This document shows positions 1-64,000 of a stretch of DNA of 64,000 nucleotides, piece by piece. A program made the translations under genes and the position numbers. The stretch comes from Liolophura sinensis (lineage: Eukaryota; Mollusca; Polyplacophora; Chitonida; Chitonidae). Where the stretch lies: positions 69,910,984 to 69,974,983 of the forward strand of contig NC_088300.1 in assembly GCF_032854445.1 (NCBI RefSeq). The letters are read 5' to 3'. Below the pieces are notes generated by a model, which saw nothing but the letters and a program-made list of their open reading frames with translations, did not search any database and was not told the origin of the DNA. Position 1 is the first letter of the stretch. Each line of letters begins with the position of its first letter.

Positions 1-208
1 TCACCTGAAAAAATACACTTAAACTGGACTTTGAGACAGTGGCCTGTGACAGCGTTGTTTTCAGTCCTGGTAGTTTCTTCACAAACTATGAAGTCCGCTA
101 TAGAAAAGTAAACAACTTCTTAAGTTGAGTGCAGCTGAAACTTCTCACTTGTTATTAAGAATAACACATATCAGATTGAAAAGTATTTGTGTTTCAATGT
201 TTTGTCAG

Positions 209-325
209 AACTGTGATCTCTCTGGATGCGATTTACAAGAGGCTAACTTGAGGGGAGCTAATTTGAAAGGAGCTGCATTTGAGCTGATGTTGAACCCACT
301 GCACATGTCCCAGGCCGTCCGCTGA
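209..325 (+). CDS. KCTD9: KCTD9 orthologue, terminal coding exon (partial gene)
   Basis: Last coding exon of a KCTD9-type protein; the rest lies upstream of the window. KCTD9 is a BTB/POZ protein with a C-terminal pentapeptide-repeat domain; the family is linked to Cullin-3 ubiquitin ligases (family knowledge). The exon follows a good acceptor (tttgtcag ending at 208), starts in phase 0 with Asn-Cys-Asp, and reads NCDLSGCDLQEANLRGANLK followed by a tail ending in PLHMSQAVR and TGA at 323-325. The A(D/N)LxG pentapeptide pattern and the PLHMSQ-x-VR terminus match the vertebrate KCTD9 C-terminus closely. The frame is also open upstream of 209 (from 125), but that part is intron. No truncation or frameshift is visible. 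Confidence 0.93.
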   Translation, partial: NCDLSGCDLQEANLRGANLKGAAFELMLNPLHMSQAVR

Positions 326-860
326 CTCTCCAGCCAATCCACTAACACAGGTACACAGAGTATCAGGTACATGTCTCACATAGTCAGTTTGTCATATTAC
401 TCAAACTATATTCACACTTCTGTCTGTATTTTCAGCCAAGCAAGTCATGTCAGATTTCATTCACATTCAAATGCATGTTCAAGCTTCATTTTTGACCTCA
501 GTGGGTTTATTGTAGAAGTACTGTGCAACCCAGAAATAACCTTACAAAAATGCAAGCATTGAGTGTTGATTGCTGTCATCCTTGTTAAGGAGACAGGACT
601 TGAACAAGAAATGGACCTTCACTTATATTATACAGTCGTTTTTTTTATGGCATGTATGCACAGTAAGAGCATGATCGCGATAAAAGTGTTCAGCAGTTGC
701 AAAGTAATTGCTGTTCGATGTGTTTGGACGGCAGAACAGTTGGAAAAAGGGCCGCAACTTCATTTCATTTTATGCGCTCTGTTTGTCAAGTTATTCCTGG
801 GCTGTACTGTACAGTGACATGTTTAGCTTGTGCCATGTAAACAACAAGCAGAGGATCCAT

Positions 861-1068
861 GGATACTTGTGGCTTTTTTCTTGATGGTAATGTAGTTATT
901 AGGTCTTGGGCCGTACAGCAACAAGCAGGCCCTCAACTCTGAATCCAGGCATTACATGGTACGTGTCCTCCCTTGACAGTAATGTAATTAGTAGTACTTG
1001 GGCTGTAAAGCAACAAGTAGGCCCTCAACTCTGAATCCAGGCATTACATGGTACTTGTGACTTCTCTG
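861..1068. repeat. 92-bp tandem duplication (about 2.3 copies)
   Basis: The segment beginning taatgta at 888 recurs at 980. Both copies carry the shared block ggccctcaactctgaatcca and end in ggcattacatggtac. A partial unit precedes the first full one. Confidence 0.85.
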
Positions 1069-1289
1069 CTTGCTTACCTCAGTTACAGCGCCCAGTAATA
1101 TAAACTGTGAATGGTTAGCATTGGCAAGTCAGGTCACATGTATGGCTTAGCTGTGGTACATCAGGGAGTATCAAGGAGTATCATTTAAACTGAGTGACTG
1201 AAAAAGAATGTTCCCTTTTGATTTACAACAGAACATGCATATTACCTATTTCGATTAGTTCAAACAGTATAAGATATTTGATTTCATTT

Positions 1290-1449
1290 CATGCTGGCTT
1301 CCTCTTTGGTCATACATGGTACGGTTTGTCAGCAACCTGCAGATGGTCATGGGTTCCTCCAGGCCCTGCCTGATTTCTTCCCATCCTAATGCCGGCAGCC
1401 ATGGTATAAGTGAAATATTCTTGAGTATGGCGTAAAACAAATAAATATT
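1290..1449 (+). mobile_element. Mollusc-type tRNA-derived SINE, 5'-truncated
   Basis: Plus-oriented body from catgctggcttcctct through ataagtgaaatattcttgag to a short aaataaat tail. The tRNA-like head is absent. Diverged from the best copies (22668-22924 and 38203-38479). Confidence 0.8.
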
Positions 1450-2649
1450 TGTTCATGTATAATAATTGTGTTCAATGCCTTATTCAAGACAACTGGACAA
1501 TTAAATGTGTGATAAATTTGCACTAAATTGGATAAATGATTGGACTTTATTTATTGTTTATTTATTGGCATTTCTGCTGTTTTAGCCTCCCAGATCTCAA
1601 ACAGTGGAAGACAATGAGAACTTGTGGACCATTATTGCACAGTTGTTCACCAGACAAGAACATTAATATTATCAAAGGAGATATTATTAGATATACCAGT
1701 AATAGACTAAAGATGGTCACAACATCAATCCATTTCTTCCCCACCTTTATACATTTTGCTTGTTGCGATTTCATCATGTTCAAATGCCCTAAATGTTGTT
1801 GAGAATATAAATGATTGCTGTATGTAAGCACAATCAACAGAAAGTCACTGACATGATCATATTGAGAGGGGTATATTTGAAGTTGTCTAATATGCTGACT
1901 CATAAGTGTGTTACAATTACTCGCATGCTCATGAACGTTGTCAGGAATTACGTAAACTATTGTTAACCATCAAACTGTGGCCACTGTTGTGTACAGTCAA
2001 GCGTTATATTAGACAGCTAGTAGTTATTACAGGATTTTTGTAGGTTTGCCGCCGTTTTATGTTTGTTTATTACCTTGGTTATGTTATGATTTATGTTTCA
2101 CTAGTCAAATATAATATTCAAAAATTATCTTGACAATTTAAACAAAGAAAGTACAATATATTCTTGTGACAGTTTGACACATTGTGACAAAAGTGACAAA
2201 TTGAAAATGAAAACTTTTTTTTTCATTTGATTTGTTTTGTTCCTTTTTTTTGTTAAAATTACATGTTGCCATATTTATTTTAATATCCAGTATATTATTT
2301 CTTAGCACCCTGTCCTTCATTATAGTGATGAAGGAATGCCAAAAGTTCACATCATGCTTTAATAATGTGAATAGTTAAGGTTATACAAAGAATTTATAAC
2401 TAATATATGGATTTACAGTGCTGCTTACATTTGTGACGTGGACATCAAGGTTCACATGTGACATGAGAAAAATCAAAAAAATCTGTTATGTAACAAAACT
2501 AAAATCTGTCCTAAAATTGTTGACTACTTTGTAAATCTATGGTTTAAGTAATTGAATTCTAGGCCTTTGCCTCAAGAAGGTCATTGGCAGGTGTCTGTAT
2601 AAAACTCACCATCAGTACACAATTTCTGGGTCACAGAATGTTCATGTTA

Positions 2650-3835
2650 GGAAAACAGTAAAATCCCTTTGTGAGTCACGCAATGGTAGAAAAGGGGAGC
2701 AATATCCCTGTGAGGGTTACATAAACGTAGGTAAGCTGTGTAATAGTTTGTGAGTCACGTAATGTTAGGAACATGGAGCATCACCATTTGTGAGTCACAT
2801 ACTGGTAGGAAAGCAGAGCAACAACATTTGTGAGTCACATAATGGTAGGAAAGTGGAGCAACAACATTTGTTAGTCACATAATAGTAAGGAAGTGAAGCA
2901 ACAACATTTGTGAGTCACATGATGGTAGGAAAGCAGAGCAACAACATTTGTGAGTCACATAATGGTATGAAAGTGGATCAACAACATTCGTTAGTCACAT
3001 AATGGTTGGAAAGTGGAGCAACAACATTTGTCAGTCACATAATGGTATGAAAGTGGAGCAACAACATTCGTTAGTCACATAATGGTAGGAAAGTGGAGCA
3101 ACAACATTTGTCAGTCACATAATGGTAGGAAAGCAGAGCAACAACATTTGTCAGTCACATAATGGTAGGAAAGCAGAGCAACAACATTTGTCAGTCACAT
3201 AATGGTAGGAAAGTGGAGCAACAACATTTGTTAGTCACATAATAGTAAGGAAGTGAAGCAACAACATTTGTGAGTCATATAATGGTAGGAAAGTGGAGCA
3301 ACAACATTTGTATGTCACATAATGGTAGGAAAGCAGAGCAACAACATTTGTGAGTCACATAATGGTAAGAAAGTGGAGCAACAACATTTGTTAGTCACAT
3401 AATAGTAAGGAAGTGAAGCAACAACATTTGTGAGTCACATAATGGTAGGAAAGCAGAGCAACAACATTTGTGAGTCACATAATGGTAGGAAAGTGGAGCA
3501 ACAACATTCGTTAGTCACATATTGGTAGGAAAGTGGAGCAACAACATTTGTCAGTCACATAATGGTAGGAAAGCAGAGCAACAACATTTGTCAGTCACAT
3601 AATGGTAGGAAAGTGGAGCAACAACATTTGTTAGTCACGTAATAGAAAGGAAGTGAAGCAACAACATTTGTTAGTCACATAATGGTAAGAAAGTAGAGCA
3701 TCAACATTTGTTGGTCACAAAATGGTAGGAAGGCGGAGTACTATCCCTTTGAGATCACACAGGTGGGAAAGCAGAGTAACATCCCTTTGAAGAGTCAAAT
3801 TATGGCAGGAAGGCAAAGTAACATCCCTTTCTGAA
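2650..3835. repeat. 40-bp tandem array with TGAGTCA (AP-1/TRE-like) motifs
   Basis: About 28 units of a 40-bp repeat, consensus acaacatttgtgagtcacat then aatggtaggaaagtggagca. Units differ mainly at the t(g/t/c)agtcac core and at aagtgg/aagcag/aagtga, and the variants recur in runs of two or three units. Both ends decay (2650-2800 and 3720-3835). About ten units carry a perfect TGAGTCA; most others have TTAGTCA or TCAGTCA. It lies about 2.3 kb downstream of the KCTD9 stop. No ORF runs through it. Confidence 0.95.
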
Positions 3836-6061
3836 GTGATGCCATTTAATGTACTTAGCAGGACCATATCTGGGCGGTGGGTCTGTGTACATGCACATGC
3901 CACAGATAAATGGTTTCATTCTGTAACCTTACCCAAAACTGTGTATATACGTCTTGTATATTTGCACTACATTTCTCTGATATCTGACTGATCAGAAGTG
4001 TTACTTTGTTTAGCCACCATGCTGCTGATATTAGTCTTGTAAAATATTAGGCCCCCATGACTTCATTCTTCCAGTCATTCTCTACCGTGGATGGATGAGA
4101 GTATAAATATGTACTCGTACCATGTCTCAGGATTTGTGTTGACTTTTGAAGTATTATTGACAAAGCCAGTGGAAATATTACTAGGTTACATATATGATAT
4201 TAAATTAGAACAATTTAACAATAAGCAATATAAATTCATGTGTTATTCATTGCTTAACTGTGTGCCAATTTTTCTTTGAGGAAGGTTACACTATTGATTT
4301 GGATTTTACAAGTCTTCTATGACAGCATTTCTTTTGACATTATACCATTCCTTTTAAAGGAAATAAAGAATGTCATAGGCTTATACCTGTTCAAGAAGAT
4401 TGGCAACTCACAAATGTACTTGGTGTTTACAAGGATATAATGGTTGAAATAAATTTTGTATCAGAATTGTTTATCACCTTTACAGCTCATGTGTCAAAGG
4501 TTTAAGTCACTCCTGTAATCATCATAATATACGTGTAGGTTACAATCAGTGTGTAATTAGGAGACAAATGACTTCGCATCTTGAAAGAAAGAAGGAATGC
4601 ACTTTTCCAAATACAGTACTATACTAGTAATACATACATGTATACATTTACAGCTGTTATGCAGTTCAGAGTAGTCTACTCACATTCTGTTTTGTTGTAT
4701 TCATGTATATAGTTGTGACATAAGTGTGCCATGAATATGGTGTGGAATCATTTGCAGTGGTTGAAGGAGATATTATAAAACATAAAAATGTTTTACTTAA
4801 GATTAGCCATAAGTTGCCCAGTGAAGTTCAGCCATTTTAGGTGTAACAAAGATTTCAGAAAGGGCAACTATTATATGCTGATATTGTTTTTAGTATTTCC
4901 AACTTAATATGGTCTTTATGTATTTAAAATGCGTTTCTCCCCATAAAATGATACTCAAAATTGAAGAACCTGTACAAGCATCATGCTATATGTAGGCCTA
5001 CTGTGACTGAAAATGATATCTTTTAAAGTAAATGTATTATTATGTTGAATGCTTAATTTGTAGACCCATGGTTTTTGTGACCCAAACTAATAATGTCAAG
5101 GCAATCTGCCTTCATAAGATAGCCTGTTTTCCTCTCTCCAGTGTTGAAAGTATTTAAAACAAGGAGCTCATTTTCTAATTTATAACCAGGACTATTGGAC
5201 CATCGCCATTATTCACTGGTTCGATCTGTAGAAGTTAAATGTATTTTGGAGCCTCACTTAAGAGCATGAAAAGCATAGTATATAACTGCTGTACACTGAG
5301 GATTCAAACATAAACAAAATACATACCTGTTAAAAAGAAATCTGAAATATATTCTAGCCGTGGCCCTTTTTGTTTTTGACGTAAATGTTTTGATGTGGGT
5401 GATGCTAGCATTTAGCCCTATTGATCACCCATGTTCGTTTGTATGACTTGTATTTATTATTGTACAGATAAACATCCTGTGTTTCTGTTCATTTATGTGC
5501 ATTTCACTTCTTACCTACCTTAATAACTGTCAAAGATAGAGCAGCAGCAAGTGTGCATGTGGTTGAATTTGTCATTAGTTAACTTTTGTTATGCCGTTTG
5601 TGTCTGTGCACCCGTAAGTTTATATTTGATATTTAGATTTATATTCTGAAAACGTTGTGTGTTAGGGAGATTCACATGTATCGTGATCTTTTGTCTGTAC
5701 TTAAAATATATATACATTGTATTTGATGGTGCAGATGTACAGGTGGACCTATATGGCATACACAAATGTGAAATAAAATAGTGGAAATATGTAATGATTA
5801 AGTTACATGTACTTTTATTTCTTATGCATGTTTTCATTTCAACTCATCCAGTCAAGGCATTTTTCTTTACAAACAAATTATAGTGGAATTTGCGCTGTAA
5901 AGTTTGTGATAAATACTTCTAAATGTATGCCAGTACCAGTTGAACTGATGTGCACTGAGATTTAAAGTCAGCAATAAAATAATTCTGGAATTGTCAGGGC
6001 CTTTTTCTTCCTCAGTTCACCAAGATATGTCAATTATTCACCACGCTCATTAGTTGGTTGC
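3836..6061. other. A/T-rich intergenic stretch, nothing recognised
   Basis: Single-copy A/T-rich DNA with no SINE body, tandem array or splice-flanked frame that I could support. The short frames at 4091-4279 (plus) and 5589-5837 (minus) look random. Confidence 0.5.
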
Positions 6062-6422
6062 CTACAACCTCATCCACTTATCACACCCACCCCTCCGCCT
6101 CATCTGTCACAACCGCCCCTCCACCTCATCTACTCTACACCCACCCCTTTGCCTCATCCACCTATCACACCCACTCCTTCATCTCATCTGCTTAACACGC
6201 CCACTCCTATACCTCATCTACCTATCACACCCACCCCTCCGCCTCATCTATCACAACCACCCCTCCACCTCATCTACTCTTCACCCACCCCTTTGCCTCA
6301 TCCACCTATCACACCCACTCCTTCACCTCATCTACTTAACACGCCCACTCCTATACGTCATCTACCTATCACACCCACCCCTCTTCCTCATCTATCACAC
6401 ACACCTCTCCATCTCATCTAAA
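6062..6422. repeat. C/T-rich minisatellite with 144-bp higher-order unit
   Basis: Subunits of 26-30 bp, each beginning (c/t)ctcatct, are arranged in a five-subunit, 144-bp higher-order repeat present about 2.5 times. The near absence of stop trinucleotides leaves two plus frames open (to 140 codons), but the products are low-complexity His/Pro/Leu and are not credible as genes. Confidence 0.9.
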
Positions 6423-6458
6423 GTTATGAAGCTCAATAAGTATGGTGGGGCCCTCGAT

Positions 6459-6703
6459 CAGTGGCGGAGTGGTTAGCCTGCTGGCACAGCATAATGATTT
6501 GGTGTGCCTCTCGAGCTGTGAGTTCAATTCCAGCTCAGGCTGACTTTCTCTTCAGTGATACATGGGAATGTCTTTTAGCAACCTAGTGTAACGGTTGCAG
6601 TATACACGGATGGGTTCCAGGGAACTAGCCAGGCCCTGTCGCGGGCAAGTAGTAGCATATACCAGGGTAGTCGCTCACTAATCAATCGATAAAGAAATAA
6701 ATA
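6459..6703 (+). mobile_element. tRNA-headed SINE of a second family
   Basis: The head gtggcggagtggttagcctg resembles the A-box region of a Ser/Leu-type tRNA, and gagttcaattcc resembles a B box. The body differs from the common SINE here (gggttccagggaactagcc) and ends in aaagaaataaatag. No credible cloverleaf, so it is a retroposon rather than a tRNA gene. Confidence 0.7.
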
Positions 6704-7170
6704 GCCCTATGTTGACTTAAGGACCCGTTCCCTCATGTCACCTTGTCTGGATCTAGGAAGTGGAAAATATAGGACACCAACGCAAGAATTAAAAGATTAT
6801 TCAACAAGATTCCCTCATTTATTTACAATGATGTACAACGGTTCAAATGGTACTTGCATTAAACGATGTTTCTACATTGTATATGCACACGGAACACAGT
6901 ATCTGTCACCGGCGACTACAGACCACAAGCCTGTGCATTCGAGCACGATTTCACATCTGCAATGGTTATCACATATGAAAACATCACCGTGGCACACGTC
7001 TGAAATCCAATGATAGCACGAAGCACTGCCCCTCCACACACATACAGGTCATTGCCCTATAACTCTCCAGGTTAGGAATACGTTCTACAGGATGGCTTCG
7101 AGCGACAAATTAGCCAGTCTGCCCTCAGTTTATACTGTACGCGAGGATTGTGTTATTTTTACACACCGCT

Positions 7171-7322
7171 CTCCTAGCCAAGTCTCCGGCCGTAAGTGGG
7201 AAGGTGGATGGTCGTGGGTTTCCCCCGGGCTCTGCCCAATTTCCTCCCACCATAATACTCCCACCGTCGTATAAGTGAAATATTCTTGAGTACGGCGTAA
7301 AACACCAATCAAATAAATAGAT
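7171..7322 (+). mobile_element. Common SINE body, 5'-truncated
   Basis: Contains tctccggccgtaagtgggaa, then gtcgtgggtttcccccgggc, ccaccataat and ataagtgaaatattcttgag, ending caatcaaataaatagata. The internal gcaacctgcgga segment is deleted. Confidence 0.85.
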
Positions 7323-7575
7323 AGATCCTAGCCAATACTTTCTCCCTATAAATCCTGTAGAGGTTTCGAATAGGTCCGCGCGCAAACTGTTCGCAAAACC
7401 TTTCAAGCCTCCAAGGTCTTCGGCACGGAACTACGGTGCCTGCCTGCAACACCCTGCCGCTTGAGGCTTAGGGACACAGGAGGAAATGTTCGCTGAACGT
7501 CCCTGCCACATGCGTCACATTAGGATGGTGGTGAACGGGCAGGCATCATTTTGCCTGCATGGTTTCATTCACAAA

Positions 7576-7642
7576 GGTGGCTGCAGTCATATAAGGAAAA
7601 TATTCTTCAGTACGGCGTACAAAACCAATCAAATAAATAAGT
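7576..7642 (+). mobile_element. SINE 3' tail fragment
   Basis: Only the 3' end remains: ataaggaaaatattcttcag, tacggcgtac, then ccaatcaaataaataa. Confidence 0.7.
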
Positions 7643-7910
7643 CCAGTTCGAGTTATTATACCGTACCAGTATATCCTACTGCTTTACCGGTAGCCTACGC
7701 CTTATCAGACCAGATGACTACCGGTATCTGGAAATCTTCCTATCTATTTGGTTGGACTACATTATAACAATTTCTGTTTGTATTGCACCTTTTTTTTTTT
7801 TACTTCAACATTTTTTTCAAAATCTTTGCTTTATCAAATACCTCTTCTGTTTGAGCGAATGTGCTTGCTGGAACATCTAGTTCCAGCCTGTCGATTTTTT
7901 TTATGCACCA

Positions 7911-7977
7911 TGGCTTGACCGCAAATTGTTGGACTCAATCAGATCGTATCTTACAAACCTGGCCGTTTCGTCCAATC
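7911..7977 (+). promoter_or_regulatory. Promoter-like module at the duplication edge
   Basis: Segment from tggcttgaccgcaaattgtt to a CCAAT motif (cgtccaatc). It lies 58 bp upstream of the candidate ATG at 8035. Its first ~45 bases recur inverted at 36888-36935 with few mismatches, where they again precede a candidate gene in the same relative orientation. It could be a conserved promoter element or just a dispersed repeat; function is inferred from position only. Confidence 0.4.
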
Positions 7978-8034
7978 ACAGCAGTTCTTACTCAGGCACT
8001 CGGGTCGATCATTGGCACATGTAACTTCAGTTCA

Positions 8035-11000
8035 ATGGAAGGTGTTGCTACATCAGCTGATGTAAGCTCACTTATTTTTACTATTTTTTAGGTAAAATTT
8101 TATACGCATCATAATTAATCCAAACAGTGCTCGCCAATCTATGAATTACGCTTGCCATTCTGTGCCATTTGAGTTCATCAGTGTACAATGTAGGCTAATT
8201 ACAACAGCGCAAACTGTCAAAGTTGTTGTTGTGCTCTTTATTTTAGCAATGTTAGTGCATGACGTACTCATCCTCAGTATTTAATAAGTCCAACTTAGTA
8301 GTTGCAAACGTAAAGTTGGTGGTAGCTCTGTGTGGCTAGGTTTGTGCAGAAATATATGTAAGCATTTACTTTCCCAGCACTCTTTGGTTCTCAGTGTGCT
8401 ATCCTCAACACACTGGTGTTGTCCACAGTTAGCCCGAGACCTCGGTCTAAGAGTGGCTTATATATACTGGACCGCTAGCCATCCTTAGCCCGAGAGTTGT
8501 CTGCACCCGATTTCGGAATATTGCTTACAAAGAGCTACAACCTCATTCAATTCAAATGCATGCGTTTTAGATTCGTCCTGAATACACATAAAGCACGGCT
8601 ATTCTGAAAGCTAAAATATTTACGCACATCTTGCCACAGCCGCTACTCGCCTTTACATCCCCACTCTCCTGTAAATCTTAGCTGAAGTCAAAAATATGGT
8701 TATATTTGGCAGGTCGCCATGCGCTGGCATGTTTTTAAAATCTGGGTTAGCGAGGCACGCTTGCGCAGCAGTGGATAACCTTTCCGGAAAATTTCCGGAA
8801 ATTGAAATTCTGACGACTTGCCAGCTGTTGCTGTCAACAGCAAATGGTAACAGTCAGGGAGCGTTTTGTCTTTTCTGACGTACCTGCCACATCCTTTGGC
8901 AAAAAACTATCAAGGCCTTCACGCACCGTAATGCCTATGGTACCCAATTTTGAATGGAGCGGATGTCGAAGGTAACCCACGTTTTTCATTTGCTAAAAAA
9001 ATAATTTTAATCTGATAGTTTGCACAAACTGTGAGGTCTGTCATTTTGTGCCATAGGCTTCTGTCAAATTTGAATCTCCTCAGTCATATGGCTTTGTGCC
9101 TGTCAGAACTGACAGCCAGCTCAAAACATAGTGACGTAATGAAAGGTCAACCATGAATGCACATGGGCGGGTAGCAGTAACATGGTTTTGTAGGTCAAAA
9201 TGTCAACACGGCATGTGAGCGTAAGTCACAACTGTGAATTATCTTAGATTTACTGGCCGTAAAGGGTACAGAATGTTGGAAAACTTGGCAGAGGATGACT
9301 CGGTGAACATAATTCATTGGAGTTTTGTCCTGTTAATGCATGTACTGGTACATTTTGCACAGATTTTTGTTGCGCGTAGTTTCTCCGCGGTTGGCTATTT
9401 TTACATACCACTGTTTTAACCTGGATGACTCCTCGGCTGTGATCTATGCCTAACCCCATATTAAAAGATCACAGCCGAGATCCTTGCCTAGTTCGCAGTA
9501 GGCCCAGTGTATGATGTGGTTGCTCGTAATGCCTGTCCTTTTCTGCGACCGATGTATGTCAGTTTAGTGATATGCTACGTTTTGGAAGTGTGCACTGCAC
9601 CCTTACTTCTATGTGTACATCACCTACTGGCATCATCTGCCACTCATGCACCATGTTTCAAATTTCAGTATAATCACTCGGAAGTACTTCTTTACATGCA
9701 TGTTAAATTTCTGTTTGTGCAACCCATCAAACCTACAGCCATTGCATATGTCACATATCCTTTTTTTAATACCATTGAAACAAGATTGGCCTTCTTGTCT
9801 GAGGGAGTTAGGACGCCAGTGCTGCCATGTGACCCAGTCGCTAAGAGATCAACTCTAGTTCATGCTGGCTTCCTCTCTGGCCGTACATGAGCAGGTCTTC
9901 CAGCAACCTGCGCATGGTTGTGGGTTTCCTCCTCACTCTGCCCAGTTTCCTCCCACCATAATGCTGTACTGGAATGCTCTTGAGCGTCAAACACCAATGA
10001 AATAAATAAATTTATCATTTATACAGTATGCCAACAACATGCACCATTTCCAGCATGCACTTGTTCCCTTCTTTAAATGTTGCGTGCATCAAGTTCCCAT
10101 AACATTCCCCTAATGCATGTTTATGTTATGCCATTCTCGGCTTCACACTGTCTCAAAAATGCATTTGTGTAAAACCTCTAATTGTGTTTTTGTGTATGGT
10201 TAGCAAAAACAGAATGCTGTGAAGTACTTAATTTTTGCATAGAACTAATTTTCGTATCAATAATTTACCGCAAAAAATAATTTCAGCGAAAAATATCCAA
10301 TATTGAATGATGTGCTACAGGTCGAAGGTAAATTATGGTTTAAATATGTACAAACTCTGATGCTAAGGCTTTGTTGGTATAAAACAAAGTGGGAGTTCAT
10401 TCGTCTGTAGTTAGATTAGTCTTCACTGTGCCAGTAAAGTGAAAGAAAAGTACATTCTAGCATGTGCTGGCTTCTAATGAATGTCGCTGTGATAAGCGCT
10501 ATGTCATTAGCTGTGTCTCTCTTGTGATCCAATAAGTTCTAACAAACTGTGAAGTGTGTATAACACAATGGCCGTTTGACAGCTACAGCAATGTTTGCGG
10601 TTTCTAACCTGCTACAGAGGACGATTAAAACTGAAAACAGTGCAAAACTTACCGTGTTGCTTGATAAAGAATGAGTGATTGGCGCCGATAATGGTGAATT
10701 CACATGTTTTGAAGTAAACTGCTCAAAAGGTGACAGGTCACTTTGCCAGAAGTTGATGAGTACTTTAAAAGTACTCATCAGTGAATCAAAAAGAAGTGAC
10801 ACCTGTTTGAGTACTGCTCACAGTAGGTGCGAAGATAATCTTCTTACGTAGTGTTAAAGCATCCCCCATTGTTTTAATCTATGATCCAGATCACAAGGAT
10901 TAGTGACACTGCAGGAAACAAAGGAGAATTAAAGCCACCCATGATGATTCAGGTTTGACGTGCTTGAATAATTTGGGCCATATCTTGGAAAATTTAAGAT

Positions 11001-14000
11001 TTTAAGATTTGTCTTTCAGTATTCTCTTAAATACACAAAAATTAATTCCAGCAAACATAGTTTTGGAGAAAACCCACAAAAATAAATTCCAGAGAATAAT
11101 AAGGACTTTACAGTAATCCCTTGTGTTCCAAGTTCAACTGCTTGAACATTCCGTCTTATTCCTCAATATTTTAATCTCAGATGTGTTTGTGTTTCCATCA
11201 CACTTGTATATTCCTTTAGATCATGTTACATGAATGTCTATTTTACGCCTGTGTCACTTTTGTGTTTAAGTTTTATACATGTAAACTATGTCCAGAAAAT
11301 CTATGCTAATCTTAACTCTTTGTACAGAAACTATATTATTCTGGTTCCCAAAACCATTAACTAGGCCATCATATGGCTATAAACTTGTCATGTGTTACCA
11401 ATGCAGATTCTAATCAACATACTGCTTCAGTTGTTTTTCCTCAGTTCTGTTAGTATTTGTGTATTATTTCAATCTCATGGCTGTATTAAAATCATACAAA
11501 ATTTCCAGGTTCTAAACATATTTTGTTTTCATGTTCACACATCTGTGGCTTGTGCATAGCTGTATATATGTACATCTTTTACATGTTGAATTTTTGTTAT
11601 TTTTTCCCCCCCTAAAATGGCTTTTGTTGCTCTCTGGCATCAGTATGCTCATGTATTGCAGCTTCTGTTATCAGCAGCCTCTATGGTTAAACTTTGTAGC
11701 TTATGTCGTACCCCGGGCGTCAGCATCTGCATCTGATAATGGAGAAAACGATGTTAAACAAAATGTTAGGAGGTGGTATCTTAAAAAGTACTGCGGGTAT
11801 TGAGCTCAGGGTTTGCCCACTTGTAGAGCACAGTATAGGGTTGGTATCTTACAAAGTATGTCATGTATTGACCTGAAGTTTTACATACATATAAATCTCC
11901 TTGAGCATATTAATTACTGTAAATTACCAAATTCACGATTTCAGTTCTTTATGCATTGGGCGGAAGTTTTGCTTTCATGTGTCTCATACAGGCGAGCCCT
12001 TTGGTAGCAATTATAAGTTTAGCATAACATGTTGTTGTTCATTTGTTTTTATTGCATTCTTACACCATTACACTTTTTCTGTAAGCCTCATACTGTTTGT
12101 GTTGCTCATACATGCTCTTGATTAAAGCCTTCTCTCATAATATATCGATAGTGTGCCAATTGTTTTATGACCAGAGGCTTGGTCATTTTCCTAACTAATC
12201 TAAAGTATGCAACTAATCGTTGCATACTTCATTGTTATCACATTGATTAAATGATGTAAAGTTTATCTTAAACACAAATCTCTTATAACATTACTTGAGT
12301 TTCCTTTTATCATACATGTAGTATGTGTTCAGTGAAAAAAAGCATAATTTACATGTACCTTTTTTAAATTTCAGGTTTACTTATCCTCAGCATTCTTGTC
12401 AATATGGGGTAGGCCAATCTTTTCACCTTTTATGCAACATTGGTAAGGACACATCATCTTTCAAGTTTATCAACAGCCACCTATTTTGCCATTTCAACCT
12501 TAAACTCCTGTTACATTATCTGTTTATGTTCTTCGTTATGCTGTTGCAAATCATTGTAAAATACATAGCAACATGTAAACATGGCCACAGTCAACAAGTG
12601 TGCTACAATGTCTGTATATGCTACTAGTTTTGCAAACAAAGGCACTTCCCAATTGCACTCAAAGTTGCAACAAGTGGTCTACACCACTCCTGGTGCTGAG
12701 GTAATACCTAAGGTTGGTTTCAAAACATTTGCCTTCATCCAGTATATTGTAGTTTGCAGGCAGTGGCCCAGTGGTTAAGATACACAAGATACATATAGCC
12801 ACCCCAGTTTGGAAGGCAATTGTACACATCCCGCTCTTAATTTTTATGGCTCCTTAAGCATGACAATAATCCGTCGACCATGCTAGTGTGGTCGTCATCA
12901 AAGAAGTTGGTTTCAGAAGTAAAATTCACACAACACAGAATGCACTTGTCTAGCACTGCCAGTCAAAACCTGTGTGTTGCATGTGGCAAAGCTCACCAGC
13001 TGCTGACCAAAGGCCTATGTTTTTTTGTTTTTTTTTTCGGCACAGCCATGGTCTCAGTGAAATGCACAAATAATCAAATATTACGTAGTATCAAGGCCAT
13101 ATGTAGAGCCATTTAATGTCCACAAAACAGTTTGTCTCTGAAACTGTTGCACACCCAAACTAATCAAACTGTTATTAAAACTAGCTGACATACTGAGCAA
13201 AAATATCACAGTTTACCAATAAAAAGCTTTTGTTTTCATACCAATTTCTCTCATTCACACACTCCAAAACTCCCAAGCATGAATTTTAGTTGCATTTCAT
13301 AAAATGTTATTTTTAATGTTTGGCATCACAACCTTCTAGTTTTTTCTACACATGGCCTTCGGTATTGCTTCAAACCAAAATCAAATAAGGTCACTTTCAT
13401 ATGTATATCATTGTTTCACTGTTTATCATATTGCCTCTCCATCAGTGCAACTTCGTCATGGTTCTTCTTATCAATCATAAAATTGGGTCAATTTGGTTAA
13501 ATGTGTATATGTAGATCAAAGAAACTGTGTATTAGTAACCCATTTTGTTAACTTGTCTCTTTGCACTGATTTCCTCCTCACAATTTTATGTTCCTTGTTG
13601 CTACATTTACATGCACTGTGTAGCTGCAGGTGTTTCAGTTAATTAGTAACAATAGTTCTTGTTTACTGCCAATTCTCAAACCAAACCAGTTAATTTAAAT
13701 AAAATCCTTTCAAAATATGTGGTTAACTGTGCATGTAGTTACATTTTTGTAACGGTAACACATTAAATATTATTCAAGGCACAACCATTTGCAGCATCAG
13801 CGGTCATCTCATGCCCTCCCTTAGCATAATGTATGTAAATCATGTAGGCAACACTTTTACAAAATATATGTGTAATCAAGCTAACAAATACATAAATACA
13901 CCAAAGCGATCTTTTGACTTAAGCTTATCATGTCTTTTCTGATGTATATATATATGCACTACATAATATTATTCCATTTGCCAAAAAAATTGTTGTACAT

Positions 14001-15393
14001 AGTTATCTTACCTCCAACTTTATTATATTCCAGATTCATTCAAAGGCATCTTCAAGATCCTTGTCAACCATGATGCAAGCCAAGTGCTGACATTCACCTT
14101 TCGTAAAACACAAGTACATGTGAGTGAGTTATGTAAATAAATTCTCCCACCACCCGTACTTCCAAATGTCATTCTTGTAATAAAAGTGTGACACAGTTGC
14201 TTTAATCTGTTACAGTTTAGCATTTAACCCATTATTGCAAGCCATAGAGTATAAAGTGTAATGGTTGCCAATGCATTTACAGTATAGACAGTAAAACCAC
14301 AGCAGCCATCAGTGTTATTGTTTGCAGATGCGAACAAAATTGGTGTCTTTAAATTGCACTTGCAGATGGTGCGTATATTTGGTCTGTGAAACAGTTTGTT
14401 CATCTGTGTGTCTGTTCAGTCAAAACTTGTCATCAAATAATTGGCTTATATTTGTGAACTAAGTTCCCTTTGTACTCTCACTGGTTTCCACCATAATGCT
14501 TTCTGCTGTTAAATACGTAAAATATTCCTCAGTCCATTGCAAAACACCAATCAAATAAGTAAATAAACTAGCAGCATCATAATACTCACCCATCTCGATC
14601 TCCTCTCAGCTACAATATACACAACACAATATCTGTACTGTAATACTGTACATTACTGTACAAAGTATATGTACACAGAGGTATAACAGAGTTCATGTAT
14701 GGCCCTAGTCGGCTGCCTGTATTCAGAGCTATTCGCCTGTCACCAATGCAGTCGCAGTCAGTTCATGTCCTCTGCGGTCCTAGGTGGCAAGGTTTGGTAA
14801 CAACTGGCAGATGGTTGTGGGTTTTGAGCCCAGTTTCCTTCCACCATAATGCTGACCGCTGTCGTATAAGTGAAATATTCTTCAGTATGGCGTAAAACAC
14901 CAAATAAATAAATTGTGGTTTTCCATGGGCACTTACATTTCATTAACCCATAATACTCATGAACATTATACGAGTCAACAAGTCTTCGGTACAGCATTAA
15001 CAAACTATCAGATAAATAAATTGGAAGCATTCTGCCAAATTCAACAAAACATGCAATTTACTTGCAAATCCTAAAAGCCAAATTAAATTATGTACTGCAC
15101 AACTGACTCTTCATCTCCTGGGTCAGTGCTCATGATTGCCTCATTAGCTTCAGTTAAGTGCATTCCTCTAGAGCTAGTTGTTTTTATGTAGTGCACACAC
15201 TACCCACATTATGTGTTCTTATTTATTTTTGATACCTGTTCACATCAGCCCAATGCCAGATGGTTTTAGATATAAATGCTGTTCATGCAACAAATTCTGC
15301 TTGGTTATTATGCTTTAAAGCACCATCTATTCTTCTTTTCAGATCCTCTCCATTCCTCCCATGAGTACAACAGAAGACAACATTTTGGGGTGA
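8035..15393 (+). CDS. Candidate spliced small-protein gene, about 65 codons, unrecognised
   Basis: Four-exon model whose phases agree at every junction: 8035-8061 (MEGVATSAD, donor gtaagc), 12375-12408 (VYLSSAFLSIW plus one base, acceptor taaatttcag, donor gtaggc), 14034-14119 (SFKGIFKILVNHDASQVLTF..., acceptor atattccag, donor gtgagt), and 15343-15393 (ILSIPPMSTTEDNILG then TGA, acceptor cttcttttcag). An AATAAA follows 215 bp after the stop. A CCAAT-containing module sits just upstream, and a minimal ATG-TAA occurs at 8019-8024. I do not recognise the protein; no signal peptide or named domain is visible. The 34-base second exon is the weakest link, and exons could be missing. Introns hold SINEs. 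It converges with the minus-strand gene ending at 17797. Confidence 0.35.
9432..9479. repeat. Perfect inverted repeat, 14-bp arms, 20-bp loop
   Basis: ctcggctgtgatct (9432-9445) is the exact reverse complement of 9466-9479. It lies in the first intron of the candidate plus-strand gene and recurs at 40492-40539. Confidence 0.95.
9805..10011 (+). mobile_element. Common SINE, degenerate head
   Basis: A decayed head (gtgacccagtcgc) precedes catgctggcttcctctctgg, gcaacctgcgcatggttgtg and a shortened 3' end (gagcgtcaaacaccaatgaa) with an aataaataaa tail. Copy 2 at 40865-41071. Confidence 0.8.
10754..10780. repeat. 27-bp near-perfect palindrome
   Basis: 12-bp arms (tgatgagtactt / aagtactcatca) around a 3-bp centre. 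Copy 2 at 41814-41840. Confidence 0.9.
12203..12229. repeat. Inverted repeat, 11-bp arms, 5-bp loop
   Basis: aagtatgcaac (12203-12213), loop taatc, gttgcatactt (12219-12229); perfect arms. Copy 2 at 43263-43289. Confidence 0.9.
12755..12845 (+). mobile_element. tRNA-like head fragment of a SINE
   Basis: ggcagtggcccagtggttaa resembles the A-box region of a tRNA-derived SINE, but no clear B box or tail follows. Copy 2 at 43815-43905. Confidence 0.4.
14477..14567 (+). mobile_element. SINE 3' end, decayed
   Basis: tttccaccataatgctttct, then aaaatattcctcagtccatt and aaaacaccaatcaaataagt. Copy 2 at 45537-45627. Confidence 0.7.
14750..14912 (+). mobile_element. Common SINE copy
   Basis: Body with cagatggttgtgggtttt, ccaccataatgctgaccgct, ataagtgaaatattcttcag and an aaataaataaa tail; the head is mostly lost. 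Copy 2 at 45810-45972. Confidence 0.8.
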
Positions 15394-15607
15394 CTAGAGA
15401 CAGATAAATCCATCATCTGCAATTAATCCTGCCATCTTTGATGAACACTTCACACTTCATTTTATATTTTCACCATTTGTGACGCAAACCTTGTTTCTGC
15501 ACAGGTAGTCTAAATCACCTCTGTTGAGGCTTGTTGTCTCAATTGGTTTTAATCTTGGTGCATGCAATACAATCCATCAGTTTTCTTGTAAATCATCACT
15601 TCATTCG

Positions 15608-15613
15608 AATAAA
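15608..15613 (+). terminator. Polyadenylation signal AATAAA
   Basis: Canonical hexamer 215 bp after the TGA of the candidate small-protein gene, followed by a T-rich stretch (gtttgtcattttattt). Copy 2 at 46668-46673. Confidence 0.45.
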
Positions 15614-16307
15614 GTTTGTCATTTTATTTAAAATAATAATCGAATATAATATTCAATTTTGTTGTCTTGAGTGAACAAATCATTACTCAGTTCTTCATCA
15701 GGTTGCATGGTCATTAACTTACTTGTATTCTTTTATATTATCAAATTAGAAATACAACAGTTAACTATTTCTGCCGTCTGTTTCTCCTGTACATCTTTGG
15801 AGCAACTTGGAGGTCTCTGAACTGTATCCAGATGTACAATACTTTTGAGTCTTTAGGCCTCATCAATTAATATTTCTGTTTTACGGGCAAAATCTTCTTT
15901 TTTTTCTAATGTTTTAAGGCAGTGCAAATATAAAACTCAAAAATCATCTAATTTGTGGCACATGTGGATTGTCCCAGTAATTGTTTAAGATATATTTATG
16001 TTATCCAAAAGCCTTCAAAAACAGGAAAATCACAAAATAAAATGGTTAATTTTCAAGTTTATTTTTGTTCGATCTTTCAACCTTTATTGTTGGCTCACCT
16101 GTAAAGCATAAATATAATTGCTGTATCCTTACATTCCAGGTACATGTACTAGTATACTTAATCAGGTACTCTTCATTTCTGTGGTCAACACATACCATTC
16201 AGTCATCATCCTTCATACATATGGCAAGCATCAATGGGGACAGTTGTGGGTGGTGCAACGTACCCACAGATGGATGCCTCAAGTTGTCTTGTAATAGCAC
16301 ACAGCTA

Positions 16308-16575
16308 CATGAAGCATGGTTAGCAGCTTGACTCTAACTCACAGATCAACAAAGTGTAGGTTCAATCCCGGTGCTCGCAGGCAATCTCTGCTTTCCCAAA
16401 CATCATAGGCACTTGGTATAGGTCACGGTATGCAGTATCTCAGGGTGCTGTTGGGCAGTCTTGCATTCATTCAATACCCTGTGCCTTGCATTCTAACATA
16501 ATATAAGCATGCCCAAGGCTGGTGGTTTACCCTGGACAGTTTCCTCGAACTACAAAACTCGGTGCCATTGCGTTA
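16308..16575 (+). mobile_element. tRNA-derived SINE-like element, other family
   Basis: An A-box-like gaagcatggttagcagcttg is followed by a B-box-like aggttcaatcccgg. The body differs from the common SINE. Copy 2 at 47368-47635. Confidence 0.55.
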
Positions 16576-16796
16576 GTTTATTAGTCAACATGCAGGCATA
16601 TGTACGGCATGTACTAAGCTCAGGTTTTGCTCACATGGGGAACACAACACAAAGACATGTTCCATAGCTCATGCTCTGTTAACATTTTAGCTACCCAAAT
16701 TCTTGTAATTTTTGGGACATTTATTACAAGTGCTGAAAGCATAATATTAAATTTCTTTCCTGGCTTTTTGGAAAAGTAAAGATATGTTGTTTGTTA

Positions 16797-17037
16797 GATG
16801 GTATAGCCATGTGAGTGAGTGGCTTGGGGCTTAAAGTCATATTTAACAATTTTACAGTCATATGACGATGAGGGAATGCTTAGCGTGTAGGTAATGTGCC
16901 TCCTTGTTGCAGGATGGAATTCCACCGCTCTTTTATCTAGTGCTGCTTCACTGAGTCGCTTTACCGAAGGGAAGTAAGGCGCCCCGCCCGAGCCATCATA
17001 CTGATACGGGTCAATCAGTAGTTGCACTATCCCCTTC
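16797..17037 (-). mobile_element. Dispersed mollusc-type repeat
   Basis: The plus strand begins gtgagtgagtggcttggggc, then cagtcatatgacgatgaggg, gtaatgtgcctccttgttgc and gagtcgctttaccgaaggga. I recognise this as a widely dispersed marine-mollusc repeat ending in a cactcactcac tail on the minus strand. The minus frame 16794-17039 is part of the repeat, not a host gene. Copy 2 at 47857-48097. Confidence 0.75.
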
Positions 17038-17702
17038 ATGCTAAAAGTTACAACTTCCTCTTTTAAGGAGACACTTGTTTAAGTTCATATCCTTTGTGCT
17101 TTGTAAGTGTATTAAGTACCGTAAATTACCAAATTCACGACCTCAGTACTTTACGTGTTGAGCTCAAGTTCAATAGGCAGGAAACTCTTTCATAATTTCA
17201 AATCCCAAACAAACAACTGTCACACTGTACATTTTTTTCTCATGTTACCTTTACATGTTAAATTACATGTATTATCAGGGCAAGCTTTCAAACCAGCCCC
17301 AATGGTTAACTGTTGTACCAAATGTAGGATACCCGTGGGGAGCATTCTCTCTGACCTGAGCTTGGTACTTGTAGAACAGCATTACATGACTATGTTTCCA
17401 GACAGTCCCTGGGTATCATTCTCTCAATATATTTATTAAAAAGCTTTTATTTTCTATTAATATATAAAAGAGTAAAATATTAAACATGTGTCCAGTACTG
17501 CTAAAACAAATTAACACAACTATAATTTTATGCCTTATTATAAGTAGTATTAAATATAATGTGTGCATATAAACAATGGCATTGTTATTTATGTGACCAA
17601 GTGTAGTTTGCCATGTAATACTGTGCAATTGTGCAAGTCAGTTAGTGTAGAGCACTATGACGCTGTATACCAACTGTAAGTACACACTAATCGTTACATA
17701 TG

Positions 17703-17708
17703 TTTATT
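17703..17708 (-). terminator. Polyadenylation signal AATAAA (minus strand)
   Basis: tttatt on the plus strand, 89 bp past the minus-strand stop at 17797. Copy 2 at 48763-48768. Confidence 0.45.
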
Positions 17709-17796
17709 GTGACGCCATAGTCCCATTCAAAGTGTCCCACTGCACTACAGTCATGTTTACAATGGCTTTAGTCTGTGCCATCCTTACTAACAATAT

Positions 17797-20700
17797 TCAC
17801 AGGATACAAGAAGTAGTGTATTGTTCCATTTTATAGAAACTGTTTATCCCAAACAACTGGACCAAGTTGATGGAGCCATTGAGCTTGAGTGGAATGTTGA
17901 GAAGATGCTGAAGCAGTCTGCCGTGTTTTCTCATCAAAACACAGCTCTCCTCTCTATGGAGAATCATCTGCTGCCATCACATGCCATTTTACACACCGTC
18001 TACTCAATATTCTCTCTGTATAATGCACACACTACACCAGACCTTTCAAATCCCACCCAGTTCTCTGTACAATCAACACACTTCACATATTAAACCCACC
18101 TTCCGTAGCTCATCCAAATATTCGCACAATGCACACTCTTTAGCCCACCCAGGTCACTACACACCTACTTCCATATCCCATTCAACAGTGTACAGACACT
18201 ACAACCCACTGCCCATAACCCACCCTGGTCCCTCTATACACACTCCAACCCACCTTTCACAGCCCACCCAGGTCTGTATAATAAACACACTACAACTGCC
18301 ATTCCACAGCCCACCCAGTTAAGTATAATAAACACACTACAACTGCCCTTCCACAGCCCACCCAGGTCTGTATAATAAACACACTACAACTTCCCCTCCA
18401 CAGCCCACCCGGGTCTGTGTAACAAACACACTACAACTGCCCTTCCACAGCCCACTCAGGTCGGTATAATAAACACACTACAACCCACCTTCCACAGCCC
18501 ACCCAGGTCTGTATGATAAACACTGTACAACCCACCTTTCATATCCCACCCAGGTCTGTTTAATAAACACTCGACAACTGCCCTTCCACAGCCCACCCAG
18601 GTCCCAGTACAATAAACACACTACAACCCACCTTCCACAGCCCACTGAGGTCGTGTAATAAACACACTACAACCCACCTTCCACAGCCCACCCAGGTCTG
18701 TATGATAAACACTGTACAACCCACCTTTCATATCCCACCCAGGTCTGTTTAATAAACACTCGACAACTGCCCTTCCACAGCCCACCCAGGTCTCAGTACA
18801 ATAAACACACTACAACCCACCTTTCATAGCCCACCCAGGTCTGTATAATAAACACTCAACAACCTACCTCCCACAGTCCATCTGGGTCTGTACCATAAAC
18901 ACACTACAACCCACCTTCCACAGCCCACCCAGGTCCATACAGTAAACACACTACAACCCACCTTTCATATCCCACCCAGGACTGTGTAACAAACACTCAA
19001 CAACCTACCTTCCACAGTCCATCTGGGTCTGTACCATAAACACACTACAACCCAGGTCTGTATAATAAACACTCAACAACCCACCTTTCATATCCCACCC
19101 AGGTCTGTGTAATAAACACTCAACAACCTACCTTCCACAGTCCATCTGGGTCTGTACCATAAACACACTACAACCCACCTTTCATATCCCACCCAGGTCT
19201 GTATAATAAACACTCAACAACCCACCTTCCACAGCCCACCCAGTTCTGTACCATAAACACTCAACAACCTACCTTCCACAGCCCACCCAGTTCTGTATAA
19301 TAAACACACTACAACCCACCTTTCCTATCCCACCCAGGTCTGTGTAATAAACACTCAACAACCTATCTTCCACAGTCCATCTGGGTCTGTACCATAAACA
19401 CACTACAACCCACCTTCCACAGCCCACCCAGGTCCATACAGTAAACACACTACAACCCACCTTTCATATCCCACCCAGGACTGTGTAACAAACACTCAAC
19501 AACCTACCTTCCACAGTCCATCTGGGTCTATACCATAAACACACTACAACCCACCTTCCACAGCCCACCCAGGTCCATACAGTAAACACACTACAACCCA
19601 CCTTTCATATCCCACCCAGGACTGTGTAATAAACACTCAACAACCTACCTTCCACAGTCCATCTGGGTCTGTACCATAAACACACTACAACCCACCTTCC
19701 ACAGCCCACCCAGGTCTGTATAATAAACACTCAACAACCCACCTTTCCTATCCCACCCAGGTCTGTGTAATAAACACTCAACAACCTACCTTCCACAGTC
19801 CATCTGGGTCTGTACCATAAACACACTACAACCCACCTTCCACAGCCCACCCAGGTCCATACAGTAAACACACTACAACCCACCTTTCATATCCCACCCA
19901 GGACTGTGTAACAAACACTCAACAACCCACCTTCCACAGCCCACCCAGTTCTGTACCATAAACACTCAACAACCTACCTTCCACAGCCCACCCAGTTCTG
20001 TATAATAAACACACTACAACCCAGCTTTCATATCCCATCCAGGTCTGTGTAATAAACACTCAACAACCTACCTTCCACAGTCCATCTGGGTCTGTACCAT
20101 AAACACACTACAACCCACCTTCCATATCCCACCCAGGTCTGTATAATAAACACTCAACAACCCACCTTCCACAGCCCACCCAGTTCTGTACCATAAACAC
20201 TCAACAACCTACCTTCCATAGCCCACCCAGTTCTGTATAATAAACACACTACAACCCACCTTTCATAGTCCACCCAGGTCTGTATAATAAACACTCAACA
20301 ACCTACCTTCCACAGTCCATCTGGGTCTGTACCATAAACACACTACAACCCACCTTCCACAGCCCACCCAGGTCCATACAGTAAACACATTACAACCCAC
20401 CTTTCATATCCCACCCAGGACTGTGTAACAAACACTCAACAACCTACCTTCCACAGTCCATCTGGGTCTGTACCATAAACACACTACAACCCACCTTCCA
20501 CAGCCCACCCAGGTCCATACAGTAAACACTCTACAACCCACCTTCCACAGCCCACCCAGGTCTGTATAATAAACACAGTACATCCCACCTTTCATATCCC
20601 ACCCAGGTCTGTGTAATAAACACTCAACAACCTACCTTCCACAGTCCATCTGGGTCTATACCATAAACATTATACAACCCACCTTCCACAGCCCACCCAG

Positions 20701-21742
20701 GTCCATACAGTAAACACTCTGCAACCCACCTTCCACAGCCCACCCAGGTCTGTATAATAAACACAGTACATCCCACCTTTCATATCCCACCCAGGTCTGT
20801 GTAATAAACACTCAACAACCTACCTTCCACAGTCCATCTGGGTCTATACCATAAACATTATACAACCCACCTTCCACAGCCCACCCAGGTCTGTATAATA
20901 AACATAGTCTGTACAATGCTGAAGATGGAGTGGCGTATTATTTCAGCACACATGGAAATCATGTACGACAGCCGCCATCCTACACCATTGGCATGAAGCA
21001 AAACTATGACTTCTCCATCGGATGAACAGAAGTGTGAGAAGCGCTGTACCAAGGTGTCTTGGGTAGGCTGGTCCCACTTGTTCCTGTGGTTTAGTCCTAT
21101 GGTCATGATCTCTTTCATGAATTTTCTCACAAATTAGGAAACAATTACAGGTCATCTCACATAACCACATTGCAAGGGGTAAATACTGAGAAAAGTGAAC
21201 AGTTCAACTCCTTTCTCCAATGCATAAAATACATACGAGCTCACCTCAGCCAGTCTCATTTCTGATTCTTTCTGCAACTCATGATTTATATCTGGAATGA
21301 AAGGAAGACAAATATTTTTAGTTGTAGAGTCAACGTAGCCCTCACTGGTGCGGACAGTATATAGGTTCAAATTGTCTTATCCCACAATATCACAATCCAC
21401 AAATGATCATGCATGCTCAGTGACTCCCTGTCTGTGCGTATAAACTGTGTACCAGTGGATAGCAACAGAGATATATGCTCAGTGACTCCCTGTCTGCGCT
21501 TACCTATTTCTTTGAATCACGAAAACTTACACTTATATCTACAATTTTTGTGCACTGACCTACCAAGAACGATATTGACAGCCGTGATTCCCTGGCATTT
21601 TTCTGTTTTGTGGACTGTAAACAAATATTTCTATAAACCATCCAAGTATGGTTACAGTTTCTCAGACAAACACCAAACTAGAGAAGCTCACTGTCTCTCT
21701 AGCAACTTTACCACATTTGTGGAGTGTCAAAGCTGTCCACAC
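17797..21742 (-). CDS. Candidate spliced minus-strand gene, C-terminal ~165 codons, unrecognised
   Basis: Five exons read in consistent phase on the minus strand: 21742-21674 (VWTALTLHKCGKVARETVSF...), 21591-21531 (GITAVNIVLGRSVHKNCRYK plus one base, donor gtaagt), 21291-21237 (INHELQKESEMRLAEVS plus two bases, acceptor ctttcattccag, donor gtatgt), 21125-20984 (KFMKEIMTIGLNHRNKWDQP..., donor gtagga), and 17967-17797 (MILHREESCVLMRKHGRLLQ..., TGA at 17799-17797). AATAAA lies 89 bp downstream. Three introns are short (82, 239, 111 bp) and the last is 3 kb, filled by a minisatellite. The product looks soluble, mixed charged/hydrophobic; no known domain is recognised. The start is not in these exons; 26576-26502 is a phase-compatible candidate. 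Plus-strand frames over the same bases (17821-18093, 21413-21757) are probably shadows. Confidence 0.5.
18013..20908. repeat. 47-bp minisatellite array, about 60 units
   Basis: About 2.9 kb of a repeat of about 47 bp: cccacccaggtctgtataat, aaacacactacaacccacct, tccacag. Variants (ctgggtctgtaccataaac, ggtccatacagtaaac, tttcatatcccacccagg) recur in order, giving a trimeric higher-order unit near 141 bp. Plus-strand units usually contain AATAAA, ATAAAC or AGTAAA. The minus strand is G-rich (GGTGGG, CTGGGTGGG). It fills the last intron of the minus-strand candidate gene. Copy 2 at 49073-51968. Confidence 0.97.
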
Positions 21743-22667
21743 CTGTATTATTACTAGGAGCCTGTTACACTAGCCCATACCTATACCTCGACCGAATATT
21801 TAAACCATTCACACAGTCAGTGACTGTTGTCATGTACAGCTAATCATAGGCTTGCGGTGGCTTGCCGTTTGTTGTTGAATCAATGACAAATTCTTATAGC
21901 ACTATCTAATGAGAGAATGATATCTGTGTATGATGATGTCATTCTCTTTTATTTTGGTTTAGACAGTATTTGATTGTATCACCTCACTTAAACATCATGC
22001 GTTTTACGAACTGTTCAATCACGCGAGCAGTCGGTGTTCCCTGAATGCCTTATTAAACTTGTCTGTAACTTATGCGGCTCACAACTGAGTCGTACCCCAG
22101 ACTGCAGCTGAGTTATACAGGTGAAAAAGTTTTGTTTTAGCTTTTGTACACTTTTATGCTGTGGACAAATGTAGACGCAAAAACCTTCATATCCAATATC
22201 TTCATATTGTTTGATAAATGTTTAATAAAGGAACATGTTTGTGTCATCATGTAGGCTATACTGGATTTATGCAGATTACTTAGAAATCTATGTTGCTTAC
22301 ATCTCACGGTGCATATTACTGTGGATTATTCATTGTGGCAAGACCCACACTAGCTGTGACATAGGCCTACTTGATATACACTATATTATTCTGTTGTACT
22401 TTTATCAGCATACTGAGACTGACTATATTGTAAGACTGCAAGCTCTCAGTGAAATAGGACAAGAATGTTTATAAAATTTATCATGGACTTTGTATTCCTT
22501 GTTTACATATTTATTTCAGAGCTTTTTGTACAACGTGGTTAGATTAATGTTATTGATGTGTAATAAACATGCAATTACTAACTGCTCTGGTGTTTTGAAA
22601 TGTCTGGTTTTGTTTAATATGTCATAGCAATGGATATTATAAACGAAAACACGGCGCACTGAATATC

Positions 22668-22924
22668 GGGGCCTCCTTGGCTCAGTTGGATAGCGCGCTA
22701 GCGCAGCGTAATGACCCAGGAGCCTCTTAAGCTGTTCAAGCACAGCTCATGCTGGCTTTCTCTCCGGACGTACATGGGATGTCTCCCAACAACCTGCGGA
22801 TGGTCGTGGGTTTCCCCCTGGCTTTGCCCGGTTTCCTCCCATCATAATGCTGGCCACCGTCGTATAAGTGAAATATTCTTGAGTACGGCCTAAAACACCA
22901 ATCAAATAAATAAATAAATAAATG
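22668..22924 (+). mobile_element. Full-length common SINE with 10-bp target-site duplication
   Basis: Complete element: tRNA-like head gcctccttggctcagttgga, B-box-like gctgttcaagcacagctc, body catgctggctttctctccgg, gcggatggtcgtgggtttcc, ataagtgaaatattcttgag, and tail caatcaaataaataaataaa. Flanked by perfect direct repeats actgaatatc at 22658-22667 and 22925-22934, the signature of target-primed retroposition. Copy 2 at 53728-53984. Confidence 0.93.
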
Positions 22925-23451
22925 ACTGAATATCTGATAAACATTGGTTGATGTTAATTTAGGGGTCTCATGGCAGGACATGCTGTAGTAAGCCGCTTTA
23001 TTGACTGATTGCTATTTAGCGTCATATTTAAGCAGTTTTGCCACGTTACAAACGTTGCTTGGTGGTCTTTTTCCTTCGCGAACATCCAGAAAGGAGAATC
23101 AACATTTTACCCGTCTGAAGATGACAGTGAATGCAGTTAGTTTGAATAGTGATATATATATATATATGCCTAAAACGTTAGAGTATGTAACATTGATCTG
23201 CGCATTTCAAAACAAGAGGTACCAAATATAGATACTGATTCTTTACACGTTAAAGTCGTAAATATTTGCGTCAAATTGCATATATAATATCTGTCATCAA
23301 TTATTTTCTGAGGAAAACACCACGTACAACGTTCATATGTTATAGCACTTCGTTGGCAAATTTAGTTATTTATCTAAAAAATTGTGAAGTACGACGTTAA
23401 ACCGCAAGCATAGATACATACATAGCTAGTTATCTCTTTGGAAGTTTACAT

Positions 23452-23715
23452 TGTACTCAAGAATATTTCACTTATACCACAGGGGCCAGGATTATGATGA
23501 GAGCCCGGGAGAAACCTACGACAGTCCTCAGGGTGGTCCCAGGTCTTCCGAATTAAAGTTGGAGAGAAAGACACCATAAGCTAGACTCGAACTCACAGCT
23601 ATCAACACTGGTGAGAGGGCTCTTGGATAATAATGCTGCAATAGCTAACTTTGGAGATCTCAAGGGCATTCCGAGAGATGAGCTAGCGGTCCTCAGTGGT
23701 ACTAAGCCACGTGCT
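23452..23715 (-). mobile_element. Common SINE, decayed, with head
   Basis: The plus strand shows gtactcaagaatatttcact, then ggattatgatgagagcccgg and agactcgaactcacagct (B box reversed), with a degenerate head to about 23715. Copy 2 at 54512-54775. Confidence 0.75.
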
Positions 23716-24321
23716 GCTCCATATGGATTGTTTATCCAATTAATATATTGCATATGCCGTGTATTTCTTTAATTTCACCGGTATGTCGAATTTCAAATAT
23801 AACAGGCTAACAATGATCCAACCCTAACCCATATATACGCACTGCGAACTGAGTTATAAGCTGCCACTGCTGACTCGTGCTAGTGCTGCTGAATTTATAC
23901 TTTATGTAAGTAATGTGGACACAGTATGTCACACCTTTTCTTAATTTGAATAAAACATCGCATTTCAATAGGAAAAAAGGTAGCATTCACCTAACCCTAG
24001 CCTAACCCTGGACAGAGACACCTGCTATTTGAGTGATGAACTGGCACTTCGGGCTCCTCAGCCACTTGTTACCGAGTCCATTCTTCATATACGTAGGCAG
24101 AATAAGTTGTGTATTTTCTTGATTTTATATGAATATAGTTTTGGAAACAGGAAAAGGTAGATTTACCTAACCTAGACATATGCGCACTGCTATCTGAGTG
24201 AAAACCAGTGTATAAATATCAGCCCTACCTCACATTATAAGCAGGGCTCAAATTAAACAAATTCTGTATCACACGTACTTTCATCCATTTTCTTGCTGTA
24301 GATAACATACTATATATTCCT

Positions 24322-24465
24322 TTGGAAGGTCTGCAGCAACCTGCGAATGGTCGTGGGTTTCGACTGGGATATGCCCCGTGTCCTCCCACCATAACACTTG
24401 CCGCCGCCCTACAAGCGAAATATTCTTGAGTGCGGCGTAAAACACAATTCAAATAAATAAATATA
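24322..24465 (+). mobile_element. Common SINE, 5'-truncated
   Basis: ggaaggtctgcagcaacctg, gcgaatggtcgtgggtttcg, ccaccataacacttgccgcc, gaaatattcttgagtgcggc and a caaataaataaatatata tail. Copy 2 at 55382-55525. Confidence 0.85.
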
Positions 24466-25587
24466 TAATCAGGCACAGTGTCAGAGAAATAGCGCATATT
24501 GACAAATAAATTTCGATTTGGTTATGTCTTGGTTTGAAGTGAATTTGGACTCGCAACATCACCACTTCACAGAACCGTTAAGGACGAAGGAACATTAACA
24601 TGAAGAATATATCAGGTAAAAGACCATTAAACACTGTAAATAAACATATGGTTGGCGTTATACTGTGTGACGGATACCCTCTGGGGTCGCTACATCCAAC
24701 TTTAGAACTTGATGTTTAAAACCCATAAAATGGTTGGAAAAAATTTTTTAAAAAATCCATGGACCTATTTTGCTGGACAGCGTTTCTTGTAAATGATTTC
24801 AGCCTTTACTTTGACATGAAAACATTTCTTCATTGAAAACACGAATATAAGCCAACAGAGTGAGCGCAGAAAATTGTATGAAACTTGACGTACTTCTTCT
24901 TGATATTCTTTATTTGTTTCGATTTCACACGGTCAAAGGTTGCATAAAACTTAGAGAGAAAAGCCTGGTTTATGGTATGCACAAATAATGGGGATATAGT
25001 TCTCTTTTTGCCAGATTAAAACTTTGAATTCGAAACTTTTAACAGTATTAGTTAGTAATTAATGATACAGTAATTATTTATTACACTGGAATGGCGTTGT
25101 TACACATCGGATGTACATGATGTAAATTTTAAAAGTTTGTGATTCAGGTGGCAGATTTTCTGCTAAACAGTTTCTTCACTGGGGTGACCGGCCTCTGAAC
25201 ACCAAATAATGGAGAAATAGTGAATACATCAGCCTTACAATTCTTTTAAATTATTTCCTAGTTTTTATTTTTACAGCTTGTTACAACCACACTGAAATAC
25301 AGTTAGTTTTAATGACTACTTATGCCTAAGTATATGTATGGCGTAACATTAAACACCGAAAACACAGGGAGTGGTAGGCCTTTATTCAAACAGCTTCCTT
25401 TGTCTTGTTTCCATTGGTCCCATTTCCATTGACCAAGTTGAAATATTGTGAAGGCATTGAACTACAGATAAAATGACATGCATTTAATATGCTAAGTTTC
25501 AGTATATATTTGGCTGAAGTATAGACCACACATAACACCAAACAGGATACAGTAGTCACTGGGAAGAAGTGCCTGAATGAGCACAAT

Positions 25588-25611
25588 CCTCACAATATAT
25601 ATATTGTGAGG
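25588..25611. repeat. 24-bp perfect palindrome
   Basis: cctcacaatata followed by tatattgtgagg with no spacer; a diverged half-motif (gtatgatatatatgtgcagg) follows. Copy 2 at 56648-56671. Confidence 0.95.
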
Positions 25612-25652
25612 TATGATATATATGTGCAGGTATGATATACATATGCAGTTTA

Positions 25653-25853
25653 TATTTATTTATTTGGTGGTAGGAAAATGAGCAGAGCCTGAGCCTGGAG
25701 AAACCAACTGGCCTCTGCAAGTTGCTGGAAGATCTTCCCACATATGGTCGGACAGGAAGCCAGCATGAGCTAAACTTGAACTCACACCGACCTCATTGGT
25801 GTGAGGCTCCTGGGTCATTGTGCCGCTAACCATCTCGGCCACGGAGGCCTTAT
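25653..25853 (-). mobile_element. SINE with head but lacking the conserved 3' core
   Basis: On the minus strand: head ggcctccgtggccgagatgg, B-box gtgtgagttcaagtttagct, body catgctggcttcctgtccga to cctaccacc, then directly aaataaataaa. The ataagtgaaatattcttgag core is missing. A possible 7-bp duplication cagttta flanks it (25646-25652, 25854-25860). Copy 2 at 56713-56913. Confidence 0.85.
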
Positions 25854-26501
25854 CAGTTTACCTTATCTGTTCTGACACCATTGTGAAAGGGATGAAAGGA
25901 TACTGTTGTCAACTGAGCATGCACACTCATGAAGAAATAAATTAATTTGATCACAACACAAATAAACTTTGAACCCTTTATTTATACTTATTTAACCAAA
26001 AAATATTACAAATGAACATGGACAAAGACATATTATTTGAACATTTACACCGATAAGGCAGTTAAAGTACTTTGGAAATTCATGGTATATGACCTTAAAT
26101 TTGGACCATCACAAAAATTGTACCTTGTGTCTTATTCTGAGAGTTCTATTAATGTTATAAAGGTGTTTTGGGGTTTGTTTGGAAAGTAGGACGATATCCT
26201 AAGGAATAGGTAAGTTATCGCACCAAAAGTATATCTGACAACATTTATTTGCCTCTAAAAATGAACTTTTGGGGTAAAATTTTAAGTCATTCACCTATAT
26301 GTAATATATATTACACAATTTAAATATTATCACTTTCTACCTTCACTTTAACAAGTGGGCAAGAACTTTGCAATTTCTGCATTGATGTACTCATACTATC
26401 AGCAAGAATAATATGTAATGAGCTGATTATTACAAATATGTTATTAATGTTTACTCTTCTCCATATTTGGACGTTCCCGAGTATAGTCATTCGAGCATTA
26501 C

Positions 26502-26576
26502 TGCACACAGTACATTTAGGTCTGTGAAAGGTGTAGGATGCATTTCTGTAGGAGGTCCTGGATTGATGGCTTGCAT
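26502..26576 (-). CDS. Candidate first coding exon, minus strand
   Basis: ATG at 26576-26574 with A at -3; reads MQAINPGPPTEMHPTPFTDL then NVLCA, ending in phase 0 at a gtaatg donor (26501). Upstream in-frame stops fit a true start. Its phase fits the exon at 21742-21674, so it could begin that gene (about 190 residues in total), but a 4.8-kb intron must be assumed and other exons could intervene. Low-to-moderate confidence. Copy 2 at 57562-57636. Confidence 0.3.
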
Positions 26577-28042
26577 TTTGCTTGAAGTTCAATGAGATGA
26601 AGACAACGATGACAGTGCAAACTGTTCCACCATATCAGAAAATGGAGTTGTCAATCTGCCAATAAATATCACAGATGTTAATGAGAAAATATATATTTGG
26701 CAGAGCTGCATGAAGAAAACATTTTTCATCAGGCAAATCAAACACTAGAAGGAAAATGATACACCCATATATGTTTCATACACACTGAATGCAAATCCTT
26801 GTTTACGCAAACCAGAATGCCAGTTTGAAGACATGCTGTGCACTTGGTGTTGAAAGTGTCCACATCATGTCTACTGACAGCAGGTAATGCCTCTCACTGA
26901 ATTAATACCCATAATCAGGAGAAATTAAGAAAACATGACTGCTTTGGTTCACAAAAAGTATACTTTTTGGTAACATTTATGGCATTTACAACTGGAATGT
27001 GGTATTCCTCTTAAAGTAAGAGAAGGTTGTGGTTTCCATCAGCAAACTGGGTAATGTGACTTGGTGGCCATGTTGAATTTAGTGCAAAACCTTTAATAGC
27101 ATGCTAGTCTATATAAGTCACTAAAATTTGGAAATTGTGAAATCCTTTTTATGTTTTTTGCAGCCAGTTATTAGAAAACATTACATAAAAACTATGCTAT
27201 CTGATGAACTTTGAGATGCTGATTGCAAGTCACCAGAAGTTAGCAATTTTATTTTACTACAAGTGGAAAAAATGCGATGAAAATAATTGAAAATGGATCT
27301 TTTGAAACTAAGCAAACAAAGGGTTTATACACCGGTAGCTGACACAGACTGGAGCAAAGAAAGTATAATAAACCTTCAAATTTGTTTGTAAACTACAATT
27401 GTAAGTATTGTAGATCGAAGAAAAACAAAAGAAGAATACAATGTGAGAATAGGAAAAAAAAAGAGAAACTTGTCCCCTAAATAAATAAAGATTTCAATAC
27501 AATTGCTCATCAAAGTAATTAGTGTGCATGAAATGTGGAACACTGAAGTATTTACATTATCTACACTCACAGAGCTTTGTTGAGTAAGCTTGGATGGGTG
27601 ACGTATATGTACGATAAATGTACCCTTTAGGGGTAAATTATATGAATGGAATTAATAAACAAACCTGTTAGGACAGTGGCCAAATATGATGAAATTCATG
27701 AATATTTGTTATTCAACCAGACAGCTACTACAAAAAAAAAAGCAAAAAAAACGAAAAATGAATGTAAAAATGAACATGCTTTGTTATTATTTGTGTATTC
27801 CGTAGCTTTTATTATGTAACTTTCTTTTTTAACCTTGTGTATTTATTTCTTTACTAACTTAACTGTTGTTTAATGACATACTAATGTGATGGCAGTAACT
27901 TTTATGGGTGGAGGAAGCTGGAGAAAACCCATATGTTGTCAAATGCTTACTGTTACCAATGTGCCCCAAGCTGTGAGCGAGGGAAAAACCTTTTTAAAAA
28001 AGCAAGTTGGCGTGACGTTAAAGACTATTTATAACATTACCA

Positions 28043-28175
28043 TTATTTATTTATATAACTGGAGCTTTATACAGTATTCAAAAATATTTGACTTACATGA
28101 TGATAGCCAGTATTAAACCGGGCAAAGCTTGGGGAAAACTCACGACCATCTTCAGCTTGCTGGCAGACCTTCAAG
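28043..28175 (-). mobile_element. Decayed common SINE
   Basis: The plus strand reads atttatttatataactggag, then agtattcaaaaatatttgac, atgatagccagtattaaacc and gcttgctggcagaccttcaa. Copy 2 at 59103-59235. Confidence 0.65.
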
Positions 28176-29079
28176 GATACGAATATAACATTAAGAATAA
28201 AGTTAACAGAATCAATGATATGCATGAAGTTGAAAAGTAAAGCACCCTTCAAGGTCATAATTATGGCAAATTAAGATTAATACGACACACTAAATATGCA
28301 ACAATTATTCATGGAGTAAGCTGGATTTTAAACTTGATGTGAGGTTACACAAAATGAACACATGCACATAAAATTTTATGAGAATGAGACAATAAGACCT
28401 GTGTGACAGATAGGTGGACAGAGTACGGGGTGGGCAGACAGAATGACAAATCAAAATTAATGTCTGTTGCTGATTTTGAAGAATGTTATTAATGGCAAAC
28501 AAGGCAGTCAGTGAACACCTGTAGCTCTCCTGACTGAACAGTTCATAAAACTGTATAATGTTCAGCGAGATATGTTCAAATCCTGTCCTCTAAACCAAAA
28601 TACAGCAGAATGACACAGACACATACACATGTCATTCATACATTAGATAGTACTAAGATGTCGGAATTAAATTAAAAAAAAAGGCCAAAATTATTATGTA
28701 CTGTCAGAAATATGACTGTTTATTATATACATAGCAGATATAGGTTTCAGAGCAGCTTTGTGGTCAGGTCATCAAACTACATAAAGTAGAATACAGAAAA
28801 TATTTAAATTCAGAAAATATTGATTCTGTGACAAATTCAGTGATCAGCGCATTTCCACAGTTTTCAAGATAAACAACTAATTTCTGCACCCTTCATTTGT
28901 TCGAACATGCTCTATCTGCATTTTAAATTTCAGCTTAATCGCATTAAACCTTGTCAAGAAAATGACACATAAACACTTTCTGTCAATCGTCATATTGCAG
29001 AAACAGTACATTAATTGAATGGTGTCTATGCATTGATAGAAAGCACATATTCTTCGTAACCATCAATGCACTGTACATA

Positions 29080-29740
29080 CACTACATAATATGTACATAT
29101 AAATGTGTCAAATGTAGTCAATCAACCTGTGGGCAATGTTTAAAGGCGTGTATGTCCTCTTCTTTTCCACACAGCTCAAGGATTTTCAGCATACTTACAG
29201 AACATACATAGCCCTTATTATACAGTCATTTTCAGCTTACAACTATAGCAGTTTTCTGTCTAGTGTCCAGCAAATACTGGGATAATTGCGATTTTTCACA
29301 GCTTAATCACAATTTAGGTCAAAAGTATACACATCAAGAAAAAAAATAAGACCGGGTTCGAGATAAGAACATCAAACTATGTTGGGTGGCATACTTACAA
29401 TATTTCTACATTCATTCTAGACACAAACAGATTGTACATGCATTATGTAACATGTCTTGTAAATGTGCCAAAAAATCGTAAATCGACCTTTTATCAAATT
29501 TTGAAGCCCTGTATATCCTGCCTTAAGACAACTCAAACATTTTCAGCATACATACAGTACATATATAGTCCCTTTCACTCAGCAATCTTGAACTCTACAG
29601 GTGTATCAGTTTTCTGTCACAAGACCTACAAATATGGGGAAATTGCAAATTTCTGATCACAATTTGCAACATAACTACATCTTACAGGGAAAAAATAAGA
29701 ACAAATTCGTGATCTGGACATCAAATTATGTCAGATAGCA
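29080..29740. repeat. Diverged tandem pair, period about 358 bp
   Basis: Two units share gttttctgtc (29251 and 29609), ttttcagcatac, acatatatagtccc-like and atcacaattt blocks in the same order. They are too diverged to be recent. Copy 2 at 60140-60800. Confidence 0.7.
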
Positions 29741-29839
29741 TATTTAGAATCTTGAAATTCCAAAAAACACACACACACAAAAAAACGTGATATCACTTCC
29801 TCTGTATCATGTAAAACCTAATTTGCATAAACATTGCAT

Positions 29840-30770
29840 TCTTTCTTCCAAACAGTCTCCAGGGAACGCTTGTTACGTGTGCTAAATTTCAAGACAATCA
29901 GCCAGGGTTCTGGAGAAAATGACTCTCAAACATTTTCATGTCAAATGTATATGGCCACCACATCACATGACTTGAGGACACCCAAATCTTTACTCGAAAG
30001 AGCACATCTCCAAGTCTGTCACCTATCTAAGTTTCACGCATTTCTGTCAAGCCTCTTTCGCTTAGAAGTTTTTCAATTTTGAGAATGAAAAAACTGCAAA
30101 TTTTTTGGCATGTACTACTTTCGGGTTGTTGACGTCACTTCCGGTAATGTAAAATTTGTCTGCCTGCCTTGGGATGATTGCATCTCTAGCTTCACTGGTT
30201 AAGGAGGTATACCCACTTCTGGTTTTGATAATGTCACTTCCGGTTTTGCAAAAATTGCATTTTCGGAATCAGCGTCAAAAACTGCATATGACAGGACTAT
30301 TTGCAGAACATCACCTGAACAAGTGTAGACATTATTAGCAAAAAACGAAATTTGGGGTTACAAGACAATTTAACCCAATAGCAAGCTTGTACAATTTTCA
30401 ACCAAGAAAGTTCTCATTCTCAAACTTAACAAGCCTAGGCTTTGTACACATTCAGTTGAAATTTCTGCTCAGTCACATCAGCCGTTCTGGAGAAGAAAAT
30501 TTTTTTCAGGTTTTCATCAAAATCCAAGATGGCCGCCAAGTCACGTGACAAAATCTACCTAAAAGTTAGGATGCACAACTTCAAGTCCTACAGTCCCCAC
30601 AATATGCCTGAAATATTGCCAATGCAGCTTTATGCCATAATCATTCATTCGTTCAAGTCCTACAGACAAACATGTTAAAATTTCATAAACTTCAGAATAA
30701 CCATTTTCACCAGAAACGCGGCACAATTTTGGTGAGAATAATAATAAAGACAAATAATCTTAACAAACAC
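29840..30770. repeat. Dispersed repeat with internal related segments
   Basis: Two related segments (near 29885-29995 and 30450-30548) share the order aatttc, (c)agcc(g/a)ttctggaga, ttttcat, atggcc(g/a)cca and tcac(g/a)tgac. The second includes the palindrome gtcacgtgac. The family is not identified with certainty. Copy 2 at 60900-61831; the single-A length difference between copies lies here. Confidence 0.5.
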
Positions 30771-31964
30771 AAGAGGGAATCAACCCGGAAAGAATGCAGA
30801 GCAGTGACTTCTTATGTTATAGATTTGTAAATCGTTGTGGTTGTAAAAGATGCCACTGTGGACTGTGGTATTTGTATACACATGGTGAACTGCATTTGGC
30901 AATCCTTGTACTGTTTGTGGCAATTGCAATCCTGTGATTGGTCAAGTCCATGTTACAGGCACTACATTCAGATTGGTTTTTTTTTATTAATTTTTTCAGT
31001 GGGAATATATGAAAAGAGCCAATGATATTAAGAGACATTGACTAATCATAATAGAGGCTAGTTTGTATAGTGTGACGGGTGCTGCAGACAACAGTGACTA
31101 CTGACGTGTCACTTTGACATCTTCCCAGATTCCTGTGATTTGTTGTAAGACTGAACCTTAATTTTATGGTTGAACTGACTGACTTGACTGAAACTTATGC
31201 TGCTTTAGCACAAGGAAGCACCAATCAAATAAAACTGTCAAAAAGGAAAACTTGAGGTTTTAAATGTAAATGTTTAACTGTCAAGTGGTGCATAAGTGAT
31301 AGGTTCTGAAGGTGTCAATGGATGTCGGGGATACATAACAGGTAAGTGCTTTTGGTGCATATAAACTCTGAAACTGGATATGCCTGGCAGAATAAAATTA
31401 TTCAGTGGAGCTCACATTAGATATGAGATTTTGTACTTTTTGAGAAACACAGTGTTTGCCATGGCAAAAGGACAGAGAAAGAGACAGGTGTCAAGGTTTA
31501 GGAAAAGAAAAAAACTATTCAATCAGAGGCAATAAAGCAACACTCAGGCTGGTAGGAATGTGCCAAAAACATATGTACATATGAGCAACAGCAGCTGTGT
31601 GAGATTGCATGGATTGGACAAAAATTGAATGTGTGAACTTGTTGGACTGCGATCTACAGCCCTATGATGTTGGTGTACTGGCCCATTCGCTCCCACTGTC
31701 ATGGACTCTTACCAGCAGGCTGAATGCCAGAGATCAAAAGCTGAGCAAAACACCTACAGACTGCTGCACCTGGGAAAGACCGCCGAGCTGTAGAAACATT
31801 TGCCTACCACTGGACCACAACATCATACTGTCCTGAAGGGCTGAACTGAGATTTGAACAGCGAGGTGCCTTGGGGTGTGTGCGTCACAGAGAGGTTTGCC
31901 TGTGCTGAGTGCGGCTTCTCTTCTAAAAGTAGAAAGTTGTACCATGGAGATACTATCAGGCAAA

Positions 31965-32153
31965 AATTTATTTATTTAATTTATCTGATTGGTGTTTTAC
32001 GCAGTACTCAAGAATACATCACTTATACGATGACAGCCAGCATTATGGTGGGTGGAAACTGGGCAGAACCTTGGGGAAGACAGACAGACCTTCCCACTTA
32101 CGGCCAGAGAGGAAGCCAGCATGAGCTGGACTTGAACTCACAGCGACCCCAAG
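31965..32153 (-). mobile_element. Common SINE with possible 8-bp target-site duplication
   Basis: The plus strand starts aatttatttatttaatttat, then ttggtgttttacgcagtact, agccagcattatggtgggtg, cttcccacttacggccagag and gacttgaactcacagcgacc. caggcaaa flanks it at 31957-31964 and 32154-32161. The tRNA head is cut off after the B-box region. Copy 2 at 63026-63214. Confidence 0.85.
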
Positions 32154-32669
32154 CAGGCAAAGACAATGAAAATGTCTGCTAGTTGGAATGAACCTACACT
32201 AGCAATGAAAATGGGTCAGTTACTGAACATGCTGAACTTGCATGCCGTTTGTTGCACTCATTGCAATGTAGTTTGAGACAGTCTAGTCAAGCACAATGAG
32301 GCATCAATAGTACAGATAAGGTGAAACACATAACAACCGATGCGGACAGTTCATTATACGCAGTAGCCATGGACCACTGAGTCAGTGCACCATCTGGACA
32401 CACCACTTGGGGAAAAGCCATTGCAGCAGGGTGAAAGTGATGGCATTCTGTGACAATGTGTTCCCCACAAGGACAGCGGAGTGAAAGAAAGACAGGAAAC
32501 TGGCTTTGTGGACGACTTTGCATCTAGGTGAAACAGTGAGTGTACAGAGGCCTACTGACAGACTCCAAGTGACATACAGGACTTCATATGTAGAAACCTG
32601 ACTTGCGTAACAGATGCCATTGTCCTGTGTTATCAGGGAGATCAGTGTTTGTGCAAGCAGTATTTGGCT
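32154..32669. other. No gene recognised
   Basis: Single-copy-looking sequence between a SINE and the reverse transcriptase relic. The minus frame 32287-32523 contains a CPCGE...H string vaguely like the Cys/His tail of non-LTR elements, too weak to call. Confidence 0.4.
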
Positions 32670-33570
32670 ATGACTGAGAAGGATGGCAATTTAATAGATG
32701 ATCCAGCTAAAATTTTCCATATTTTCAATACTTTCTTCTCAACTGTCCCCATTCTTTAATAGATATTAATAATATAAACAAGGACAATTTTGTTCAAAGT
32801 CTTGAAAAACTCAGGGAACAAGTTGAGGGAAAAGTTCTTCATGATACTTTTTACTCCATACCAAATATGTTGTATGTTTCTGTTTTACAATACCTTTAAA
32901 GGCTTGATAAAGATAAGGCTAGTGATCAATTCAAAAATTCTATATTCTAAATGTCAATTCTAAATTTCTTTCATCATCTGCCCCTATTATTGCAAAATCT
33001 TTTACCATGCTAATAAACAAATGTGTTATGACCAGACATGGTTATCCCTCTTCACAAAAGGGGTTCAAAGTTGAAAACTATCATCCAATATCTGTCCTAC
33101 TCAGTTTTTCAAAAATCACTGAACGACATTTACATAACTGTTTATACGAGTATCTCTCAAATTTTAAATTATTGAGCAAAAATAAATGTGGTTTTTGCCC
33201 CTCTTACGCTCTTGTGGAACTGTATTGCTGAAAATGGTTGAACACTGGTTTACGGCGACAGATAACACTGAAGTTATTGGAACTGTACCTGTAGACTTCA
33301 AGCAGGCATTTGATACTGTTAATCACAATATATTACTTAAAAAACTTAAAGCATACAAATTCACTCAACTGCTCTTACATTCTTCCAGTGATACCTATCT
33401 AACACACAACAAATGGTTGTTTGTGGAGGAGAAATGTATAATGCTAAGGATATTAAAGCCAGTGTCTTGCAAGGCTGGTTCCATATTGCAGCCTTTACTT
33501 TTTATACTATACATAAATGATCTACCATTATTTCTAAAGAACAATTTTATTATTTCTAATTATTTCTAAA
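32670..33570 (+). pseudogene. Decayed non-LTR retrotransposon reverse transcriptase
   Basis: Jockey/CR1-like ORF2 remains in shifting frames with stops. In order: an IFHIFNTFFSTV string near 32720; LDKDKASD near 32900; ENYHPISVLLSFSKITERHL (from about 33073); GFCPSYALVE; DFKQAFDTVNHNILLKKL (catalytic block A, first Asp kept); and GSILQPLLFILYINDLP (block B). The block C (F/Y)ADD motif is absent: the frame stops at 33569. At least one frameshift lies between 33186 and 33231. Non-functional. Copy 2 is cut by the window end (63731-64000). Confidence 0.9.
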
Positions 33571-34529
33571 GGGGCAATCTTCCACTCATTTGGCTTGTTC
33601 TCTGTATATGCGTTTCAGGGTTCCAGACAGCAGGAGGGCAGAAAAGGGTCGATAATGGGGCGTCTTCCACTACCCTACTATCATATTATTAATATGTGTG
33701 GGGAGGAACCAAAGGAGATAACTGCATTAAAAATAGTGTTTAGTGAGTGACAATTTTGAACTTGTTGCTAGCCCTTAGACTGACTATACAATCAGGCAAC
33801 GTGTGGCTTTTAGCCTTGGACAATCTGCTCTGAGTAAAACAAGCCACTTGCTGAGTACTAACAAGGCAGAGGCTTTTAACCTGGCCATCAGTAAATGAGT
33901 TCCCAAAAACAAACTTTTCTCTCAAAATTTTGAAGAGAGAACACACAGCTGCCTGGAAGAGAGGAAAACAGACAGAGCTAAACCCTCTGCCACAAAGGCC
34001 ATTGTGAAATGCTTAGGCCTGAGCAACATACACTTTTATGGGAGACTTGAGGATGAGCTACACACAAGCTCTCAATGACACTAAAATGCACTGTTTTCTT
34101 CTGTCCCTGACAACTGTGTTTTAATAAAGGAAAGAACAAAAAATAAAGGAGTTCACGTTTGGGAATGTTTTCATTCATGCGTGAACGAGTTCCCCACTGA
34201 TGCAGATAAGAAAATTTTGAGGGGAGTGTATGAACAGAAAATTACATTAGCAAAAAACATTTAAATGGATTATAATACCCCAAAGAAATGTGAAGATACT
34301 AGGTATGACCCAGTTATTAATATGTATACTGAAAGCAAATACATTAAATGGCACACTTGTATGACAAATACTGATAGCCAAAAATTTTTAAACCTAAATT
34401 GTTAAGATGAGTATTGATTACAGATGTACTTACAAGACAAACAACCTTACAAACTAAGTAATATGTAAAAATGAAGCAGAAACAATATGAATGAATAGGT
34501 GAAAACAAATTAAGTGACTACCCCCTGTA
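33571..34529. other. No gene recognised
   Basis: A/T-rich stretch after the reverse transcriptase relic. The frames at 33740-33946 and 33978-34178 (minus) have no supporting splice sites or recognised motifs. Confidence 0.45.
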
Positions 34530-36176
34530 TCAGTCAATGTTGAACTCTCCAAGAACAAGCTTGCACAGCTCCACCACTTGTGAGCACTGAGTAGTTAGAC
34601 ACATCAGCTTAGAGAATTGGTGGGCTCCATATGAAGGGGATAACCTGTAACAAGAGTAATTATTTTGTCACCCAAGAATTTGAAACACTGTTTAGACGTT
34701 AAAATGATATTGGCAGCTGAATTACACGTGCATACAAAACAAATGATGAAATGGTAGAAAAGAAAATATGTGTGTAATAAACTGATTATTAGCGTTAGTA
34801 GTATGTAAAGTAACACTCTAGGTTATATTTATTTCTTTATTTTATTTGATTGGTGTTTTATGCCGTACCCAAGAATATTTCACTTATACGACGGCGGTCA
34901 GCATTATGGTGGGTGGAAACTGGGCCGAGCCCGGGGGAAATCCATGACAATCCGCAGGTTGCTGACAGACCTTCCCACTTACGGCTGAAGAGGAACTCTA
35001 GGTTATAGGCAGGAAAGAAAACAGCGATGGAATACACAGTATTTAAATGCTTAACATAACTAGACATAGTTCAACTACTACGTTTAAATTATACACACAA
35101 AAAAAAAAATAAAGAGTACAAACAAGCCTGAGTTTTTGACAAGGTGCATCGATGTGACTTTAGAGTTGACAGCGTGAACTTCACAGCGCATTTGATGAGA
35201 GTGCACATTGTATGGTCCTACTTCATGCACGCTGAAACAGAGAACAATATGAATATCAGAGAAAGCTTGAAATAAAAGAACTTGAGGGTAAATTTTAATA
35301 TTTGTGAGTGAAATTTACAGCAGATAACTGCCCATGCACATAACAAAATGAGAAATGAGAAGTGATTATTGCAAAATGGCTGTCATTTCCCCTTTGACCT
35401 TTATGAAACTGAATTTGAAAGAAATGTGTAGTGGTAATTTTGTAACATAACTTCATACTTATTTGCAGAATGCTGAGGTAGTTTCCAGCGAATTGAGATT
35501 ACAGGTACAAGTGTGAAATACACAGAAAGTTTTCGTTTGGCCAGGATAAAATATGGTAGCCTGAATGTAATGTATGATAACAATACATCAAGTTAAGAAT
35601 TACCAACTTGGAATGAGTGTACAATTTGCTTACATGTACTTATGTAATCGCTGAAGAATTTCCCTACGTGGGTGACACAAGGATTCGAACTTGGGTCTCC
35701 GCAGCCGACGTCCAGCGCTCTACCAACGGAGCTAAAGGGAAATTTCCACTAGCTACTGCCAGTATAAGCACTGGAAAGCTGCTCCTGTTACACTCCTCCC
35801 CACTTAAATCCTCCCCTCTCTCCCAAAACACACCCAAGATCACTGGCCCAGAGCTCCATGCTTCTTGGAACCTGTTGGGTCAAGGTACCAGTGGAATGGT
35901 TGAAAGATTTCACTACGTCGGTCACATTCGAACTCGGGTTTCTGCAGCTGATGTCCAGCGCTCTACCAACTGAGCTAACGGGCAATTCCTGCTAACTACT
36001 GCTAGTATAAGCACTGGAAAGCTGCTCCAGTTACACATATACACTGCCGTGGAACCCAGTTGTCAATGAAACATATGTTTGTTTACACAGCCACTCAGAA
36101 CAACACCCGGTGACCTAAAGCCCCTGACTAATGCACCTTACCTACAAGATTTGTAAGTTACCGTGCCAACATACAT
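34530..36176 (-). CDS. Candidate spliced minus-strand gene, about 119 codons, unrecognised
   Basis: Four exons in consistent phase: 36176-36142 (ATG; MYVGTVTYKSC plus two bases, donor gtaagg), 35560-35459 (LPYFILAKRKLSVYFTLVPV..., acceptor attacattcag, donor gtatga), 35231-35124 (VHEVGPYNVHSHQMRCEVHA..., acceptor ttctctgtttcag, weak donor gtttgt), and 34644-34530 (LSPSYGAHQFSKLMCLTTQC..., acceptor ttgttacag, TGA at 34532-34530). The last exon is the best supported. No family recognised; no clear polyadenylation hexamer was found nearby. Introns hold a tRNA-headed repeat pair and a recent SINE. An inverted copy of the promoter-like module lies about 0.7 kb upstream. An alternative is two fragments of a longer gene with exons upstream of 36176. 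Confidence 0.4.
34828..34994 (-). mobile_element. 5'-truncated SINE with perfect 13-bp target-site duplication
   Basis: The plus strand begins tttatttctttattttattt, then ttggtgttttatgccgtacc, caagaatatttcacttatac, cagcattatggtgggtggaa and cttcccacttacggctgaag. It lacks the tRNA head. actctaggttata flanks it exactly at 34815-34827 and 34995-35007. It sits in the last intron of the candidate gene 34530-36176. Confidence 0.95.
35655..36036 (-). repeat. Tandem pair of tRNA-headed repeats (tRNA pseudogene-like)
   Basis: Two copies (35655-35793 and 35904-36036) about 245 bp apart. Minus strand: a shared leader gagcagctttccagtgctta, an A-box-like ttagctcagttggtagagcg (second copy; ttagctccgttgg in the first) and a B-box-like agttcgaatcc. 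The D-arm and T-arm are good, but the anticodon stem has mismatches and the loop lacks T33, so a working tRNA is unlikely. Confidence 0.8.
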
Positions 36177-36455
36177 GTACGCAACATGTGTTGATTATAT
36201 TATTCATTTGATTCGTGTTTTACGTTGCAAACAAGTATTGAAAGCCAAACTGAAGTTGAAGTATAGTTGTGAAGGGCAGCGATTGCAGGAATATGCTCTG
36301 TGCGTTGTACATGAATTATAACTAAGTTAAATTGTAATTATATAATTATAATTAAATCATAATTTAACTCAGCGACCCCACGGTGTCTTGCAATTACACT
36401 GTCTTGTAATACTGCACCCACTGATAAAATTGGGGGACGAACAGGAGTTACCAGA

Positions 36456-36474
36456 TAACGCCCCCTAGTGGCAA
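36456..36474 (-). promoter_or_regulatory. CTCF-like motif
   Basis: taacgccccctagtggcaa closely matches the reverse of the bilaterian CTCF core (CCASYAGRKGGC-type). Binding is inferred from motif similarity only. Confidence 0.3.
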
Positions 36475-36857
36475 AATGGGGAACTAAAGTAATTGCTGCA
36501 CCAGAAAAATCAGCATTTAGGTTCATTTACCTCTCTGTTACTTATGACGTACTGGTCACTGCCAGGATCCCGGGTGCTCGAAACTATATATGAATCCTGA
36601 TCCCCAGTCGGAATTTCAAGGTTTAAAATTCACACGTTTAAAGGCGAACCAAATGCGATTAAATGATTTTTTCATGCTATAAGGTACATGCATTAATAAA
36701 AATATGTTATTATTAAACTATAAATGCTCGGTACCATACCGGTACTGCACACAGGTACCTAATCTATAGCTGTACGTATGTGTAAATAATACACACGTGG
36801 TTGTTGTTTCACCATTTTCTACTTCGCTGTGAATTTGGGCTTTGTATTGTGGCATTT

Positions 36858-36935
36858 GATTGGTCGAATGACGCCCTGCCATGCTTTGTTTGTAAGATGT
36901 GATCTGATTGAGTCCAACAATTTGCGGTCAATCCA
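36858..36935 (-). promoter_or_regulatory. Inverted copy of the duplication-edge module
   Basis: The minus strand reads tggattgaccgcaaattgtt, continues ggactcaatcagatc, and ends with a CCAAT motif (ccaatc). It nearly matches 7911-7977 over the first ~45 bases; the spacer to CCAAT differs by about 11 bases. It points toward the candidate gene starting at 36176. Confidence 0.45.
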
Positions 36936-37446
36936 TACTGCAGCAACAATAGATCGAACCGGAAACCCATGCTATTCACGTTTCAGAACAGGTCTAGCTG
37001 AGCCTAAAAATAACCTCCCTGTGACCTACTTGTGCGGGTCGATCTGACTTAACCAAAACATGCCGGATGTTTCATAGTTTGTATTTGTGGATTTGGCAAT
37101 ATGCCTGTATGACACACTTGGGAAGTCACCAGCCATAGGTATGGTGTTCAGTTTGTGCGAGTTAAAAAAAAAAACACGTGTATATACCTGAAAACCCCAC
37201 GGAATCAAAACTTGGCGCGGTGTTTTAAAACCGGACGTCGACCTTGAGCTCCATGTAATTGAAACTCGACGTCGTCTTTCAAAACATAACCTCGAGTTTT
37301 AAATGGGCCTTTAATCGAGTTTTAATTAGTGTTAGTCATTCTTGGACCTCTGATTTTAGTCCTTTCTGCTCCAAATCATCCTAAAAGGTCCCTATAAGGT
37401 TTATACTGAGGGGCATATTTAAATACCTGTATAGTAATATTTTCAG

Positions 37447-37575
37447 ACCCTCGTGGCGCCACATATGATTACCGGGTTTACTGCACAGTAGCCTACGACA
37501 TCTCTGATCTGCCATCTGATATTCATCTTCCTACCGCAAACGACAGACAAGATATTGCCAAACACAGCAAAGCAG
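37447..37575 (+). CDS. Candidate internal exon, unrecognised protein
   Basis: A 129-base exon, phase 1 at both ends, after acceptor aatattttcag and before donor gtatat (37576). Reads PRGATYDYRVYCTVAYDISD then LPSDIHLPTANDRQDIAKHSKA. The frame has no stop and protein-like composition (YDYRVYCTVAYDI could be a beta strand). No family recognised. The next exons would lie in or beyond the N gap. No copy in the duplicated part of the window. Confidence 0.4.
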
Positions 37576-37947
37576 GTATATTTTTAGAGGCGCGGTAGGC
37601 CTACAGGTCAAAGTCTGAGTTATTGGACTAGGGCACACGGTATGAATAAAGTTACGGAATGGGGTACGTAACTCTCATTTCGAGCAACACCTTTGATAGA
37701 GTTACAGTGTGAAACAGCCCCCCCCCCCCCTAGCGTGTAGGACCCATTGCAAAGAACATTTACATTTAATGATGTTTGTTAAATGTGACAACAGCATAGT
37801 ATTCTGAGATTCTAGACATTTTGAACATTCTGAGACGGGAGCCGTTTAATAAATTGCTGTAAACATCACTGACCTTATACCAAAAACCACCGTGTTAGGG
37901 AGTTTGTGAGTTGTCACTAGTTACATAAGCATTGAGGTGAACAGTTA

Positions 37948-38147
37948 NNNNNNNNNNNNNNNNNNNNNNNNNNNNNNNNNNNNNNNNNNNNNNNNNNNNN
38001 NNNNNNNNNNNNNNNNNNNNNNNNNNNNNNNNNNNNNNNNNNNNNNNNNNNNNNNNNNNNNNNNNNNNNNNNNNNNNNNNNNNNNNNNNNNNNNNNNNNN
38101 NNNNNNNNNNNNNNNNNNNNNNNNNNNNNNNNNNNNNNNNNNNNNNN
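37948..38147. other. Assembly gap, 200 N
   Basis: Exactly 200 N, a conventional placeholder for a scaffold join of unknown size. Open frames spanning it (37895-38218) are artefacts. Confidence 0.99.
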
Positions 38148-38202
38148 TTGTGGTGTCTAGATATGCACACCAAACTGGTGGTCGAACCTCAGGCTGCACC
38201 AG

Positions 38203-38479
38203 GAGCCTTCGTGGCTGAGGTATGTGGTTAGCACGCCAGCACGGTGTAATGATCTAGGAGCCTCCCACCCATGCAGTCGCTGTGATCGAGTTCAAGTCCA
38301 GCTCATGCTGGCTTCCTCTCCAGCCATTCATGGAAAGGTCTCTCGGCAACCTGGGGACGGTTGTGGGTTCTCCCGGGGCTCTGCCCAGTTTTCTCCCGCC
38401 ATAATGCTGGCCGCCGTCCTGTAAGTGAAATATTCTTGAGTACGGCATAACACACCAATCAAATAAATAAATAATAAAT
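38203..38479 (+). mobile_element. Full-length common SINE
   Basis: Head gagccttcgtggctgaggta, B-box tgatcgagttcaagtccagc, body catgctggcttcctctccag, ccataatgctggccgccgtc, taagtgaaatattcttgagt, tail caatcaaataaataaataat. No exact target-site duplication found. Confidence 0.92.
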
Positions 38480-38965
38480 TAGGCAACACAAATTGCCAGA
38501 CAAGCGTTTTCAACCATGCGCCCCCTCAAGCAACAAAAGAGAGGGTAATTCACTCTTTTATATCACTAATGTTTTATTCAAGCTAATTATAGGACTACAC
38601 ATTCCGTATATAATAATAATTCTAAACGCCTAAAATAAATTCTGTATGCTAAGGGGTGTCATAATTGTAGGTCTACTTACTAGGTGAATTATAACCGTTC
38701 TTTAGCTGTTCTAAAAAAAAACATAGGCTTGTTAAGTGTAAAAGGTTTCGTTCCACAGTTTCAAGCTGTGCCGGTAACTTAAAAGAACTTTCTGGCATTA
38801 CCCTATTTTTCGCAGTGAATCACCCTTTTTTAAGCATGTTCAAACAAACAACAACACAGAAACAACTTAGTGCCTTCCACCCACATACAAACTTAAGACA
38901 GGAAGTGTCATAATACATTACAACAGTAGGAGATTCTCCGGCTTTCAGTTTCTGAACTAACGTAC
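38480..38965. other. Unique sequence left of copy 2
   Basis: Not homologous to the sequence left of copy 1 (7420-7905). No gene seen. It supplies a different upstream context for the copy-2 module and gene. Confidence 0.6.
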
Positions 38966-38970
38966 CACCA

Positions 38971-39037
38971 TGGCTTGACCGCAAATTGTTGGACTCAATC
39001 AGATCGTATCTTACAAACCTGGCCGTTTCGTCCAATC
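38971..39037 (+). promoter_or_regulatory. Promoter-like module, copy 2
   Basis: Identical to 7911-7977 but with different sequence immediately upstream, so only about 130 bp upstream of the candidate ATG (39095) is shared between copies. Confidence 0.4.
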
Positions 39038-39094
39038 ACAGCAGTTCTTACTCAGGCACTCGGGTCGATCATTGGCACATGTAACTTCAGTTCA

Positions 39095-42000
39095 ATGGAA
39101 GGTGTTGCTACATCAGCTGATGTAAGCTCACTTATTTTTACTATTTTTTAGGTAAAATTTTATACGCATCATAATTAATCCAAACAGTGCTCGCCAATCT
39201 ATGAATTACGCTTGCCATTCTGTGCCATTTGAGTTCATCAGTGTACAATGTAGGCTAATTACAACAGCGCAAACTGTCAAAGTTGTTGTTGTGCTCTTTA
39301 TTTTAGCAATGTTAGTGCATGACGTACTCATCCTCAGTATTTAATAAGTCCAACTTAGTAGTTGCAAACGTAAAGTTGGTGGTAGCTCTGTGTGGCTAGG
39401 TTTGTGCAGAAATATATGTAAGCATTTACTTTCCCAGCACTCTTTGGTTCTCAGTGTGCTATCCTCAACACACTGGTGTTGTCCACAGTTAGCCCGAGAC
39501 CTCGGTCTAAGAGTGGCTTATATATACTGGACCGCTAGCCATCCTTAGCCCGAGAGTTGTCTGCACCCGATTTCGGAATATTGCTTACAAAGAGCTACAA
39601 CCTCATTCAATTCAAATGCATGCGTTTTAGATTCGTCCTGAATACACATAAAGCACGGCTATTCTGAAAGCTAAAATATTTACGCACATCTTGCCACAGC
39701 CGCTACTCGCCTTTACATCCCCACTCTCCTGTAAATCTTAGCTGAAGTCAAAAATATGGTTATATTTGGCAGGTCGCCATGCGCTGGCATGTTTTTAAAA
39801 TCTGGGTTAGCGAGGCACGCTTGCGCAGCAGTGGATAACCTTTCCGGAAAATTTCCGGAAATTGAAATTCTGACGACTTGCCAGCTGTTGCTGTCAACAG
39901 CAAATGGTAACAGTCAGGGAGCGTTTTGTCTTTTCTGACGTACCTGCCACATCCTTTGGCAAAAAACTATCAAGGCCTTCACGCACCGTAATGCCTATGG
40001 TACCCAATTTTGAATGGAGCGGATGTCGAAGGTAACCCACGTTTTTCATTTGCTAAAAAAATAATTTTAATCTGATAGTTTGCACAAACTGTGAGGTCTG
40101 TCATTTTGTGCCATAGGCTTCTGTCAAATTTGAATCTCCTCAGTCATATGGCTTTGTGCCTGTCAGAACTGACAGCCAGCTCAAAACATAGTGACGTAAT
40201 GAAAGGTCAACCATGAATGCACATGGGCGGGTAGCAGTAACATGGTTTTGTAGGTCAAAATGTCAACACGGCATGTGAGCGTAAGTCACAACTGTGAATT
40301 ATCTTAGATTTACTGGCCGTAAAGGGTACAGAATGTTGGAAAACTTGGCAGAGGATGACTCGGTGAACATAATTCATTGGAGTTTTGTCCTGTTAATGCA
40401 TGTACTGGTACATTTTGCACAGATTTTTGTTGCGCGTAGTTTCTCCGCGGTTGGCTATTTTTACATACCACTGTTTTAACCTGGATGACTCCTCGGCTGT
40501 GATCTATGCCTAACCCCATATTAAAAGATCACAGCCGAGATCCTTGCCTAGTTCGCAGTAGGCCCAGTGTATGATGTGGTTGCTCGTAATGCCAGTCCTT
40601 TTCTGCGACCGATGTATGTCAGTTTAGTGATATGCTACGTTTTGGAAGTGTGCACTGCACCCTTACTTCTATGTGTACATCACCTACTGGCATCATCTGC
40701 CACTCATGCACCATGTTTCAAATTTCAGTATAATCACTCGGAAGTACTTCTTTACATGCATGTTAAATTTCTGTTTGTGCAACCCATCAAACCTACAGCC
40801 ATTGCATATGTCACATATCCTTTTTTTAATACCATTGAAACAAGATTGGCCTTCTTGTCTGAGGGAGTTAGGACGCCAGTGCTGCCATGTGACCCAGTCG
40901 CTAAGAGATCAACTCTAGTTCATGCTGGCTTCCTCTCTGGCCGTACATGAGCAGGTCTTCCAGCAACCTGCGCATGGTTGTGGGTTTCCTCCTCACTCTG
41001 CCCAGTTTCCTCCCACCATAATGCTGTACTGGAATGCTCTTGAGCGTCAAACACCAATGAAATAAATAAATTTATCATTTATACAGTATGCCAACAACAT
41101 GCACCATTTCCAGCATGCACTTGTTCCCTTCTTTAAATGTTGCGTGCATCAAGTTCCCATAACATTCCCCTAATGCATGTTTATGTTATGCCATTCTCGG
41201 CTTCACACTGTCTCAAAAATGCATTTGTGTAAAACCTCTAATTGTGTTTTTGTGTATGGTTAGCAAAAACAGAATGCTGTGAAGTACTTAATTTTTGCAT
41301 AGAACTAATTTTCGTATCAATAATTTACCGCAAAAAATAATTTCAGCGAAAAATATCCAATATTGAATGATGTGCTACAGGTCGAAGGTAAATTATGGTT
41401 TAAATATGTACAAACTCTGATGCTAAGGCTTTGTTGGTATAAAACAAAGTGGGAGTTCATTCGTCTGTAGTTAGATTAGTCTTCACTGTGCCAGTAAAGT
41501 GAAAGAAAAGTACATTCTAGCATGTGCTGGCTTCTAATGAATGTCGCTGTGATAAGCGCTATGTCATTAGCTGTGTCTCTCTTGTGATCCAATAAGTTCT
41601 AACAAACTGTGAAGTGTGTATAACACAATGGCCGTTTGACAGCTACAGCAATGTTTGCGGTTTCTAACCTGCTACAGAGGACGATTAAAACTGAAAACAG
41701 TGCAAAACTTACCGTGTTGCTTGATAAAGAATGAGTGATTGGCGCCGATAATGGTGAATTCACATGTTTTGAAGTAAACTGCTCAAAAGGTGACAGGTCA
41801 CTTTGCCAGAAGTTGATGAGTACTTTAAAAGTACTCATCAGTGAATCAAAAAGAAGTGACACCTGTTTGAGTACTGCTCACAGTAGGTGCGAAGATAATC
41901 TTCTTACGTAGTGTTAAAGCATCCCCCATTGTTTTAATCTATGATCCAGATCACAAGGATTAGTGACACTGCAGGAAACAAAGGAGAATTAAAGCCACCC

Positions 42001-45000
42001 ATGATGATTCAGGTTTGACGTGCTTGAATAATTTGGGCCATATCTTGGAAAATTTAAGATTTTAAGATTTGTCTTTCAGTATTCTCTTAAATACACAAAA
42101 ATTAATTCCAGCAAACATAGTTTTGGAGAAAACCCACAAAAATAAATTCCAGAGAATAATAAGGACTTTACAGTAATCCCTTGTGTTCCAAGTTCAACTG
42201 CTTGAACATTCCGTCTTATTCCTCAATATTTTAATCTCAGATGTGTTTGTGTTTCCATCACACTTGTATATTCCTTTAGATCATGTTACATGAATGTCTA
42301 TTTTACGCCTGTGTCACTTTTGTGTTTAAGTTTTATACATGTAAACTATGTCCAGAAAATCTATGCTAATCTTAACTCTTTGTACAGAAACTATATTATT
42401 CTGGTTCCCAAAACCATTAACTAGGCCATCATATGGCTATAAACTTGTCATGTGTTACCAATGCAGATTCTAATCAACATACTGCTTCAGTTGTTTTTCC
42501 TCAGTTCTGTTAGTATTTGTGTATTATTTCAATCTCATGGCTGTATTAAAATCATACAAAATTTCCAGGTTCTAAACATATTTTGTTTTCATGTTCACAC
42601 ATCTGTGGCTTGTGCATAGCTGTATATATGTACATCTTTTACATGTTGAATTTTTGTTATTTTTTCCCCCCCTAAAATGGCTTTTGTTGCTCTCTGGCAT
42701 CAGTATGCTCATGTATTGCAGCTTCTGTTATCAGCAGCCTCTATGGTTAAACTTTGTAGCTTATGTCGTACCCCGGGCGTCAGCATCTGCATCTGATAAT
42801 GGAGAAAACGATGTTAAACAAAATGTTAGGAGGTGGTATCTTAAAAAGTACTGCGGGTATTGAGCTCAGGGTTTGCCCACTTGTAGAGCACAGTATAGGG
42901 TTGGTATCTTACAAAGTATGTCATGTATTGACCTGAAGTTTTACATACATATAAATCTCCTTGAGCATATTAATTACTGTAAATTACCAAATTCACGATT
43001 TCAGTTCTTTATGCATTGGGCGGAAGTTTTGCTTTCATGTGTCTCATACAGGCGAGCCCTTTGGTAGCAATTATAAGTTTAGCATAACATGTTGTTGTTC
43101 ATTTGTTTTTATTGCATTCTTACACCATTACACTTTTTCTGTAAGCCTCATACTGTTTGTGTTGCTCATACATGCTCTTGATTAAAGCCTTCTCTCATAA
43201 TATATCGATAGTGTGCCAATTGTTTTATGACCAGAGGCTTGGTCATTTTCCTAACTAATCTAAAGTATGCAACTAATCGTTGCATACTTCATTGTTATCA
43301 CATTGATTAAATGATGTAAAGTTTATCTTAAACACAAATCTCTTATAACATTACTTGAGTTTCCTTTTATCATACATGTAGTATGTGTTCAGTGAAAAAA
43401 AGCATAATTTACATGTACCTTTTTTAAATTTCAGGTTTACTTATCCTCAGCATTCTTGTCAATATGGGGTAGGCCAATCTTTTCACCTTTTATGCAACAT
43501 TGGTAAGGACACATCATCTTTCAAGTTTATCAACAGCCACCTATTTTGCCATTTCAACCTTAAACTCCTGTTACATTATCTGTTTATGTTCTTCGTTATG
43601 CTGTTGCAAATCATTGTAAAATACATAGCAACATGTAAACATGGCCACAGTCAACAAGTGTGCTACAATGTCTGTATATGCTACTAGTTTTGCAAACAAA
43701 GGCACTTCCCAATTGCACTCAAAGTTGCAACAAGTGGTCTACACCACTCCTGGTGCTGAGGTAATACCTAAGGTTGGTTTCAAAACATTTGCCTTCATCC
43801 AGTATATTGTAGTTTGCAGGCAGTGGCCCAGTGGTTAAGATACACAAGATACATATAGCCACCCCAGTTTGGAAGGCAATTGTACACATCCCGCTCTTAA
43901 TTTTTATGGCTCCTTAAGCATGACAATAATCCGTCGACCATGCTAGTGTGGTCGTCATCAAAGAAGTTGGTTTCAGAAGTAAAATTCACACAACACAGAA
44001 TGCACTTGTCTAGCACTGCCAGTCAAAACCTGTGTGTTGCATGTGGCAAAGCTCACCAGCTGCTGACCAAAGGCCTATGTTTTTTTGTTTTTTTTTTCGG
44101 CACAGCCATGGTCTCAGTGAAATGCACAAATAATCAAATATTACGTAGTATCAAGGCCATATGTAGAGCCATTTAATGTCCACAAAACAGTTTGTCTCTG
44201 AAACTGTTGCACACCCAAACTAATCAAACTGTTATTAAAACTAGCTGACATACTGAGCAAAAATATCACAGTTTACCAATAAAAAGCTTTTGTTTTCATA
44301 CCAATTTCTCTCATTCACACACTCCAAAACTCCCAAGCATGAATTTTAGTTGCATTTCATAAAATGTTATTTTTAATGTTTGGCATCACAACCTTCTAGT
44401 TTTTTCTACACATGGCCTTCGGTATTGCTTCAAACCAAAATCAAATAAGGTCACTTTCATATGTATATCATTGTTTCACTGTTTATCATATTGCCTCTCC
44501 ATCAGTGCAACTTCGTCATGGTTCTTCTTATCAATCATAAAATTGGGTCAATTTGGTTAAATGTGTATATGTAGATCAAAGAAACTGTGTATTAGTAACC
44601 CATTTTGTTAACTTGTCTCTTTGCACTGATTTCCTCCTCACAATTTTATGTTCCTTGTTGCTACATTTACATGCACTGTGTAGCTGCAGGTGTTTCAGTT
44701 AATTAGTAACAATAGTTCTTGTTTACTGCCAATTCTCAAACCAAACCAGTTAATTTAAATAAAATCCTTTCAAAATATGTGGTTAACTGTGCATGTAGTT
44801 ACATTTTTGTAACGGTAACACATTAAATATTATTCAAGGCACAACCATTTGCAGCATCAGCGGTCATCTCATGCCCTCCCTTAGCATAATGTATGTAAAT
44901 CATGTAGGCAACACTTTTACAAAATATATGTGTAATCAAGCTAACAAATACATAAATACACCAAAGCGATCTTTTGACTTAAGCTTATCATGTCTTTTCT

Positions 45001-46453
45001 GATGTATATATATATGCACTACATAATATTATTCCATTTGCCAAAAAAATTGTTGTACATAGTTATCTTACCTCCAACTTTATTATATTCCAGATTCATT
45101 CAAAGGCATCTTCAAGATCCTTGTCAACCATGATGCAAGCCAAGTGCTGACATTCACCTTTCGTAAAACACAAGTACATGTGAGTGAGTTATGTAAATAA
45201 ATTCTCCCACCACCCGTACTTCCAAATGTCATTCTTGTAATAAAAGTGTGACACAGTTGCTTTAATCTGTTACAGTTTAGCATTTAACCCATTATTGCAA
45301 GCCATAGAGTATAAAGTGTAATGGTTGCCAATGCATTTACAGTATAGACAGTAAAACCACAGCAGCCATCAGTGTTATTGTTTGCAGATGCGAACAAAAT
45401 TGGTGTCTTTAAATTGCACTTGCAGATGGTGCGTATATTTGGTCTGTGAAACAGTTTGTTCATCTGTGTGTCTGTTCAGTCAAAACTTGTCATCAAATAA
45501 TTGGCTTATATTTGTGAACTAAGTTCCCTTTGTACTCTCACTGGTTTCCACCATAATGCTTTCTGCTGTTAAATACGTAAAATATTCCTCAGTCCATTGC
45601 AAAACACCAATCAAATAAGTAAATAAACTAGCAGCATCATAATACTCACCCATCTCGATCTCCTCTCAGCTACAATATACACAACACAATATCTGTACTG
45701 TAATACTGTACATTACTGTACAAAGTATATGTACACAGAGGTATAACAGAGTTCATGTATGGCCCTAGTCGGCTGCCTGTATTCAGAGCTATTCGCCTGT
45801 CACCAATGCAGTCGCAGTCAGTTCATGTCCTCTGCGGTCCTAGGTGGCAAGGTTTGGTAACAACTGGCAGATGGTTGTGGGTTTTGAGCCCAGTTTCCTT
45901 CCACCATAATGCTGACCGCTGTCGTATAAGTGAAATATTCTTCAGTATGGCGTAAAACACCAAATAAATAAATTGTGGTTTTCCATGGGCACTTACATTT
46001 CATTAACCCATAATACTCATGAACATTATACGAGTCAACAAGTCTTCGGTACAGCATTAACAAACTATCAGATAAATAAATTGGAAGCATTCTGCCAAAT
46101 TCAACAAAACATGCAATTTACTTGCAAATCCTAAAAGCCAAATTAAATTATGTACTGCACAACTGACTCTTCATCTCCTGGGTCAGTGCTCATGATTGCC
46201 TCATTAGCTTCAGTTAAGTGCATTCCTCTAGAGCTAGTTGTTTTTATGTAGTGCACACACTACCCACATTATGTGTTCTTATTTATTTTTGATACCTGTT
46301 CACATCAGCCCAATGCCAGATGGTTTTAGATATAAATGCTGTTCATGCAACAAATTCTGCTTGGTTATTATGCTTTAAAGCACCATCTATTCTTCTTTTC
46401 AGATCCTCTCCATTCCTCCCATGAGTACAACAGAAGACAACATTTTGGGGTGA
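39095..46453 (+). CDS. Candidate small-protein gene, copy 2
   Basis: Exons 39095-39121, 43435-43468, 45094-45179 and 46403-46453, identical in my reading to the copy-1 model; AATAAA at 46668-46673. The T/A difference (40594) is in intron 1, so the predicted protein is unchanged. Confidence 0.35.
40492..40539. repeat. Inverted repeat, copy 2
   Basis: Same 14-bp arms and 20-bp loop as 9432-9479. Confidence 0.95.
40865..41071 (+). mobile_element. Common SINE, copy 2
   Basis: Counterpart of 9805-10011. Confidence 0.8.
41814..41840. repeat. Palindrome, copy 2
   Basis: Counterpart of 10754-10780. Confidence 0.9.
43263..43289. repeat. Inverted repeat, copy 2
   Basis: Counterpart of 12203-12229. 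Confidence 0.9.
45537..45627 (+). mobile_element. SINE 3' end, copy 2
   Basis: Counterpart of 14477-14567. Confidence 0.7.
45810..45972 (+). mobile_element. Common SINE, copy 2
   Basis: Counterpart of 14750-14912. Confidence 0.8.
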
Positions 46454-47367
46454 CTAGAGACAGATAAATCCATCATCTGCAATTAATCCTGCCATCTTTG
46501 ATGAACACTTCACACTTCATTTTATATTTTCACCATTTGTGACGCAAACCTTGTTTCTGCACAGGTAGTCTAAATCACCTCTGTTGAGGCTTGTTGTCTC
46601 AATTGGTTTTAATCTTGGTGCATGCAATACAATCCATCAGTTTTCTTGTAAATCATCACTTCATTCGAATAAAGTTTGTCATTTTATTTAAAATAATAAT
46701 CGAATATAATATTCAATTTTGTTGTCTTGAGTGAACAAATCATTACTCAGTTCTTCATCAGGTTGCATGGTCATTAACTTACTTGTATTCTTTTATATTA
46801 TCAAATTAGAAATACAACAGTTAACTATTTCTGCCGTCTGTTTCTCCTGTACATCTTTGGAGCAACTTGGAGGTCTCTGAACTGTATCCAGATGTACAAT
46901 ACTTTTGAGTCTTTAGGCCTCATCAATTAATATTTCTGTTTTACGGGCAAAATCTTCTTTTTTTTCTAATGTTTTAAGGCAGTGCAAATATAAAACTCAA
47001 AAATCATCTAATTTGTGGCACATGTGGATTGTCCCAGTAATTGTTTAAGATATATTTATGTTATCCAAAAGCCTTCAAAAACAGGAAAATCACAAAATAA
47101 AATGGTTAATTTTCAAGTTTATTTTTGTTCGATCTTTCAACCTTTATTGTTGGCTCACCTGTAAAGCATAAATATAATTGCTGTATCCTTACATTCCAGG
47201 TACATGTACTAGTATACTTAATCAGGTACTCTTCATTTCTGTGGTCAACACATACCATTCAGTCATCATCCTTCATACATATGGCAAGCATCAATGGGGA
47301 CAGTTGTGGGTGGTGCAACGTACCCACAGATGGATGCCTCAAGTTGTCTTGTAATAGCACACAGCTA

Positions 47368-47635
47368 CATGAAGCATGGTTAGCAGCTTGACTCTAACTC
47401 ACAGATCAACAAAGTGTAGGTTCAATCCCGGTGCTCGCAGGCAATCTCTGCTTTCCCAAACATCATAGGCACTTGGTATAGGTCACGGTATGCAGTATCT
47501 CAGGGTGCTGTTGGGCAGTCTTGCATTCATTCAATACCCTGTGCCTTGCATTCTAACATAATATAAGCATGCCCAAGGCTGGTGGTTTACCCTGGACAGT
47601 TTCCTCGAACTACAAAACTCGGTGCCATTGCGTTA
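47368..47635 (+). mobile_element. tRNA-derived SINE-like element, copy 2
   Basis: Counterpart of 16308-16575. Confidence 0.55.
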
Positions 47636-47856
47636 GTTTATTAGTCAACATGCAGGCATATGTACGGCATGTACTAAGCTCAGGTTTTGCTCACATGGGG
47701 AACACAACACAAAGACATGTTCCATAGCTCATGCTCTGTTAACATTTTAGCTACCCAAATTCTTGTAATTTTTGGGACATTTATTACAAGTGCTGAAAGC
47801 ATAATATTAAATTTCTTTCCTGGCTTTTTGGAAAAGTAAAGATATGTTGTTTGTTA

Positions 47857-48097
47857 GATGGTATAGCCATGTGAGTGAGTGGCTTGGGGCTTAAAGTCAT
47901 ATTTAACAATTTTACAGTCATATGACGATGAGGGAATGCTTAGCGTGTAGGTAATGTGCCTCCTTGTTGCAGGATGGAATTCCACCGCTCTTTTATCTAG
48001 TGCTGCTTCACTGAGTCGCTTTACCGAAGGGAAGTAAGGCGCCCCGCCCGAGCCATCATACTGATACGGGTCAATCAGTAGTTGCACTATCCCCTTC
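47857..48097 (-). mobile_element. Dispersed mollusc-type repeat, copy 2
   Basis: Counterpart of 16797-17037. Confidence 0.75.
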
Positions 48098-48856
48098 ATG
48101 CTAAAAGTTACAACTTCCTCTTTTAAGGAGACACTTGTTTAAGTTCATATCCTTTGTGCTTTGTAAGTGTATTAAGTACCGTAAATTACCAAATTCACGA
48201 CCTCAGTACTTTACGTGTTGAGCTCAAGTTCAATAGGCAGGAAACTCTTTCATAATTTCAAATCCCAAACAAACAACTGTCACACTGTACATTTTTTTCT
48301 CATGTTACCTTTACATGTTAAATTACATGTATTATCAGGGCAAGCTTTCAAACCAGCCCCAATGGTTAACTGTTGTACCAAATGTAGGATACCCGTGGGG
48401 AGCATTCTCTCTGACCTGAGCTTGGTACTTGTAGAACAGCATTACATGACTATGTTTCCAGACAGTCCCTGGGTATCATTCTCTCAATATATTTATTAAA
48501 AAGCTTTTATTTTCTATTAATATATAAAAGAGTAAAATATTAAACATGTGTCCAGTACTGCTAAAACAAATTAACACAACTATAATTTTATGCCTTATTA
48601 TAAGTAGTATTAAATATAATGTGTGCATATAAACAATGGCATTGTTATTTATGTGACCAAGTGTAGTTTGCCATGTAATACTGTGCAATTGTGCAAGTCA
48701 GTTAGTGTAGAGCACTATGACGCTGTATACCAACTGTAAGTACACACTAATCGTTACATATGTTTATTGTGACGCCATAGTCCCATTCAAAGTGTCCCAC
48801 TGCACTACAGTCATGTTTACAATGGCTTTAGTCTGTGCCATCCTTACTAACAATAT

Positions 48857-51800
48857 TCACAGGATACAAGAAGTAGTGTATTGTTCCATTTTATAGAAAC
48901 TGTTTATCCCAAACAACTGGACCAAGTTGATGGAGCCATTGAGCTTGAGTGGAATGTTGAGAAGATGCTGAAGCAGTCTGCCGTGTTTTCTCATCAAAAC
49001 ACAGCTCTCCTCTCTATGGAGAATCATCTGCTGCCATCACATGCCATTTTACACACCGTCTACTCAATATTCTCTCTGTATAATGCACACACTACACCAG
49101 ACCTTTCAAATCCCACCCAGTTCTCTGTACAATCAACACACTTCACATATTAAACCCACCTTCCGTAGCTCATCCAAATATTCGCACAATGCACACTCTT
49201 TAGCCCACCCAGGTCACTACACACCTACTTCCATATCCCATTCAACAGTGTACAGACACTACAACCCACTGCCCATAACCCACCCTGGTCCCTCTATACA
49301 CACTCCAACCCACCTTTCACAGCCCACCCAGGTCTGTATAATAAACACACTACAACTGCCATTCCACAGCCCACCCAGTTAAGTATAATAAACACACTAC
49401 AACTGCCCTTCCACAGCCCACCCAGGTCTGTATAATAAACACACTACAACTTCCCCTCCACAGCCCACCCGGGTCTGTGTAACAAACACACTACAACTGC
49501 CCTTCCACAGCCCACTCAGGTCGGTATAATAAACACACTACAACCCACCTTCCACAGCCCACCCAGGTCTGTATGATAAACACTGTACAACCCACCTTTC
49601 ATATCCCACCCAGGTCTGTTTAATAAACACTCGACAACTGCCCTTCCACAGCCCACCCAGGTCCCAGTACAATAAACACACTACAACCCACCTTCCACAG
49701 CCCACTGAGGTCGTGTAATAAACACACTACAACCCACCTTCCACAGCCCACCCAGGTCTGTATGATAAACACTGTACAACCCACCTTTCATATCCCACCC
49801 AGGTCTGTTTAATAAACACTCGACAACTGCCCTTCCACAGCCCACCCAGGTCTCAGTACAATAAACACACTACAACCCACCTTTCATAGCCCACCCAGGT
49901 CTGTATAATAAACACTCAACAACCTACCTCCCACAGTCCATCTGGGTCTGTACCATAAACACACTACAACCCACCTTCCACAGCCCACCCAGGTCCATAC
50001 AGTAAACACACTACAACCCACCTTTCATATCCCACCCAGGACTGTGTAACAAACACTCAACAACCTACCTTCCACAGTCCATCTGGGTCTGTACCATAAA
50101 CACACTACAACCCAGGTCTGTATAATAAACACTCAACAACCCACCTTTCATATCCCACCCAGGTCTGTGTAATAAACACTCAACAACCTACCTTCCACAG
50201 TCCATCTGGGTCTGTACCATAAACACACTACAACCCACCTTTCATATCCCACCCAGGTCTGTATAATAAACACTCAACAACCCACCTTCCACAGCCCACC
50301 CAGTTCTGTACCATAAACACTCAACAACCTACCTTCCACAGCCCACCCAGTTCTGTATAATAAACACACTACAACCCACCTTTCCTATCCCACCCAGGTC
50401 TGTGTAATAAACACTCAACAACCTATCTTCCACAGTCCATCTGGGTCTGTACCATAAACACACTACAACCCACCTTCCACAGCCCACCCAGGTCCATACA
50501 GTAAACACACTACAACCCACCTTTCATATCCCACCCAGGACTGTGTAACAAACACTCAACAACCTACCTTCCACAGTCCATCTGGGTCTATACCATAAAC
50601 ACACTACAACCCACCTTCCACAGCCCACCCAGGTCCATACAGTAAACACACTACAACCCACCTTTCATATCCCACCCAGGACTGTGTAATAAACACTCAA
50701 CAACCTACCTTCCACAGTCCATCTGGGTCTGTACCATAAACACACTACAACCCACCTTCCACAGCCCACCCAGGTCTGTATAATAAACACTCAACAACCC
50801 ACCTTTCCTATCCCACCCAGGTCTGTGTAATAAACACTCAACAACCTACCTTCCACAGTCCATCTGGGTCTGTACCATAAACACACTACAACCCACCTTC
50901 CACAGCCCACCCAGGTCCATACAGTAAACACACTACAACCCACCTTTCATATCCCACCCAGGACTGTGTAACAAACACTCAACAACCCACCTTCCACAGC
51001 CCACCCAGTTCTGTACCATAAACACTCAACAACCTACCTTCCACAGCCCACCCAGTTCTGTATAATAAACACACTACAACCCAGCTTTCATATCCCATCC
51101 AGGTCTGTGTAATAAACACTCAACAACCTACCTTCCACAGTCCATCTGGGTCTGTACCATAAACACACTACAACCCACCTTCCATATCCCACCCAGGTCT
51201 GTATAATAAACACTCAACAACCCACCTTCCACAGCCCACCCAGTTCTGTACCATAAACACTCAACAACCTACCTTCCATAGCCCACCCAGTTCTGTATAA
51301 TAAACACACTACAACCCACCTTTCATAGTCCACCCAGGTCTGTATAATAAACACTCAACAACCTACCTTCCACAGTCCATCTGGGTCTGTACCATAAACA
51401 CACTACAACCCACCTTCCACAGCCCACCCAGGTCCATACAGTAAACACATTACAACCCACCTTTCATATCCCACCCAGGACTGTGTAACAAACACTCAAC
51501 AACCTACCTTCCACAGTCCATCTGGGTCTGTACCATAAACACACTACAACCCACCTTCCACAGCCCACCCAGGTCCATACAGTAAACACTCTACAACCCA
51601 CCTTCCACAGCCCACCCAGGTCTGTATAATAAACACAGTACATCCCACCTTTCATATCCCACCCAGGTCTGTGTAATAAACACTCAACAACCTACCTTCC
51701 ACAGTCCATCTGGGTCTATACCATAAACATTATACAACCCACCTTCCACAGCCCACCCAGGTCCATACAGTAAACACTCTGCAACCCACCTTCCACAGCC

Positions 51801-52802
51801 CACCCAGGTCTGTATAATAAACACAGTACATCCCACCTTTCATATCCCACCCAGGTCTGTGTAATAAACACTCAACAACCTACCTTCCACAGTCCATCTG
51901 GGTCTATACCATAAACATTATACAACCCACCTTCCACAGCCCACCCAGGTCTGTATAATAAACATAGTCTGTACAATGCTGAAGATGGAGTGGCGTATTA
52001 TTTCAGCACACATGGAAATCATGTACGACAGCCGCCATCCTACACCATTGGCATGAAGCAAAACTATGACTTCTCCATCGGATGAACAGAAGTGTGAGAA
52101 GCGCTGTACCAAGGTGTCTTGGGTAGGCTGGTCCCACTTGTTCCTGTGGTTTAGTCCTATGGTCATGATCTCTTTCATGAATTTTCTCACAAATTAGGAA
52201 ACAATTACAGGTCATCTCACATAACCACATTGCAAGGGGTAAATACTGAGAAAAGTGAACAGTTCAACTCCTTTCTCCAATGCATAAAATACATACGAGC
52301 TCACCTCAGCCAGTCTCATTTCTGATTCTTTCTGCAACTCATGATTTATATCTGGAATGAAAGGAAGACAAATATTTTTAGTTGTAGAGTCAACGTAGCC
52401 CTCACTGGTGCGGACAGTATATAGGTTCAAATTGTCTTATCCCACAATATCACAATCCACAAATGATCATGCATGCTCAGTGACTCCCTGTCTGTGCGTA
52501 TAAACTGTGTACCAGTGGATAGCAACAGAGATATATGCTCAGTGACTCCCTGTCTGCGCTTACCTATTTCTTTGAATCACGAAAACTTACACTTATATCT
52601 ACAATTTTTGTGCACTGACCTACCAAGAACGATATTGACAGCCGTGATTCCCTGGCATTTTTCTGTTTTGTGGACTGTAAACAAATATTTCTATAAACCA
52701 TCCAAGTATGGTTACAGTTTCTCAGACAAACACCAAACTAGAGAAGCTCACTGTCTCTCTAGCAACTTTACCACATTTGTGGAGTGTCAAAGCTGTCCAC
52801 AC
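48857..52802 (-). CDS. Candidate minus-strand gene, copy 2
   Basis: Exons 52802-52734, 52651-52591, 52351-52297, 52185-52044 and 49027-48857; AATAAA at 48768-48763. The same protein is predicted as for 17797-21742, with the minisatellite again in the last intron. Confidence 0.5.
49073..51968. repeat. 47-bp minisatellite, copy 2
   Basis: Same length and, as far as I can read, same unit order as 18013-20908. Identity of a hypervariable-type array between copies points to a very recent or artefactual duplication. Confidence 0.97.
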
Positions 52803-53727
52803 CTGTATTATTACTAGGAGCCTGTTACACTAGCCCATACCTATACCTCGACCGAATATTTAAACCATTCACACAGTCAGTGACTGTTGTCATGTACAGC
52901 TAATCATAGGCTTGCGGTGGCTTGCCGTTTGTTGTTGAATCAATGACAAATTCTTATAGCACTATCTAATGAGAGAATGATATCTGTGTATGATGATGTC
53001 ATTCTCTTTTATTTTGGTTTAGACAGTATTTGATTGTATCACCTCACTTAAACATCATGCGTTTTACGAACTGTTCAATCACGCGAGCAGTCGGTGTTCC
53101 CTGAATGCCTTATTAAACTTGTCTGTAACTTATGCGGCTCACAACTGAGTCGTACCCCAGACTGCAGCTGAGTTATACAGGTGAAAAAGTTTTGTTTTAG
53201 CTTTTGTACACTTTTATGCTGTGGACAAATGTAGACGCAAAAACCTTCATATCCAATATCTTCATATTGTTTGATAAATGTTTAATAAAGGAACATGTTT
53301 GTGTCATCATGTAGGCTATACTGGATTTATGCAGATTACTTAGAAATCTATGTTGCTTACATCTCACGGTGCATATTACTGTGGATTATTCATTGTGGCA
53401 AGACCCACACTAGCTGTGACATAGGCCTACTTGATATACACTATATTATTCTGTTGTACTTTTATCAGCATACTGAGACTGACTATATTGTAAGACTGCA
53501 AGCTCTCAGTGAAATAGGACAAGAATGTTTATAAAATTTATCATGGACTTTGTATTCCTTGTTTACATATTTATTTCAGAGCTTTTTGTACAACGTGGTT
53601 AGATTAATGTTATTGATGTGTAATAAACATGCAATTACTAACTGCTCTGGTGTTTTGAAATGTCTGGTTTTGTTTAATATGTCATAGCAATGGATATTAT
53701 AAACGAAAACACGGCGCACTGAATATC

Positions 53728-53984
53728 GGGGCCTCCTTGGCTCAGTTGGATAGCGCGCTAGCGCAGCGTAATGACCCAGGAGCCTCTTAAGCTGTTCAAG
53801 CACAGCTCATGCTGGCTTTCTCTCCGGACGTACATGGGATGTCTCCCAACAACCTGCGGATGGTCGTGGGTTTCCCCCTGGCTTTGCCCGGTTTCCTCCC
53901 ATCATAATGCTGGCCACCGTCGTATAAGTGAAATATTCTTGAGTACGGCCTAAAACACCAATCAAATAAATAAATAAATAAATG
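53728..53984 (+). mobile_element. Full-length SINE, copy 2
   Basis: Counterpart of 22668-22924 with the same 10-bp target-site duplication. Confidence 0.93.
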
Positions 53985-54511
53985 ACTGAATATCTGATAA
54001 ACATTGGTTGATGTTAATTTAGGGGTCTCATGGCAGGACATGCTGTAGTAAGCCGCTTTATTGACTGATTGCTATTTAGCGTCATATTTAAGCAGTTTTG
54101 CCACGTTACAAACGTTGCTTGGTGGTCTTTTTCCTTCGCGAACATCCAGAAAGGAGAATCAACATTTTACCCGTCTGAAGATGACAGTGAATGCAGTTAG
54201 TTTGAATAGTGATATATATATATATATGCCTAAAACGTTAGAGTATGTAACATTGATCTGCGCATTTCAAAACAAGAGGTACCAAATATAGATACTGATT
54301 CTTTACACGTTAAAGTCGTAAATATTTGCGTCAAATTGCATATATAATATCTGTCATCAATTATTTTCTGAGGAAAACACCACGTACAACGTTCATATGT
54401 TATAGCACTTCGTTGGCAAATTTAGTTATTTATCTAAAAAATTGTGAAGTACGACGTTAAACCGCAAGCATAGATACATACATAGCTAGTTATCTCTTTG
54501 GAAGTTTACAT

Positions 54512-54775
54512 TGTACTCAAGAATATTTCACTTATACCACAGGGGCCAGGATTATGATGAGAGCCCGGGAGAAACCTACGACAGTCCTCAGGGTGGTCCC
54601 AGGTCTTCCGAATTAAAGTTGGAGAGAAAGACACCATAAGCTAGACTCGAACTCACAGCTATCAACACTGGTGAGAGGGCTCTTGGATAATAATGCTGCA
54701 ATAGCTAACTTTGGAGATCTCAAGGGCATTCCGAGAGATGAGCTAGCGGTCCTCAGTGGTACTAAGCCACGTGCT
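54512..54775 (-). mobile_element. Common SINE, copy 2
   Basis: Counterpart of 23452-23715. Confidence 0.75.
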
Positions 54776-55381
54776 GCTCCATATGGATTGTTTATCCAAT
54801 TAATATATTGCATATGCCGTGTATTTCTTTAATTTCACCGGTATGTCGAATTTCAAATATAACAGGCTAACAATGATCCAACCCTAACCCATATATACGC
54901 ACTGCGAACTGAGTTATAAGCTGCCACTGCTGACTCGTGCTAGTGCTGCTGAATTTATACTTTATGTAAGTAATGTGGACACAGTATGTCACACCTTTTC
55001 TTAATTTGAATAAAACATCGCATTTCAATAGGAAAAAAGGTAGCATTCACCTAACCCTAGCCTAACCCTGGACAGAGACACCTGCTATTTGAGTGATGAA
55101 CTGGCACTTCGGGCTCCTCAGCCACTTGTTACCGAGTCCATTCTTCATATACGTAGGCAGAATAAGTTGTGTATTTTCTTGATTTTATATGAATATAGTT
55201 TTGGAAACAGGAAAAGGTAGATTTACCTAACCTAGACATATGCGCACTGCTATCTGAGTGAAAACCAGTGTATAAATATCAGCCCTACCTCACATTATAA
55301 GCAGGGCTCAAATTAAACAAATTCTGTATCACACGTACTTTCATCCATTTTCTTGCTGTAGATAACATACTATATATTCCT

Positions 55382-55525
55382 TTGGAAGGTCTGCAGCAAC
55401 CTGCGAATGGTCGTGGGTTTCGACTGGGATATGCCCCGTGTCCTCCCACCATAACACTTGCCGCCGCCCTACAAGCGAAATATTCTTGAGTGCGGCGTAA
55501 AACACAATTCAAATAAATAAATATA
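55382..55525 (+). mobile_element. Common SINE, copy 2
   Basis: Counterpart of 24322-24465. Confidence 0.85.
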
Positions 55526-56647
55526 TAATCAGGCACAGTGTCAGAGAAATAGCGCATATTGACAAATAAATTTCGATTTGGTTATGTCTTGGTTTGAAGT
55601 GAATTTGGACTCGCAACATCACCACTTCACAGAACCGTTAAGGACGAAGGAACATTAACATGAAGAATATATCAGGTAAAAGACCATTAAACACTGTAAA
55701 TAAACATATGGTTGGCGTTATACTGTGTGACGGATACCCTCTGGGGTCGCTACATCCAACTTTAGAACTTGATGTTTAAAACCCATAAAATGGTTGGAAA
55801 AAATTTTTTAAAAAATCCATGGACCTATTTTGCTGGACAGCGTTTCTTGTAAATGATTTCAGCCTTTACTTTGACATGAAAACATTTCTTCATTGAAAAC
55901 ACGAATATAAGCCAACAGAGTGAGCGCAGAAAATTGTATGAAACTTGACGTACTTCTTCTTGATATTCTTTATTTGTTTCGATTTCACACGGTCAAAGGT
56001 TGCATAAAACTTAGAGAGAAAAGCCTGGTTTATGGTATGCACAAATAATGGGGATATAGTTCTCTTTTTGCCAGATTAAAACTTTGAATTCGAAACTTTT
56101 AACAGTATTAGTTAGTAATTAATGATACAGTAATTATTTATTACACTGGAATGGCGTTGTTACACATCGGATGTACATGATGTAAATTTTAAAAGTTTGT
56201 GATTCAGGTGGCAGATTTTCTGCTAAACAGTTTCTTCACTGGGGTGACCGGCCTCTGAACACCAAATAATGGAGAAATAGTGAATACATCAGCCTTACAA
56301 TTCTTTTAAATTATTTCCTAGTTTTTATTTTTACAGCTTGTTACAACCACACTGAAATACAGTTAGTTTTAATGACTACTTATGCCTAAGTATATGTATG
56401 GCGTAACATTAAACACCGAAAACACAGGGAGTGGTAGGCCTTTATTCAAACAGCTTCCTTTGTCTTGTTTCCATTGGTCCCATTTCCATTGACCAAGTTG
56501 AAATATTGTGAAGGCATTGAACTACAGATAAAATGACATGCATTTAATATGCTAAGTTTCAGTATATATTTGGCTGAAGTATAGACCACACATAACACCA
56601 AACAGGATACAGTAGTCACTGGGAAGAAGTGCCTGAATGAGCACAAT

Positions 56648-56671
56648 CCTCACAATATATATATTGTGAGG
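56648..56671. repeat. 24-bp palindrome, copy 2
   Basis: Counterpart of 25588-25611. Confidence 0.95.
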
Positions 56672-56712
56672 TATGATATATATGTGCAGGTATGATATAC
56701 ATATGCAGTTTA

Positions 56713-56913
56713 TATTTATTTATTTGGTGGTAGGAAAATGAGCAGAGCCTGAGCCTGGAGAAACCAACTGGCCTCTGCAAGTTGCTGGAAGATCTTCCCA
56801 CATATGGTCGGACAGGAAGCCAGCATGAGCTAAACTTGAACTCACACCGACCTCATTGGTGTGAGGCTCCTGGGTCATTGTGCCGCTAACCATCTCGGCC
56901 ACGGAGGCCTTAT
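56713..56913 (-). mobile_element. Core-less SINE, copy 2
   Basis: Counterpart of 25653-25853. Confidence 0.85.
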
Positions 56914-57561
56914 CAGTTTACCTTATCTGTTCTGACACCATTGTGAAAGGGATGAAAGGATACTGTTGTCAACTGAGCATGCACACTCATGAAGAAATAA
57001 ATTAATTTGATCACAACACAAATAAACTTTGAACCCTTTATTTATACTTATTTAACCAAAAAATATTACAAATGAACATGGACAAAGACATATTATTTGA
57101 ACATTTACACCGATAAGGCAGTTAAAGTACTTTGGAAATTCATGGTATATGACCTTAAATTTGGACCATCACAAAAATTGTACCTTGTGTCTTATTCTGA
57201 GAGTTCTATTAATGTTATAAAGGTGTTTTGGGGTTTGTTTGGAAAGTAGGACGATATCCTAAGGAATAGGTAAGTTATCGCACCAAAAGTATATCTGACA
57301 ACATTTATTTGCCTCTAAAAATGAACTTTTGGGGTAAAATTTTAAGTCATTCACCTATATGTAATATATATTACACAATTTAAATATTATCACTTTCTAC
57401 CTTCACTTTAACAAGTGGGCAAGAACTTTGCAATTTCTGCATTGATGTACTCATACTATCAGCAAGAATAATATGTAATGAGCTGATTATTACAAATATG
57501 TTATTAATGTTTACTCTTCTCCATATTTGGACGTTCCCGAGTATAGTCATTCGAGCATTAC

Positions 57562-57636
57562 TGCACACAGTACATTTAGGTCTGTGAAAGGTGTAGGATG
57601 CATTTCTGTAGGAGGTCCTGGATTGATGGCTTGCAT
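57562..57636 (-). CDS. Candidate first coding exon, copy 2
   Basis: Counterpart of 26502-26576. Confidence 0.3.
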
Positions 57637-59102
57637 TTTGCTTGAAGTTCAATGAGATGAAGACAACGATGACAGTGCAAACTGTTCCACCATATCAGAA
57701 AATGGAGTTGTCAATCTGCCAATAAATATCACAGATGTTAATGAGAAAATATATATTTGGCAGAGCTGCATGAAGAAAACATTTTTCATCAGGCAAATCA
57801 AACACTAGAAGGAAAATGATACACCCATATATGTTTCATACACACTGAATGCAAATCCTTGTTTACGCAAACCAGAATGCCAGTTTGAAGACATGCTGTG
57901 CACTTGGTGTTGAAAGTGTCCACATCATGTCTACTGACAGCAGGTAATGCCTCTCACTGAATTAATACCCATAATCAGGAGAAATTAAGAAAACATGACT
58001 GCTTTGGTTCACAAAAAGTATACTTTTTGGTAACATTTATGGCATTTACAACTGGAATGTGGTATTCCTCTTAAAGTAAGAGAAGGTTGTGGTTTCCATC
58101 AGCAAACTGGGTAATGTGACTTGGTGGCCATGTTGAATTTAGTGCAAAACCTTTAATAGCATGCTAGTCTATATAAGTCACTAAAATTTGGAAATTGTGA
58201 AATCCTTTTTATGTTTTTTGCAGCCAGTTATTAGAAAACATTACATAAAAACTATGCTATCTGATGAACTTTGAGATGCTGATTGCAAGTCACCAGAAGT
58301 TAGCAATTTTATTTTACTACAAGTGGAAAAAATGCGATGAAAATAATTGAAAATGGATCTTTTGAAACTAAGCAAACAAAGGGTTTATACACCGGTAGCT
58401 GACACAGACTGGAGCAAAGAAAGTATAATAAACCTTCAAATTTGTTTGTAAACTACAATTGTAAGTATTGTAGATCGAAGAAAAACAAAAGAAGAATACA
58501 ATGTGAGAATAGGAAAAAAAAAGAGAAACTTGTCCCCTAAATAAATAAAGATTTCAATACAATTGCTCATCAAAGTAATTAGTGTGCATGAAATGTGGAA
58601 CACTGAAGTATTTACATTATCTACACTCACAGAGCTTTGTTGAGTAAGCTTGGATGGGTGACGTATATGTACGATAAATGTACCCTTTAGGGGTAAATTA
58701 TATGAATGGAATTAATAAACAAACCTGTTAGGACAGTGGCCAAATATGATGAAATTCATGAATATTTGTTATTCAACCAGACAGCTACTACAAAAAAAAA
58801 AGCAAAAAAAACGAAAAATGAATGTAAAAATGAACATGCTTTGTTATTATTTGTGTATTCCGTAGCTTTTATTATGTAACTTTCTTTTTTAACCTTGTGT
58901 ATTTATTTCTTTACTAACTTAACTGTTGTTTAATGACATACTAATGTGATGGCAGTAACTTTTATGGGTGGAGGAAGCTGGAGAAAACCCATATGTTGTC
59001 AAATGCTTACTGTTACCAATGTGCCCCAAGCTGTGAGCGAGGGAAAAACCTTTTTAAAAAAGCAAGTTGGCGTGACGTTAAAGACTATTTATAACATTAC
59101 CA

Positions 59103-59235
59103 TTATTTATTTATATAACTGGAGCTTTATACAGTATTCAAAAATATTTGACTTACATGATGATAGCCAGTATTAAACCGGGCAAAGCTTGGGGAAAACT
59201 CACGACCATCTTCAGCTTGCTGGCAGACCTTCAAG
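59103..59235 (-). mobile_element. Decayed SINE, copy 2
   Basis: Counterpart of 28043-28175. Confidence 0.65.
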
Positions 59236-60139
59236 GATACGAATATAACATTAAGAATAAAGTTAACAGAATCAATGATATGCATGAAGTTGAAAAGTAA
59301 AGCACCCTTCAAGGTCATAATTATGGCAAATTAAGATTAATACGACACACTAAATATGCAACAATTATTCATGGAGTAAGCTGGATTTTAAACTTGATGT
59401 GAGGTTACACAAAATGAACACATGCACATAAAATTTTATGAGAATGAGACAATAAGACCTGTGTGACAGATAGGTGGACAGAGTACGGGGTGGGCAGACA
59501 GAATGACAAATCAAAATTAATGTCTGTTGCTGATTTTGAAGAATGTTATTAATGGCAAACAAGGCAGTCAGTGAACACCTGTAGCTCTCCTGACTGAACA
59601 GTTCATAAAACTGTATAATGTTCAGCGAGATATGTTCAAATCCTGTCCTCTAAACCAAAATACAGCAGAATGACACAGACACATACACATGTCATTCATA
59701 CATTAGATAGTACTAAGATGTCGGAATTAAATTAAAAAAAAAGGCCAAAATTATTATGTACTGTCAGAAATATGACTGTTTATTATATACATAGCAGATA
59801 TAGGTTTCAGAGCAGCTTTGTGGTCAGGTCATCAAACTACATAAAGTAGAATACAGAAAATATTTAAATTCAGAAAATATTGATTCTGTGACAAATTCAG
59901 TGATCAGCGCATTTCCACAGTTTTCAAGATAAACAACTAATTTCTGCACCCTTCATTTGTTCGAACATGCTCTATCTGCATTTTAAATTTCAGCTTAATC
60001 GCATTAAACCTTGTCAAGAAAATGACACATAAACACTTTCTGTCAATCGTCATATTGCAGAAACAGTACATTAATTGAATGGTGTCTATGCATTGATAGA
60101 AAGCACATATTCTTCGTAACCATCAATGCACTGTACATA

Positions 60140-60800
60140 CACTACATAATATGTACATATAAATGTGTCAAATGTAGTCAATCAACCTGTGGGCAATGTT
60201 TAAAGGCGTGTATGTCCTCTTCTTTTCCACACAGCTCAAGGATTTTCAGCATACTTACAGAACATACATAGCCCTTATTATACAGTCATTTTCAGCTTAC
60301 AACTATAGCAGTTTTCTGTCTAGTGTCCAGCAAATACTGGGATAATTGCGATTTTTCACAGCTTAATCACAATTTAGGTCAAAAGTATACACATCAAGAA
60401 AAAAAATAAGACCGGGTTCGAGATAAGAACATCAAACTATGTTGGGTGGCATACTTACAATATTTCTACATTCATTCTAGACACAAACAGATTGTACATG
60501 CATTATGTAACATGTCTTGTAAATGTGCCAAAAAATCGTAAATCGACCTTTTATCAAATTTTGAAGCCCTGTATATCCTGCCTTAAGACAACTCAAACAT
60601 TTTCAGCATACATACAGTACATATATAGTCCCTTTCACTCAGCAATCTTGAACTCTACAGGTGTATCAGTTTTCTGTCACAAGACCTACAAATATGGGGA
60701 AATTGCAAATTTCTGATCACAATTTGCAACATAACTACATCTTACAGGGAAAAAATAAGAACAAATTCGTGATCTGGACATCAAATTATGTCAGATAGCA
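60140..60800. repeat. 358-bp tandem pair, copy 2
   Basis: Counterpart of 29080-29740. Confidence 0.7.
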
Positions 60801-60899
60801 TATTTAGAATCTTGAAATTCCAAAAAACACACACACACAAAAAAACGTGATATCACTTCCTCTGTATCATGTAAAACCTAATTTGCATAAACATTGCAT

Positions 60900-61831
60900 T
60901 CTTTCTTCCAAACAGTCTCCAGGGAACGCTTGTTACGTGTGCTAAATTTCAAGACAATCAGCCAGGGTTCTGGAGAAAATGACTCTCAAACATTTTCATG
61001 TCAAATGTATATGGCCACCACATCACATGACTTGAGGACACCCAAATCTTTACTCGAAAGAGCACATCTCCAAGTCTGTCACCTATCTAAGTTTCACGCA
61101 TTTCTGTCAAGCCTCTTTCGCTTAGAAGTTTTTCAATTTTGAGAATGAAAAAAACTGCAAATTTTTTGGCATGTACTACTTTCGGGTTGTTGACGTCACT
61201 TCCGGTAATGTAAAATTTGTCTGCCTGCCTTGGGATGATTGCATCTCTAGCTTCACTGGTTAAGGAGGTATACCCACTTCTGGTTTTGATAATGTCACTT
61301 CCGGTTTTGCAAAAATTGCATTTTCGGAATCAGCGTCAAAAACTGCATATGACAGGACTATTTGCAGAACATCACCTGAACAAGTGTAGACATTATTAGC
61401 AAAAAACGAAATTTGGGGTTACAAGACAATTTAACCCAATAGCAAGCTTGTACAATTTTCAACCAAGAAAGTTCTCATTCTCAAACTTAACAAGCCTAGG
61501 CTTTGTACACATTCAGTTGAAATTTCTGCTCAGTCACATCAGCCGTTCTGGAGAAGAAAATTTTTTTCAGGTTTTCATCAAAATCCAAGATGGCCGCCAA
61601 GTCACGTGACAAAATCTACCTAAAAGTTAGGATGCACAACTTCAAGTCCTACAGTCCCCACAATATGCCTGAAATATTGCCAATGCAGCTTTATGCCATA
61701 ATCATTCATTCGTTCAAGTCCTACAGACAAACATGTTAAAATTTCATAAACTTCAGAATAACCATTTTCACCAGAAACGCGGCACAATTTTGGTGAGAAT
61801 AATAATAAAGACAAATAATCTTAACAAACAC
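60900..61831. repeat. Dispersed repeat, copy 2
   Basis: Counterpart of 29840-30770, with seven instead of six A at 61148-61154. Confidence 0.5.
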
Positions 61832-63025
61832 AAGAGGGAATCAACCCGGAAAGAATGCAGAGCAGTGACTTCTTATGTTATAGATTTGTAAATCGTTGTG
61901 GTTGTAAAAGATGCCACTGTGGACTGTGGTATTTGTATACACATGGTGAACTGCATTTGGCAATCCTTGTACTGTTTGTGGCAATTGCAATCCTGTGATT
62001 GGTCAAGTCCATGTTACAGGCACTACATTCAGATTGGTTTTTTTTTATTAATTTTTTCAGTGGGAATATATGAAAAGAGCCAATGATATTAAGAGACATT
62101 GACTAATCATAATAGAGGCTAGTTTGTATAGTGTGACGGGTGCTGCAGACAACAGTGACTACTGACGTGTCACTTTGACATCTTCCCAGATTCCTGTGAT
62201 TTGTTGTAAGACTGAACCTTAATTTTATGGTTGAACTGACTGACTTGACTGAAACTTATGCTGCTTTAGCACAAGGAAGCACCAATCAAATAAAACTGTC
62301 AAAAAGGAAAACTTGAGGTTTTAAATGTAAATGTTTAACTGTCAAGTGGTGCATAAGTGATAGGTTCTGAAGGTGTCAATGGATGTCGGGGATACATAAC
62401 AGGTAAGTGCTTTTGGTGCATATAAACTCTGAAACTGGATATGCCTGGCAGAATAAAATTATTCAGTGGAGCTCACATTAGATATGAGATTTTGTACTTT
62501 TTGAGAAACACAGTGTTTGCCATGGCAAAAGGACAGAGAAAGAGACAGGTGTCAAGGTTTAGGAAAAGAAAAAAACTATTCAATCAGAGGCAATAAAGCA
62601 ACACTCAGGCTGGTAGGAATGTGCCAAAAACATATGTACATATGAGCAACAGCAGCTGTGTGAGATTGCATGGATTGGACAAAAATTGAATGTGTGAACT
62701 TGTTGGACTGCGATCTACAGCCCTATGATGTTGGTGTACTGGCCCATTCGCTCCCACTGTCATGGACTCTTACCAGCAGGCTGAATGCCAGAGATCAAAA
62801 GCTGAGCAAAACACCTACAGACTGCTGCACCTGGGAAAGACCGCCGAGCTGTAGAAACATTTGCCTACCACTGGACCACAACATCATACTGTCCTGAAGG
62901 GCTGAACTGAGATTTGAACAGCGAGGTGCCTTGGGGTGTGTGCGTCACAGAGAGGTTTGCCTGTGCTGAGTGCGGCTTCTCTTCTAAAAGTAGAAAGTTG
63001 TACCATGGAGATACTATCAGGCAAA

Positions 63026-63214
63026 AATTTATTTATTTAATTTATCTGATTGGTGTTTTACGCAGTACTCAAGAATACATCACTTATACGATGACAGCCA
63101 GCATTATGGTGGGTGGAAACTGGGCAGAACCTTGGGGAAGACAGACAGACCTTCCCACTTACGGCCAGAGAGGAAGCCAGCATGAGCTGGACTTGAACTC
63201 ACAGCGACCCCAAG
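63026..63214 (-). mobile_element. Common SINE, copy 2
   Basis: Counterpart of 31965-32153. Confidence 0.85.
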
Positions 63215-63730
63215 CAGGCAAAGACAATGAAAATGTCTGCTAGTTGGAATGAACCTACACTAGCAATGAAAATGGGTCAGTTACTGAACATGCTGAACTT
63301 GCATGCCGTTTGTTGCACTCATTGCAATGTAGTTTGAGACAGTCTAGTCAAGCACAATGAGGCATCAATAGTACAGATAAGGTGAAACACATAACAACCG
63401 ATGCGGACAGTTCATTATACGCAGTAGCCATGGACCACTGAGTCAGTGCACCATCTGGACACACCACTTGGGGAAAAGCCATTGCAGCAGGGTGAAAGTG
63501 ATGGCATTCTGTGACAATGTGTTCCCCACAAGGACAGCGGAGTGAAAGAAAGACAGGAAACTGGCTTTGTGGACGACTTTGCATCTAGGTGAAACAGTGA
63601 GTGTACAGAGGCCTACTGACAGACTCCAAGTGACATACAGGACTTCATATGTAGAAACCTGACTTGCGTAACAGATGCCATTGTCCTGTGTTATCAGGGA
63701 GATCAGTGTTTGTGCAAGCAGTATTTGGCT

Positions 63731-64000
63731 ATGACTGAGAAGGATGGCAATTTAATAGATGATCCAGCTAAAATTTTCCATATTTTCAATACTTTCTTCT
63801 CAACTGTCCCCATTCTTTAATAGATATTAATAATATAAACAAGGACAATTTTGTTCAAAGTCTTGAAAAACTCAGGGAACAAGTTGAGGGAAAAGTTCTT
63901 CATGATACTTTTTACTCCATACCAAATATGTTGTATGTTTCTGTTTTACAATACCTTTAAAGGCTTGATAAAGATAAGGCTAGTGATCAATTCAAAAATT
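63731..64000 (+). pseudogene. Start of reverse transcriptase relic, copy 2 (cut by window end)
   Basis: Counterpart of 32670-32939: the FNTFFSTV and LDKDKASD blocks only. Confidence 0.8.

Follow-up and report, generated by a model that had tools for sequence, protein, structure and literature searches.

Assembly errors of two published kinds, and one kind of real rearrangement, come closest to the arrangement described here. False homotype duplications, in the sections of the Vertebrate Genomes Project paper used here (PMC8081667), are near-identical copies placed side by side in the same orientation with a gap between them, the differences between the copies being compatible with consensus error; those of the overlap type often have about the length of one read and lie at a contig boundary. 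False heterotype (haplotypic) duplications, in the same sections and in those of PMC9516828, involve two contigs that have a segment in common and differ in one flank, the copies normally differing as alleles do. A recent tandem segmental duplication or copy-number variant is, from general knowledge, direct and adjacent, with a sharp border and almost no divergence. The 64,000-nucleotide stretch of the Liolophura sinensis assembly analyzed here (the window) contains a segment of at least 25 kb twice, and the pair resembles each of these in part. It has the near-identity, orientation, placement, intervening gap and kind of differences of a homotype duplication, but is at least 25 kb long, and its second copy is preceded by an 818-bp stub of unrelated sequence. 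As in a heterotype duplication, two contigs carry the common segment with one flank differing, but with two differences in 25 kb the shared part would need to be homozygous. The direct orientation, adjacency, sharp left border and near absence of divergence are likewise those of a recent tandem duplication. No description of precisely this geometry, unrelated stub included, was met in the available portions of the literature on false duplications, on the lengths of gaps and on overlaps between contig ends. The pair is most likely one locus recorded twice, a false duplication arising at a boundary between contigs, to which we give a probability of roughly 0.6; this weight, like those behind the wording chosen for the other readings, is a judgement and not a computed odds.

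A BLASTN self-comparison of the window aligned the two copies over 25,035 columns with one mismatch and one gap (99.992% identity), and a base-by-base walk along both showed that they differ at exactly two places (Table 1), leaving exact blocks of 1,628, 20,559 and about 2,846 bp. The near-identity over 25 kb with two differences, reported in a first-pass annotation of this DNA, was thus borne out, as were its statements that the match includes a minisatellite and that a 200-N gap lies between the copies (the N run is exactly 200 bases). Chance plays no part in the match; within the distinct sequence (1-38965), other matches outside the tandem arrays were short repeats of about 68-91% identity. 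On the right the match stops where the window stops and not at a biological border, and the segment is therefore at least 25 kb and may be longer. The left border is sharp, the copies agreeing from CACCATGG onward, preceded by TTTATG in copy 1 and by CGTAC in copy 2. Both copies are in direct orientation and adjacent to each other, the adjacency depending on the scaffold join, and an assembly gap separates them. The 31,060-bp figure given earlier as the length of a tandem unit is correct as the offset between the copies, but does not give the true unit length because 200 arbitrary Ns sit inside it.

Table 1. Positions of the features discussed in the text, numbered from the first base of the window.
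Feature	Position	Strand	Details
Left flank of copy 1	1-7905	+	7,905 bp; shares nothing but SINE-like repeats with the left flank of copy 2
Pentapeptide-repeat ORF	104-322		Pfam Pentapeptide, E 3e-8; in the left flank of copy 1, outside the copies
Copy 1	7906-32939	+	25,034 bp, as far as the window shows copy 2; contig 1 continues to 37947
Dispersed repeat fragment	7910-7958	+	begins 4 bp in from the left border; relative in inverted orientation at 36888-36936 (93.9%, 49 bp)
Sole substitution between copies	9534 and 40594	+	T at 9534, A at 40594; base-by-base walk
ATP13 match	17791-18090		E 0.00028, 21.2 bits, curated cut-off 26.7; within the copied segment
Minisatellite	18196-20904	+	47-bp unit, 58 copies; identical to 49256-51964
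NNH6 match	22992-23228		E 0.0055, 17.3 bits, curated cut-off 27; within the copied segment
Sole indel between copies	30094 and 61154	+	A6 at 30094, A7 in copy 2 with the extra A at 61154
Mutator-like transposase match, very weak	31850-32179		E 0.035, 13.5 bits, cut-off 26.5
Remainder of contig 1	32940-37947	+	Present once in the window, dispersed repeats aside
RVT_1 reverse-transcriptase fragment	33186-33566		27.3 bits, cut-off 29.6; outside the part seen twice
Gap between the two contigs	37948-38147	.	200 Ns, arbitrary length; contig 1 ends at 37947, contig 2 starts at 38148; self-comparison
Left flank of copy 2 (start of contig 2)	38148-38965	+	818 bp; only an interspersed SINE-like repeat common to the rest of the window
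Copy 2	38966-64000	+	25,035 bp; truncated at the end of the window

The two events over 25,034 sites correspond to a difference of 8e-5 per site (95% interval 1e-5 to 2.9e-4), and the substitution alone to 4e-5 (95% interval 1e-6 to 2.2e-4), a value that a young tandem duplication would fit. Sequences that mutate fast are also unchanged between the copies. All simple repeats above the length thresholds (mononucleotide runs of at least 8, and dinucleotide, trinucleotide and tetranucleotide repeats of at least 5, 4 and 3 units, respectively) were identical in both (21/21), the A6/A7 run, the one that differs, being shorter than these thresholds and so outside the count, and the 58-copy minisatellite was identical as well. 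This is expected of one locus, whereas a real tandem duplication would have to be of great youth.

Divergence between the copies was compared with that between alleles using heterozygosity values given in parts of published mollusc genome reports, namely 0.794% for Elysia timida and 0.18-0.42% for other Sacoglossa (PMC11460185), 0.45% for Omphiscola glabra (PMC12553978), 1.45% for Patella ulyssiponensis (PMC12405849) and 2.4% for Limnoperna fortunei (PMC10541798). At 0.18, 0.45, 0.794, 1.45 and 2.4%, a 25-kb stretch would be expected to hold 45, 113, 199, 363 and 601 differences, respectively, against the two observed, in Poisson sums that borrow their heterozygosities from other molluscs and assume an evenness unlike that of real genomes. 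The copies therefore do not differ like alleles, and ordinary allelic haplotigs, against which the first-pass annotation had argued on the same ground, were rejected unless the stretch is locally homozygous, the one circumstance that would rescue a heterotype duplication.

Consensus error, in comparison, could supply both differences. In the part of the Xylophaga dorsalis report used here, assembly quality is QV 49.7 (PMC13173280), a level at which 0.54 errors would be expected over both copies with a probability of 0.10 for two or more; at QV 45 these values become 1.6 and 0.47. Finding two differences over 2 x 25 kb is thus compatible with consensus error, and zero true differences between the copies would be allowed if the quality of the assembly is ordinary. 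Two errors are unlikely at QV 55 or QV 60 (probabilities of two or more of 0.011 and 0.0012, respectively), which counts against a false duplication. A T/A substitution is, in addition, not the usual type of HiFi consensus error, a further point against it.

The exact length of the gap fits a fixed placeholder set by a scaffolder: the YaHS-scaffolded assembly of Xylophaga dorsalis has, in the part of its report used here, 939 gaps totaling 187.8 kb, or 200 each by division (PMC13173280), and the same length at this locus would be in keeping with a false duplication. According to the sections of Ko et al. consulted (PMC9516828), gaps between copies mark false duplications and were absent from the true duplications examined there. 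Mean HiFi read lengths are, however, 8.8 and 9.4 kb by division in the data given for two gastropod projects (PMC12405849, PMC12553978), and a repeat of at least 25 kb at 99.99% identity would probably also break an assembly made from reads of about 9 kb. The gap was for this reason given little weight either way and, taken alone, does not provide the sign of artefact that it had been considered to be at first. The gap between the copies cannot by itself separate an artefact from a real duplication; the sequence just past the window can.

More informative are the left flanks, which are unrelated apart from SINE-like repeats; specifically, no relatives of 38480-38965 were found within 1-38965 at E 0.05. 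A contig 2 that is plainly nested in contig 1 or overlaps it was therefore rejected, contig 2 opening with 818 bp that are absent from contig 1 except for SINE-like repeats, and the "overlapping contigs" proposed earlier do not suffice in the form of a plain end overlap. The unrelated stub excludes the simplest overlap and means that a false duplication would need a second event, either chimerism in a read or haplotypes that differ structurally beside a homozygous stretch. A genuine tandem duplication of very recent date with a unit of 7906-38965 would explain the unlike flanks with no extra event, 38148-38965 being the end of the unit and 38965/38966 the join of the end of one unit to the start of the next. 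The repeat would be longer than the reads, so that assembly would have halted close to the unit end and left the scaffolder to bridge the break; if the gap is small, the contigs indeed meet no more than about 1 kb from where the unit should end, the place at which the graph would be expected to branch, and this too counts against an artefact. On the other hand, neither a second unit end nor a right border is visible in the window, the left flanks carry no breakpoint homology to show how the join formed, and no recognizable gene would have been gained. A tandem duplication of about 31 kb with one substitution in 25 kb is accordingly a serious but doubtful reading; being so young, with its 58-copy minisatellite unchanged, it would probably still be a polymorphic copy-number variant in the population. 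Were it real, the locus would represent a very young change in copy number, for the dating of which the minisatellite could be of use.

That contig 2 extends so little to the left of the junction is unexpected under more than one reading. With evenly placed reads of one length (8.8-30 kb) and ordinary reads covering the junction, the probability that no read extends beyond the 818 bp is about 1% at a coverage of 5x and falls to about 1e-4 at 10x. Since ordinary reads at the junction should reach further, the 818-bp end goes back to one isolated read, a dropout in coverage or a cut. A real tandem duplication would require a dropout or a cut. The short reach weighs equally against an artefact of the haplotype kind, whereas one stray read end would explain a contig with only 818 bp before the shared part.

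In a false duplication, one segment running from base 7906 for at least 25 kb would appear in two contigs because two left entrances led to it in the assembly graph as we infer it, one being the sequence that ends at 7905 and the other the 818-bp piece that ends at 38965. The second entrance may come from the other parental haplotype, with a structural variant beside a homozygous stretch, or from a read that was chimeric or carried errors and left a stray end. The contigs would then have been placed next to each other by a scaffolder, probably one using Hi-C, with its fixed 200-N gap, producing an apparent tandem duplication. Such an arrangement would be like the contig-boundary and haplotype errors described in the published sections cited above (PMC8081667, PMC9516828). 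Its length of 25 kb, which exceeds the mean HiFi read lengths of the two gastropod projects while overlap-type duplications are described as about one read long, speaks against it, as does the purging with purge_dups and manual curation applied in some published assemblies (one is described in the part of PMC12405849 used here), which should catch some such cases. The first-pass annotation had considered an artefact at least as likely as a real duplication; a similar division is reached here, although its points on overlap, gap and genes call for revision. If the pair is an artefact, any annotation in this region would count double, and the assembly should be cleared of the false tandem duplication.

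A third reading, two insertions of a giant mobile element or a dispersed duplication brought together by chance or by mis-scaffolding, would account for the differing left flanks but appears very improbable. The repeat fragment just inside the left border, with its inverted relative in the remainder of contig 1, speaks for this reading, but the relative is only about 50-85 bp long and imperfect, and no target-site duplication was seen by eye at 7905/36943. A very weak Mutator-like transposase match lies in the copied segment; no transposon coding domain was found at E 0.01 in 7906-32939 among the scanned ORFs, and the reverse-transcriptase fragment lies outside the twice-seen part and below its cut-off. 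A giant transposon was thus rejected for want of a coding domain at that threshold and of a target-site duplication.

The gene content was assessed with a Pfam scan of all 233 stop-free ORFs of at least 50 aa in 1-39000 (115 + 118), shorter ORFs and those lying wholly in three tandem arrays (2600-3900, 5950-6480 and 18000-20950) having been excluded before the count and copy 2 beyond 39000 left out as the same sequence as copy 1. ARAGORN predicted no tRNA, and there was no Rfam match at the gathering threshold. Fifty of the ORFs, for the most part long ones, were also run individually with relaxed thresholds, and every match, the Mutator-like transposase included, fell below its cut-off. Four matches at E 0.01 were obtained among the 233 ORFs (Pentapeptide, RVT_1, ATP13 and NNH6), of which ATP13 and NNH6 lie in the copied segment, both under their curated cut-offs; a PDB sequence search with the ATP13-matching ORF gave nothing convincing (best E 0.15). 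Conserved genes were accordingly rejected as the content of the copies, and the "two candidate genes" first proposed for them are not recognizable; the scan recognized no conserved gene in the copied segment, but would overlook short exons and any gene that belongs to no Pfam family. The Pentapeptide match belongs to an ORF in the left flank of copy 1, which we take to resemble the C-terminal end of KCTD9.

Over the 39 kb of distinct sequence, one family of interspersed repeats, which we take to be SINE-like, was found on both strands at the 14 places listed in the table, a count that excludes a partial match at 6470-6597, and AAAT-type runs formed the end of several members. A literature text search with short pieces of this repeat returned no match. 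The reverse-transcriptase fragment, which lies in contig 1 beyond the segment seen twice in the window and whose RVT_1 score was slightly below the cut-off of 29.6 bits, is probably a decayed retroelement.

Tandem arrays occupy the left flank of copy 1, the shorter of them being readable also with units of approximately 30 bp, and two diverged local direct repeat pairs span 29072-29753 and 35643-36036, respectively. The same flank carries an ORF with pentapeptide repeats, presumably resembling the C-terminal end of KCTD9. Within the copied segment, two ORFs gave sub-threshold Pfam matches, to ATP13 and NNH6; the former lies close to the minisatellite, and its search against PDB was unconvincing.

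Positions of repeats, arrays and ORFs in the window
Feature	Position	Detail
SINE-like members 1-5	1288-1447; 7183-7326; 7570-7640; 9837-10018; 14482-14567	
SINE-like members 6-10	14768-14914; 22734-22923; 23453-23594; 24324-24475; 25665-25819	
SINE-like members 11-14	28042-28172; 31965-32147; 34827-34995; 38288-38480	
Reverse-transcriptase fragment	33186-33566	RVT_1, 27.3 bits
Tandem array	2747-3738	40-bp unit, 24.8 copies, 88% matches
Tandem array	6067-6420	144-bp unit, 2.5 copies, 93% matches
Local direct repeat 1	29072-29404 vs 29433-29753	68%
Local direct repeat 2	35643-35793 vs 35892-36036	81%
Pentapeptide-repeat ORF	104-322	Pfam, E 3e-8
ATP13-matching ORF	17791-18090	Pfam, E 0.00028, sub-threshold
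NNH6-matching ORF	22992-23228	Pfam, E 0.0055, sub-threshold
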